Shown here in pieces: positions 1-45,417 of a DNA stretch of 45,417 bases. The notes beneath the pieces were generated by a model, which saw only the letters and a program-made list of their open reading frames with translations, had not been told where the DNA came from and did no database searches. A program made the position numbers and the translations under genes. This DNA comes from Ruminococcus sp. (GTDB lineage: Bacteria; Bacillota; Clostridia; Oscillospirales; Ruminococcaceae). The DNA lies in assembly GCA_017437285.1 (NCBI GenBank), contig JAFSBM010000135.1, positions 1 through 45,417 of the forward strand, in the 5' to 3' direction. Numbering within the stretch: the stretch's first letter is position 1; each line of letters opens with the position of its first letter.

Positions 1-170
1 ACCTTTACGATGAATATGAGAACTATTGCTGTGAAAACGACTTCTCTCCCGACGCTTACAATTCTTTCAAGGCACAGTTTGCGAAACCTGCTGGTGTTAA
101 ACATATCAAAAAGCGCTTTGGAAGGTCAAACCCCATATCGGGATTTAGCGGTGTTAAGCTCATATCATAA
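1..170 (+). CDS. C-terminal end of an unknown protein (possibly phage/plasmid primase-helicase)
   Basis: An open frame runs in from before the window (reading from base 3) and ends at TAA 168-170, giving about 55 residues that begin LYDEYENYCCEN and end SGFSGVKLIS. The composition (charged, aromatic, a KHIKKRFGR stretch) reads like the end of a P4/D5-type primase-helicase, but this is only an impression and no catalytic motif lies inside the window. An AAAGGAGGAG ribosome site follows at 170-180, which suggests a further gene once came next. Between 171 and 313 I see only very short frames and a GCAGCA-aag-TGCTGC hairpin near 211-225. Coding is likely; the function is a weak guess. Confidence 0.45.
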   Translation, partial: LYDEYENYCCENDFSPDAYNSFKAQFAKPAGVKHIKKRFGRSNPISGFSGVKLIS

Positions 171-313
171 AGAAAGGAGGAGTAGGATAATACACAAAAT
201 TGAAACACAAGCAGCAAAGTGCTGCCACAGGTGAAAAAACACCTTAACAAAATAAAAAAGTAAAACGGTACAACCCATACTGCATAATATTTTACCGAAA
301 GGAGAATAATACT

Positions 314-571
314 ATGGCTAACAAAAAGGAAAAACCCTCTATGTGGGAAAGAACAGAATACGACGTTATAAGCGAAACGGAGACAGAGACCGAAATTATC
401 GGTATTATCAGAAATCGTTACAACGGTGCAAAAATCATTTGCAATATTCCAAAGCATACAAGGGAAGAAGAAGAAAAGCTGGCAGCTGACATCACTTATG
501 CACTGATGCAGATTGCTTTCACAGGTCAGGACATCAGCCATATGAAAAATATGGAAATACTTATGGATTGA
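314..571 (+). CDS. Hypothetical protein, 85 aa
   Basis: A small acidic protein with no recognised domain. It starts at ATG 314 behind a clear AAAGGAG ribosome site (299-305). It has a repetitive acidic run (ETETETE, about residues 21-27), then a short beta-rich part (IIGIIRNRYNGAKIICNI) and a helical C-terminus. The order looks like a small single-domain accessory protein of a mobile element, in keeping with the protein tail upstream. A Rho-independent terminator follows 10 bases after its stop, so it ends a transcription unit. No signal peptide or membrane segment is visible. Confidence 0.7.
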   Translation: MANKKEKPSMWERTEYDVISETETETEIIGIIRNRYNGAKIICNIPKHTREEEEKLAADITYALMQIAFTGQDISHMKNMEILMD

Positions 572-580
572 ATTCAAAAT

Positions 581-612
581 GCCCCGAGGATTACTCCTTG
601 GGGCAATTTTTT
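581..612 (+). terminator. Rho-independent terminator
   Basis: A stem GCCCCGAGG / CCTTGGGGC (one G-U pair) with a short loop is followed by a T-rich run. It sits directly after the 85-aa gene. Confidence 0.8.
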
Positions 613-682
613 GCAAATTTTCAGACCAATCCCTAAAATGTCGTAAACAAAGATGATGAGCAGAAATGAAATTTGTCAAATA

Positions 683-842
683 AGGGCATCTCTAAAAACC
701 CGTTTGATTAAAGAAAAAACAGATAGGTGCGGCAGCTGCAAGGAAACCTTCCGAAGGCGTGCTGCCGCACTCCGAGGGAGGCTGACGCAGCAGATGACGT
801 GCATAGCTGTTTTTTCTCAAAAGGGGTTTTTAGAGATGCCCT
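683..842. repeat. 160-bp MITE-like element, family 1, copy 1
   Basis: The element is bounded by terminal inverted repeats: AGGGCATCTCTAAAAACCC at the left and the reverse complement GGGTTTTTAGAGATGCCCT at the right. A second copy of the same 160-bp length and about 90% identity lies at 30905-31064. The interior holds only short meaningless frames (no transposase), so this is a non-autonomous element. Flanks next to GGGCATC are ATAA and TTAA, an imperfect 4-bp duplication. The interior itself has inverted repeats, so the whole element can fold into a hairpin. Confidence 0.85.
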
Positions 843-871
843 TAAGAAAAACGAATGAAATCAAATCAAGA

Positions 872-900
872 TTGACTTACATATACCAATATGATATAAT
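872..900 (+). promoter_or_regulatory. Sigma-A promoter of the 328-aa gene
   Basis: TTGACT at 872-877, a 17-bp spacer and TATAAT at 895-900, lying just outside the right end of the MITE and 58 bases before the gene start. Confidence 0.75.
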
Positions 901-958
901 AAAACAAGAACGACAGAACAGTAAGTCTGATTTCTAAAAAACTAACAGGAGTAAAACA

Positions 959-1945
959 ATGAAAATTCAAGAATTCAGGAATAAAATGAAGCAATGCAAG
1001 AAAGATGAGGTTGAAAAAATCGCCGCAGAGCTGTATAAGCTGCTTTCCAAGAGCCAAAAGGAAACAAATGCTGACCCGATGATTGAGGAAATCATTTCCA
1101 CAGGAACTATATCTGCTCGAAGCAAAAAGAAAGCACCTGTCATAGACTTTGATACACTAAAAAAACAGGTCAACGTGTTTTTGCAATATGTAGACTATGG
1201 ATATTACTATGAGCCAAACCGTGTCGTACCAAAGGCAAAACGTTCAAAATGGAGATTTGAGGTCAAGAATTTCATCAAAATGATAAACGAGATTCCAGCT
1301 GACAGCGAACACGGTGCAGAATCATCACAGCTGCTCAGAGGGATATATAAAAGACTCGCACAAGGATGCGGATACTATACTTTCCCCTCGGAAGACCCAT
1401 TCCAGTCTGTTGGTATCCGACAGCCGGAATTCTACAATATGCTTGTAAAACGAACATTTGCCACAGGCTTTACAGATGAAAATCTGAAAAATATGCTTGA
1501 AGATGCAACTACTGTGAATATTGACAGGAACTCGCTGCATGTTGAATTGGACGCTATCTACGCAAACTCCCTCCCAACAAGCGATCTCAAATATAAAGCC
1601 ATAGGTTTTATCAAAGAATATGTGAAACACTATGAAGCAGAGCTTAAGGAAAAGAAAAAGTATTCACACGACAAATATCAACTCAAGGCGGATATTGAGG
1701 AAATGTGTAAAACACTACTGCTCATCTCGCTCTCTCTATGCGAACCGGAAGACGCAATCACCTATTACTATAAGCACGTTCATGATTCCAATTTAGAAAT
1801 CACCCTGTATAAACTTCTGAATATGATTGATAATTACGGAGATGACAAGCTATGGATCAGGGTTTATGAAGATGGACTCCTGAAAGGAATACAGCCAAGA
1901 AGTTCGTTTGAAAATCGATACCATGAACTTAAAAAGAACAGCTGA
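959..1945 (+). CDS. Hypothetical protein, 328 aa
   Basis: A soluble, highly helical and charged protein without signal peptide or membrane segment, and without a motif I recognise. It starts at ATG 959 with an ACAGGAG ribosome site (945-951). Residues 1-35 resemble the lysine-rich helical start of DUF6155-like proteins, and 55-110 hold an aromatic stretch (YVDYGYYYEPNRVV); both similarities are weak. It has its own promoter (872-900) and stands alone: the next downstream frame is the broken cotJC-like gene. Product certain as a coding region, function unknown. Confidence 0.75.
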   Translation: MKIQEFRNKMKQCKKDEVEKIAAELYKLLSKSQKETNADPMIEEIISTGTISARSKKKAPVIDFDTLKKQVNVFLQYVDYGYYYEPNRVVPKAKRSKWRFEVKNFIKMINEIPADSEHGAESSQLLRGIYKRLAQGCGYYTFPSEDPFQSVGIRQPEFYNMLVKRTFATGFTDENLKNMLEDATTVNIDRNSLHVELDAIYANSLPTSDLKYKAIGFIKEYVKHYEAELKEKKKYSHDKYQLKADIEEMCKTLLLISLSLCEPEDAITYYYKHVHDSNLEITLYKLLNMIDNYGDDKLWIRVYEDGLLKGIQPRSSFENRYHELKKNS

Positions 1946-2056
1946 TAATCGTGTTTTCCTCTTGTCCAAATCTATAAAACTGATCTTCGGTGAGATACAG
2001 ACTATTCTCAAAACAACATTTCATACTGTCATACGCAAGAAAAATGCCTATTTAAC

Positions 2057-2259
2057 GTGATATTCCATTATGCACAACAGAGATATTACAATAAATTACA
2101 GTATCCTGTAAAAATTAAAAATCCCAACGCTAAACTGGCTAAGGTTATTATCAGCCAGCTTGGAGGTCCCGACGGCGAATTGGCAGCATCTCTCCGCTAT
2201 CTCAATCAGCGTTATGTTATGCCATATGGCGAAGTCAAGGGACTCCTGACGGATATAGG
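2057..2259 (+). pseudogene. cotJC: 5' part of CotJC-type manganese catalase, split by the 27.2-kb element
   Basis: The frame reads YYNKLQYPVKIKNPN, then GGPDGELAASLRYLNQRY and ends LLTDIG at base 2259. These are the hallmarks of the first half of the CotJC/manganese-catalase family; the Glu of GELAAS is a metal ligand. The family normally continues TEELAHVEM, and exactly that sequence is found at 29460 onward, 27.2 kb away. After LLTDIG the frame runs into foreign sequence and stops at 2380. The start is doubtful: there is no ATG in frame, only GTG 2057 without a ribosome site, and the usual MWxYEKK beginning is missing. The 5' end may therefore also be damaged. Joined to the 3' part it makes one frame of 209 codons plus stop, close to the usual family length of about 190. 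Confidence 0.85.
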
Positions 2260-2285
2260 TGTATCTGTATCGGAATATGACATTT
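2232..2285. other. attL of the element
   Basis: The chromosomal half (2232-2257, inside cotJC) joins the element half (2260-2285) at GG 2258-2259. The element arm TGTATCTGTATCGGAATATG is the inverted mirror of the arm at the other end: 21 of 26 positions match the reverse complement of 29432-29457. Confidence 0.82.
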
Positions 2286-2304
2286 CAAAAACACAAAAAA
2301 GAAA

Positions 2305-2343
2305 AAACGCTTCTGTTTACTTCAATGTAAATCGGAAGCGTTT
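2305..2343 (-). terminator. Terminator of the XRE repressor gene
   Basis: A long imperfect stem (AAACGCTTC ... GAAGCGTTT, extended by GTAAA/TTTAC) starts right at the stop codon of the repressor. On the minus strand it is followed by TTTTTTCTTTTTT, a good Rho-independent terminator. It also separates the element from cotJC. Confidence 0.8.
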
Positions 2344-2689
2344 ACTTTTTCTGCTGTTCAGCGTTATCACGGATTTTTAAGAGTGTCACATACTTTTCTA
2401 AATCCTCAACACTTTCATTTGAAAGATAGTTATAATCATTCAAGAGCTTTGACATAAATTCTGGAATCTGCTGATACGGATTTTCAATAGTACTTGCCCC
2501 TATCAGATAATCAACAGACACGAAATAATATGTTGCAAGCGTCTGAAGCATATCAATATCAGGTTCTCTTGTGCCGCACTCGTAATTGCTGAGCAACTTT
2601 CGTGAAATGCTTAAATCATCTGCAACCCGTTGCTGTGTATAATTCAGTTTTCCTCGAAGTTCTCGTAATCGTTCGGGTAGTAAGCTCAT
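2342..2689 (-). CDS. XRE-family helix-turn-helix repressor, 115 aa
   Basis: A DNA-binding regulator with an N-terminal HTH_3 domain (about residues 5-62: LRELRGKLNYTQQRVADDL then SRKLLSNYECGTREPD), followed by a short helical tail that may mediate dimer formation. It starts at ATG 2689 behind AGGTGAT. It is transcribed away from the sigma-factor operon; the 228-bp gap between the two holds a strong promoter with an inverted-repeat operator (2773-2787), its most likely target. The arrangement resembles the immunity-type repressors (ImmR-like) that control integrated elements. Family is clear; the regulon is inferred from position. Confidence 0.88.
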   Translation of the reverse strand: MSLLPERLRELRGKLNYTQQRVADDLSISRKLLSNYECGTREPDIDMLQTLATYYFVSVDYLIGASTIENPYQQIPEFMSKLLNDYNYLSNESVEDLEKYVTLLKIRDNAEQQKK

Positions 2690-2766
2690 TTTTCATCACC
2701 TGTATACATTATAATGATTATTTCAAACAATTTAAAGGACAATCGCCTAAAAGTTCCAAAAAACTA

Positions 2767-2795
2767 TTGACTGGAACGCAAAGTTCCATTATAAT
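2767..2795 (+). promoter_or_regulatory. Promoter of the sigma-sensor operon
   Basis: TTGACT (2767-2772), 17-bp spacer and TATAAT (2790-2795), a near-consensus sigma-A promoter 122 bases before the sigma-like gene. Confidence 0.82.
2773..2787. promoter_or_regulatory. Likely operator GGAAC-N5-GTTCC
   Basis: A perfect inverted repeat (GGAACGCAAAGTTCC) fills the spacer between the -35 and -10 boxes. An extra half site AGTTCC lies at 2751-2757. A repressor bound here would block RNA polymerase; the divergent XRE protein is the natural candidate. Confidence 0.65.
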
Positions 2796-2917
2796 TATAG
2801 TATGTGCGTTAAATTGTTACTTACTTGAAAAAATTTTTCGTACACCCCAACAAAGTCAGATTTCAGATTGTCTATTGTATGTAAGCAACACTAAAATCTG
2901 CTACGAAAGGAAAAATT

Positions 2918-4876
2918 ATGAGCGACATTGAAAAGTATGTACAGGATGCCATCGATGGCGATTCTGAAGCGTTTGCAAAGCTGTATGAGCTGTCAAAACG
3001 GCAGGTATATTTCACTTGCCTTAAGTTTCTGAAAAATGAACAGGATGCACAGGATATTACACAGGAAGTTTATATTACCGCCCTTAAAAAGTTGCCTTCT
3101 CTTACAGATAAGTCAAGCTTTCAACCTTGGGTAAATCGTATTGCTGTCAATAAGTGCAAGAATTTCTTGAAAGCAAGGCGTGACATTTCACTGGACGAAA
3201 TACAGGAAGATGATAACTATCCTGAAATTCCTGATGAGGATATGCTCCCAGAGGATTACGTCATGAATGCGGCAAAACGTAAGATTGTTATGGATATTAT
3301 GGAAAGCGTGCTTTCTGATATTCAGTATCAAACAGTCATTATGTTTTACTTTAATAATATGAGCGTTGCCGAAATTGCTGAAATCACAGAATCCCCGACG
3401 GGTACAGTTACATACCGCTTGAATGTTGCTCGTGCGAAAATAAAGAAAGGGGTTTTAGAATATGAAGAAAAGAACAAGGACAGGTTACACGCAATAGTGC
3501 CTATTATACCGTTTCTTACAAGGTTACTTCGTGCTGAAGCAGAGAGCATTGAAGTGCCTTATCTCCTGCCTGAAATCAGTGTTGCAGAGGCAGAGATTGC
3601 AGAAACTACGGTTGATGCTGCAAGTGCAGCGGATACAGCGGCAAAAGGCACAGGATTTTTAAGTACTGTTGCTGGTAAGGTTACAGCTGGGGTTGTGGCT
3701 CTGGCTGTTATTGGAGGAGGTATTGGTCTCTGGCAGTTAAATTCTGATTCCGATACAAAAACGAATAACAACAATATTCTTGAAACAAGTATACAAGAAA
3801 CGGAAGCTGTTCAGAATGCTGAAACAAATATGTCCGCCGATGTATCAAGTTCAGAAGAAACGCATCACGAAAACTGGGTTGATTATGAAGCTCTCGATGC
3901 TGAGTATAGCCGCACTTTTGATGTATCAATGCATATTAACTGTATGGTTGATAATGTTGCATATTTCAGATATTATGACCGTACTACCAATCATGACGAT
4001 TTATGCCGAGGTTATTATACTTATGATGTTTCAACTGGAAGTACAACAAAAATAACCCACGCTGAAAATTCAGTTTATTACAATGGCAATATCTATGCTT
4101 TTTTCAATCTTGAAGACGGACACCATTTCTGCAAATACGATACAAACGGAAATCTTGTTGCTGAGAAAATTGTAGAATACAATGCAAACGAAGCTGAATC
4201 CGCAGAATACATATCTAAACAGGTCAAAAAAGTGTTTGACACGGAATCAATTGGTATGTATACTATTTTAGAAATTACCTATGATGGAAAAATACTTGTT
4301 GATTATAAATACTTTAATTATGATGACGATGACTTTGTGAGAAAGCTTTATATTACAGATATTGATTTTACAGCTTTTGAGGAAGTGTCTTCCTCTATCA
4401 CCCCTTTTCAGAGCATCGATTGGATGGCTCATGATGATGCAATATATGGATTTGATACAACTGATGGGTATGGTTATATCATAGACACTGAAACCAAGAC
4501 ATTTACTGAAAATAACTCTTCTCAGATACCATTCAGAAAATTAGCAGGAAAGTATTTCAGAATTCAAGGTTACTGCATTGATATAACAACTGGCGAAGTG
4601 CTTTGTCATTATAATGGTGACACAATTTATGTTGGCGGAGATTACAGCTTTGAGGTACTGGACAGGCTTGATGGTATTATCAGTAAATACAAATACCGTA
4701 TTGTTTCTGAAGAATTTGAGGATTTAGTGGTTATCCGTGATGGTATTTCTACGGTAAACAAGGATGTTTCTGTTCTTATTCTTGATGACAATCATTACCT
4801 CTATAACACTCATGACGGTATCTATTTATGCCAGATGGATACAGGAACGGAAACGTTAATAAAAATTCCAGAATAA
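2918..4876 (+). CDS. ECF-like sigma factor fused to a membrane-anchored sensor domain, 652 aa
   Basis: Residues 1-180 are an ECF-type sigma-70 factor: region 2 at about 18-85 (LYELSKRQVYFTCLKFL, then QDAQDITQEVYITALKKL) and region 4 at about 125-180 (FYFNNMSVAEIAEITESP). An Ala-rich linker and a single membrane helix (about 253-272, VVALAVIGGGIGLW) follow. About 370 residues then lie outside the cell; they are rich in Tyr, Asp and beta strands with repeated YxYD-type stretches, and look like a beta-propeller or DUF5050-like domain. A sigma factor tied to the membrane in one chain suggests that it is released or switched by an outside signal. Start ATG 2918 has AAAGGA before it. It leads an operon of six genes that ends with two lipoproteins. 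Confidence 0.8.
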   Translation: MSDIEKYVQDAIDGDSEAFAKLYELSKRQVYFTCLKFLKNEQDAQDITQEVYITALKKLPSLTDKSSFQPWVNRIAVNKCKNFLKARRDISLDEIQEDDNYPEIPDEDMLPEDYVMNAAKRKIVMDIMESVLSDIQYQTVIMFYFNNMSVAEIAEITESPTGTVTYRLNVARAKIKKGVLEYEEKNKDRLHAIVPIIPFLTRLLRAEAESIEVPYLLPEISVAEAEIAETTVDAASAADTAAKGTGFLSTVAGKVTAGVVALAVIGGGIGLWQLNSDSDTKTNNNNILETSIQETEAVQNAETNMSADVSSSEETHHENWVDYEALDAEYSRTFDVSMHINCMVDNVAYFRYYDRTTNHDDLCRGYYTYDVSTGSTTKITHAENSVYYNGNIYAFFNLEDGHHFCKYDTNGNLVAEKIVEYNANEAESAEYISKQVKKVFDTESIGMYTILEITYDGKILVDYKYFNYDDDDFVRKLYITDIDFTAFEEVSSSITPFQSIDWMAHDDAIYGFDTTDGYGYIIDTETKTFTENNSSQIPFRKLAGKYFRIQGYCIDITTGEVLCHYNGDTIYVGGDYSFEVLDRLDGIISKYKYRIVSEEFEDLVVIRDGISTVNKDVSVLILDDNHYLYNTHDGIYLCQMDTGTETLIKIPE

Positions 4877-4963
4877 TTTTTCTAAAAAACCCAACATTTA
4901 CGAAAGTCAAGTTGTCTATTAATCAGAAAGCGGTGAAATCCGCAGAATATTGGAGGTAAACAA

Positions 4964-5665
4964 ATGAAGGAAGAACTTTTAAAAACCCTGAAAGGTGCCA
5001 GCAAGTATGTGGAAAGCGTGTACGAACAAGAGCGAGTTTGTGACGGCATTAAGAACACTATCAAGGAAATCGAAAAATCAAAGGAAAGGGAGTTATCTAA
5101 TAAAAAAACAATTGGCATTGTTGCTGGTATCGCTGTCGGCATTTTATGCGGAATGATTTTCCCTTATGATTTATATAATCGTCTTCTTGATGCTGGTGCA
5201 CCTAAATTCTTTTACTTTGCTCCTTTAGTTGCAATTATTGTTCCAGGAATTATTGTGGGTATTATTGTTACCAAGGTTTTAAAAAATAAACTTATCAGTA
5301 ATTCAAAGTATGATAAGCAAATTACAGAGCAAAAGATTGCTTTGCAAGAGGCCGATTCATTATATTGTGCAATGGCTCATAACGCTGGAGTTCTTTTCCC
5401 TCAGATTCCCCCAAAGTACCTTGCTGATACAGAGATTCTCCAACAGTTATATGATATATTGGATTTCGGACGTGCTGATAGCTGGAAAGAAGCTTTAAAC
5501 GTGCTTGAAATGGATTTACATAACAAGCGTATGGAAGATGATGCCAAAAACGCTGGGCGACTTCAGGAACAGATGCTGCAATCAATCAAGAACACCGAAT
5601 ATCAGGCACAAAGAACAGCCGATATGATTGCTTTGCAAAATCTATTCGGCAATAACAATAATTAA
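4964..5665 (+). CDS. Membrane protein with coiled coils, 233 aa, unknown
   Basis: An N-terminal charged helix (1-45) is followed by two membrane helices (about 48-68, GIVAGIAVGILCGMIF, and 82-108, FYFAPLVAIIVPGIIVGIIV). A long cytoplasmic helical part (110-233) with coiled-coil character ends in an Asn-rich tail. The start ATG 4964 has TTGGAGGT upstream. It is second in the operon after the sigma-sensor gene. No enzyme motif is seen; a scaffold or signalling partner of the neighbouring membrane proteins is a guess only. Confidence 0.8.
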   Translation: MKEELLKTLKGASKYVESVYEQERVCDGIKNTIKEIEKSKERELSNKKTIGIVAGIAVGILCGMIFPYDLYNRLLDAGAPKFFYFAPLVAIIVPGIIVGIIVTKVLKNKLISNSKYDKQITEQKIALQEADSLYCAMAHNAGVLFPQIPPKYLADTEILQQLYDILDFGRADSWKEALNVLEMDLHNKRMEDDAKNAGRLQEQMLQSIKNTEYQAQRTADMIALQNLFGNNNN

Positions 5666-5685
5666 AATTACAGGAGGATTTTATT

Positions 5686-6072
5686 ATGTCACTTTTTGAT
5701 GATAAGTACAATAATCAGAACAACCGAAAGAGCCTCGGAGATGATATTTTTGATGGCATTAGCTCAGCATTGCCTTTTGCAAAGTCGGCGAGCGAGAAAA
5801 TCACGGGTCATAGCGTTGAGGACGATGTCAAGAAAATAAAAGGCTATAGTGATTCCGAATATGATGGAATGACAACAGAACAGCTTACGAAATTAAAGAA
5901 AACTTATTTCTGGAGAATGCTTTTTCTTCCTGTCAGCATTTGGCTGTTAGTAAGCGGTTTTTCAGACTATAATTTATGGTATGTTTTTGTAGGAATAATT
6001 GCTCTGGTAGCTTCGCTAAGTGCAATTAAGCAATACAGGAAAGCAAAAAAGCATCTTGATGTAGATAAATAA
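5686..6072 (+). CDS. Two-helix membrane protein, 128 aa, unknown
   Basis: A polar N-terminal half (1-75, including a DIFDGISSALPFAKSASEKI helix) is followed by two adjoining membrane helices (about 78-95 and 99-115) and a short basic tail. It starts at ATG 5686 behind CAGGAGG and lies 20 bases after the previous gene. Both this and the preceding protein carry a membrane hairpin, so they may form a complex; that is inference from gene order. Confidence 0.8.
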   Translation: MSLFDDKYNNQNNRKSLGDDIFDGISSALPFAKSASEKITGHSVEDDVKKIKGYSDSEYDGMTTEQLTKLKKTYFWRMLFLPVSIWLLVSGFSDYNLWYVFVGIIALVASLSAIKQYRKAKKHLDVDK

Positions 6073-6081
6073 GGAGGCACC

Positions 6082-6495
6082 ATGGATACAATTGTAGTCA
6101 ACAACGTGGAAATCAAATTCGCTGATAATATTCCAGCCGAGCAGAAAGGCAATGCTATTGCGTTTGCGATGGATTTTGTAAACAGAAACTCTCATCCAAT
6201 CAAAAACGCCTGCGTTTGTATGCTTAATGGAAAATTCAAAATGGATTACAGAGAGAAAGTCGGAAATGACGATATTGACCACATGAATTTTATAAATGAA
6301 AACGGAGAGGAAGAGGATTTCAAAATCATCTGCCATGGAGGTTGGGGCGAAGAGGAAGAAGAACCATATACTCCTCCCACTCCCACATATCCTGATAGGT
6401 CGGATGAAATCATAAAGGCAATGGAAAGAGTGGCACACCAAACAGAACGTGTTGCAGACCAACTCTGGTGGCAGTCATTCAATAACAGCTTATAA
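6082..6495 (+). CDS. Hypothetical soluble protein, 137 aa
   Basis: A predicted soluble domain (1-85) is followed by an acidic Pro-rich linker (GGWGEEEEEPYTPPTPTYP, about 87-105) and a C-terminal amphipathic helix (DEIIKAMERVAHQTERVADQ). It has no signal peptide. The start ATG 6082 has AAGGAGG; spacing to the genes on both sides is 9 and 17 bases, so it is co-transcribed with the membrane proteins and lipoproteins. The C-terminal helix may bind one of them. Function unknown. Confidence 0.78.
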   Translation: MDTIVVNNVEIKFADNIPAEQKGNAIAFAMDFVNRNSHPIKNACVCMLNGKFKMDYREKVGNDDIDHMNFINENGEEEDFKIICHGGWGEEEEEPYTPPTPTYPDRSDEIIKAMERVAHQTERVADQLWWQSFNNSL

Positions 6496-6512
6496 ATACG
6501 GAGGTACATATA

Positions 6513-7208
6513 ATGAACAAGACAAAAAGGATTTTAGCATCATTTATTGTTGCAACAACAATTCTAACAATGGCAGGTTGTGGAACAGATGAAACAGCAG
6601 ATAGCACAGTTTCGACAAGCAATACCCAATCTGTAGCTGATAAGGAAACAGATGTACAGACAGATACTATTACTGAAGAAGCAAAAATACCTGTGGGTAA
6701 GCTCGAAGATAGTCCTGAACTTACAATTGAACTTAAGAACGGTAAGATATTCACTTACAATGGTGAAAATTTTAGTGATGTTTATCAGCAGCTTACAGAC
6801 CTTAGTCTTGTAACAGACGATGCTAAGACAAAATATGAAACCGAAGGCATATTTAACAGCGGACGTCTTGAAGCAAGCAATGGTACTTTGTTTTTTATCG
6901 ATTATCTTTCTAACAAGAAAGAATTTATTGTAAGAACAGGTTCAGGCGTAAAAAATAAGGTTGCATGGAACATTACTATCGGCGGTATTGACAATACAAT
7001 GACTATTTCCAATCTCGTGGATATGGGTGCAGAAGCTATTCGTGAAGAATCAAGTGCGCACGGAGACAGAATTACTGATTATCTTCTCACATCAGAAAAC
7101 TTTGAAACAAAAGGTGTTAGTATTAAGGCAAGCGGTGATGGCAGTCCTAAGCCTGAAGACCTTATTGTAGAGGGAATTTATATCACATATTCTGGCGTAG
7201 AAAAATAA
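6513..7208 (+). CDS. Lipoprotein, 231 aa, first of a tandem pair
   Basis: A typical lipoprotein signal peptide (KTKRILASFIVATTILT) ends in the lipobox MAGC, with Cys 23 as the lipidated residue. A Thr/Ser/Asp-rich linker (25-60) is followed by a beta-rich domain, ending ENFETKGVSIKASGDGSPKP and YITYSGVEK. The next gene is its paralogue: signal peptide, linker and the C-terminal ENFETKG block match. Start ATG 6513 has CGGAGGT. It would sit on the outer face of the membrane, where it could interact with the extracellular part of the sigma-sensor protein of the same operon (inference). Confidence 0.85.
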   Translation: MNKTKRILASFIVATTILTMAGCGTDETADSTVSTSNTQSVADKETDVQTDTITEEAKIPVGKLEDSPELTIELKNGKIFTYNGENFSDVYQQLTDLSLVTDDAKTKYETEGIFNSGRLEASNGTLFFIDYLSNKKEFIVRTGSGVKNKVAWNITIGGIDNTMTISNLVDMGAEAIREESSAHGDRITDYLLTSENFETKGVSIKASGDGSPKPEDLIVEGIYITYSGVEK

Positions 7209-7224
7209 AACGGAGGTACTTACA

Positions 7225-7944
7225 ATGAATAATATGAAGAAATTTTTAGCAACATTTGTTGCAATGGGAACATTGCTTACAATGGCAGGATGTGGAACTG
7301 ATGAATCAACCGATAGCATGGTTTCAACAAGTAAGAGTGAAGCTATAGATGATAAGGAAACAGCCGAGCAGACAGAACTTGTTGTGGAAGAAAAAACAGA
7401 AGTCGCATCCATGAAACTGGCAGATGATGCGGTACTTGAAATTGATATGGGAAATGGAGAAATGATTTCCTATCACGGTCAACCTTTCTCCGAATTTATG
7501 AGTGAGCTTGAAACAAAGTTTGGTGTTGAATTTAAATTGGTAGAGTCTAAAAAAACAGATGTACAATACAAAACATACAAAACCATAGATTACTTCAAAA
7601 CTTCTAATGGAAACTACATCAAATTTAATTATAGTGTGGATAACAAGGAATTGAGCATTAACATTGAAGGTCTTAACAGCGTCAAGAACGGTGATGGCGG
7701 TTATGATATTACAATGCTTGATTTTTCTCTCGGAGGCATTTCCGCTACTACTACTTATGATGAATTTGTAAAAATGGGTGCAACAACATCCGAAGATGAT
7801 TCAGATAAATATTGGATGGCTTCGGAAAACTTTGAAACAAAGGGCGTAAAAATCCAGGTATCCGATAACAATAACGTAAACAATCGCAACAAGGATTATA
7901 TTGTTGCAAAGCTCTCTATTACCTTTACTGGTGTGGAAGAGTAA
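7225..7944 (+). CDS. Lipoprotein, 239 aa, second of a tandem pair
   Basis: Paralogue of the preceding lipoprotein, with signal peptide and lipobox TMAGC followed by GTDEST (the first has GTDETA). The mature domain is beta-rich and differs in the middle (insert KKTDVQYKTYKTIDYFKTS), but the C-terminal block SENFETKGVKIQVSD is shared. The tandem arrangement with 16 bases between genes suggests a local duplication followed by divergence. Start ATG 7225 has CGGAGGT. It is the last gene of the operon; a terminator follows at 7972. Confidence 0.85.
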   Translation: MNNMKKFLATFVAMGTLLTMAGCGTDESTDSMVSTSKSEAIDDKETAEQTELVVEEKTEVASMKLADDAVLEIDMGNGEMISYHGQPFSEFMSELETKFGVEFKLVESKKTDVQYKTYKTIDYFKTSNGNYIKFNYSVDNKELSINIEGLNSVKNGDGGYDITMLDFSLGGISATTTYDEFVKMGATTSEDDSDKYWMASENFETKGVKIQVSDNNNVNNRNKDYIVAKLSITFTGVEE

Positions 7945-7971
7945 AATACAACTATTACGATTTAATAACAA

Positions 7972-8010
7972 AGGCTCTGTTACCATTAAGGTTTCAGAGC
8001 CTGATTCTTT
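7972..8010 (+). terminator. Terminator of the lipoprotein operon
   Basis: A perfect stem AGGCTCTG / CAGAGCCT (7972-7979, 7995-8002) is followed by GATTCTTT. Confidence 0.75.
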
Positions 8011-8016
8011 ATGTAG

Positions 8017-8056
8017 TGTCACAAGTATGTCACAGTGACAAAGCTGTGACGTCACA
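8017..8056. promoter_or_regulatory. Cluster of GTCACA palindromes
   Basis: One TGTCACA, then the palindrome TGTCACAGTGACA (8028-8040) and the palindrome TGTGACGTCACA (8045-8056) are packed into 40 bp. This looks like a multi-site protein-binding region. No gene reads through it; the bound protein is unknown. Confidence 0.55.
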
Positions 8057-8462
8057 GGGTAGTCTTCTTATATAAAGCATATAGTTTCTGTGCACTTATA
8101 GTATAAGATTAGATGAGCTAAGCTACGCTTAGCTGTTCATTTCCCTTCTTGTCATTTCCTGATTTATATATTTATTAATATAAAGAAGAAAGAAAAAACT
8201 TACTTTTGACTATTTTAAAATTATTGTAATTTAGCTATTAGAAACAAAAGCTACATCTTTGCAATTATTTCCACAAAGAAAACCGCCTGCAATTTGTAAC
8301 TACAAGCGGTTTCGATATATATTAAAAAAGGATGTACAAAAATGTAAAAACAATCAATTGATTTCCTTTACACGCTTTTTTCAGATTTGAAAGAGCTGAA
8401 AAACGTGATAAAATCGTTGGTTATTACGATTATTTTGTTTACATGGTTTAATTTTACATATA
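8057..8462. other. Non-coding stretch with two hairpins
   Basis: No credible gene. It holds a perfect hairpin AGCTAAGC-tac-GCTTAGCT (8116-8134) and a terminator-like stem AACCGCCTG / CAAGCGGTT (about 8281-8311). The second may end transcription from either side, between the lipoprotein operon and the convergent recombinase gene. The rest is AT-rich without clear structure. Confidence 0.5.
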
Positions 8463-9062
8463 CTATTTATCAGTAAGCAGAGCTATATATTTGTTCAGTG
8501 TCGGACGACTGATTCCGCAAAGAACGGCATATTCGCTTTTACTTATTTGTTTATTTCTGTAACGTTCAAACATAACCTGAACTTTTTCAGGAATATCATT
8601 AACAGTCAAGGATGGTCTGCCCAACCTTACGCCTTTACTTTTCGCATTAGCCATACCCGACTTTACACGGTCACATATCATATTGCGTTCAAGTTCGGAA
8701 AAGACCCCTGCAATCTGTAAAAAAGCATTCGTCATAGGGTCAATGGTATCTGAATTTGTGCAATCTATTGTGATACTGTCTTTGATAATCAGTTTCAGAT
8801 GTCTTTGTTTAACGAGTTCGATGATATCACATAATTGCTTGGTGCTTCTTGTTATACGGCTGATTTCCGTAGTTACAATAGCATCACCGTTAGTAACTGA
8901 ATTTAACAATTTATTCAACTCAGGTCTGTGTATTTTTGTTCCGCTTTCATACTCAAGGAATATCATATCCGCAGATACACCCATTTTCTGAAGCTCTCGT
9001 TTTTGTCTGTTGACATCTTGTTTTGTTTCATTCGTACTGCATCGACAGTATCCATATACCAA
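8463..9062 (-). CDS. Small serine recombinase (resolvase/invertase), 199 aa
   Basis: A site-specific DNA recombinase of the Pin/Tn3-resolvase type. Catalytic domain at about 1-140, with the nucleophile Ser in YGYCRCSTNE (about residue 8), EISRITRSTKQL and FLQIAGVFSELERNMI; a C-terminal helix-turn-helix (SKSEYAVLCGISRPTLNKY) binds DNA. Upstream in-frame ATGs exist, but the best start is TTG 9062, which has AGGAGG nine bases before it and gives the usual short beginning MVYGYCR. It lies beside an hsdS cassette in the restriction locus, yet the inverted repeats there look more suited to the neighbouring tyrosine recombinase; its own target is unknown. Confidence 0.88.
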   Translation of the reverse strand: MVYGYCRCSTNETKQDVNRQKRELQKMGVSADMIFLEYESGTKIHRPELNKLLNSVTNGDAIVTTEISRITRSTKQLCDIIELVKQRHLKLIIKDSITIDCTNSDTIDPMTNAFLQIAGVFSELERNMICDRVKSGMANAKSKGVRLGRPSLTVNDIPEKVQVMFERYRNKQISKSEYAVLCGISRPTLNKYIALLTDK

Positions 9063-9111
9063 TAAACATCGCCTCCTGAAATTCATATTTCCAAACTGTT
9101 TTATTATTATA

Positions 9112-9140
9112 ATTTTACCATATTTTTCGGGATTTGTCAA
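9112..9140 (-). promoter_or_regulatory. Promoter of the small serine recombinase
   Basis: On the minus strand TTGACA (9140-9135), a 17-bp spacer and TAAAAT (9117-9112), 50 bases before the TTG start. Confidence 0.7.
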
Positions 9141-9169
9141 ACAAGAGTAAATCGGCAAACAGATAAACT

Positions 9170-9940
9170 ATGAATGCCGATTATAACATAAATGATAATT
9201 TACAGCAGCAACTCAAGCTGTTGTATGATTATTGGTTCACACAATTTGATTTTCCAGACGAGAACGGCAAGCCGTATCGCTCATCTGGAGGTAAAATGGT
9301 GTGGAATGAAACCATAAAGCAAAATCTGCCACTTGGGTGGTCTTGCTCCAAAATGGAAACTGCTGTTGAGAATGTTCGCACAGGCTTGAATCCACGAGAT
9401 AATTTCAAACTGGGGGGCGGCTCCATTAAGTACATTACAGTCAAAAATCTTCGTCCCGATGGTGTTCTTGACTTTTCGAATTGCGATACTATTGATGAAG
9501 AAGCACGGCAAATCGTTCATCGTCGTTCTGATGTTAGTGTAGGAGATATTCTGTTTGCAAGTATTGCTCCTTTAGGGCGTTGTTATCTCGTTCAAGAACC
9601 AACGCAAGATTGGGACATCAACGAATCCGTATTTTCAATACGATATAACAAAGAAATTGTTACTCCAGAATACTTGTATATGTACCTGCAAAGTGAAGCT
9701 TTTGTAAAAGCATCCACAGCTTGTTCAACAGGAAGTATTTTCAAAGGTATTCGTATCAACTCTTTGATGGATAGCAATATATTTATTCCGCCAATCGATA
9801 TTATAGAGCTATTTAGCAAAGAAGTACGTCCACTTTTTACTATGCAAAACAAGTTGAATAAAGAGATTAATTCTTTAGTGCAACTTCGTGATTGGCTTTT
9901 ACCCATGCTCATGAATGGTCAAGCGACCATAAGCGATTGA
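9170..9940 (+). CDS. Silent hsdS cassette: second target-recognition domain (TRD2-b)
   Basis: About 256 codons equal to the second half of a type I specificity subunit. It starts with the central conserved region (INDNLQQQLKLLYDYWFTQF, then NGKPYRSSGGKMVWNETIK), followed by a target-recognition domain and the conserved end LRDWLLPMLMNGQATISD. It runs opposite to hsdR-M-S. No ribosome site is seen before ATG 9170, and the first half of a specificity subunit is missing, so it is probably a storage cassette rather than an expressed gene. Its recognition domain differs from the one in the complete hsdS. Inversion between repeat A (9188-9202) and repeat B or D would place it behind a first-half domain. 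Confidence 0.85.
   Translation: MNADYNINDNLQQQLKLLYDYWFTQFDFPDENGKPYRSSGGKMVWNETIKQNLPLGWSCSKMETAVENVRTGLNPRDNFKLGGGSIKYITVKNLRPDGVLDFSNCDTIDEEARQIVHRRSDVSVGDILFASIAPLGRCYLVQEPTQDWDINESVFSIRYNKEIVTPEYLYMYLQSEAFVKASTACSTGSIFKGIRINSLMDSNIFIPPIDIIELFSKEVRPLFTMQNKLNKEINSLVQLRDWLLPMLMNGQATISD
9188..9202. repeat. hsdS recombination repeat A
   Basis: ATAAATGATAATTTA in plus orientation, coding INDNL at the start of the silent TRD2-b cassette. It is inverted relative to repeats B and D. Confidence 0.75.
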
Positions 9941-9962
9941 TAAGGTAAATTATCATTTATCT
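9905..9962. repeat. hsdS recombination repeat B (58 bp)
   Basis: This 58-bp stretch is an exact inverted copy of 12196-12253. It covers the conserved hsdS end (LMNGQATISD plus stop) and the 15-bp core (9946-9960), where the TRD1-b frame ends. The core continues for about 25 bp in direct orientation with repeat D. Confidence 0.88.
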
Positions 9963-10479
9963 TATTATTGATAGATATTTTATTATCAATTTTTGATAAA
10001 ACAGATATAATATCTATTTGCTTCTCTAATGGTGGTAATTTAATTTCTATGTTTCTTAATGTGTCAAGAGTAACTGTTTTTTGAGAACATCCAATAGCTA
10101 ATTTTTCAACCATATTATAAAAGCTGGGGTTCAGCATAATGTAGTATAAAAACTTACTATCAATTTCTGGATTCGGTTTTAAAATAGCAATATGTCTTTG
10201 AAATACAAATTTCTTATCCTCTGAAATGTATACGGGTTTTCCAAATGAACCTACAACTGAATAGAGAACATCTCCTCGTTTTGCTTTTTTATTTTCAGAA
10301 AGAGCGTTATAATATTCATCTGGAACATACATAATATCGTCAAATGATATTTGATTAAGTTCATTTATGTTGGATATTGTAATAAAAGGTATACCATTTT
10401 GAGCTTTTGGCGGAGGTAAATGGTCACCATCAGTAATAACATAACAGCAATCCTTCAATTTCTTTTTATTATAAGACAT
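9919..10479 (-). CDS. hsdS half-gene: first target-recognition domain (TRD1-b), 186 aa
   Basis: The N-terminal half of a type I specificity subunit: a recognition domain (MSYNKKKLKDCCYVITDGDH ... LPPLEKQIDIISVLSKID), then the conserved KISINNKINDNL. After that block the frame crosses into repeat B and ends with an unrelated tail, PYQSLMVA. It has a good ribosome site (GAGGTG, six bases before ATG) and starts 11 bases after the tyrosine recombinase, so it may be translated. Half-length specificity subunits can dimerise and work in some type I systems, so a role as it stands is possible. Inversion between A and B would attach TRD2-b and make a complete second hsdS. Confidence 0.82.
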   Translation of the reverse strand: MSYNKKKLKDCCYVITDGDHLPPPKAQNGIPFITISNINELNQISFDDIMYVPDEYYNALSENKKAKRGDVLYSVVGSFGKPVYISEDKKFVFQRHIAILKPNPEIDSKFLYYIMLNPSFYNMVEKLAIGCSQKTVTLDTLRNIEIKLPPLEKQIDIISVLSKIDNKISINNKINDNLPYQSLMVA

Positions 10480-10489
10480 GTTTACACCT

Positions 10490-11473
10490 CTATCCTATAT
10501 ATTTTCTGTGTGCAATTTTAACATTGCTCTGCTTAACCATAGCATATTGTAGCGTAGTGTCAATCCGCTTGTGACCAAGCAGCTTTTGAAGCTGTTCTAT
10601 AGGCATTCCCTTATCAATTGCCATAGTTGCCAGAGTTCGCCTAAATTTATGCGGATGTACTTTCGGAATGTTCAGATTCTTTCCGATTTCACGCAATCGA
10701 AGCTCCACACCGCCAATTTTCAAGCGTTTATGTGGTGCTCGTAATGAAACAAACAGTGCGGGCGCATTGTCTGTCCTGCTGTCAAGATAATTCAACAAGT
10801 GAATTTTTGTCCTTGCATCAAAATAGACTATCCGTTCCTTGTCACCTTTTCCAAATACGATACATTCACGCTCATTGAAGTTTATATCTTCACGATTTAG
10901 CAATACCATTTCTCCAACACGCATTCCTGTTGATGCAAGCAAGTCAATCATTGCCAAATCTCGTGGTTCAATACAACTATCCCTCATCAGCTCCAGTGAC
11001 TCGTCAGAATATGTTTCCTTGATGTTAGCAGCCGTTTTTACCTTATGAATACGTCTGACAGGGCTTTTAATAATATAATCCTCATCTTCAAGCCATGAAA
11101 AGAATGATGAAAGAATCCGACGTATGTTGTCAATTGTTACCTTACTTGAATTCTTGCTTTGCTGGTATTCTGTAAGGTACATACGCAAGTCTTCAGTTTC
11201 AATTTGACAAACCTCTTTATTTACCTTTTTAAGCATTGTTAAAATGGTGTTCTCATAATAACGCAGAGATTTTTCGGAACATCCTTCTACTCGTTTTGCC
11301 GAAAGAAACAGCGACACAAAATCAAGCTTTTCGTCATTCTTGGCATTAGCAGTTTCTATTACATCATATAGAGTGAGGGAGTGCTCCATTGCTGCCTGTA
11401 ATTGTTTAAGCTGCGCATTGTTTAGGAACGGCAGCATTTCCTGTACTACTTTGTTAATTAACATCTGTTTCAT
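10490..11473 (-). CDS. Tyrosine recombinase (hsdS invertase), 327 aa
   Basis: A phage-integrase/XerC-type recombinase: an N-terminal SAM-like core-binding domain (about 50-150, SLFLSAKRVEGCSEKSLRYY) and a catalytic domain with Arg in STGMRVGEM (about 181), Lys in GKGDKERIV, HKFRRT (about 274), LLGHKRIDTT (about 299) and the nucleophile Tyr in LQYAMV (about 309). All catalytic residues are present. I chose ATG 11473 (AAGGAGAAC before it) over the earlier in-frame GTG/ATT-rich extension. It sits between the complete hsdS and the hsdS half-genes. In Streptococcus pneumoniae, Enterococcus and others, a recombinase in this position inverts hsdS segments; the same role is inferred here. Confidence 0.9.
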   Translation of the reverse strand: MKQMLINKVVQEMLPFLNNAQLKQLQAAMEHSLTLYDVIETANAKNDEKLDFVSLFLSAKRVEGCSEKSLRYYENTILTMLKKVNKEVCQIETEDLRMYLTEYQQSKNSSKVTIDNIRRILSSFFSWLEDEDYIIKSPVRRIHKVKTAANIKETYSDESLELMRDSCIEPRDLAMIDLLASTGMRVGEMVLLNREDINFNERECIVFGKGDKERIVYFDARTKIHLLNYLDSRTDNAPALFVSLRAPHKRLKIGGVELRLREIGKNLNIPKVHPHKFRRTLATMAIDKGMPIEQLQKLLGHKRIDTTLQYAMVKQSNVKIAHRKYIG

Positions 11474-11510
11474 AATTGTTCTCCTTAAAATAAAATTTAA
11501 GAGAACGACT

Positions 11511-11548
11511 ATCAACGGCAGTTCCTTCGATATACTTCCGCCGTTGAT
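11511..11548 (-). terminator. Hairpin between the 39-aa gene and the recombinase gene
   Basis: A perfect 9-bp stem ATCAACGGC / GCCGTTGAT lies in the 90-bp gap. No strong T-run follows on the minus strand, so it may be an attenuator or an RNA-stability element rather than a full terminator. Confidence 0.5.
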
Positions 11549-11563
11549 GGAAGATATAAAATA

Positions 11564-11683
11564 TTAATTACTTTTCTTCGGAGCTGGCTTTTTTACGGGT
11601 GGCATAGCTGGTGTTTTTCTTGGCGGAGGAACATTTGAACCACGCACATATGTATTATTCTTTTTAGGCTTATTCGTTGGCAT
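11564..11683 (-). CDS. Small basic proline-rich protein, 39 aa
   Basis: The frame MPTNKPKKNNTYVRGSNVPP ... KKPAPKKSN has ten prolines and eleven Lys/Arg and no predicted structure. Start ATG 11683 lies behind GGAGGAAATCAAA, and this ribosome site is inside the last codons of the two-helix membrane protein gene; the two genes overlap by 14 bases, so translation is likely coupled. A basic disordered peptide of this kind could bind acidic lipids or nucleic acid. Partner protein inferred from the overlap; function unknown. Confidence 0.7.
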   Translation of the reverse strand: MPTNKPKKNNTYVRGSNVPPPRKTPAMPPVKKPAPKKSN

Positions 11684-12179
11684 TTTGATTTCCTCCAAAT
11701 CTTATACAAAAATAGCGTTCACATTCATCTTCGGCAATTTCTCGAAATTCTTCATTAACTGGTAAAACATCATCTTTGAAATACTTTTCATCGATTGTAT
11801 CCCAATCGTTTCTATGTTTAAAAATCAAATCGTTTATTTCTGCTTCAGGAATATCGCCATTTGAAACAGGATACCAATCCTTCTCAATGAGCAAATATAA
11901 AGCTGATAATTCCGATTTTAGACTGGAGAGTTCCTCTATTCTCTTTTTAAAGGGCAGAATTTCATATATTGCTCCTATCAATTGCGAGATAGCAATAATT
12001 ACTCCCCATATGTAGGCAAACTGTTGCCATATTGTCCATGCGGCTATAGAAGAGCAAGATGCTATAGCCATAAAAATTTTTATTCTTCGGTCTATTTTTA
12101 CAGAATTCTCAAAATGTTTATTGAGATAAATCAAGGAATATTTTTGCAACGTCATCATATTCCAATATTGAAGTTGCAT
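11670..12179 (-). CDS. Two-helix membrane protein, 169 aa (SLATT-like in layout)
   Basis: A short N-terminal helical part (1-38) precedes two close membrane helices (about 38-56, FMAIASCSSIAAWTIW, and 62-80, WGVIIAISQLIGAIYEI) and a cytoplasmic helical tail ending ECERYFCIRFGG. The layout recalls the SLATT group of two-helix membrane effectors found next to defence genes, but I see no decisive motif. Start ATG 12179 has AAGGAGG. It lies within the restriction-modification operon between hsdS and the recombinase, inside the invertible segment, and overlaps the 39-aa gene. Confidence 0.78.
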   Translation of the reverse strand: MQLQYWNMMTLQKYSLIYLNKHFENSVKIDRRIKIFMAIASCSSIAAWTIWQQFAYIWGVIIAISQLIGAIYEILPFKKRIEELSSLKSELSALYLLIEKDWYPVSNGDIPEAEINDLIFKHRNDWDTIDEKYFKDDVLPVNEEFREIAEDECERYFCIRFGGNQNANE

Positions 12180-12195
12180 TGTATCACACCTCCTT

Positions 12196-12253
12196 AGATA
12201 AATGATAATTTACCTTATCAATCGCTTATGGTCGCTTGACCATTCATGAGCAT
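12196..12253. repeat. hsdS recombination repeat C (58 bp)
   Basis: Exact inverted copy (58 of 58) of repeat B at 9905-9962. It includes the 15-bp core at 12198-12212 and the last codons of the complete hsdS. Confidence 0.88.
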
Positions 12254-13486
12254 TGGAAGGAGCCAATTGCGAAGATTACGCAGTTTGTTAGTCTCATTCA
12301 TGTTAGTATGAATAATCTCAACAGCTTGCAAAACGAATTGATTAAACTCAGTCAGCAGCGGCAGCGGAGGAACAGGAACAAGCAAACTACTCAACGTGTC
12401 TTGACTCACATTTTGTAAAATAGAACCACCAGTTTGAGTAGCAGAACTACCTTCCAATTGTTTCAGATAAAAAGTCAGGTAATACTGTAGTACCTTATCA
12501 ATTGGAGTACAGCAGATAATAAAGCCACAAAAAATTGTATTATCGCTTGGTTTATGTAAAATTCTTGTTGCTCCAGGTATTCCGCTTCGTGCAACAATGA
12601 TACTATCATCCGAAACGCAGTATTTATCACCTTGTCTTTGTGGAAGACGGATTTCATCTAAATCATTTTCATCAAGAGCGATTGATGACGATGAAATGTT
12701 TCGCACATTTATAATGCGATAATTTTTATCACCTGCCACGCTTTTGTCGTAGTTGATGCCATTTCGGAAAGAGCACAGTTCACCAAGAGACTTCACATCC
12801 CATCCTGATGGGATTTCACGTTTGAGTTTCTCATTCCACAGCATCGCTCCTCCAGCAGATTTGTATGGTTGTCCAGTGATGTCGGCAAAGTTAAATTGTG
12901 TAAACCAGTAATTATAAATATCTTCCAGTTGGTGCTCTAAATTATCATTTATCTTATTATTGCATTGAATTTTTCTTTCAATATTATAAAGCAAATCGCC
13001 TATTTTAACCTGTTCCTCATAACTTGGAAGGTATAAGTTCAAGAACGAAAACATATCCTCATTGAAACTTGCTCGGAGCGTCATTATAGTGTTGCAATCA
13101 ATAACTTTTCTGAAATATTGACTTCTTAAAAAGAATGCCATATATTTATCATAAGCTATGCCTGAGGTTTTAGGTCTAAGTCGCTTTGTAAAACCACTGA
13201 AAGTTGCTTTAGGATAGTCTTTAAGTGCAACACAGCTCATAGCTAACTCATCAATAGTTTCGCTCGTCCTTGTAATAAAAATATCGCCTTGCTTTACTGA
13301 AAAAATTTCCTGTTCCTTTTCGGATGTATCCATCAAATCTGGAAGGTCATCTGGAAGAAAAAAATTATTGAAAACAGTGCTGAATGATACAAAAGGTGAA
13401 CCATGACCTGCCTGTTGTTTGGAAGATGATATTCCAGAACTCATATCGTATAAGTCGGAAAAAAGATATTTAGTCAACTTGCTCAT
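12218..13486 (-). CDS. hsdS: Type I restriction-modification specificity subunit HsdS, 422 aa
   Basis: The complete DNA-recognition subunit: first target-recognition domain (1-165), central conserved helix region (about 172-235, KINDNLEHQLEDIYNYWFTQ), second recognition domain (about 236-395) and the conserved end LRNWLLPMLMNGQATISD. It guides HsdM and HsdR to a two-part DNA site. Start ATG 13486 has AAGGTGA and overlaps the end of hsdM by 17 bases, so the two are translationally coupled. Repeat D lies in its centre and repeat C at its end, so each half can be exchanged with the cassettes at 9170-10479 by inversion. This is the copy currently in the expressed place. Confidence 0.93.
   Translation of the reverse strand: MSKLTKYLFSDLYDMSSGISSSKQQAGHGSPFVSFSTVFNNFFLPDDLPDLMDTSEKEQEIFSVKQGDIFITRTSETIDELAMSCVALKDYPKATFSGFTKRLRPKTSGIAYDKYMAFFLRSQYFRKVIDCNTIMTLRASFNEDMFSFLNLYLPSYEEQVKIGDLLYNIERKIQCNNKINDNLEHQLEDIYNYWFTQFNFADITGQPYKSAGGAMLWNEKLKREIPSGWDVKSLGELCSFRNGINYDKSVAGDKNYRIINVRNISSSSIALDENDLDEIRLPQRQGDKYCVSDDSIIVARSGIPGATRILHKPSDNTIFCGFIICCTPIDKVLQYYLTFYLKQLEGSSATQTGGSILQNVSQDTLSSLLVPVPPLPLLTEFNQFVLQAVEIIHTNMNETNKLRNLRNWLLPMLMNGQATISD
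12938..12962. repeat. hsdS recombination repeat D
   Basis: The 15-bp core (12938-12952, minus orientation, coding INDNL) in the centre of hsdS. It is inverted relative to A and C, and forms a 25-bp direct repeat with 9946-9970 next to repeat B. Confidence 0.78.
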
Positions 13487-15107
13487 ATTTCACCTTACCC
13501 AACTGCTCCAATATTTCTTTTTGCAGAGCGTTACCTTCTTCAAAGAAAGACTTTAACTCTGTTGTGTACGCTTCCATTTTAGCGTTGAATTCTTCCTGCG
13601 TAAGTTCAACATATTCGATTTTTACATCAAAATACTGTCCTGCCGCAAGCGAATATTTCTTCGCCTTGATTTCGTCATATGTAACAGCAACAGAAAAATC
13701 ATCAACAGCCTCTTTATTTCTGAATGTGGTTACTATCTTTTCAATTTCTTCTGGACGCAACCTACGTTTCTTGTTATTTCCATCCTGATATTCTTCACCC
13801 ATCTTTGAAGCATCAATAAGAACGACCTTTTCTGTCTGTCTTGAGTTATCAAAGAAGAGAACAGACACGTTAGTACCAGTAGTTGCAAACACATTGGAAG
13901 GCATACTTACGCAACCAGATACAATTTTCTCATCGACAATATGCTTTAATATCTTGTTTTCAACACCACTTTTTGAGGTGATAAATCCTGTTGGTATAAC
14001 AATAGCACCTTTACCAACTTTTTTCAGCGAATTGATAACGTGCTGTATGAAACAAGTATAAATAGCCATGCTTTCTTTCTTTTTAGCTGGAACATTCGGT
14101 ACACCAGCCCAGAAACGTGCAGGCATTGCAGCTATTTTCTCTCTTGTGTCTGAAAAATCCATCTTAAACGGAGGATTTGATACTACATAATCAAACTGTC
14201 GAAGTTGCTGACCATCATCACTCTTATGATACGGCGCAATAAGAGTATCACCCTGAACCGCATGGTCGAGAGAAGAAACAAGCCCATTTAAAATAAGGTT
14301 CAGCTTGAGCATTTTATTACTTCTCTGCGAAATATCCTGTGCAAAAATAGTACAGCGGTCTTCACCAATCTGATGGCTCAAAGCCATCAGGAGCGTTCCT
14401 GTACCAGCAGAAGGGTCATAACATTCAATGTTGTGCAAATCTGCGTTGTCGCCCACAAGAAGTCTTGCCATAATAGTTGCAATGGCGTGTGGAGTATAGT
14501 ATTCTGCGTATTTACCGCCGCCTGCTGTATTGTAATCTTTAATCAGATATTCGAATATGGCGGCAAAAAAGTCATAATGCTCTGCAAAAGCTTCTTCAAA
14601 AGAGAAGTTTACAAGCTTGTCCACAAGCGCTCTTGCAAAAGGTGCTCTTTCAGCTTCGTCTGTAACATACTGCGTCAACTTCTCAAACAGCGGTATTTTT
14701 GTTTTCTGCGTTGTCTGGGTAGAGAAAATATCAATATTCTTATCAGCAATATCTGTCATCGTACTGTCGAATATCAAGTCGAAATCGCCTTTGGCTTGCT
14801 GGTTCCACAGATGCGATATCAGATGTTCGGGATTGAGTCTTGGTATATCTGGATTAAGCTCATCAAAAATATCATCACGCTCATCCTGTGTTAGTTCAGC
14901 ATATGCAATTTCCCATTTTTCAGCTTTAGCAATAGTTTCATTCATTTCCTTCAAAGCGTATCCAAACTTATCATTGATAAATTTATAAAGGAATACTTGC
15001 GTAATAATTTTATACTCATTGCCATCATTGCCCATGCCATAAGTCTGGCAGGTGGATTTTAAAGCATCAATAAGGGAAATCGTTTTTTCCTTTATGGTGG
15101 TATTCAT
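13470..15107 (-). CDS. hsdM: Type I restriction-modification methyltransferase HsdM, 545 aa
   Basis: The adenine-N6 DNA methyltransferase subunit, which transfers a methyl group from S-adenosylmethionine to host DNA and protects it. An N-terminal HsdM helical domain (1-150) is followed by the methylase domain with motif I DPSAGTGTLLMAL (about 229) and the catalytic NPPF (about 309). The C-terminus is helical and contacts HsdS. I chose ATG 15107 (GAGGAG before it, MNTTIKEKT) over an upstream in-frame ATG that lies inside the hsdR end. It stands between hsdR (17-base gap) and hsdS (17-base overlap) in one operon. Confidence 0.95.
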   Translation of the reverse strand: MNTTIKEKTISLIDALKSTCQTYGMGNDGNEYKIITQVFLYKFINDKFGYALKEMNETIAKAEKWEIAYAELTQDERDDIFDELNPDIPRLNPEHLISHLWNQQAKGDFDLIFDSTMTDIADKNIDIFSTQTTQKTKIPLFEKLTQYVTDEAERAPFARALVDKLVNFSFEEAFAEHYDFFAAIFEYLIKDYNTAGGGKYAEYYTPHAIATIMARLLVGDNADLHNIECYDPSAGTGTLLMALSHQIGEDRCTIFAQDISQRSNKMLKLNLILNGLVSSLDHAVQGDTLIAPYHKSDDGQQLRQFDYVVSNPPFKMDFSDTREKIAAMPARFWAGVPNVPAKKKESMAIYTCFIQHVINSLKKVGKGAIVIPTGFITSKSGVENKILKHIVDEKIVSGCVSMPSNVFATTGTNVSVLFFDNSRQTEKVVLIDASKMGEEYQDGNNKKRRLRPEEIEKIVTTFRNKEAVDDFSVAVTYDEIKAKKYSLAAGQYFDVKIEYVELTQEEFNAKMEAYTTELKSFFEEGNALQKEILEQLGKVKYEQVD

Positions 15108-15124
15108 ATAATAATCTCCTCTTT

Positions 15125-18100
15125 TTATGCACAAGGATAGGTAGCATTATACTGACTGAGATACTGAGAAGCAATCCTTGACTGTATGAATACTCGGTCT
15201 TCTCTTGTTCCTTTCAGATTTAACCTGTCCATTCCTTGCTTTACTTGGGTCATTACTGTCTGCTCAAAATAAGCATCCTTTTTAAGAATATCATTTCTGT
15301 CATAAACTTTCTGGTCAACATCACTCTTTATTGAAAACAGCATTTCTCGGATATCTTCCTCAAATTCTGAAACAATAGGACTCTGACCTTGTTCCTTGCG
15401 ACGTATATTTTCTTCTCGGATTCGTTTATGTACACGAGCGAATTTTGCGTCATCATTATATTTTCTGAGAAGAGCTTTATTTCTCTTTTGTAAATCTGCC
15501 AATTTCTTTAAAATCTCATCTAATTCTTTAGAATGAGAATAAAACTCTTCCAGTGTAGGAGCAAAACCGAATTCCTTAAACCTCTGCATAAATGCTTCAC
15601 GCAAAGAGATGTATTCAGGGTCTTCCTGGTCGATATTCTGTGTAAAGGAATGAATAGTCTTTTGCCATTTTTCTTTCAGCTCTACACCTCCAGAAATCAT
15701 TTTCATTTCTTCTTCGCCTATCTTACTGAAATTAAAGCTGATATCCTGCATAGCTTCATTGACAAGATGCTTTGTTGAATCGTCACCGCTAAAAGCCTCT
15801 TTCTGATTAATAGTATCAATGCATCTCTGTACTTCTCTAATCATTTCAGGAAGTTTTGTAATTTCCAGTTTTGCAAACGCAAACTTTAAGTCATCATCAC
15901 CAAAAGTACGAACAATATTGCAGCAGTCACGAGCAGAAATCAGCACCTTTTTCAGTTTAAGAAGTTCTTGCTTATCCTCGATAGTAGATACCTCTGAACT
16001 GAATTCTTCAACATTATCTGTAGTGTAATCAAAAAGAACCTGCCGTACAGTTTTCATCTGTGCAACCAATGCATCTTTATCTTCAATTACCTGCATAAAT
16101 GTATCTGTAGCATTGCCTTCTCCTGTTTCTTCAGGGTCATTGAACCTATTTAATTCACGAAGGTACGCCTCGTTGGTTTCATCAAAATTTGCCTTGATGT
16201 TTGCAAAATCTATGATGTAACCGTATCGGTTATCCTTATAAGGTCTGTTTACACGGGTAATTGCTTGTAACAGGTTATGGTCTTTCAGCTTTCTGCCGAA
16301 ATACAGACGTTTAAGTCTTGGTGCATCGAATCCTGTAAGGAGCATATTGAAAACAATTAGGATGTCAACTGTCATATTCTTCTTGAAATCCTTAACAATC
16401 TGCTTTCTGGTTTCTTTATCCTCGCTGTCATGCAGAATTAAACCAGCTTTGAAATGCGTTTTCTGTGAGGCACTTTTATTCAATTCACGCTGTATTTCAT
16501 CGAAGCAAGCAAAGATTTTTCTTGCTTGTTCACTGGTTTCGCATATAACCATTCCAGCAAGCGAATCGTCGCCTTGTATCATGCGGAACTTTTTCAAATC
16601 ACTGATAATATATCGGACAAGCTCCTGTACATAGGTATCATGTTCGATAATCTGACTTTTCTTGATATCTTTTTTCTGAACGAGTGTTTCTAATTTTTCA
16701 TATATTTCTGACAATTTCTCTTTGTAGGATGTTTCTATATCTTCACGAATAATTTTCAATGTATATCCATCTTGAATGGACTTGTCATAATAATAAGTAT
16801 GAAGATAATTGCCGAAAACCTTCCAAGAAGCTCGTTCTTCCTTCAATAAAGGCGTTCCTGTAAGTGCAATTTTGATTGCATTTTCGTCCGCATCAAAAAG
16901 ATTTGCAAGAAAGCTACCTTCAGGCTTGTATCCTCGATGTGCTTCGTCTATAATAAAAACACGCTGTAAATTTGTTGCATAAGCAGGCAGTGTTACTTTT
17001 GTCTTATCTTCTGCAAATCGCTGAATATTTACAACAGTAATTTCTTGCTGACCGCTATTACCTTCCTGAGCCTGATTGTTTCTGAACTGCTGCATAAGTT
17101 CTTCTCTTGAATTTGCAGTTTTTACAACAAGCCCTCTCGCTTCGAATTCCTGAGAAGCTTGTTCTAATAAATCCAGTCGGTCAACTATGAAATAAAATTT
17201 TGCAACCTTATTTTCTTTTGCATAATAATCAGAAAGAATATGTGACAAATAGTAGGAGAGTGCAGTTTTGCCGCTTCCTTGTGTATGCCAGACAACGCCA
17301 GAACGTATGCCTTCTTTTAGTTTTTCACGGATGGCATAGGCAGCAAAAAGTTGCTGGTATCTCATAATATGCTTCTGGTCTGTTACTTCAATCTTACCAT
17401 CTATCTCACGTTCCATTTTGACATAGGCAATACCATACCTGATTATGAACAGAAGTCGCTCAGGGGAACACATAGACGTAATAATACGATTTGTAGGCGT
17501 ATTTATGTTAAGATTCGTCTGATATTCAGGTGTTGTATGTATAACCTGATTATTAAAATCCTTTAAAATCTTCAGTTCAACAGTAGAATCTATTTCTCTA
17601 TACTTGTAATCTTGAATATATGGAGCAATTGATTGATTAAGAGGATTTTCTTCTCTGAAACAATTGAAAGGAGCGTATTCTCGTGCGGCAGTGCAATAAA
17701 ATGCACCCTGTATCGGCACGATGCCGCCTTCAGCGTCGTACTCCATATTATTCGAGAATATCATCAATTGGGTAATATTAATAAATCTGCGGAATTTTTT
17801 ATTAGGGAAGCGTTGTTTGTTCATTCTGGTGCTTTCAGCAACCATTCCACCATGATTATTGGGCTTTTTTACTTCTATGAAAGCTAATGGCAATCCATTA
17901 ATAAACAGCGTTATATCAGGGCGGAATTCATCCTGGTCTCTTTTACAAGTAAATTCAGCAGTACAATGGAACAAATTATTTTCAGGGTTATCAAAATCTA
18001 TTAAACGGGTAGGTGAAACTTTTTTTAAACGAGCATAAAAACTACGTCCAAGGTCATCGTTGTCAAGCTCTTGTCTGATTGATTTTAATACTTGTTCTGC

Positions 18101-18313
18101 TTCACCTTCATATTCAGGATTGAGTTTTTTAAATTGAGAAAGAAAAACTTCTCGCAGAATATTTGTATCTTCATCATATATATGACCCGCTCCGTCTTCT
18201 GTTATTTTTCCGTAGTATGTATATCCAAGTCTTGTTAAATGAACAAGAGCTGGCATCTGAACACGAGTCATTTCATTAAATATCTTTCGTCCGTTTTTAG
18301 CGTTAGTCGACAT
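15125..18313 (-). CDS. hsdR: Type I restriction endonuclease subunit HsdR, 1062 aa
   Basis: The motor and nuclease subunit that translocates DNA with ATP and cuts unmodified DNA. It has an N-terminal PD-(D/E)xK nuclease (DEFRPDITLFI ... LAFIEVKKP, catalytic residues near 130-148), a superfamily 2 helicase with Walker A TQGSGKTALSYY (about 341) and DEAH in IIDEAHRGY (about 453), then the helicase C domain (LLTGFDAPRL, AITRVNRPY) and a helical C-terminus that joins HsdM. Length fits the EcoR124-like family. ATG 18313 (MSTNAKNGRK) has ACAGGAGGG just upstream; the longer frame begins before it without such a site. It is the first gene of the operon. Confidence 0.95.
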   Translation of the reverse strand: MSTNAKNGRKIFNEMTRVQMPALVHLTRLGYTYYGKITEDGAGHIYDEDTNILREVFLSQFKKLNPEYEGEAEQVLKSIRQELDNDDLGRSFYARLKKVSPTRLIDFDNPENNLFHCTAEFTCKRDQDEFRPDITLFINGLPLAFIEVKKPNNHGGMVAESTRMNKQRFPNKKFRRFINITQLMIFSNNMEYDAEGGIVPIQGAFYCTAAREYAPFNCFREENPLNQSIAPYIQDYKYREIDSTVELKILKDFNNQVIHTTPEYQTNLNINTPTNRIITSMCSPERLLFIIRYGIAYVKMEREIDGKIEVTDQKHIMRYQQLFAAYAIREKLKEGIRSGVVWHTQGSGKTALSYYLSHILSDYYAKENKVAKFYFIVDRLDLLEQASQEFEARGLVVKTANSREELMQQFRNNQAQEGNSGQQEITVVNIQRFAEDKTKVTLPAYATNLQRVFIIDEAHRGYKPEGSFLANLFDADENAIKIALTGTPLLKEERASWKVFGNYLHTYYYDKSIQDGYTLKIIREDIETSYKEKLSEIYEKLETLVQKKDIKKSQIIEHDTYVQELVRYIISDLKKFRMIQGDDSLAGMVICETSEQARKIFACFDEIQRELNKSASQKTHFKAGLILHDSEDKETRKQIVKDFKKNMTVDILIVFNMLLTGFDAPRLKRLYFGRKLKDHNLLQAITRVNRPYKDNRYGYIIDFANIKANFDETNEAYLRELNRFNDPEETGEGNATDTFMQVIEDKDALVAQMKTVRQVLFDYTTDNVEEFSSEVSTIEDKQELLKLKKVLISARDCCNIVRTFGDDDLKFAFAKLEITKLPEMIREVQRCIDTINQKEAFSGDDSTKHLVNEAMQDISFNFSKIGEEEMKMISGGVELKEKWQKTIHSFTQNIDQEDPEYISLREAFMQRFKEFGFAPTLEEFYSHSKELDEILKKLADLQKRNKALLRKYNDDAKFARVHKRIREENIRRKEQGQSPIVSEFEEDIREMLFSIKSDVDQKVYDRNDILKKDAYFEQTVMTQVKQGMDRLNLKGTREDRVFIQSRIASQYLSQYNATYPCA

Positions 18314-18371
18314 ATTCTTCCCTCCTGTCTTCACTTCACAAACAGCAAAAACAAACAATTATACAGAATAC

Positions 18372-18400
18372 ATTATACCATATTTTTCAGCAATTTTCAA
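18372..18400 (-). promoter_or_regulatory. Promoter of the hsdRMS operon
   Basis: On the minus strand TTGAAA (18400-18395), a 17-bp spacer and TATAAT (18377-18372), about 60 bases before hsdR. Confidence 0.78.
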
Positions 18401-18427
18401 TCTTTTGCGAGAATTTTTTACAAAAGA

Positions 18428-18460
18428 AAAAGCCATACCGCAGATACGGTATAGCTTTAA
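18428..18460 (-). terminator. Terminator upstream of the hsd promoter
   Basis: An imperfect stem AAAGCCATACCG / CGGTATAGCTTT; on the minus strand it is followed by TTTTTCTTTT. It ends transcription of the small gene at 18467-18718 before the hsd promoter. Confidence 0.75.
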
Positions 18461-18466
18461 TGATTT

Positions 18467-18718
18467 CTAAGAAATCTGTATTGTAAGAGTGATTGCTTTC
18501 TGCTCAGCATTTTGAGGTTCTAACAGACTTATTCCTTCACCATTCTGCGTTATAGAAATAGGCTGTATTTTCTTTTGGGCATTTTCGCAAACATCCGTTT
18601 CTTCTTGAAGCTTAGTCTTTTCTACTAATTCTTCAATATTTAATAATAGTAGAATATTGTCAGTTCTCAAATTTAGAATCCATCCAACTCTACCTTTCTT
18701 TTTAGTACACTGAATCAT
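18467..18718 (-). CDS. Hypothetical protein, 83 aa
   Basis: A small protein starting MIQCTKKKGRVGWILNLRTD, with a Leu-rich helix (NILLLLNIEELVEKTKLQEE) and a polar beta-rich end. Three in-frame ATGs are possible; ATG 18718 is preferred because TGGAGG lies eight bases before it, while the other two are too close to or before the ribosome site. It is a single gene with its own terminator. No family recognised. Confidence 0.65.
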   Translation of the reverse strand: MIQCTKKKGRVGWILNLRTDNILLLLNIEELVEKTKLQEETDVCENAQKKIQPISITQNGEGISLLEPQNAEQKAITLTIQIS

Positions 18719-18773
18719 AAACATGACCTCCATAAAAAATATATTAAACTGCATTTGCAGTTATTATCATAAA

Positions 18774-18802
18774 AATAGGCTGTCGTTATTATAACAACAG
18801 CC
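18774..18802 (-). terminator. Terminator of the 91-aa gene
   Basis: Stem GGCTGT-c-GTTAT / ATAAC-a-ACAGCC, followed on the minus strand by TATTTTTA. A further palindrome, AACTGCATTTGCAGTT, follows at 18747-18762. Confidence 0.72.
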
Positions 18803-18835
18803 AGTGAAAGGAACAAGGCGAATAGTCAAATAGGA

Positions 18836-19111
18836 CTATTCGAGGCAATTGTTGTACTTTAAAATGATGTCGCTGTTAGCGATAATGCCGTTTTTGAGCA
18901 TATACAGTTCTTCACGAAGCTTATCATACCAGCCTTTGAGATGCATTATCATATTACCCTCGCAAATCAGATTGCTGAGTTTGTCAGCGTACTTATTGAA
19001 ATAGTTCTGATTCACAGCAATCTGTGCAGATTCCTTGCTTTCGACAAGTTCGATGACAGCGTACATCCTTTCCTTAAATTCGTTTTTTGTTTCGCTTGTG
19101 TTCATTCGCAT
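18836..19111 (-). CDS. Hypothetical helical protein, 91 aa
   Basis: An all-helical small protein (MRMNTSETKNEFKERMYAVI ... EELYMLKNGIIANSDIILKY) with no recognised motif. ATG 19111 has GGAGG eight bases before it; the frame could also be opened by a TTG two codons earlier, which is too close. A perfect hairpin CGAATAGTC-N6-GACTATTCG (18819-18842) covers the stop codon, and a terminator lies beyond. Probably a small regulatory or accessory protein of the element; function not known. Confidence 0.7.
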   Translation of the reverse strand: MRMNTSETKNEFKERMYAVIELVESKESAQIAVNQNYFNKYADKLSNLICEGNMIMHLKGWYDKLREELYMLKNGIIANSDIILKYNNCLE

Positions 19112-19150
19112 AAGCAATACCTCCTATTTTTTTATTTTTTATAAAATAAA

Positions 19151-19181
19151 AAGTGCTTCCACCAAGATGGCAAAAGCACTT
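19151..19181 (-). terminator. Terminator of the three-gene overlapping train
   Basis: Stem AAGTGCTT / AAGCACTT; on the minus strand it is followed by TTTTATTTTAT. It lies about 85 bases after the stop of the 99-aa gene. Confidence 0.75.
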
Positions 19182-19266
19182 AATATACACATATTTACTT
19201 GTTTAGAAATTCACTTTACACTTATATTATACATCACGGAAAAGCGAAAATCAAGGGACGAAAAGG

Positions 19267-19566
19267 TTAAAATGGAACTTTTTCTGAAAAATTTGCTAAA
19301 TCTAAATGATGAAGGATATCGTAGTTCTTACTTGCTCTACACTTGACCATATTCGTATTCCATATGTTGCGAACTTTAAAATTTATGTAAGTGTAGTAGT
19401 CAATATTTATTGCTTTGTATTTTCTGCAATATTTCAGAAATTTTTGTTTATCGTCCTTATTATAAAAACAGATTATGAAATTAGTTTTCTGTCCTTTATC
19501 AATATGTTGTGACTTGGGTGTTTCAATTTGAATTACATCATCATTTAAAAATATAAATGTTTCAAT
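19267..19566 (-). CDS. Hypothetical protein, 99 aa, probable ATT start
   Basis: An open frame without ATG, GTG or TTG near its beginning: IETFIFLNDDVIQIETPKSQ ... LANFSEKVPF, ending TAA 19269-19267. The codon pattern is coding-like (Lys, Asn, Tyr and Ile rich, as in its neighbours), and the frame is open for 99 codons. An AAGGAGG lies three bases before ATT 19566, and this site is inside the last codons of the preceding gene (overlap 5 bases). The only ATG in frame is far inside (WNTNMVKC) and would lose most of the protein. An ATT start is therefore the simplest reading, as for the gene before it. No family recognised; a +1 frameshift from the upstream gene is the alternative. Confidence 0.6.
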   Translation of the reverse strand: METFIFLNDDVIQIETPKSQHIDKGQKTNFIICFYNKDDKQKFLKYCRKYKAINIDYYTYINFKVRNIWNTNMVKCRASKNYDILHHLDLANFSEKVPF

Positions 19567-19846
19567 CTACCTCCTTATACTTGATTTCAATAACAAAAAA
19601 TCGTGGTTCTTCTATATTGTTTACCATAGCAGTAACCTCTCTGCTAAGTTGCTTTATATAGTAATCAGCGAGCATTCCCTTTTGAATATCATCAGTATCA
19701 TTATGTTCATACGAAAGAAAACGCTTATACAATAGAGCGACAGAAAAAGGGTTCAAAACTATATCCTGTGCATTAATAAGTTCTCTCTCGTGCTCTGCAT
19801 AACCTAAAATGATATCCTGACAAATTTTAGCGTAATCTATAGCAAT
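19562..19846 (-). CDS. Hypothetical protein, 94 aa, probable ATT start
   Basis: Frame IAIDYAKICQDIILGYAEHE ... FFVIEIKYKEVD. From TTG 19756 only the last 64 codons would be read, but that TTG has no ribosome site, and the frame is open and coding-like for 30 further codons back to ATT 19846. There AAGGAGG stands three bases upstream, inside the end of the 90-aa gene (overlap 20 bases). The protein is helical (YKRFLSYEHNDTDDIQKGML) with a short beta end. It is the middle gene of three overlapping genes. Function unknown. Confidence 0.6.
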   Translation of the reverse strand: MAIDYAKICQDIILGYAEHERELINAQDIVLNPFSVALLYKRFLSYEHNDTDDIQKGMLADYYIKQLSREVTAMVNNIEEPRFFVIEIKYKEVD

Positions 19847-20099
19847 CTGCCTCCTTGCTTACATGACACTTGATTTTTAATGGGTCATCTGTGATATCAT
19901 AAAAATAGCACATTTGAAATTTTCTGTTTTCAATGGCGGCAGAATCACCACGATTCAGGTCTTCACGCTGGCTATAAAACTCCAAGAATTTAATCTTACT
20001 ATCTGGGCGTTTAAATGTAATCTGGCAGTCGAGCGCACGGTCGCATTCAAATTGAAAATTGGTTGTTGTGGCGTACTTTTTGTTTTTGTAAATTAACAT
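19827..20099 (-). CDS. Hypothetical protein, 90 aa
   Basis: First gene of the overlapping train, with an ordinary ATG 20099 behind AAGGAGGAATGCT. The sequence is mixed beta and polar (MLIYKNKKYATTTNFQFECD ... MCYFYDITDDPLKIKCHVSK) with four Cys and no signal peptide. The end (SKEADCYRLR) contains the ribosome site of the next gene. An inverted repeat AATACGTC-N5-GACGTATT lies just upstream (20121-20141), perhaps an operator. No family recognised. Confidence 0.72.
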   Translation of the reverse strand: MLIYKNKKYATTTNFQFECDRALDCQITFKRPDSKIKFLEFYSQREDLNRGDSAAIENRKFQMCYFYDITDDPLKIKCHVSKEADCYRLR

Positions 20100-20120
20100 A
20101 GCATTCCTCCTTCTCTATAT

Positions 20121-20141
20121 AATACGTCATTTAGACGTATT
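20121..20141. repeat. AATACGTC inverted repeat, copy 1
   Basis: AATACGTC (20121-20128) and GACGTATT (20134-20141) around a 5-base centre, in the 5' region of the 90-aa gene. The same palindrome with a 4-base centre recurs at 20440-20459. Confidence 0.65.
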
Positions 20142-20348
20142 ACTGACGCTTTAAATTTTAGCTGAGTTTTATTCACTCAGCTTTATTTTCGGCATACAAT
20201 GGTGTTTTTTCTTGTATGTGCCGCTCACGGTTTTCCTCTGTGAGGCGTTCCGTTTTTAATGCGTATAGCTTAAAATGGCTTGATTACGCTGTTTGCTGAG
20301 CTTCGCAGTTAGTGATTTTTTGAAAAACGTTATTTTGACAAAAAGCAC

Positions 20349-20377
20349 TTGACATTATCGAAAAAGCGTGATATAAA
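20349..20377 (+). promoter_or_regulatory. Plus-strand promoter facing the end of the 332-aa gene
   Basis: TTGACA (20349-20354), a 17-bp spacer and TATAAA (20372-20377). A transcript would start about at the stop codon of the 332-aa gene and run antisense to it. No plus-strand gene follows, so an antisense RNA is possible. Only the boxes are seen. Confidence 0.5.
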
Positions 20378-20384
20378 CGGTTAC

Positions 20385-21383
20385 TTACTTTTCTGACAAC
20401 ATAAAATCAACGCCCAATGCATCGCGTATTACTCTGTTTAATACGTCTAAAGACGTATTATCTTCGACTTTAAGCAGAGAGATTAGGGTATCATCTTTGT
20501 ACTCGAAAGAGGCTTTAAGCGTTGCACTCTTTTTTCCTGAATATTTGAGATAATATCTTTCATATTCAATGTCACTAAGTGAATCAACGGACATAGCTTC
20601 GCAAGCTTCAAGCAGTGTTGAACCACTATTTACTAAATTATAAATCTGTTCAAATACGGATTCATCAACAGAACCTGTGCGTTTGGGTTTCGCATCTATT
20701 CCGTTCTTTTCTTTTTGTATTTTAAGTATTTCTTTGTAATCATCTGTTTTTTCATATGCATCACAAAGCTTTGCAAATCCCAACTTTGATATTGTCAGCA
20801 GTTTATTTTTATAAATAATTGTATCGATGAAGTAATTCTCATAGAGCCAGTAGAGGATTACAAATTCTTTTGAAATTTCGAGTTTCTTTTTTCCGCGGTT
20901 TGTTTGATATTCGAAATTTACTAATTCAGAGCATAGTATTTCAATATCGGTATCTGATGTTACTGTTGGGTAAAATGTATTCTGATAAATATCAAATTTA
21001 GCTGTACTGAACTGTTTTTCTCTTTGTACAACTAAGCCTATCTTTTTTTCAAAAAGTAATTTATAATTATGAATCAACTCTTCATTCTTTGTACCGAGTG
21101 CAGAAAGTGAATCAATTATAACCATGCCTATTTTTGATGATTCATCAATGATTTCATTCAGCGCCTTACGCTTTCGATATACTCCGCCTAACACATCAAA
21201 CATAATTTTGATATCTTTAATATTGTATTTTCCTTTGCTGTAAATTTTTTGTATATCAAGTAACCTTTGATAAGCTTTTGTATTCTGTATAGCCTGCATG
21301 TCATTTACAGAAAAACTGCCATTAACGACAGAACCGTATGCTACAATCCCATATTGTCTATTATTGTTGTCCTGAGATTTCAT
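20385..21383 (-). CDS. Degenerate resolvase-like protein, 332 aa
   Basis: Residues 10-125 resemble the catalytic domain of serine recombinases in outline: YGIVAYGSVVNG at the place of YARVSTxxQ, and GMVIIDSLSALGTKNEELIH ... KKIGLVVQ at the place of the conserved DRLGR region. The catalytic Ser and the Arg cluster seem to be missing, so it would not recombine DNA. Residues 180-332 are helical with a Lys-rich middle and possible DNA-binding character (SGSTLLEACEAMSVDSLSDI). ATG 21383 lies behind AAGGAGTTG with its own promoter. It may have become a regulator; the assignment is tentative. The end of the gene carries the second AATACGTC palindrome. Confidence 0.6.
   Translation of the reverse strand: MKSQDNNNRQYGIVAYGSVVNGSFSVNDMQAIQNTKAYQRLLDIQKIYSKGKYNIKDIKIMFDVLGGVYRKRKALNEIIDESSKIGMVIIDSLSALGTKNEELIHNYKLLFEKKIGLVVQREKQFSTAKFDIYQNTFYPTVTSDTDIEILCSELVNFEYQTNRGKKKLEISKEFVILYWLYENYFIDTIIYKNKLLTISKLGFAKLCDAYEKTDDYKEILKIQKEKNGIDAKPKRTGSVDESVFEQIYNLVNSGSTLLEACEAMSVDSLSDIEYERYYLKYSGKKSATLKASFEYKDDTLISLLKVEDNTSLDVLNRVIRDALGVDFMLSEK
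20440..20459. repeat. AATACGTC inverted repeat, copy 2
   Basis: AATACGTC-TAAA-GACGTATT inside the 3' end of the 332-aa gene, 63 bases downstream of the plus-strand promoter. Same arms as 20121-20141. Confidence 0.65.
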
Positions 21384-21404
21384 GTTATCAACTCCTTTTT
21401 CACT

Positions 21405-21433
21405 ATTATATCATACCTTTGAGAAAAAATCAA
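21405..21433 (-). promoter_or_regulatory. Promoter of the 332-aa gene
   Basis: On the minus strand TTGATT (21433-21428), 17-bp spacer and TATAAT (21410-21405), 22 bases before the start codon. Confidence 0.75.
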
Positions 21434-21625
21434 TACTTGTAGCAAAAAAACATGTACATTTTTAATTTTTTCTTACCTTCATAATATTTTGACTTATCTC
21501 ATTTAACATGTAATATAGCCTTGAAAACACGATATCATGCGTATTTGCGGTTAATTATAGTCCATTTGTTTTCATTTAAAAAAACAACTTGATTTATTTT
21601 TGTGAGAAAAATTTTCAAAAACCTA

Positions 21626-21654
21626 TTGACAAATCCGAAAATGTGTGTTATTAT
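21626..21654 (+). promoter_or_regulatory. Promoter of the genes before the integrase
   Basis: TTGACA (21626-21631), 17-bp spacer, TATTAT (21649-21654). About 100 bases of leader follow before ATG 21760. The stretch 21434-21625 is AT-rich and holds nothing else I can name. Confidence 0.72.
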
Positions 21655-21759
21655 ATACTTGTAGTCATTAAGTGAGATGACGCAAAAGCTAAATTTAGAA
21701 TCGCACTTGAGAAAGGGAGTGAGCTATAGCTTAAAAATTTTATACAGGAGGTTTTTACT

Positions 21760-22197
21760 ATGAAAAACAACAAAACTAATGAAAACAACTCAAATCAGGC
21801 TTCAAGAGAAATGATGAAGCAGGAAGCAATCAAAAGGATGATATTTCTAAAAATGCATCCAAACACTATCCGTGATTTCGATAATGAAGACATTGTCAGC
21901 TATTCTGAAAGAATCGGCTATTTGTATTGGGCTGATAAGTATCAAGAAATCATAAAGTCATTTGAAAAGAAAACAGGTTTCTTAGTCTATCATTTGATTT
22001 ATTCTGAAACCGTTTATGGAAGATTGCTGTCTGTTTTATTTGTATCAGATAATATAGAGAACTGGGAAGTCGAAAACGAATTTCTTCATGGATTAACCCC
22101 ATATGTATGGTGTTACAATCTTGACATACCCGAGAATTCAGAATATGGCACCATCTACATTAAGCCTAATATCGGTGGATTGATGAGATATTACTAA
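21760..22197 (+). CDS. Hypothetical protein, 145 aa
   Basis: An Asn-rich N-terminus (MKNNKTNENNSNQASREMMK) leads into a mixed helix/strand domain with many aromatic residues (YSERIGYLYWADKYQEIIKS, PYVWCYNLDIPENSEYGTIY). It starts at ATG 21760 after ACAGGAGG. It is first in a row of small genes leading to the integrase. Proteins of this size and place are common accessory proteins of integrated elements; I cannot name the family. No signal peptide or membrane helix. Confidence 0.75.
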   Translation: MKNNKTNENNSNQASREMMKQEAIKRMIFLKMHPNTIRDFDNEDIVSYSERIGYLYWADKYQEIIKSFEKKTGFLVYHLIYSETVYGRLLSVLFVSDNIENWEVENEFLHGLTPYVWCYNLDIPENSEYGTIYIKPNIGGLMRYY

Positions 22198-22233
22198 AAA
22201 GATATCTACGTTAATACTAAGCAAAAAACATAA

Positions 22234-22262
22234 CTCAGAGTTGCTTATATAAGCACTCTGAG
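22234..22262 (+). terminator. Hairpin between two small genes
   Basis: Stem CTCAGAGT(T)GCTT / AAGCACTCTGAG around ATAT, followed by GATTTCTT. Possibly an intrinsic terminator or an attenuator; the next gene starts only 27 bases later. Confidence 0.6.
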
Positions 22263-22288
22263 GATTTCTTAAAACAGGAGGGTTTATC

Positions 22289-22732
22289 ATGAACAAAAAC
22301 AATAATATTACTAATGTCTTAATCGATACATTTTATCTTACAGCAGATGAATTTATTAAGACTAAAAATGATGCTTACCTTTTTTCAGCTACTGAATTTC
22401 TTTTTCAGATAATGGAAAACATAGGTGAAATTTCATTTGAAAAAACGATTGAAATTTATAATAAAGCTTTTTCTCTCATATGTGAAGAAAAGTATAAGAA
22501 TGACCTTGAAATAGCCTCATCCTATATGATAAAAGAATTTTATGCCGACAAAGGAAAACTAAAAGATGTTAATGAAGTCATGAAAGAATCAGCATCTAAA
22601 TATGAAAAAGAACTTTATAGCGAACTCGCTGATACATATGTTTATAGAAAGCAAAGGCTCTTAACCATTGTATGGCAGGTAGTAGCAAGAGAATTAATCT
22701 TCAGACAAATGCTTCGCTGTATCTCAAATTGA
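22289..22732 (+). CDS. Hypothetical helical protein, 147 aa
   Basis: An all-helical protein (NVLIDTFYLTADEFIKTKND, LEIASSYMIKEFYADKGKLK) without membrane segment or motif. ATG 22289 has CAGGAGGG eight bases upstream. It is the second small gene before the integrase. The helical repeats and length suggest a small protein-protein interaction domain, but nothing decides its role. Confidence 0.72.
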   Translation: MNKNNNITNVLIDTFYLTADEFIKTKNDAYLFSATEFLFQIMENIGEISFEKTIEIYNKAFSLICEEKYKNDLEIASSYMIKEFYADKGKLKDVNEVMKESASKYEKELYSELADTYVYRKQRLLTIVWQVVARELIFRQMLRCISN

Positions 22733-22737
22733 TGTTT

Positions 22738-22771
22738 AAGCAGGCACACTGACCTGTGCCTGCTTTTATAA
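22738..22771 (+). terminator. Rho-independent terminator before the integrase unit
   Basis: A perfect 10-bp stem AAGCAGGCAC / GTGCCTGCTT, then TTATAATT. It would limit readthrough into the integrase genes. Confidence 0.82.
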
Positions 22772-22792
22772 TTACTAAAAGGAGGAATGCTT

Positions 22793-23089
22793 ATTAACAA
22801 CATCATTTTAAATTTAAGCAAGAATATGCCTGCAACAGACGGAACAGGCGCTCTTGCATACGGACAAAATCTGGGTGCATATACTGCTCCCAGGGGGATG
22901 ATTTTGAATCTCGACAAAACAGATAAAACCACTAATCCATTCCTGCTTATCCTCAGCGATGAGCAGAAAGAGGCAATGAAAATTAACCTCAAAATCGGAA
23001 TTTACAAGCAGTTACACGAAAATGGTTTCATAAACACATTTCAGCTAAAAAAACTGATTTCACTGAATGGTGGTGGCGACTTATGCTGA
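22793..23089 (+). CDS. Small protein coupled to the integrase, 98-100 aa
   Basis: Residues 1-55 include GTGALAYGQNLGAYTAPRGM; the C-terminal helices (LKIGIYKQLHENGFINTFQL) look like the SHOCT-type short helical domain common in small proteins beside serine recombinases. The in-frame ATG 22787 stands only one base after AAGGAGG, too close; ATT 22793 is seven bases away and fits better, as in the 19.5-kb train. Its TGA overlaps the integrase ATG (ATGCTGA), so the two are translationally coupled. A role in controlling recombination direction (an excision factor) is possible but unproven. Confidence 0.68.
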   Translation: MNNIILNLSKNMPATDGTGALAYGQNLGAYTAPRGMILNLDKTDKTTNPFLLILSDEQKEAMKINLKIGIYKQLHENGFINTFQLKKLISLNGGGDLC

Positions 23090-24687
23090 ATGTAGGAGTG
23101 TACTGCCGTGTATCTACCGATTCCGAGGAACAAAGCTTATCTCTTGAAAGTCAAAAGCAGTATTTCAGAGAGGAAGTAAATAAAAATCCAGAATGGAAGT
23201 TGAAAGAGGTATATTACGATGAAGGAATCACAGGAACAAGCACTGAACATCGTGAGGGCTTCAACCGTATGATTGACGACGCTCTGAACGGAGAACTGGA
23301 TTTAATCATAACGAAAGAAATCAGTCGTTTTTCAAGAAACACTGTAGATACGCTATTCTATATCAGACTTCTCAGAGAATGCGGAGTAGAAGTAAAATTC
23401 CTAACTGATGGTATCAATTCGTTTGAAAAAGATACTGAACTCAGACTTACCATTATGGCAAGTATCGCACAAGAGGAAAGTCGCAAGACCTCCGAGCGCG
23501 TTAAATGGGGGCAGAAACGCAGAATGGAGCAAGGAGTCGTATTCGGCAGAGATTTGCTCGGATATACAGTAAAAAAAGGAAAACTTTACATAAATGAAGT
23601 CGAAGCAGAAACTGTTAAGTTGATATTCCATAAATTTCTGAACGAAGGAAAAGGAACGCACGTTATCGCAAGAGAGCTTCGCGAGGCTGGTATACAGCCC
23701 AAACGTGTGAAAGAGTGGAGTAATACGGTTATCCTTCGTGTGCTTCGCAACGAGAAATACGTCGGTGACCTTTGCCAGAAAAAGACGTATACACCTAATT
23801 ACCTTACTCATAAGAAGAAATACAACAGAGGGGCTGAAGAAATGGTCTATCTTAAAGACCACCATGAGCCTATTATTGACAGAGAAACCTGGGACAGAAC
23901 ACAGGAAGAGCTTGCAAGACGTTCTCTTTCAGCAGAACAGAAAGCTAAACACAGCAATCGCTACTGGTGCAGCGGAAAACTCATATGCGGCGAGTGCGGC
24001 AGACGTATGGTAAGCCATGTGAGAAAACGCAGAGATGGTTCAGGCAATAAAACCTGGGTATGCTATGAAAATGTTAAAAACGGAAAGCGTAAGACAGATA
24101 AATTTGGTAACGAAATAGGTTGTGATAATAATTCTGTAAATGAAAAGACCTTATTATCAGCTGTTGCGTATTGTCTGAAATTTATTCAGATGAATTTTAC
24201 CGACCTGAAGCAGGAATTGCTTGACGAAATCAAAGTTGTCCAGTCTTTTCGTCCTAAAGATAATACAGAAGTTTTCTATAAGAAAATTGAAACTTTACAA
24301 AAACAGAAATCAAAAGCTATTACACTCCTGATTGACGAGCTTATTACAGAAGAAGAATTTAAACACAAGAAGAATGAAATTGACCTCAAAATTTCTGAAC
24401 TTCAGGATAAAATTGATTCAATTCTTAATTACGAATCCGAAATCAAAAAGAAAACAAAAACGATTGAAGAGTATATTGCAGAAATTGACCGTATCATGTC
24501 CTATGATATCGAACAAACCGAAATTTACGGCTCTGTTACAGATAAAATCATCATTAACAAGGATGATACTCTTAATGTTTACTTCAAAGGACTGCCGTTC
24601 GGTATCGGTTTAAGCTATACAACAAGCGGAAAGGGTGATAAATACAAATCCATATTCAAATTTCTTGGTACAACCGAGATGAAATAA
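23083..24687 (+). CDS. Large serine recombinase, integrase of the element, 534 aa
   Basis: A site-specific serine integrase. The N-terminal catalytic domain (1-145) has Ser 11 in YCRVSTDSEEQS and KEISRFSRNTVDTL; a recombinase domain (about 155-270, FGRDLLGYTVKKGK) and a zinc-ribbon domain with Cys pairs (CSGKLICGECGRRM, about 293-306, then CYEN and GCDNN) follow, with a long coiled coil (about 390-480) that controls synapsis. Length and order fit the TndX/TnpX-type family. ATG 23083 overlaps the stop of the small gene before it. It is the best candidate for the enzyme that inserted this DNA into cotJC with a GG core. Confidence 0.95.
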   Translation: MLNVGVYCRVSTDSEEQSLSLESQKQYFREEVNKNPEWKLKEVYYDEGITGTSTEHREGFNRMIDDALNGELDLIITKEISRFSRNTVDTLFYIRLLRECGVEVKFLTDGINSFEKDTELRLTIMASIAQEESRKTSERVKWGQKRRMEQGVVFGRDLLGYTVKKGKLYINEVEAETVKLIFHKFLNEGKGTHVIARELREAGIQPKRVKEWSNTVILRVLRNEKYVGDLCQKKTYTPNYLTHKKKYNRGAEEMVYLKDHHEPIIDRETWDRTQEELARRSLSAEQKAKHSNRYWCSGKLICGECGRRMVSHVRKRRDGSGNKTWVCYENVKNGKRKTDKFGNEIGCDNNSVNEKTLLSAVAYCLKFIQMNFTDLKQELLDEIKVVQSFRPKDNTEVFYKKIETLQKQKSKAITLLIDELITEEEFKHKKNEIDLKISELQDKIDSILNYESEIKKKTKTIEEYIAEIDRIMSYDIEQTEIYGSVTDKIIINKDDTLNVYFKGLPFGIGLSYTTSGKGDKYKSIFKFLGTTEMK

Positions 24688-24747
24688 AAGAGGTTTCATA
24701 GGGGTTCTCTTTAAATTACCCTTAAATAAATTACAAAGGAGACGTTT

Positions 24748-25581
24748 ATGGCTAAAGAAGTTATAAGCAAGAGGAGCTTTATTCACGCAAACATCATAGA
24801 AGAGCTTAATGCAAAATATCCTCTTTACAGCGAGAAAAACGGGGTAGCATACAGCAGAGACCTGAAATACATCACTTTTGAGCCTTCAGTTGATTTTGAT
24901 GCCAATATTGTTGCCTTAGATGTGCAGATGGGATTTGGCGTATTCAACGTCATTGTCTATTTTGCTGAAGAAATGATGAAAGGAGGTTACAAAACCAGAG
25001 TTGATGGATATAATCTTGAACGTCATTGTCTTACTTGTTCAGGAAAATATGGTGTACCCGCTGATAAAGTAAAACAAATTGTGGAATCACTTGAAAACTG
25101 TAATTACTTCTTCAGAATTGCAGATGAAACCTATCAGTACCTTACTACCTGTCAGGCGGTCTATGACTACGAACGTTGTATGAACACAAGGCTTGAGAAC
25201 AGAAAAAGAAAAGAAAAAAGTCGTGAAAAGTTCAAACAGATTGTGCAGACACAGAATATGCTGCCTGCAACGCCTCCGCCGCTGCCTCTCCCCGAATATC
25301 CGCCGCAGATGGACTGTAATCAGCAGTACGGTTATCCGAATTCCTGCAATCAGGAATATGATTACCCTTGCACTTGCAGTGAAGAACTTGATAATCTTGA
25401 AGATTTCGAAAGGCAGTATCTTGAAGAAGACAGATGGCGTGAAGAAAATGGTTTGAATCCTCCAATGCCATGCTATGATGAATTTGGAGAAGATAATGAA
25501 ATGTATGACCCTCAGCCACCTACCTCAGACATAGTGTTTGATGAAGCTCTGCTAAGACAAATGGCAGAGCAAAACGATTAA
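24748..25581 (+). CDS. Hypothetical protein with DUF4373-like N-terminus and Pro/Tyr-rich tail, 277 aa
   Basis: Residues 40-145 (FDANIVALDVQMGFGVFNVI, then CNYFFRIADETYQYLTTCQA) resemble the DUF4373/Lin1244-type domain found in replication-linked proteins of phages and integrated elements; this is a weak match by eye. Residues 150-170 are strongly basic (RLENRKRKEKSREKFKQ). The tail is unusual: a Pro run (TPPPLPLPEYPPQ), then Cys/Tyr/Asn repeats (CNQQYGYPNSCNQEYDYPCT) and acidic helices. Start ATG 24748 behind AAAGGAG. It follows the integrase by 60 bases. Confidence 0.65.
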   Translation: MAKEVISKRSFIHANIIEELNAKYPLYSEKNGVAYSRDLKYITFEPSVDFDANIVALDVQMGFGVFNVIVYFAEEMMKGGYKTRVDGYNLERHCLTCSGKYGVPADKVKQIVESLENCNYFFRIADETYQYLTTCQAVYDYERCMNTRLENRKRKEKSREKFKQIVQTQNMLPATPPPLPLPEYPPQMDCNQQYGYPNSCNQEYDYPCTCSEELDNLEDFERQYLEEDRWREENGLNPPMPCYDEFGEDNEMYDPQPPTSDIVFDEALLRQMAEQND

Positions 25582-25589
25582 GAATTTTA

Positions 25590-25620
25590 CCCGTAAGCAC
25601 AGCTTGCGGGCTTTATTATT
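25590..25620 (+). terminator. Rho-independent terminator
   Basis: Stem CCCGTAAGC / GCTTGCGGG with a 3-base loop, then CTTTATTATT; it ends the integrase unit. Confidence 0.78.
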
Positions 25621-25676
25621 TTCGAATAATGTGTAAAATTAACTCGAAAACATTTCGGAAAATGTGTAAAAACCTA

Positions 25677-25705
25677 TTGAAATAATTCTTAAAAAGTGGT
25701 ATAAT
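25677..25705 (+). promoter_or_regulatory. Promoter of the AAA/DUF4143-GmrSD-like operon
   Basis: TTGAAA (25677-25682), a 17-bp spacer, TATAAT (25700-25705), 25 bases before the GTG start. Confidence 0.75.
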
Positions 25706-25729
25706 ACTACTTATAAGGAGCGTGATAAT

Positions 25730-27025
25730 GTGAAACGTAACGCAATAAAAGAACTTTTAGCTTGGAAAAACAGCACTGACCGAAAGCCTCTCGTACTCAA
25801 GGGTGCAAGACAGGTGGGCAAAACCTGGCTTATGGAGGAGTTTGGCAGGTTGTATTATGAAGATACATTCTACTTCAACTTTGACGAAGAGGACGAATTG
25901 AAGTCAATTTTTGAGACAAACAAAAATCCACACAGAATTATTGAATTATTGGGGCTTATCAAGGGTAAAAAGATACTACCAGAAAAGCATCTGATTATCT
26001 TCGATGAGGTACAGGAATGTTCGGAGGCTCTGAACTCTCTGAAATACTTCTGTGAAAAGGCAAATGAATATCACATCATCTCCGCAGGCAGTCTGCTTGG
26101 TACACTGCTTGCAAAGCCTAAGTCATACCCTGTAGGCAAGGTGAATCTTCTGAATATCAGTCCTATGACCTTTGATGAGTTCCTCGCTGCTACGGACGAG
26201 GGGTTGTATTCATACTACACCAGTATTGAAAAGGGACAGCATATTGAGGAAATCTTCCACCATAAACTGCTTGACGCTTACAACTATTATTTAATTATTG
26301 GTGGTATGCCCGAATGTGTGCAGTCGTGGATTACGCACAAAGACCCTGCCGAGATTTCCCGTATTCAGCAGGAATTGATTGAATTATATGAAAATGACTT
26401 CTCCAAGCACAATGGAAAAGTCAACAGTGGACGTATTCTTATGGTTTTCCGTAGCCTTGTAACTCAGCTTTCAAAAGATAATGAAAAATTCGTCTATGGC
26501 TGTGTTCGTGAGGGTGCAAGAGCGAGAGAGTTTGAGGAGGCTATCGAGTGGCTTGTGTCGGCAGGAATGGTTCTGCGTATCTATAACGTAAGTAAGCCTG
26601 AGCACCCCTTAAAAGCATACGAGCAATTAAATCATTTCAAGCTGTTTATGTTCGATGTGGGCTTGATGAAACACATGGCGGCAATCAGCAACGAGGCGAT
26701 TCTCTTGAAGTCTGATTATCAGTTCAAGGGTGCGTTGACAGAAAACTATGTATTACAGCAGATAAAGTCACTGTATGATACCGAACCGAAATATTACGCT
26801 CCGACACCTACAAATGAGATTGACTTTATCGTTCAGAACGGAATGGATATTATTCCGATTGAAGTCAAGGCTGGCGAAAGTGTAACCTCTGCAAGCTTTA
26901 AGAGCTATCTCAAGGAGCATAAACCTGAAAAGGCAGTCCGTTTCTCTAAGCTTGGATATGAGAGCAATGACAGCTTTGTGAATGTTCCTCTTTATTTTGC
27001 AAACAAGATGAATGAGCTTGTATAA
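25730..27025 (+). CDS. AAA ATPase with DUF4143 domain, 431 aa
   Basis: An archaeal-type AAA_14 ATPase. Walker A GARQVGKT at residues 25-32, Walker B LIIFDEVQE (about 86-94), sensor-like HIISAGSLLG. The C-terminal DUF4143 part (about 200-400) includes the nuclease-like EIDFIVQNGMD and IEVKAG (about 365-382), the pattern of a PD-(D/E)xK fold. Start is GTG 25730 with AAGGAG; ATG 25727 is followed at once by TGA and so is excluded. Members of this family are common and of uncertain role. It forms an operon with the DUF262 gene 30 bases downstream, which points to defence or DNA transactions. Confidence 0.9.
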   Translation: MKRNAIKELLAWKNSTDRKPLVLKGARQVGKTWLMEEFGRLYYEDTFYFNFDEEDELKSIFETNKNPHRIIELLGLIKGKKILPEKHLIIFDEVQECSEALNSLKYFCEKANEYHIISAGSLLGTLLAKPKSYPVGKVNLLNISPMTFDEFLAATDEGLYSYYTSIEKGQHIEEIFHHKLLDAYNYYLIIGGMPECVQSWITHKDPAEISRIQQELIELYENDFSKHNGKVNSGRILMVFRSLVTQLSKDNEKFVYGCVREGARAREFEEAIEWLVSAGMVLRIYNVSKPEHPLKAYEQLNHFKLFMFDVGLMKHMAAISNEAILLKSDYQFKGALTENYVLQQIKSLYDTEPKYYAPTPTNEIDFIVQNGMDIIPIEVKAGESVTSASFKSYLKEHKPEKAVRFSKLGYESNDSFVNVPLYFANKMNELV

Positions 27026-27055
27026 TAGCGTTAAACGGAAAGGACTGGAACTAAA

Positions 27056-29155
27056 ATGTTTATATTTCAAGGAAGTATTATAACAAACTTTCTTAGTCAG
27101 AACGGGCAGCAATATAAAATTCCTGTATATCAAAGAAATTATGAATGGTCTAAGGAACAGTGTAAAAAGCTGTTCGAGGACATTGTTCAGGCAGCAGGGC
27201 GAAATCAGCTCCATTTCTGTGGTTCTATCGTATTTCAGCCTCTTGCACCTATTAAAGGTATCAACAACAGCATTATTATTGACGGACAGCAGAGATTAAC
27301 TACGATTTATATACTCATCAAGGCTTTATACGATATGGCGGCAAATGATGCTGAAAAGGTTGCTCCAGAACAGGCTTTGTTCAATAAAGACCAGTTCGGT
27401 CAGTATACAATAGACGACACAAGCAAAATGAAATTAAAGCCTGCTAAGGACAATAATGACCAGCTTCTCAGCCTTATTCATGGCAAATTTGATAAGCTTG
27501 ATAAAAGCTGTGAAATCTACAGAAACTACACTTATTTTTGTGAAATGATAAAGGAACAGCAAAATAAGGGAATGACTGTTTCTGACATTTATCGTGGTAT
27601 CAGCCTGCTGACCGTTGCTGTCATTCAGCTTGATGGAAATGACAAGGCACAGGAAATCTTTGAACGTATCAACTCAACAGGTATTCCGTTAAGCCTTGCT
27701 GATAAAATCAGAAACTACGTATTGATGACTGATATTAATCAGGACTATCTTTATGAAGAATATTGGATAAAAGTTGAGAGAATGCTACCGAAAGAGCAGC
27801 TTTCCGCATTTTTCCTTGACTATCTTAATATCAAGATTGACGGCTTCGCAAAGGAAACCGATGCGTATGACGTTTTCAAATCAGTCTATTCCGATGGAAA
27901 GTTTACAAACGAAAGTATGTTAAAGGAAATTCTGCATTACGCCGAGTTTTATCATACTTTCCTCTACGGAAACAAGGCTTATGGCGAAAATGTAGACTGT
28001 CTGCTGAAAAACCTCCAGAAACTGAAGCAAACAACAGTTTTCCTGTTTCTGTTCAGAGTGTTTGATGACCATAAGGCTGGAATTATTGATAATAAGGAAC
28101 TTGAGAATATACTCCGTTTCCTGCTTAATTACAGCATACGCCGTCTTATTTGTGAAGTAGGTTCAAACTCCCTGAGAGGCTTATATAAGACTCTTTATTC
28201 AAGAGTTTTCGCTCGTCCCGAAAACAAGAATCATTATTATGATGCAATTGTTTCATTCTTCCAGCAGTCAACATCCAAGGATGCTTTGCCTACTGAAGAA
28301 GCATTTACACTTGCACTGGAACAAAACAATCTCTATCGCAAGAATGCCCTTTGCAAGTTCCTGCTTGCTGCTATCGAGAATCAGGGCAAGGAAAAACTGC
28401 AAACAGATAATCTTACAATAGAACATATTATGCCGCAGAATAAAAACTTGTCTACCGCATGGCAGAAAATGCTTGGAGAGAATGAATGGCAAAACGTTCA
28501 GGATAAATATCTGCATACTCTCGGCAATCTTATGCTGACAGGATATAACAGCGAACTTGGTGATAAGCCTTTTGATGTTAAGAAAAAAGAGCTTGAAGAG
28601 GCTGAAACTAAAATAGTTATCCTTTATTCTGATGTCAGAGAATGCGAAAAATGGAACGCAGATACAATAGAAAAGCGTGCTGAAAGACTGTCGGGTATAG
28701 TCAAACAGCTATTTCCGATTGAACAGCCTGTAACACGGATTTCATTTGCTGACCCTCGCTATCAGGAATACACTTGCGATGACCCTGACACAGCAACATA
28801 TAAGACTCCGAATTATTACATTTTACAAGGCGAAAGAGTGAATGCAACAAATTTTGCAGAGCTTTTACGTTCATTAATCAGCCGACTGTATGAAATGGAT
28901 GATAGCATCATTAAGGAAATGGCAAAGAATAACGAATGTCTTATTCCTTGGTCGCAAAATATTCTTTTCTCTTATGATAACGAGCTTGTTTATGGAGATT
29001 TAAAACTTGGAGATACTGATATTTATATGGGTTCAGGATTTTCAGCTTCATATATTATGCATATTATCAGAGCGTTGCTTGATAAATATGATATTGACAG
29101 AAGTGAGTTCGTTTACAGTGCACGTTCCAGCAAAAAGACTGATAAACAAGAATAG
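27056..29155 (+). CDS. GmrSD-like DUF262/DUF1524 protein, 699 aa
   Basis: An N-terminal DUF262 domain has the nucleotide-binding signature IPVYQRNYEW (about 22-31) and DGQQRLTT (about 77-84), as in the GmrS part of type IV restriction enzymes. The central domain carries the DUF1524 HNH-type nuclease (IEHIMPQNKNLS, about 456-467, and LGNLMLTGYNSELG). The last 110 residues form an extra domain (NYYILQGERVNATN ... SASYIMHIIRALLD). It would cut modified foreign DNA using nucleotide hydrolysis. ATG 27056 has only a weak GGAAAGGA about 14 bases upstream. Second gene of the operon with the AAA ATPase, close to the right end of the element. Confidence 0.9.
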   Translation: MFIFQGSIITNFLSQNGQQYKIPVYQRNYEWSKEQCKKLFEDIVQAAGRNQLHFCGSIVFQPLAPIKGINNSIIIDGQQRLTTIYILIKALYDMAANDAEKVAPEQALFNKDQFGQYTIDDTSKMKLKPAKDNNDQLLSLIHGKFDKLDKSCEIYRNYTYFCEMIKEQQNKGMTVSDIYRGISLLTVAVIQLDGNDKAQEIFERINSTGIPLSLADKIRNYVLMTDINQDYLYEEYWIKVERMLPKEQLSAFFLDYLNIKIDGFAKETDAYDVFKSVYSDGKFTNESMLKEILHYAEFYHTFLYGNKAYGENVDCLLKNLQKLKQTTVFLFLFRVFDDHKAGIIDNKELENILRFLLNYSIRRLICEVGSNSLRGLYKTLYSRVFARPENKNHYYDAIVSFFQQSTSKDALPTEEAFTLALEQNNLYRKNALCKFLLAAIENQGKEKLQTDNLTIEHIMPQNKNLSTAWQKMLGENEWQNVQDKYLHTLGNLMLTGYNSELGDKPFDVKKKELEEAETKIVILYSDVRECEKWNADTIEKRAERLSGIVKQLFPIEQPVTRISFADPRYQEYTCDDPDTATYKTPNYYILQGERVNATNFAELLRSLISRLYEMDDSIIKEMAKNNECLIPWSQNILFSYDNELVYGDLKLGDTDIYMGSGFSASYIMHIIRALLDKYDIDRSEFVYSARSSKKTDKQE

Positions 29156-29166
29156 TAATAAATAGT

Positions 29167-29198
29167 CTGGGAAAGCTCATAAAACTGTGCTTTCCCAG
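29167..29198 (+). terminator. Terminator of the GmrSD-like operon
   Basis: A perfect 10-bp stem CTGGGAAAGC / GCTTTCCCAG; no long T-run follows, only TGCCATTTATAT. Confidence 0.65.
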
Positions 29199-29212
29199 TG
29201 CCATTTATATCA

Positions 29213-29340
29213 ATTCGCTCAGTTTTTGTTGTAAATCTCTGATAATTCCCTCATTTTTTGTTGGATTTCTCAGATAATTCGCTCTGATTTTGTTGTAAAA
29301 CGCAAATTATTCACTCATTTTTTGTATAAGACATTTTCTG
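29213..29340. repeat. Four 32-bp tandem repeats next to the right end
   Basis: Units start at 29213, 29245, 29277 and 29309, exactly 32 bp apart. Each begins ATTC-N-CTC, then (A/T)(T/G)TTTTTGTTG, and the first two end in CTCTGATA or CTCAGATA. They are 60-80% alike and have no unique spacers between them. They lie about 90 bp inside attR and could bind a protein (excision factor, replication initiator) or be an origin for the excised circle. Confidence 0.8.
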
Positions 29341-29405
29341 TCAGATATAAAAGAAGCATAGTCTTAAAACAAGATGAATAAAACTCGTATAATACCAACA
29401 GCCAG

Positions 29406-29429
29406 AAAAGCCCGTAAAACAGGGCTTTT
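29406..29429. terminator. Terminator at the right boundary of the element
   Basis: Stem AAAAGCCC / GGGCTTTT around GTAAAACA, immediately inside the att arm. It would shield the element from transcription on either side. Confidence 0.65.
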
Positions 29430-29431
29430 CC

Positions 29432-29485
29432 AGATGTCATATACCGATAACAATACAGGCACAGAAGAACTTGCCCACGTTGAAA
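29432..29485. other. attR of the element
   Basis: The element arm (29432-29457) meets the chromosomal arm (29460-29485) at GG 29458-29459. The element arm AGATGTCATATACCGATAAC matches the inverted left arm at 21 of 26 positions. Confidence 0.82.
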
Positions 29486-29886
29486 TGATCTCGGCGATAC
29501 TCTATCAGCTTACAAAAGATTTATCCATTGATGAAATTAAGGCAAGCGGATTTGACACCTATTTTGTAGACCACACCACAGGAATTTATCCCGTAGCTGC
29601 ATCAGGTGCTCCATTTACCGCAACCTATTTCCAGTCCAAAGGCGATATTATCACCGATCTTCACGAAAATCTTGCGGCAGAACAGAAAGCACGTACCACC
29701 TATGACAACATTCTCCGCCTTGCCGATGACCCTGATGTACGTGATCCAATTAAGTTTCTGCGACAGCGTGAAATCGTCCACTATCAGCGTTTTGGCGAGG
29801 CTCTCCGCCTGACTACCGACAGACTCAATTCTAAGAATTTCTACGCCTGCAATCCAAGTTTTGATAAGAATTGCCCTAACAGATAA
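29458..29886 (+). pseudogene. cotJC: 3' part of CotJC-type manganese catalase, split by the element
   Basis: From 29460 the frame reads TEELAHVEMISAILYQL, then SGFDTYFVDHTTGIYPVAAS and FLRQREIVHYQRFGEALRLT, the second half of the CotJC family including the metal-binding EELAHVE and the E...H of REIVHYQRFGE. The frame is open upstream into the element, and ATG 29374 or 29434 could in theory start a fused protein, but neither has a ribosome site. The protein is a two-iron/manganese ferritin-like catalase that sits in the spore coat in Bacillus and Clostridium. In this state it is inactive; precise excision would join it to 2057-2259 in frame. Confidence 0.9.
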
Positions 29887-29903
29887 ATTGATATACCACG
29901 CAA

Positions 29904-29933
29904 AATACCGCACATCTTCAAATGTGCGGTATT
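29904..29933. terminator. Bidirectional terminator between cotJC and the CaCA gene
   Basis: Perfect stem AATACCGCACAT / ATGTGCGGTATT with loop CTTCAA. The T-run is best on the minus strand (GGTATTTTG). The same stem recurs at 36117-36147. Confidence 0.82.
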
Positions 29934-29937
29934 GCAT

Positions 29938-30876
29938 TTACTGATTATTAAGAAGTACCACGAAATATGCGGCATAGCTGAGGAGCATTGTAATACCTGC
30001 CCAGCGTTTCAGCTGCTTTGTCCAAATGCAGCAGAGGAGAAGAAGAACACCCGCTGCAATAGCGATAATGCTGTCAAAAATAAAGTTTGCTGCAAAAGGA
30101 ACGGGAATAACGATGGAGGAAATTCCTACAACGAAAAGTATGTTGAAAATATTGCTTCCTACGATATTACCGATAGCAATATCTGCATTTCCCTTTCTTG
30201 CGGCTGTAACTGATGTGAACAATTCAGGCAGAGATGTACCGAGGGCAACAATTGTAAGACCGATAAAGCGTTCACTTACGCCAAGTGCCTGTGCAATTTT
30301 TGTAGCTGCGTCAACAGTTACATTACTGCCGCCTACAATAAGTACAAGACCAATGATTGCAAAAATTATTGCCTTTGACACAGACATATTATTTGCAGCT
30401 TCATCATTTTCAGTATTCTTATCTTTTTTTGCCATACGGAACAGATAAGCGAGGTATACAACAAACAACGCAATTAAAATAATACCGTCCACAAGACTAA
30501 CAACGCCGTCAAGACCGAGAATAAGCATTATAACCGTTATAGCAATCATAAATGGAGTTTCGACTTTTATTGTTGATTTTGCTACGGCGATAGGCACAAT
30601 AACGGAAGAAAGTCCCAGTATAATCAGAATATTGAGAATGTTGCTTCCCACAATATTGCCAATAGTGATGTCGGCATTTCCTTTAAAAGCCGCACTTATA
30701 CTTACAGCAGCTTCAGGAGCGCTTGTTCCCATAGCTACAATTGTAAGACCGATTACAAGCTGAGGGATACCGAATTTTGCTGCAATTCCCGATGAACCGT
30801 CAACGAACCAATCTGAGCCTTTAACCAGCATAACAAAGCCCACAGCGAGTAATAAAACTTGTAATAAAATTCCCAT
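29938..30876 (-). CDS. Calcium/sodium antiporter, CaCA family (YrbG-like), 312 aa
   Basis: An integral membrane protein with ten or so helices in two halves. Each half holds an alpha-repeat signature: GTSAPEAAVSISAAFKGNAD then GNIVGSNILN, and GTSLPELFTSVTAARKGNAD then GNIVGSNIFN. These carry the acidic and polar residues that bind Na+ and Ca2+. A polar loop (KKDKNTENDEAANN) joins the halves. It exports Ca2+ in exchange for Na+ (or H+). Start ATG 30876 behind AAAGGATT. It is a single gene between a terminator and the second MITE copy. Confidence 0.94.
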   Translation of the reverse strand: MGILLQVLLLAVGFVMLVKGSDWFVDGSSGIAAKFGIPQLVIGLTIVAMGTSAPEAAVSISAAFKGNADITIGNIVGSNILNILIILGLSSVIVPIAVAKSTIKVETPFMIAITVIMLILGLDGVVSLVDGIILIALFVVYLAYLFRMAKKDKNTENDEAANNMSVSKAIIFAIIGLVLIVGGSNVTVDAATKIAQALGVSERFIGLTIVALGTSLPELFTSVTAARKGNADIAIGNIVGSNIFNILFVVGISSIVIPVPFAANFIFDSIIAIAAGVLLLLCCIWTKQLKRWAGITMLLSYAAYFVVLLNNQ

Positions 30877-30904
30877 AATAATTTAATCCTTTCATATTCC
30901 CTTT

Positions 30905-31064
30905 AGGGCATCTCTAAAAACTCGTTTGATTAAAGAAAAAACAGATAGGTATGACAGCTGCAAGGAAACCTTCCGAAGGCGTGCTGTCGCACTCCAAGGG
31001 AGGTTGACGAAGCAGATGTCGTGCATAGCTGTTTTTTCTCAAAAGGGGTTTTTAGAGATGCCCT
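30905..31064. repeat. 160-bp MITE-like element, family 1, copy 2
   Basis: Same length and ends as 683-842 with about 15 substitutions. Left end AGGGCATCTCTAAAAACTC, right end GGGTTTTTAGAGATGCCCT. TTTA flanks GGGCATC...GATGCCC on both sides (30902-30905 and 31064-31067), a perfect 4-bp duplication. It lies between the divergent ends of two genes, five bases after the stop of the phosphate transporter. Confidence 0.88.
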
Positions 31065-31069
31065 TTATT

Positions 31070-32812
31070 TTAAACAGCATATTTACCGAGATAATTCTTG
31101 TATTTATCCCAGTAATCCTGACTGTTACTTCTGATATCACGCAAATCTTCGTGAATAGTCATTTTATTGTTTGCCGCCTCAATTAAACAGCCTGCAATAT
31201 TTGAACAATGGTCAGCTGTTCTTTCGAGATTGTTAAGTAAATCAGACCACACAAAGCCTGCAACAATTGAACATTCACCCTGTTGAAGTCTTAAAATATG
31301 ATGTGTTCTCATTTTTTCTTTAAGCCCGTCAATAACCTGCTCCAAAGGTTCAACAAGATAAGCTGTTTCAATGTCGTTTTCAATATAAGCTTTGTATGTA
31401 AGGTCAAGTATTTCAGTAACTGCATTGCAAAGGGTATTGATTTCCTTTTTAGCATTGTCGGTAAATTCTATGCCCTTTTCTTTCATTTCCTCCGCAGATT
31501 CAAGAAGATTAACGCTATGGTCAGAAATTCTTTCAAAATCGCCTATCATTTTAAGCAGCTTTGCAGATTCAACACTATCATGTTCGCTTATATTAGAACT
31601 GCTGAGTTTAACAAGATATGCACTTAAAATATCCTCGTAGTGGTCACTTCTGCTTTCAAGATGACGCACCTCATCTGCAAGCTCTTTATCATATTTATAA
31701 AGTGCAGTTATGCCCTTTTTAAGTGCGTCAACGGAAATTCTTGCCATTTCCCCTGCAACCTCACCGCATTGCACCAATGCAATTTGTGGAGTTGCTAAAA
31801 GTCTTTCATCAAGTTCAACATTCTTTTCAGGCTTCTTATCGTCAGGTATTAACTTCATAGCAAGTTTTTCCAGAAGTCCCGACAAAGGAAGAAGAAATGC
31901 AGTACAAAGTATGTTAAATGCTGAATGAGCAATTGCAATACCCATATGAGTTGCAGATTTATCAAGAAGCGGAATATGTACAAAAGATTTTATAATGCAG
32001 AAAAGAGTAAGCAGAATAATTGTACCGATTATATTGAATGAAAGATGTACAAGTGCAGCACGTTTAGCGTTTTTATTCGTACCCACAGAGGAAAGAAGTG
32101 CGGTAATGCAAGTACCGATATTCTGCCCCATAATAATGGGAACTGCCGAACCGAATGTTACCTTGCCTGTTACGGAAAGTGCCTGTAGAATACCTACAGA
32201 AGCGGAGCTGGACTGAATAATTGCTGTGAGGATTGCACCTGCAAGCACACCTAAAATTGGATTTGTGAACAAGATGAATAACTCTGTAAATTCGGAAACA
32301 TCTTTAAGTCCCTCTACTGCTCCCGACATTGTATCCATACCGAACATAAGGGTTGCAAATCCTAAAAGAATTGTACCTGTATCCTTTTTAGAATCACTTT
32401 TTGACATCATAGTAAATATAATTCCTATGAGTGCAAGAATGGGAGTGAAAGCCGTAGGCTTTAAAAGCTGAACAAAAGTATTGTCACTTTCTATACCCCC
32501 AAGGCTTAAAATCCACGCTGTAACTGTTGTACCGATATTGGCACCCATTATTACGTTGATAGCCTGTTTCAGAGTCATAAGCCCCGAATTTACAAAGCCT
32601 ACAACCATAACAGTTGTTGCAGAGGAACTCTGAATTATAGCGGTAACTCCAAGACCTGTCAAAAATCCTGTTGCTTTGTTCTTGGTAAGCTTTCCTAAAA
32701 TTACCCTGAGTTTTTCTCCCGCCCTTCTTTCAAGGGCATTTCCCATTACGTTCATACCGAACAGGAAAAGACAAAGTCCACCGATTAGCGTCAGCACATC
32801 AAAAATAGTCAT
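31070..32812 (-). CDS. Na+/phosphate cotransporter with PhoU domain, 580 aa
   Basis: A sodium-dependent phosphate importer of the NptA/YjbB family. The membrane part (1-330) has two inverted repeats, each with a QSSSA motif: VTAIIQSSSATTVMVVGF (about 56-73) and AIIQSSSASVGILQAL (about 205). The C-terminal part (about 345-575) is two PhoU-like helical bundles (LESRSDHYEDILSAYLVKLS, ERTADHCSNIAGCL), which sense phosphate state. ATG 32812 has AAAGGAGT. Transcribed alone on the minus strand; the MITE stands directly behind its stop codon. Confidence 0.94.
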   Translation of the reverse strand: MTIFDVLTLIGGLCLFLFGMNVMGNALERRAGEKLRVILGKLTKNKATGFLTGLGVTAIIQSSSATTVMVVGFVNSGLMTLKQAINVIMGANIGTTVTAWILSLGGIESDNTFVQLLKPTAFTPILALIGIIFTMMSKSDSKKDTGTILLGFATLMFGMDTMSGAVEGLKDVSEFTELFILFTNPILGVLAGAILTAIIQSSSASVGILQALSVTGKVTFGSAVPIIMGQNIGTCITALLSSVGTNKNAKRAALVHLSFNIIGTIILLTLFCIIKSFVHIPLLDKSATHMGIAIAHSAFNILCTAFLLPLSGLLEKLAMKLIPDDKKPEKNVELDERLLATPQIALVQCGEVAGEMARISVDALKKGITALYKYDKELADEVRHLESRSDHYEDILSAYLVKLSSSNISEHDSVESAKLLKMIGDFERISDHSVNLLESAEEMKEKGIEFTDNAKKEINTLCNAVTEILDLTYKAYIENDIETAYLVEPLEQVIDGLKEKMRTHHILRLQQGECSIVAGFVWSDLLNNLERTADHCSNIAGCLIEAANNKMTIHEDLRDIRSNSQDYWDKYKNYLGKYAV

Positions 32813-32837
32813 TTTTTACTCCTTTCGATTTTCTGAG

Positions 32838-32892
32838 AATATTGCTCCCCCAATTAACTATTGAATTTTCTGTTTTGCTTTGAGAGCAATAT
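32838..32892. repeat. Short remnant of inverted-repeat element family 3
   Basis: ATATTGCTCCCCCAATTAA at the left and GAGAGCAATAT at the right enclose about 25 bp. The left end matches the end of the family 3 elements at 40740 and 45279. It is probably an internally deleted copy, located before the phosphate-transporter gene. The remainder up to the hairpin at 32972 shows nothing else. Confidence 0.55.
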
Positions 32893-32971
32893 CAGATGCC
32901 TGATTTTGGGTTATTTCCGAACCCTTATTAATTCTATCACAAATGCGGTAAAGATGCGGTTAAAAAAATAA

Positions 32972-32991
32972 CACAGGAGAAAAATCCTGTG
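32972..32991 (-). terminator. Hairpin CACAGGA/TCCTGTG
   Basis: Perfect 7-bp stem; on the minus strand it is followed by TTATTTTTTT. It may stop antisense transcripts from the DMT side. Confidence 0.5.
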
Positions 32992-33050
32992 CTGAGGCTG
33001 TCGAAAAACTTTTAGCAGTTTTCTCTGTTACATTTCTGAAATTTTCCGAT

Positions 33051-33079
33051 TTGCAAATCCCACAATAATATGATATAAT
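33051..33079 (+). promoter_or_regulatory. Promoter of the DMT transporter gene
   Basis: TTGCAA (33051-33056), 17-bp spacer, TATAAT (33074-33079), 30 bases before the start codon. Confidence 0.78.
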
Positions 33080-33109
33080 TGTAATATTAAGTTGCAACGG
33101 AGGAATAAT

Positions 33110-34042
33110 ATGAATAAAAATATACTGACAAAGTCGTGGGTAGTTATACTTATTGCGTTTATCTGCTCGGCATTGTGGGGAACTGCATTTTCAGGCGTAA
33201 AAATCGGCTATGATAAATTCGGAATAGAAGCAGCCGACTGGTCATCACAAATGATTTTCGCAGGAACACGGTTTGCAATTGCAGGTATTATGACCATTCT
33301 TGCAGGCTCGCTGGCAGCAAAAAAACTGCTGTTGCCGACAAAATCATCAATTCCTAAAATAGCGATGATAAGCCTGTTTCAGACGGTACTGCAATACTTC
33401 TTCTACTACATCGGACTTGCACACACAACAGGGGTGAAAGCGGCTGTAATTGTGACTGCAAAGGTTTTTGCGGCTATTCTCATTTCAGCTCTGATTTATC
33501 GCCTTGAAAAGCTGACGATGCGAAAGATAATCGGCTGTATACTGGGATTTTCCGGAATCATTATCATCAATATGAACGGATTAAAAAGCGGCTTGAATTT
33601 CAGCTTGCTGGGTGACGGATTTATTTTGATTTCCACCATTGCAAACGGCTTTTCATCGGTGCTGATAAAGAAATATTCTTCCAATGAAAATCCCGTTCTG
33701 CTCAGCGGCTGGCAATTTTTATTTGGCGGACTTATTATGACAATAATCGGATTAGCCTGCGGCGGAAATATCGGAAATATAACCGTAAATTCCGTTGCAA
33801 TTCTGCTGTATCTCGCCTTTGTTTCAGCTGCTGCATACTCCCTCTGGGCAATGCTCCTGAAATACAATCCCGTGTCAAAAGTGTCTGTTTTCGGCTTTAT
33901 GAATCCTGTCTGCGGAGTTGTAATTTCAAGCATTGTTCTCAAAGAAAGCGGCTCCATCGGAATTCATGCACTTGCTGCATTAGCACTTGTTTGCCTTGGA
34001 ATTTTTATTGTAAATCGAGAAAAGAACAAAAGTATCAGCTAA
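33110..34042 (+). CDS. DMT-superfamily (EamA) transporter, 310 aa
   Basis: Ten membrane helices in two EamA repeats (first about 10-140, starting WVVILIAFICSALWGTAFSG; second about 155-300, with SLLGDGFILISTIANGFSSV and VFGFMNPVCGVVISSIVLKE). The family exports or imports small metabolites such as amino acids and nucleosides; the substrate cannot be read from the sequence. ATG 33110 lies behind CGGAGGAA; an earlier frame start at TTG 33092 lies before the ribosome site and is rejected. Single gene with own promoter, followed by a MITE. Confidence 0.93.
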   Translation: MNKNILTKSWVVILIAFICSALWGTAFSGVKIGYDKFGIEAADWSSQMIFAGTRFAIAGIMTILAGSLAAKKLLLPTKSSIPKIAMISLFQTVLQYFFYYIGLAHTTGVKAAVIVTAKVFAAILISALIYRLEKLTMRKIIGCILGFSGIIIINMNGLKSGLNFSLLGDGFILISTIANGFSSVLIKKYSSNENPVLLSGWQFLFGGLIMTIIGLACGGNIGNITVNSVAILLYLAFVSAAAYSLWAMLLKYNPVSKVSVFGFMNPVCGVVISSIVLKESGSIGIHALAALALVCLGIFIVNREKNKSIS

Positions 34043-34050
34043 GTTTTTAA

Positions 34051-34216
34051 AGGGGTTCTCTAAAAACCGGAATACGAGATGAATTTCGTACATGATAAAT
34101 ATTATTTGCAAGGCGACAAACCGCAGTAATACTTGATGTATTGCAAGGTTTGGCAACACAGCAAATAATGTTTATCATAGAAATTCAGCCGTAAGGGAGG
34201 TTTTTAGAGGTTCCCT
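34051..34216. repeat. 166-bp MITE-like element, family 2
   Basis: Ends AGGGGTTCTCTAAAAACC and GGTTTTTAGAGGTTCCCT; the core CTCTAAAAACC is shared with family 1. Nested inside is a long inverted repeat (CATGATAAATATTATTTGC / GCAAATAATGTTTATCATAG), so the element folds into one hairpin. TAAA flanks it on both sides (34048-34051 and 34216-34219). It has no gene of its own. A decayed end of the same family lies at 36485-36526. Confidence 0.82.
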
Positions 34217-34300
34217 AAAATACTACATCATTTTTCAGATGTACTTTTTTCTTTTTGAACGTGAATGAAAATAACGAAACGCAGTTACAGCTTATGTCGT

Positions 34301-34342
34301 GGTAAATTTTTACCAAATCTTTACCGCATTTTATGTTATAAT
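34301..34342 (+). promoter_or_regulatory. Promoter region of the KdpDE-like pair
   Basis: A -10 box TATAAT (34337-34342) without a good -35 box. In its place stands the inverted repeat GGTAAA-TT-TTTACC (34301-34314) and a further TTTACC (34320-34325). This fits a promoter that needs an activator, possibly the response regulator itself. Confidence 0.55.
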
Positions 34343-34363
34343 GTAAAAAGGAGGAAAAGAAAT

Positions 34364-35410
34364 ATGCTGAAAATTATAAAAAATACGCTGATTTCACTTT
34401 CTATACTGGCAATAGCTTTTGGAATTTGTCTTTTTATTCAGAATGTTTTTCTTACCGAAACTCTTATTCCTGCGGTTTTTGTTCTTGCAGTATTCCTCAT
34501 TGCATTCTTTACGGAAGGGTACATATACGGCATAATTTCAGCCTTATTCAGCGTTCTTATCTTTAATTTTGCTTTTTCCCTGCCCTTTTTTAAATTCGAT
34601 TTCACAATTCCCGAGAATATAATTTCTGCGGTAATTATGATTATCGTCACTATTATTACGGGAGCTTTAACAACTCAGATAAAACGTCAGGAAGCAATCA
34701 AGGCTGAAAGTGAAAAAGAACGTATGAGAGCAAATCTTCTTCGTGCTGTTTCTCATGACCTGCGTACTCCCCTTACTACGATATATGGTGCAAGTTCAAC
34801 TATACTCGATAATTTCGATATATTTTCAAATGAGCAGAAAATTACTCTGCTGAAAGGTATAAGAGAGGATTCGCAATGGCTTACACGTATGGTTGAAAAT
34901 CTTCTTTCAGTTACAAAACTGGACGGAGGAAAAGTTAAACTCCTTATGAATTCAGTTCCCCTTGAAGAACTGATTGATTCGGTACTGAGAAAATTCAGAA
35001 AAAGATACCCTGAACAGGAAGTTATTATTGATATTCCCGATGAATTTATTTCAATTCCCATGGACGCACTTCTGATTGAACAGGTGCTTGTAAATATACT
35101 GGATAATGCGGTAGAACACGCTGAGGGAATGACGGAACTGCGGCTAAGAGTAAAAGTTGATGAAAAAAGAACGACATTTGAAATTTCCGATAATGGCTGC
35201 GGCATAGATGCGGAAAGGCTTAAAACAATTTTTACAGGCTGCGGCGGAGGAACTGCACCTACGGATACAAAAATAAATTCGGGAATCGGACTTTCCGTTT
35301 GTGCAACAATTATCAAAGCTCACGGCGGCGAAATTTTTGCGGAATCACCCAAAAATGGCGGAGCAGTATTCAGCTTCAGCCTCAACAATGAGGAGAATTG
35401 TGATGAATAA
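34364..35410 (+). CDS. Sensor histidine kinase, KdpD C-terminal type, 348 aa
   Basis: Three to four membrane helices at 5-105 (DUF4118-like: LAIAFGICLFIQNVFLTETL, then TEGYIYGIISALFSVLIFNF), then HisKA with the phospho-acceptor His in SHDLRTPLTTIYG (about 129) and the HATPase domain with N box NILDNAVEHA, G1 DNGCGID and G2 GIGLSV. The long N-terminal KdpD and Usp domains of E. coli KdpD are absent, so this is a short form. ATG 34364 (AGGAGGAAAAGAAAT before it) is chosen over the longer frame, which has no ribosome site. It overlaps the response regulator by 8 bases. No kdpFABC is seen in the window. Confidence 0.9.
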   Translation: MLKIIKNTLISLSILAIAFGICLFIQNVFLTETLIPAVFVLAVFLIAFFTEGYIYGIISALFSVLIFNFAFSLPFFKFDFTIPENIISAVIMIIVTIITGALTTQIKRQEAIKAESEKERMRANLLRAVSHDLRTPLTTIYGASSTILDNFDIFSNEQKITLLKGIREDSQWLTRMVENLLSVTKLDGGKVKLLMNSVPLEELIDSVLRKFRKRYPEQEVIIDIPDEFISIPMDALLIEQVLVNILDNAVEHAEGMTELRLRVKVDEKRTTFEISDNGCGIDAERLKTIFTGCGGGTAPTDTKINSGIGLSVCATIIKAHGGEIFAESPKNGGAVFSFSLNNEENCDE

Positions 35411-36101
35411 CAAGTATAAAATTCTTGTAGTTGAAGATGAAAACAACATAAGAAATATTATAACTGCACTACTCGAAGCAAACGGCTTTCAGGCGATTAC
35501 AGCGGAAAGCTGTGCAGGGGGAATTCTTATGTTCAATTCCCACAGACCTGACCTTATAATTCTTGATTTAGGGCTTCCCGACTCGGACGGAATTGAGTTT
35601 ATCCGTGAAGTACGCAAGGAAAGCAGTTTTCCGATTATTGTACTTTCGGCACGTTCAGATGAAAAAGACAAGGTTGACGCTCTTGAACTGGGAGCAAATG
35701 ATTATGTAACAAAGCCTTTCGGTTCGGCGGAACTTATTGCAAGAATACGGTCAGCTCTGAGAAATGTCCGCCGTATTGGCAATTCCCTTAATCCGTCGGA
35801 AAAATTCGTTCTTGACAGGCTTACAATCGACTATGATTCAAGACGGGTATTTCTTGACAACTCAGAAATAAAGCTTACACAGACGGAATATAATATCGTT
35901 GCACTTCTTTCCGAGCATTGCGGAAAAGTTATGACTTACTCTGCAATTATTTCGGCAATCTGGGGATATAATGATTACGGAAGCAAAAAGAAGCTTCAGG
36001 TAAATATGGCTAACATACGCAAAAAATTAGGTGCAACACCGGGTAATGACTGCTATATAATAAATGAGCTTGGCGTAGGCTACAGAATGGATACTGCTTG
36101 A
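35403..36101 (+). CDS. Response regulator, OmpR/KdpE type, 232 aa
   Basis: Receiver domain 1-115 with acidic pocket VVEDENN, phospho-acceptor Asp in LIILDLGLPDSDG (about 53), Thr/Ser in VLSARSDEKDK and Lys in YVTKPFG; the winged-helix DNA-binding domain lies at about 130-230 (LTQTEYNIVALLSEHCGKVM, GYRMD at the end). Start ATG 35403 behind GAGGAGAATTG, inside the end of the kinase gene, so they are coupled. In the family it controls potassium uptake genes; here the target is unknown. It may also bind the GGTAAA repeats before its own operon. Confidence 0.93.
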   Translation: MNNKYKILVVEDENNIRNIITALLEANGFQAITAESCAGGILMFNSHRPDLIILDLGLPDSDGIEFIREVRKESSFPIIVLSARSDEKDKVDALELGANDYVTKPFGSAELIARIRSALRNVRRIGNSLNPSEKFVLDRLTIDYDSRRVFLDNSEIKLTQTEYNIVALLSEHCGKVMTYSAIISAIWGYNDYGSKKKLQVNMANIRKKLGATPGNDCYIINELGVGYRMDTA

Positions 36102-36116
36102 AGGTATCTCACAAAA

Positions 36117-36147
36117 AATACCGCACATCTTCAAAATGTGCGGTATT
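36117..36147. terminator. Bidirectional terminator between kdpE-like and permease genes
   Basis: Perfect stem AATACCGCACAT / ATGTGCGGTATT with T-runs on both strands (GGTATTTTTT each way). Same stem as 29904-29933. Confidence 0.85.
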
Positions 36148-36149
36148 TT

Positions 36150-36479
36150 TTATCTTCTACGCTTTCTGAATCCCCATATATCCTTTTCAACAAATTCAAG
36201 ACTTCTGCCCGATTTATTCCACCATAAAGTCATAATGCCGATTATCAAAGCTGCTCCCACAATATAATTTCCAAGTGATATAAGAATATCAACGTATACC
36301 GGCAAGCCTATCCCCCTTTTATAACCTAAGCCGCATATTACACCGGCAGGATTGAAAATCATCAATCCAAGTAAAGAAAAAAGAGAAATAAAAGATAGCT
36401 TTGGTACATTATCGGTTATTTGCCCCAATGTGACTATTATTGTAGATACAGAATATATTATAAGCCTTGTAACTGACAT
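36150..36479 (-). pseudogene. C-terminal fragment of a fifth ABC permease subunit
   Basis: 109 codons with three membrane helices, ending YVDILISLGNYIVGAALIIG and LWWNKSGRSLEF. The LWWNKSGRS block and the GLPVYVDILI stretch also occur at the end of the four complete permease genes upstream (for example LWWNKSGRSFKI), which are 212-226 aa long. About half of this one, the N-terminal side, is missing. The loss ends exactly where a decayed MITE end begins (36485-36526), so a deletion joined to that element is likely. ATG 36479 lacks a ribosome site. Probably not functional. Confidence 0.75.
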
Positions 36480-36484
36480 TTGTC

Positions 36485-36526
36485 ATTTACGAAATTTCGC
36501 TCGTGTTCCGGTCTTTAGAGAACCCC
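36485..36526. repeat. Decayed end of MITE family 2
   Basis: The stretch TTCCGGTCTTTAGAGAACCC and the preceding ATTTCGCTCGTG match the reversed left end of the element at 34051 with about six changes in 40. Only one end is present. It begins two bases after the stop codon of the fourth permease and ends at the truncated fifth one. Confidence 0.75.
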
Positions 36527-36527
36527 A

Positions 36528-37208
36528 TTATTTATTTCCAACTACAAGTATATTTTTTTGCGGTTCAATTTTAAAACTTCTTCCCGATTTATTCCACCAT
36601 AAATTCATCACAATAATATTCAGACCAATGCCAACAATGAGCATAACTGCGGCTATCAGAACAGCCTGCGGAAGTTCAAAGCCAAAGCCGTTTTTCCACT
36701 TAAAGTTATCATTTGAGAATATAACAGGCTGAGAAAACAGCAGTATATCGCTTATGATGAACGGAACAAGCATTTTGGGCATATTCGCCATTGATATTAT
36801 AAAAGATGAAAATACCATATTAAACGCAAGCATTATTATAACATCGGGCAATGCGGCTCTTTCAAGAGCAAAATATGAAACTGTTATCAATATAGTACCG
36901 TAAATCATTTCTACTGTCAATCCTGCCGCTATTGGTGCTGTTGTAAATAAGGCTTTATTACAGCTTGCTGACAAAAAGAATTTATTATTGGCTATTATAG
37001 GTTTACCGCTGATTAACCATATAATCAGAAATAAATTTGACATTCCTATAGTGCCAATCATACTCATATAACCTTCATCTGTTATCTTTGCATATCTAAA
37101 TATCATAGCTAAGCATATAAATACATTAAAAATTACGCTGACGCCTATAAGTATCGGACTATATGCCGATTTGAAATAAAGCTTATATGCCTTTAAAAAG
37201 TCTTTCAT
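36528..37208 (-). CDS. ABC transporter permease subunit, 226 aa (fourth of the series)
   Basis: Starts MKDFLKAYKLYFKSAYSPIL and has six membrane helices, ending LWWNKSGRSFKIEPQKNILV. The start block and end block are common to the permease series, so the genes arose by duplication. ATG 37208 overlaps the stop of the preceding gene (ATGA) and has AAGGAGG; the longer frame to 37238 lies within the upstream gene and is not needed. It works with the ABC ATPase at the operon head, probably exporting a peptide or antibiotic-like compound as in YtrABCDEF-type systems. Confidence 0.85.
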   Translation of the reverse strand: MKDFLKAYKLYFKSAYSPILIGVSVIFNVFICLAMIFRYAKITDEGYMSMIGTIGMSNLFLIIWLISGKPIIANNKFFLSASCNKALFTTAPIAAGLTVEMIYGTILITVSYFALERAALPDVIIMLAFNMVFSSFIISMANMPKMLVPFIISDILLFSQPVIFSNDNFKWKNGFGFELPQAVLIAAVMLIVGIGLNIIVMNLWWNKSGRSFKIEPQKNILVVGNK

Positions 37209-37843
37209 AAAGTCCTCCTTATACTTCTCTTTTTCCATAAACGATTGAGTATAGCAATTGTAATAATACTTCCTGCAATGTATACACTCATTGTAATGAG
37301 TATATCAACATATAACGGCAAGCCAAAGCCGAATTTATCAGCAATTGAATTTTTAACAACAGGTGTAAAAAAGATAATTATAAAAAATGGAATATTTGAA
37401 AAAAGCATTGTCTTATGTTCTTTATTAATTACCTGAAAAAAGCTTGCTGCAACAGTAATAATAGCATTCCACACCATTAAATCCGTGGCAAATTTAAATC
37501 CCAGATTACTTGCAGCCGCTGAAAACAGAATAATATCATACAGGAATAAAATTGAAAATACAGCAAAAAAAGGTACAATTGTGTGATATTTTTTTGCAAA
37601 AGGTATTGAATAGAAATATCCCGAATTTTTACACAACATCATTATAGGATTATCAACAAAAATACCAAAATGAAAAACCGTAATAAGTACAAGTGTTTTC
37701 ATATAATTATGGGGAGTTTCAATATCCTTTGCAAATAATGCAAAAAATAATCCGATTGACATTACGGCTATGCTGATTATAATTGCTGCAGGCGGATAAT
37801 AATTTTTCATATAAAGCTTATATGCCTTTAAAAAGTCTTTCAT
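37205..37843 (-). CDS. ABC transporter permease subunit, 212 aa (third of the series)
   Basis: Begins MKDFLKAYKLYMKNYYPPAA, the same block as its neighbour, and has six membrane helices (for example IIISIAVMSIGLFFALFA near the N-terminus), ending FGFGLPLYVDILITMSVYIA and a short basic tail. ATG 37843 has AGGGGGAT. Stop overlaps the next start by 4 bases. Belongs to the same membrane complex; no substrate-binding domain is visible. Confidence 0.85.
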   Translation of the reverse strand: MKDFLKAYKLYMKNYYPPAAIIISIAVMSIGLFFALFAKDIETPHNYMKTLVLITVFHFGIFVDNPIMMLCKNSGYFYSIPFAKKYHTIVPFFAVFSILFLYDIILFSAAASNLGFKFATDLMVWNAIITVAASFFQVINKEHKTMLFSNIPFFIIIFFTPVVKNSIADKFGFGLPLYVDILITMSVYIAGSIITIAILNRLWKKRSIRRTL

Positions 37844-37853
37844 AAAATCCCCC

Positions 37854-38519
37854 TTACGCTTTAATCATCTGACTTGCCTTACCAACGATATTTCTCTGTG
37901 ATTTATTCCACCAATGTGTAGATATTGCAATTGTCAGTAACAAAACAAAAAGATAAATTCCGACAGCTATAGCCACATCGGCATATACAGGTAGACCAAA
38001 GCCGTACTGTCCGTAAAGTATATCCTCCAGAATTGAATTTCCGCCGAAACAGAATGCAATCCAAGGTATCAAGCCATATATACTGTATTTTGTTTCAAGC
38101 CATAAAGTAGTGTTAATCATACAGAGAATAAAAGATGAAACCGCATTGACAATAAGCATATCAAAAGCTAAATCAACCCTGATGAATAAAGCCGCCGCCA
38201 CAAAAAGTACGAGGTCATAAATCACACAAAGGAACAGCATAGAAAAAGATTTCGCCTTTGTGAAATATAATTTTGCAAATTTTGTTGAGTGGAAAAATTT
38301 CAAACTCGCTAACACTCCACTGGTAAACCCAACACTAAAAAGTCCCATATGAAATTGACTGACAAGCCTAAGAGTTGACGTATAATTCTCTGCACTTTTT
38401 ATTCCCGATACAATAATAAAAACAAGACTTAAAAACATAAAAAAGAAAGGAATAGCCAGTAAAGACGGCGTAAAATTCACTTTCATATACAATTTTAACG
38501 CTCTTAAAAATTCTTTCAT
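37854..38519 (-). CDS. ABC transporter permease subunit, 221 aa (second of the series)
   Basis: Begins MKEFLRALKLYMKVNFTPSL and has six membrane helices, ending GFGLPVYADVAIAVGIYLFV and HWWNKSQRN. ATG 38519 has AAGGTGA nine bases before it; the earlier in-frame ATG (38585) lies inside the preceding gene. Ten bases separate its stop from the next start. Paralogue of the third and fourth permeases. Confidence 0.85.
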   Translation of the reverse strand: MKEFLRALKLYMKVNFTPSLLAIPFFFMFLSLVFIIVSGIKSAENYTSTLRLVSQFHMGLFSVGFTSGVLASLKFFHSTKFAKLYFTKAKSFSMLFLCVIYDLVLFVAAALFIRVDLAFDMLIVNAVSSFILCMINTTLWLETKYSIYGLIPWIAFCFGGNSILEDILYGQYGFGLPVYADVAIAVGIYLFVLLLTIAISTHWWNKSQRNIVGKASQMIKA

Positions 38520-38529
38520 AAACTTCACC

Positions 38530-39180
38530 TTAATCCTTATACCATTTCTTTCTGATTGATTTAAGCACAACTTTTTCAGAAACAAAGAAGATTACCGCCG
38601 ATAAAACAACAAGTACTATTTGTGCAATTCCGAACTCAAAATCAAAAAACTTTTTTTCAAATAAGTTTGTCATACATATTGTATATACAAATAACGGCAA
38701 ACCACTTATAACATAAACTATACTTCTGAATGCATCGTGTTTGATTACGCTGAATATATTAGTAACCGCTTTCAGAAAAATCAAACCAAGTGACATATAT
38801 ATACTTTCCCGCAAACAGGAAAAAGCAATACCCACAATCAGCTGATTTAACAGTATTACTGATACACCTGCAAATACACTTGCTATATGCTGCTTCTGAT
38901 ACATTTCAATAGGCTCTTTTACTGTTCGGTAAACCAAACCGCTGATTCGTGTATCAGCTGTCATAAATACATTTATAGCCGATACAATGTAGCATATAAA
39001 ACTGTTGAAAAAGAGTATGACGAACCGCAGTTCTTCATCTTCACTTTTATCAAGAAGAAACACACCAAAAAACAAACTTCCCGCCAGCGAAAAAATTGCA
39101 GCAAGCAATACTTCTTTTACAAACCCCATGCTGTGATAAAGCTTGTAAGCCTGAAATATACTCGTTTTTTTATTCTCCAT
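38530..39180 (-). CDS. ABC transporter permease subunit, 216 aa (first of the series)
   Basis: Starts MENKKTSIFQAYKLYHSMGF and has six membrane helices (for example VLLAAIFSLAGSLFFGVFLL and IVLVVLSAVIFFVSEKVVL). It keeps the AYKLY block of the series but lacks the WWNKS end, so it is the most diverged member. ATG 39180 lies inside the end of the ATPase gene (11-base overlap) with AAAGGCGG before it. Expected partner of the ATPase. Confidence 0.82.
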   Translation of the reverse strand: MENKKTSIFQAYKLYHSMGFVKEVLLAAIFSLAGSLFFGVFLLDKSEDEELRFVILFFNSFICYIVSAINVFMTADTRISGLVYRTVKEPIEMYQKQHIASVFAGVSVILLNQLIVGIAFSCLRESIYMSLGLIFLKAVTNIFSVIKHDAFRSIVYVISGLPLFVYTICMTNLFEKKFFDFEFGIAQIVLVVLSAVIFFVSEKVVLKSIRKKWYKD

Positions 39181-40057
39181 CTTTTTCCGCCTTTCTGAGA
39201 ATACCAACGCTTAACTGCTGTAAATTAGGCTTTTCAACGGCTGTGTCAAGCTGTGTCAGCTTTACAAGATTTTCAGAAAGGGCAATTCCCTCGAAATTCA
39301 TGCTGTTAGATGTGCAGGAAAGCATATAGGGCTTTGCCTTTTCGCACTTGTCAGCGTCACCGTGAACGAGTATGTATTTTTCTTTCAAATCCTCAACAAA
39401 TCCCTGCTCAACGACTTTTCCCTCAGCCATAAATACAGCGTAATCCGTAGCAAATTCCATATCGGCAATATTGTGAGTTGAGAAAATTATTGAACGGTTT
39501 CCGTCACCTACTGCAAGGTACTCTCTGAAAATTTCACAAAGCACATCACGGGCAAGAGGGTCAAGAGATGATGCAGGTTCATCAAGTACAAGCAGTTCCG
39601 TATCTCTCGCAAGAACAGATGCAAGATACATTCTCATCTTGTTACCGTCGGACATTTTAATAATTCTTTTTGCCTTTTTAACAGTAGAATCTTCAAGCTT
39701 GAAACGCTTGCACAGTTCGTCAAATTTATTTCTGTCAAAATTATCAAATCCGATTTCCATAGCCTCGGCAATATTTTTCGCATTCCATGTCATAGGCAGA
39801 AAATTCATAGATGAACAGTAGCCGATACGATTTCTCAACTCGCTGTCGTCAATATCTGTCTTATCCCCGAAGTATACGCACTCGCCGCCGCTTTTGCCTG
39901 TAACTCCGCATACTACATCAATTAAAGTAGTTTTACCTGCACCATTTGCACCGATAAGTGCTGTTGAAAATCCGCAGGGGATTTCAAGGTTAATTGGACC
40001 AAGTGTAAATCCCTTATACTTTTTTGTGATTCCGTTTATTTTAATTGCATTTTCCAT
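39170..40057 (-). CDS. ABC transporter ATPase (YtrB-like), 295 aa
   Basis: Nucleotide-binding subunit with Walker A GANGAGKTTL (about 36-45), a Q-loop region YCSSMNFLPMTWN, a modified signature MSDGNKMRM in place of LSGGQ, Walker B LLVLDEPASSLD and H-loop STHNIADMEF. The last 80 residues form a C-terminal extension (YILVHGDADKCEKAKPYMLS). ATG 40057 behind AAGGAAGTTT. Second gene after the GntR regulator and before the permease series; the order regulator-ATPase-permeases is that of Bacillus YtrABCDEF. Confidence 0.92.
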   Translation of the reverse strand: MENAIKINGITKKYKGFTLGPINLEIPCGFSTALIGANGAGKTTLIDVVCGVTGKSGGECVYFGDKTDIDDSELRNRIGYCSSMNFLPMTWNAKNIAEAMEIGFDNFDRNKFDELCKRFKLEDSTVKKAKRIIKMSDGNKMRMYLASVLARDTELLVLDEPASSLDPLARDVLCEIFREYLAVGDGNRSIIFSTHNIADMEFATDYAVFMAEGKVVEQGFVEDLKEKYILVHGDADKCEKAKPYMLSCTSNSMNFEGIALSENLVKLTQLDTAVEKPNLQQLSVGILRKAEKDGE

Positions 40058-40072
40058 AATTTAAACTTCCTT

Positions 40073-40444
40073 TCAGTTTTCCATTTCCCATAATGTTCTC
40101 AATGTTTCGCAAAGCTCCTCAACGTCAAGCCCTGCTATTCTTGCGGAATTTATTGCCTCCGTCAGGCTTTCCTCAACCTGTCGCATATGCTGTTCCGCCA
40201 GCATTTTTTCGTCCTGCGAATTGACGAAATACCCCTTGCCCTTTGTGGCAGTTACAAGCCCCTCTGCGGTCAGCTCCTCATAAGCTTTCATCGTGGTAAT
40301 GACGCTTATTTTCAGATTTTGTGCCAGTACTCGTATGGACGGCAGCGGTTCCCCTGCTTTAAGCTGTCCCGAAAGTATCTGTTCCCGCAGCTGTGACGCT
40401 ATCTGCTTATAGATAGGCTCATTTGAATTCTGATAAATTTTCAT
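40073..40444 (-). CDS. GntR-family regulator, YtrA type, 123 aa
   Basis: A short repressor with winged helix-turn-helix at about 8-75 (IYKQIASQLREQILSGQLKA, LPSIRVLAQNLKISVITTMK) and a small helical C-terminal domain (VEESLTEAINSARIAG), without the large effector domain of other GntR proteins. YtrA members repress their own ABC operon and are relieved by cell-wall antibiotics in Bacillus. ATG 40444 has CAGGAGGTGC. Its promoter region carries AACTGTTATA repeats, the likely operator. Confidence 0.93.
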   Translation of the reverse strand: MKIYQNSNEPIYKQIASQLREQILSGQLKAGEPLPSIRVLAQNLKISVITTMKAYEELTAEGLVTATKGKGYFVNSQDEKMLAEQHMRQVEESLTEAINSARIAGLDVEELCETLRTLWEMEN

Positions 40445-40474
40445 TCAGCACCTCCTGTATCATTTTTATGTCGT

Positions 40475-40546
40475 AACTGTTATACGGTGTTTATAACTGT
40501 TTAACTGTTATATATACAGTATATAACAGTTGCGTCAATTTGTCAA
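40475..40546 (-). promoter_or_regulatory. Promoter and operator of the GntR-ABC operon
   Basis: On the minus strand TTGACA (40546-40541), 17-bp spacer and TATACT (40523-40518). The -10 box lies inside a 29-bp palindrome (40503-40531) with arms AACTGTTATA / TATAACAGTT. Further half sites at 40475-40484 and 40492-40501. A dimeric GntR protein bound here would block its own operon. Confidence 0.75.
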
Positions 40547-40679
40547 TAGATACGGCAAAATTTGTGATTATTCACAATTCCGAGAGATATTTGCAACAGC
40601 AATAACAGCATATTCACCAAACCACAACTTCAACTGTATATAACACCTATTATAAAAGTGAAGAAAAAATCCAAAAACC

Positions 40680-40708
40680 TTGACAAAGGCGAATAAATAG
40701 GGTATAAT
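40680..40708 (+). promoter_or_regulatory. Promoter of greA-lysS
   Basis: TTGACA (40680-40685), 17-bp spacer and TATAAT (40703-40708). The transcript would run through the family 3 element before reaching greA. Confidence 0.78.
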
Positions 40709-40739
40709 AAAATGTATGTATCGTGAGATAGTCTGTCAT

Positions 40740-40834
40740 TTTTGCTCCCCCAACTAAACCTTACCGGCAAATACTCGACATAAGGAAAATTTCTGCCTTC
40801 GTCTTTTTGGCAAGGTTTAATTGGCGGAGCAATA
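40740..40834. repeat. Family 3 inverted-repeat element, short copy (about 95 bp)
   Basis: Left end TTGCTCCCCCAACTAAACC and right end GGTTTAATTGGCGGAGCAAT form terminal inverted repeats of about 25 bp. The interior (AAATACTCGACATAAGG, CTTCGTCTTTTTGG) is shared with the longer copy at 45279. It lies in the greA leader, after the promoter and 45 bases before the start codon. Confidence 0.82.
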
Positions 40835-40878
40835 TGAGATTATCCCCGAAATTATTATACTTCAAGGAGTGTTTTATT

Positions 40879-41346
40879 ATGGGCAAGCAGATGTCAAGAT
40901 CAAACTACGAAAAGCTCGTTCTGGAGCTTGATGACCTTAAAATCAATAAACGTAAGGAAGTCGCTGAAAGACTTAAAGTTGCACGTTCCTACGGTGACCT
41001 TTCCGAAAATGCTGAGTATGATGAGGCTAAAAACGAACAGGCTATTCTCGAAGCACAGATTGCAGAACTTCAGTATACTGTTGATAACGCTGAAATTATC
41101 GAGGATTCCAACATTTCCGTTGACGAAATCGGTATGGGTTCTATCATTAAAATCAAACGTGTAGGCAGCGATAAGGTTGAAACTTTCAACATCGTAGGCA
41201 CAAACCACGTTGACATTAAAAACGGAAAAATCTCCGATGAATCCCCTATCGGCAAGGCTGCTATGAAGAAGAAGGTCGGCGATATTTTCATCGTTGAAGC
41301 TCCTGTTGGCGAGCTTCGTTTTGAGGTAATTGAAATTTCTAAGTAA
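40879..41346 (+). CDS. greA: Transcription elongation factor GreA, 155 aa
   Basis: Rescues backtracked RNA polymerase by inducing RNA cleavage. An N-terminal coiled coil (5-75) has the acidic tip residues in YGDLSENAEYDEAKNEQA, and the C-terminal FKBP-like domain (80-155) ends GDIFIVEAPVGELRFEVIEI; SPIGKAAMKKKVGD is typical of the family. ATG 40879 (CAAGGAG before it) is chosen; the open frame upstream to 40807 is only the end of the inverted-repeat element. It is 12 bases ahead of lysS, an order common in Clostridia. Confidence 0.96.
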   Translation: MGKQMSRSNYEKLVLELDDLKINKRKEVAERLKVARSYGDLSENAEYDEAKNEQAILEAQIAELQYTVDNAEIIEDSNISVDEIGMGSIIKIKRVGSDKVETFNIVGTNHVDIKNGKISDESPIGKAAMKKKVGDIFIVEAPVGELRFEVIEISK

Positions 41347-41358
41347 AGGATGATTCAA

Positions 41359-42978
41359 ATGAGCGAAATGCAGAACAATACTCCTGTTGAAGCTGAGGAA
41401 ATACAGGATATTAACATATTAAAGAAAGACCGTATCGACAAGCTCACTTCTCTCCGTGAGGGCGGTTTTGACCCATTTCAGACTACAAAGTATGATGTAA
41501 CAGGCAAAGCTGCCGCTTTAAAGGCTGAATATGAGGCTAAGGAAGCTGAAATTATCGCTGCTGCAAACGGCGACGAAGAAGCTGTAAAGGCTGGACTCGA
41601 GGCACTTAACGGCAACATTATCCGTATCGCAGGCAGAATTATGAGCTGGCGTGATATGGGTAAAGCTAACTTCATTGATGTTCGTGATAACACAGACCGT
41701 ATTCAGGTTTATATCCGTTCAAATGATATCGGTGCCGACCAGTTCAAGGAGTTCAAGAAGAAGTGGGATATCGGCGATATTATCGGCGTTGAGGGCTTCG
41801 TTTTCAGAACAAGAAAGGGCGAAATCTCAATTCACGCACACAAAATTGAGCTTCTTTCAAAATCACTTCTCCCACTCCCCGAAAAGTGGCACGGCTTAAA
41901 GGACCAGGATACACGTTACCGTCAGAGATACCTTGACCTTATCGTAAATCCTGAGGTTAAGGATACATTTGTAAAGAGAAGCCTTATTTTAAAGGAAATC
42001 AGAAATTATCTTGACAATCTCGGATATATCGAAGTTGAAACTCCTGTTCTTCTTCCTATTCAGATTGCAGCAGCTGCAAAGCCTTTCGTAACTCACCACA
42101 ACACTCTCGATATGGATATGTTTATGCGTATCGAAACTGAGCTTAACCTTAAAAAGCTTATCGTAGGCGGTTTTGACCGTGTATACGAGGTTGGACGTAT
42201 TTTCAGAAACGAGGGTATGGATACATCTCACAACCCTGAATTTACTTCAATTGAAATGTATCAGGCTTACACAGACTACATTGGAATGATGGACCTCATT
42301 GAAAATATGTACAGAAGCCTTGCATTCAAAATCTGCGGCAGCGATACAATTACATATCAGGGCGTTGATATTGAACTTGGCAAGCCTTGGCAGCGTCTTA
42401 CTATGGTTGAGGCTGTTAAGAAGTATGCAGGCGTTGACTATAATGAATGGGCAACTGATGAGGATGCAAGAGCTTGTGCTAAGGCTAAGGATGTAGAAGT
42501 TGAAGAAGGCGAAAATGCTACAAAGGGACACGTTCTCATTGCATTCTTTGACGCATTTGTTGAAGATAAGCTTGTTCAGCCTACAATTATCTACGATTAT
42601 CCTGTTGAAAATTCTCCCCTTGCTAAGAGAAAGCCCTCTGACCCTGCATTTACAGAGCGTTTTGAGTACTTCATCTACTGCCGTGAAATGGGTAATGCTT
42701 TCTCCGAGCTTAATGACCCAATCGACCAGAAGGAGCGTTTCATAAAGCAGGTTGAGGCAAGACGTGCTTTAGGCGATACAACAGGCGAGGTTGATGAAGA
42801 TTTCGTAACAGCTCTCGAATACGGTCTGCCACCTACGGGCGGTCTTGGACTTGGTCTTGACAGACTTGTAATGCTCCTTACAGACAGTGCATCAATCCGT
42901 GATGTACTTCTTTTCCCAACAATGAAGCCACTCCCTGCAAACAGCGGAAGACCTGAAAAGGACGAAGATGAAGAATAA
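41359..42978 (+). CDS. lysS: Lysyl-tRNA synthetase, class II, 539 aa
   Basis: Charges tRNA-Lys with lysine. The N-terminal anticodon-binding OB fold (about 60-180, RIAGRIMSWRDMGKANFIDV) is followed by the class II catalytic domain: motif 1 near VKRSLILKEIRNYLDNLGYI, motif 2 VGRIFRNEGMDTSHNPEFTS (about 280) and motif 3 PTGGLGLGLDRLVMLLT (about 495). The sequence is longer than many by an extra N-terminal stretch (YEAKEAEIIAAANGDEEAV). ATG 41359 is chosen (AAAGGA eight bases before); the ATG at 41350 is too close to the ribosome site. Essential gene. Confidence 0.97.
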   Translation: MSEMQNNTPVEAEEIQDINILKKDRIDKLTSLREGGFDPFQTTKYDVTGKAAALKAEYEAKEAEIIAAANGDEEAVKAGLEALNGNIIRIAGRIMSWRDMGKANFIDVRDNTDRIQVYIRSNDIGADQFKEFKKKWDIGDIIGVEGFVFRTRKGEISIHAHKIELLSKSLLPLPEKWHGLKDQDTRYRQRYLDLIVNPEVKDTFVKRSLILKEIRNYLDNLGYIEVETPVLLPIQIAAAAKPFVTHHNTLDMDMFMRIETELNLKKLIVGGFDRVYEVGRIFRNEGMDTSHNPEFTSIEMYQAYTDYIGMMDLIENMYRSLAFKICGSDTITYQGVDIELGKPWQRLTMVEAVKKYAGVDYNEWATDEDARACAKAKDVEVEEGENATKGHVLIAFFDAFVEDKLVQPTIIYDYPVENSPLAKRKPSDPAFTERFEYFIYCREMGNAFSELNDPIDQKERFIKQVEARRALGDTTGEVDEDFVTALEYGLPPTGGLGLGLDRLVMLLTDSASIRDVLLFPTMKPLPANSGRPEKDEDEE

Positions 42979-43879
42979 CAGCGAAAATAAATCATCTCCA
43001 CAGGAAGATGAGAAAATTCATATATCGAAAAGTATTTTTGAAACTAATCGTGAAATGAAGCAGAAAGCCGCCGAGGAAGAATTGAAAAAACAGGCGGAAC
43101 GTGAAAGAATTCTTGCTGAAAAAAAGAAAAAAGCCGAAGAAGAAAGAGCAAAACGTCTTGAAGAAGAACGACTTGAATTAATTCGCCTTAAACAGGGAAT
43201 TATTGAGGAAAGCGACACTATCAAGAACGAAGAACCCGAAGCCGAAGAAGTCAAAAGAACCCTCGGTCAGAAGATTTCAAGCTTTTTCTATCTCAATAAA
43301 TGGTGGCTTACGCTTACTGCCATTTTCGGTACAATCGCAGGAATTCTCATTCACAGCTATCTGACACGGCCAAATCCCGATGTTACAATTCTTATTATCG
43401 GAGCAAATTACTCCCTCGGAGAAGAAAGCGAACTGAAAGCATATGCCGAAACTTTTATCGAAGATTATAACGAAAACGGTAAAATTGAGGCAGCTATTCA
43501 CTACATTCCCTACACAGGCGAGCAAACTTCTGATTATGCAAACGCTGCGGCTACACGACTTTCTGCGGAACTTCAGAGCGATAACTGTGCAATTATAATC
43601 GGCAACAAGTTAGCGGCTGAAATGCTTGGCGATGAAGTTTTAGTGGATTTAACCGAACTTTACCCCGATAATGAACTTATACAGGGGGATAAGCTTATGC
43701 TTGAAAATTCATCTCTTGCTGAAAAAATCGGCGTTGAAAAGGACGTATTGACAAGCGAATGGTTTATCGGAATCCGTGAACCTCATAAGCTTATGCATTG
43801 CAGCGAAAAAAATATGCAGGAGCTTTATGAAAAGGATTTCCCTCTCTTTGACGCTATTGTAAATGATATTTCGGAATAA
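42968..43879 (+). CDS. Membrane-anchored protein with coiled-coil N-terminus, 303 aa
   Basis: Residues 1-90 are highly charged and form a long coiled coil (KQAERERILAEKKKKAEEER). One membrane helix lies at about 112-133 (WWLTLTAIFGTIAGILIHSY), followed by an extracellular domain of about 170 residues (VTILIIGANYSLGEESELKA ... NCAIIIGNKLAAEMLG). ATG 42968 overlaps the lysS stop and has AAAAGGACG before it, so it is co-transcribed. No family recognised; the position between lysS and nadE does not point to a function. Confidence 0.82.
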   Translation: MKNNSENKSSPQEDEKIHISKSIFETNREMKQKAAEEELKKQAERERILAEKKKKAEEERAKRLEEERLELIRLKQGIIEESDTIKNEEPEAEEVKRTLGQKISSFFYLNKWWLTLTAIFGTIAGILIHSYLTRPNPDVTILIIGANYSLGEESELKAYAETFIEDYNENGKIEAAIHYIPYTGEQTSDYANAAATRLSAELQSDNCAIIIGNKLAAEMLGDEVLVDLTELYPDNELIQGDKLMLENSSLAEKIGVEKDVLTSEWFIGIREPHKLMHCSEKNMQELYEKDFPLFDAIVNDISE

Positions 43880-43890
43880 GGGTGATAACT

Positions 43891-44640
43891 ATGAGTTATT
43901 GTTTCAATGTTGAAAAAACAACAGCTGACCTTATAAAATGGGTTAAGGATTATTTTGATACAACCGCTTCTCCCGATACAAAAGCAGTTATCGGCATATC
44001 GGGAGGAAAGGACAGCTCCGTTGCCGCCGCTGTATGCGTTAAGGCATAGGGCAAAGACAGAGTTGTTGGTATACTTATGCCAAAGGGCGAACAACACGAT
44101 ATTGATTGCAGTCATCTCCTTGTTGAAACTCTCGGCATTGAGCATTACGTAATTAATATCGGCACAACTGTTGACGCTTTCACAGAGGAATTTGAAAAGC
44201 ATATGCCTATGAATTCACAGGCAGTTATCAACACTCCCCCACGTATCAGAATGACAACTCTTTATGCGGCAGCTGCCTGTCTTAACGGCAGAGTTGTGAA
44301 TACCTGCAATCTTTCAGAAGATTGGGTTGGATATTCCACAAAGCACGGCGATGCGGCAGGAGATTTCTCACCACTATCAATGCTGACGGTTACGGAAATT
44401 CTGCAAATCGGCGATTATCTCGGACTTCCCGAAAGCCTTGTTCATAAAGTTCCCATTGACGGACTTTGCGGCAAGACTGACGAGGAAAATCTCGGATTTA
44501 CTTATGCGGAACTTGACACTTATATCCGTGGTCTTACAGATTTAAGCGACAAGCCTGAATTAAAAGATAAAATCGACCGTATGCACAGAAATAATCTGCA
44601 CAAATTGCAGTTAATGCCGAAATTTGAGTTTGAAATATAA
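43891..44640 (+). pseudogene. nadE: NAD synthetase, interrupted by an in-frame TAG
   Basis: Frame from ATG 43891 (AAGGGTGAT before it): the P-loop ISGGKDSSVAAAVCVKA is followed by TAG at 44047-44049, then the family sequence continues without loss, GKDRVVGILMPKGEQHDID. In the family the stop stands at a Leu (CVKALGKDR), so one base change (TTG to TAG) explains it. The rest is intact and ends LHKLQLMPKFEFEI. An internal ATG 44077 could start a 187-aa product without the ATP-binding loop. The enzyme makes NAD+ from deamido-NAD+ with ammonia and is normally essential, so a sequencing error, suppression or a second copy must be considered. Confidence 0.85.
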
Positions 44641-44644
44641 TATT

Positions 44645-44675
44645 AAGGGTATCCGCAAAGATACCCTTTTATTTT
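44645..44675 (+). terminator. Rho-independent terminator after nadE
   Basis: Perfect 9-bp stem AAGGGTATC / GATACCCTT with a 6-base loop, then TTATTTTA. Confidence 0.85.
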
Positions 44676-44683
44676 AGAATGAG

Positions 44684-45223
44684 GTGATTAGGCTGAAAAC
44701 TAAAGACTTAATTTTAATATCGCTGTTTTCGGCACTTATCACCGTGGGTGCATTTATAAAAATCCCCACTCCCCTCTGCCCCATTACCTTGCAGATACTT
44801 TTCACTACCCTTGCAGGTGTCGTTGCAGGAGGCAAAAACGGTGCAATCAGCGTCATTGTCTATATTCTCACAGGGCTTGCGGGATTTCCCGTATTTGCAG
44901 GCGGCGGCGGTATACGGTATGTTTTTCAGCCAACTTTTGGCTTCCTCATTGGTATGATAATCGGTACATATATCACAGGGAAAATCTGCCACAGCGGAAA
45001 TACTGGTTTCAAACGGCTGTTAATCGGCTGCCTTGTGGGACTTGTGCCGACTTTCGCAATAGGTACAGCTTACAACTGCCTTATAACGTCAGTTTATCTC
45101 AAAGAACAATCGGCGGCAATTGTGATTTTCTACTGTCTGCTCCCCCTGCCGTGGGATATTATTCTGTGCGTTTTTTCCGCATATATCGGCAAAAAGACAA
45201 TCAAACATATTAAGGCTGTGTAA
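44684..45223 (+). CDS. bioY: Biotin transporter substrate-binding subunit BioY, 179 aa
   Basis: The S component of an ECF-type biotin uptake system: six membrane helices, with the family features IPTPLCPITLQILFTTLAGV (about 27-46) and GLAGFPVFAGGGGIRYVFQP (about 65-84). It needs the EcfA/EcfT energy module encoded elsewhere. The start is uncertain: GTG 44684 is close to GAGGTGATT, whereas the ribosome site GAGGTGA fits better with CTG 44693 (MKTKDLILISLFSAL). No biotin-repressor palindrome or riboswitch is visible in the 40 bases upstream. Follows a terminator, so promoter must lie between or be weak readthrough. Confidence 0.92.
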   Translation: MIRLKTKDLILISLFSALITVGAFIKIPTPLCPITLQILFTTLAGVVAGGKNGAISVIVYILTGLAGFPVFAGGGGIRYVFQPTFGFLIGMIIGTYITGKICHSGNTGFKRLLIGCLVGLVPTFAIGTAYNCLITSVYLKEQSAAIVIFYCLLPLPWDIILCVFSAYIGKKTIKHIKAV

Positions 45224-45249
45224 ATTTATACACGGTCTTTTTTTATGAA

Positions 45250-45277
45250 AAAACCGCCGGTTATATGCCGACGGTTT
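45250..45277 (+). terminator. Terminator of bioY
   Basis: Stem AAACCG(C)CG / CG(A)CGGTTT directly before the family 3 element; the T-run on the minus side is better than on the plus side (TTTAATATT). Confidence 0.65.
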
Positions 45278-45278
45278 A

Positions 45279-45417
45279 ATATTGCTCCACCAACTAAACC
45301 TTGCCGTCAAATACTCGGCATAAAGAAAATTTCTCTTCGTCAGAAAAACTTGAAATGCGGTAGCATTCCTGCATTTTTCTTCCTTGATAAATTTCCTTTC
45401 TGCTTTCGTCTTTTTGG
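45279..45417. repeat. Family 3 inverted-repeat element, longer copy, cut by the window end
   Basis: Starts ATATTGCTCCACCAACTAAA, follows the short copy at 40740 through AAATACTCGGCATAAAG, then has about 55 extra bases (including CTTGAAATGCGGTAGCATT) before CTTCGTCTTTTTGG, where the window stops. In the short copy this is followed by the right inverted repeat, so only the last 25 bp or so are missing here. Confidence 0.8.

Follow-up and report, generated by a model that had tools for sequence, protein, structure and literature searches.

The spore-coat gene cotJC of a Ruminococcus genome is split by a serine recombinase element and is broken at six recurrent sites in its relatives

Introduction

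In the available portions of the sources cited here, intervening elements of sporulation genes are described one target gene at a time, the targets being sigK, spsM, spoVFB, spoVR, gerE and yabG. The skin element in sigK of B. subtilis and C. difficile, whose precise excision restores the gene, resembles the one reported in this work in that a mother-cell gene is split by an element with a large serine recombinase (LSR). C. difficile combines a constitutive LSR with a directionality factor (RDF) that is gated to the mother cell (PMC5025042). The element studied here is not a skin element proper, as it is located in cotJC and not in sigK, and its sporulation gating is putative. SP-beta, likewise an LSR element, splits the spore-envelope gene spsM, which is rejoined; it is an active phage (PMC4191935), whereas no structural phage gene was seen among the scanned ORFs of our element. 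A similar layout is reported for gin in gerE of B. cereus ATCC10987, a 28.6-kb non-phage island with three serine recombinases in a small sporulation gene (PMC5595907); gin targets gerE, while the breaks in cotJC fall at six recurrent positions. vfbin in spoVFB, vrin in spoVR and yin in yabG are also sporulation-gene intervening elements with other targets, and cotJC is not named among these targets in the accessible text of the sources (PMC4191935, PMC10747680).

Heterocyst interruption elements (101 elements and 22 orthologs, with sizes starting at about 1 kb) are a comparable case of numerous insertions into genes used by a cell that differentiates terminally, but belong to cyanobacteria and nitrogen fixation (PMC4874684). 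The attachment site of the C. difficile prophage phi027 lies beside a CotJC-like gene, which is adjacent to or downstream of attR and, as far as the available text goes, is not described as split (PMC11222575, PMC12122855). No report of cotJC as an interrupted gene or integration target was found among the matches listed for open-access full texts, a search with most subscription papers and preprints outside its range; the word "catalase" is absent from the main text of a large LSR survey.

By its interrupted coding region, short core, recombinase and inverted-repeat att sites, the element described below matches the sporulation-gene intervening elements. Here, a single coat gene carries six recurrent break sites, used by what appear to be largely site-specific LSR clades, and split cotJC extends over many genomes of one gut genus as well as other Clostridia.

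A 27.2-kb element in codon 62 of cotJC

The window (the whole stretch of 45,417 nucleotides that was analysed) is contig C122 of a 4.1-Mb genome assembled in 235 contigs, with 99.9% completeness and 4% contamination. In it, cotJC is broken at codon 62 by a 27.2-kb element (2260-29459), hereafter element B. The features of the break are:

2096-2259, + strand: cotJC middle piece, codons 8 to 62 (Pfam PF05067, tblastn, in-frame join)
2258-2259, no strand: left GG crossover core, attL (shared core, arm comparison)
2260-29459, no strand: element B, 27.2 kb, in codon 62 of cotJC (shared core, palindromic ends, empty site in relative G146)
2260-2284, no strand: left attP arm of element B (20/25 positions pair with the right arm)
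29433-29457, no strand: right attP arm of element B (arm comparison)
29458-29459, no strand: right GG core, attR (shared core, arm comparison)
29460-29886, + strand: cotJC 3' piece, codons 62 (last base) to 204 and the stop (Pfam PF05067, in-frame join)

The preliminary description had proposed a 27.2-kb element splitting a cotJC-type catalase gene, and this is confirmed. The 5' piece matches positions 4-63 of the Pfam Mn_catalase profile (E 1.4e-15) and the 3' piece positions 61-196 (E 5.2e-32). Both break ends share a GG (27,200 bp apart), and the pieces fused at this GG read ..LLTDIGTEELAHVEM.. in frame. The repeated core at the break is GG/AGG, and the predicted excision would give the exact cotJC frame.

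The ends of element B form an inverted repeat about the GG (20/25 bp) and have the form of an LSR attP site that would have been split into attL and attR. The closest relative found by cotJC, G146 (contig C14), gives an ungapped alignment with the joined gene that covers 584 of 591 nt at 88% identity; its cotJC is thus uninterrupted at this site, yet broken near codon 7 like that of the window. The arms and this ungapped alignment support the earlier view of a precise insertion of a reversible kind by site-specific recombination. Two checks fixed beforehand gave an empty site, in G146, and a 5' half which in relatives runs on into intact cotJC.

An uninterrupted catalase is encoded on contig C150 of the same genome. 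Since it is only 34% identical to CotJC, it was rejected as a second cotJC and is regarded as a paralog.

Gene content of element B

2342-2689, - strand: HTH regulator (HTH_19/HTH_3; Pfam)
2918-4876, + strand: sigma-70-region-2 (ECF-like) protein with a long C-terminal extension (domain match)
8463-9158, - strand: small serine resolvase/invertase (Pfam Resolvase; PHROG DNA invertase)
9170-10479, no single strand: two partial hsdS genes, 9170-9940 on + and 9919-10479 on - (PADLOC Specificity_I)
10490-11515, - strand: tyrosine recombinase amid hsdS copies (Pfam Phage_integrase)
12218-18358, - strand: type I restriction-modification locus, hsdS 12218-13486, hsdM 13470-15134 and hsdR 15125-18358 (PADLOC)
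22787-23089, + strand: small ORF overlapping the LSR start, candidate RDF (its family adjoins site-B LSRs)
23083-24687, + strand: LSR, 534 aa (Resolvase, Recombinase and Zn_ribbon_recom domains)
25730-27025, + strand: AAA_14/DUF4143 ATPase (Pfam; PADLOC candidate family PDC-S01)
27056-29155, + strand: GmrSD-like nuclease (GmrSD_N/GmrSD_C; Pfam, PADLOC)

The LSR at 23083-24687 is intact, falls in the clade of recombinases found at the same cotJC position (site B), carries the residues Y7, R9 and S11 that are invariant in a 12-row alignment, and is the likely integrase/excisionase of element B. The small ORF overlapping its start is a candidate directionality factor. ORFs of its family adjoin the LSR in 32 of the 51 site-B loci examined, a second small-ORF family takes this place in 12 loci, and the ORF itself gave no Pfam, NCBIfam or PHROG match. 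The tyrosine recombinase region is flanked by inverted repeats (9884-9962 and 12196-12274; 79 nt, 92%), and this enzyme likely serves hsdS inversion. Structural phage genes were found neither among the 17 ORFs scanned with Pfam nor among the nine scanned with PHROGs.

A second element at codon 7

The 5' end of the gene, which had looked damaged, is instead the junction of a second element, element D:

1-2095, no strand: right-hand end of element D, its last bases AAA being the core (complementary arm and in-frame join)
C101 of the window genome (locus L106) from 6043, no strand: left end of element D (complementary arm, in-frame join)

MWQYEKK, the first codons of intact relatives, is absent from the window, where ..ATGCACAACAGAGATATTACAATAAA precedes LQYP. 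Codons 1-7 were found after cotJB on contig C101 (6022-6042), which holds the single cotJB match of this genome; cotJC is therefore in three pieces. The order on C101 is cotJA, cotJB, ATGTGGCAGTATGAGAAAAAA and then foreign DNA with an arm complementing the window-side end. Joined in frame, the three pieces read MWQYEKKLQYPVKI..CPNR, 203 aa and a stop, while the intact reference CotJC has 204 aa. The gene of 209 codons proposed earlier has to be given up, as its upstream GTG falls inside the end of element D. C101 and the window would flank one element D, judging by these arms and the join. The right end at this site is alike in 21 of the 22 loci compared, the window included, the exception being L146 (genome G127).

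Spread of breaks among genomes of the same genus

The joined cotJC DNA matched 100 of 125 same-genus genomes at E<=0.001. With the intact CotJC protein as a query, 83 of 100 sampled genomes gave a match at E<=1; 82 of them have a cotJC match, and the remaining one, G098, has a paralog only. By a table read by hand, cotJC runs unbroken from codon 1 to codon 200 or beyond in 18 genomes and is not contiguous in up to 64 of 82 (65 of 83 with the genome of the window). The figure of 64 is an upper one, because some genomes, e.g., G006, G094, G103, and G112, give only lone or contig-end pieces.

Six break positions recur: D at codon 7, A at codons 30-31, B at codon 62, B' at codons 64-65, C at about codon 135 (few cases) and E at codons 174-176. 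Four cotJC pieces lie in order and on one strand on a single contig of G119 (C7), spaced by about 33, 35, and 19 kb. Distances between pieces on one contig range from about 1.5 kb (G037, site B') to about 60 kb (G070, site B') and about 160 kb (G035, site E). All eight paralogous catalases listed (34-36% identical) run unbroken through codons 1-184 at least; the one in G098 has a stop.

Recombinase groups at the break sites

A quick LSR tree was built from 103 rows, 96 of them different, and gave long-branch warnings. LSRs of sites A (16 rows), C (3), D (11), and E (9) each lie on one side of a starred branch, while site B' (12 rows) needs three changes on the tree. The site B label (14 rows) is interrupted only by duplicate background rows of B genes (L034, L036, L037, L039, L041) and by two rows of G002 contig C68 (L035, L076), a contig that carries a cotJC 3' piece. 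L038 and L040 are sisters outside the site-B clade, without a known cotJC piece. Nearly every cotJC break site thus largely appears, by this tree, to have an LSR clade of its own.

GTDB contigs were scanned with the site-B LSR alignment, and the best 80 loci of at least 588 stretches (at least 570 relatives) were inspected. A cotJC piece (E<=1e-3, up to 10 kb on either side) accompanies 70 of these 80 LSR loci. Two named genomes have cotJC pieces next to a site-B LSR: Lactonifactor longoviformis DSM 17459 (L216), with both sides of the break, and Ruminiclostridium papyrosolvens C7 (L230), with the 3' side. Among the other ten loci, L195 retains a short end of cotJC and L183 breaks off at the core; L188 and L203 continue into joined element ends; in L190 and L208 no more than 174 bp follow before the sequence ends beside the LSR; and L200, L207, L236, and L252 have no cotJC piece near the LSR. 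On viral contigs, 11 of 67 LSR relatives are accompanied by a cotJC piece at E<=1e-3, some of these matches being weak, so some of the elements are probably phages.

Attachment arms and joined ends

Complementarity of the arms was evaluated in 44 genome pairs, of which 12 belong to site A, 11 to B, 10 to B', 2 to C and 9 to E. Pairs with missing ends or with halves cut by two sites (G033, G039, and G071 at B; G097 and G036 at B') were excluded, as was all of site D. As a null, 311 pairs of ends from different sites gave a median of 0.46, a 95% point of 0.58 and a maximum of 0.67. The arms of element B in the window match at 19/24 (0.79). Over the five sites, the best arm centre is the one common to its site in 42 of 44 pairs; arms exceed the 95% point of the null in 30 pairs and do not in 14. 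Within this set, G002 has different LSRs at its two cotJC halves.

In one site-B subfamily all four states were found: attB (L010, L013, L014), attL (G123), attR (G039) and joined ends (L188). On one side, L188 shares 97.8% identity with the G123 element across 4.36 kb; on the other, it shares 89.8% with the right end of G039 across 197 bp. Joined element ends also occur on C68 of G002 (L203). The arms at the joined ends match at only 12/24 (L188) and 13/24 (L203). L188 and L203, both close relatives, show end joining, as a circle or a tandem; none of 20 contigs checked had overlapping ends. Two contigs of G039 end exactly at the crossover, C11 with ..ACCGATATAGGTA and C38 starting ACCGATATAGGTACAG, as expected if empty and filled forms had been sequenced together; a strain mixture would look alike. 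Altogether, the data argue strongly for site-specific, reversible integration into a spore-coat gene.

Selection on the pieces and age of the insertions

A near-complete in-frame cotJC was recovered for 40 genomes, including that of the window: 32 have it in two or more pieces, and eight (G130, G099, G024, G038, G095, G105, G127, G096) have it cut only near codon 7. Across the codons read (8-202), all of these 40 split genes are free of stops. G044 lacks 28 codons, G041 lacks 23 and the other genes lack at most three. G044 has a further cut at site E, for which reason its codons beyond 174 were not included; decay of its 3' end was considered and rejected, the sequence being a site-E junction like those of G119 and G114.

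Median dN/dS is 0.035 between split genes (15 pairs, dS 0.05-1.2), 0.028 between intact genes (only two usable pairs) and 0.034 between split genes and their nearest intact ones (32 genomes, eight without usable dS having been dropped). The window genome and G146 differ in cotJC by 61.7 synonymous to 6.3 nonsynonymous differences. The pieces thus appear to be under purifying selection, and their conservation may partly reflect recent insertion; the 40 genes were picked for recoverable pieces, which biases the set against decayed copies.

LSRs are likewise under purifying selection. We compared LSR and cotJC dS in ten same-site pairs, of which eight had cotJC on both sides and two of these were saturated (G117-G031, G000-G116, G000 being the genome of the window). 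LSR dS is clearly below cotJC dS in three of the six comparable pairs, G119-G044 and G025-G093 at site B' and G119-G046 at site A (e.g., 0.10 vs. 1.15); it is about equal in G025-G093 (A) and G035-G019 (E) and higher in G082-G019 (E). The lower values suggest that elements move between hosts and that some insertions are young. Long co-inheritance of insertion and gene was considered as well and was not retained, the outcome over the six pairs being mixed.

Sporulation genes and promoter search

The view that the split coat gene belongs to a genome carrying sporulation genes was supported: SpoIVA is present in the window genome and in 75 of 80 relatives. In 35 of 40 distinct sequences upstream of cotJA, a TGTAAC-like box precedes [CA]ATAnnnT[AG] by 17 nt, the pattern having been set by the authors with a spacing of 14-18 allowed. 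This motif resembles the sigma-K consensus. No cotJ-type promoter was found in element B. A motif built from 29 cotJA pairs gave ten hits vs. 3.6 expected in 354 kb of element DNA, a slight excess only. Upstream of 65 LSRs (41 from cotJC sites, 24 others), scores of at least 9 were reached before 4 of 41 cotJC-site LSRs vs. 2 of 24 other LSRs, i.e., without enrichment. No common promoter was seen in 20 spoIVA upstream regions (one too short) taken for a sigma-E motif. spoIVA seems to follow another gene closely.

Since mother-cell gating in C. difficile, according to the available part of the report, acts on the RDF alone and leaves the LSR constitutive (PMC5025042), a missing promoter before the LSR is not decisive. 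Excision of the cotJC elements would likely occur in the mother cell during sporulation.

Proposed mechanism and alternative explanations

Two reversible LSR elements in cotJC, removed in the mother cell, are probably the best explanation of the locus. The LSR of element B would cross attP with attB at the GG inside cotJC, leading to insertion at codon 62, and element D would enter codon 7 in the same manner. Together with a directionality factor (the candidate at 22787-23089), the LSR would reverse the crossover, freeing a circle and restoring cotJC to the base. cotJA-cotJB-cotJC would be read from a mother-cell-type promoter, so only the mother cell, which is bound to die, should require cotJC. 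An element excised there would lose nothing, since its integrated copy persists in the spore; cotJC would thereby become a safe harbour, which would explain the six recombinase groups found in it. The idea of integrating where only a dying cell needs the gene becomes testable by comparison.

Similar junctions could arise at a plain integration hotspot: LSR elements would enter and leave a dispensable cotJC through ordinary mobility (transfer, stress), independently of sporulation, and periods without an insertion in each lineage would preserve the gene. LSRs that are under purifying selection and in several cases appear younger than the host divergence, the defence cargo of the window element, the lack of a clear sporulation-type promoter in the elements searched and the cotJC pieces beside 11 of 67 viral-contig LSR relatives would all suit such a hotspot. 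We nevertheless consider it unlikely: cotJC is non-contiguous in up to 64 of 82 genomes, yet dN/dS is about 0.035; the eight paralogous catalases are all contiguous over at least codons 1-184; and six LSR groups in one coat gene, together with split sigK-like genes, fit a developmental refuge better. One-way insertions leaving cotJC a decaying pseudogene would agree with the pieces being unable, as they stand, to yield CotJC, and with a second cotJC fragment in G015 that lacks codons ~54-173 beside an intact copy. The absence of stops from 40 genes in the codons read, the strong constraint, the four ordered pieces on one G119 contig, the site-E junction behind the apparent frame loss of G044 and the existence of joined element ends make gene death very improbable. 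That chimeric contigs fuse element and cotJC ends by faulty assembly or binning is hardly conceivable: the 235 contigs and the 4% contamination of the window genome would speak for it, but the same junctions with matching arms recur in many genomes, and in G035 the cotJC pieces lie on one 3.6-Mb contig.

Extended to the whole genus, removal in the mother cell would mean that cotJC is routinely in pieces and is rejoined by one to three mother-cell DNA-splicing events, with the spore lineage keeping all elements; we see the chances for and against this extension as evenly balanced. Each splicing event would have a separate recombinase, because at least six LSR groups would each be specialised on a different site of the 204-codon cotJC. 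If true, this would be a germline-soma split in bacteria at genus scale, in which only the doomed mother cell sheds the elements. Named isolates have been identified as experimental material, and LSR att sites can be read from genomes. In annotation, split cotJC is at risk of being missed or labelled a pseudogene.

Split sigK-like genes in the same genus

The best match of the sigma-K model in the window genome is contiguous (C10, 5922-6581) and lies below the model cut-off, as it does in 59 of 60 relatives. sigK-like genes split beside LSRs were found in the same-genus genomes G013, G015, and G035, and a probable fourth one, on two contigs, in G031. The four best hits of each LSR at these split copies are site-E LSRs (28-32%), none being of site B.

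Other interrupted sporulation genes

As judged from sequence, this genus has skin-like elements, that is, breaks in sigK-like genes flanked by a large serine recombinase (LSR). Such LSR-adjoining breaks were located in three relatives (L331, G013:C13; L332, G015:C60; L333, G035:C1), and G031 probably carries a further sigK-like gene broken beside an LSR, its parts lying on two contigs (L334/L335). The break point in these genes falls at about model residue 109-129. spoIVA is apparently broken near residue 410 in G048 (L336/L337; C15, C36), where its 3' piece and an LSR share one open frame.

Further cotJC loci and site B

A ~1.5-kb element encoding little beyond an LSR frame lies between two cotJC pieces in G037 (L078, 1789-3307). 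G015 has an additional cotJC fragment without codons ~54-173 (L110, C24) and an intact copy elsewhere.

Element ends are joined at the core within a contig in L203/L076 (G002:C68) and in L188; in G002 the joined ends are probably tandem elements in cotJC. The site-B crossover (cotJC codon 62) is the exact contig terminus in L081, L082 and L083 (all G039) and in L183, hinting at a mixture of empty and filled forms.

Other repeats of the host genome

Within the window, 9170-13486 holds several copies of hsdS, whose inverted repeats (79 nt, 92%) surround a tyrosine recombinase; this type I specificity locus is probably invertible. A repeat encoding ..KEKTDR..SCKETF.RRA.. is scattered over several contigs of the same genome:

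Occurrences of the dispersed repeat
window, within 653-937
window, from 30926
L001, ~1315-1470
L106 (cotJB and first cotJC codons, C101), ~6200-6310
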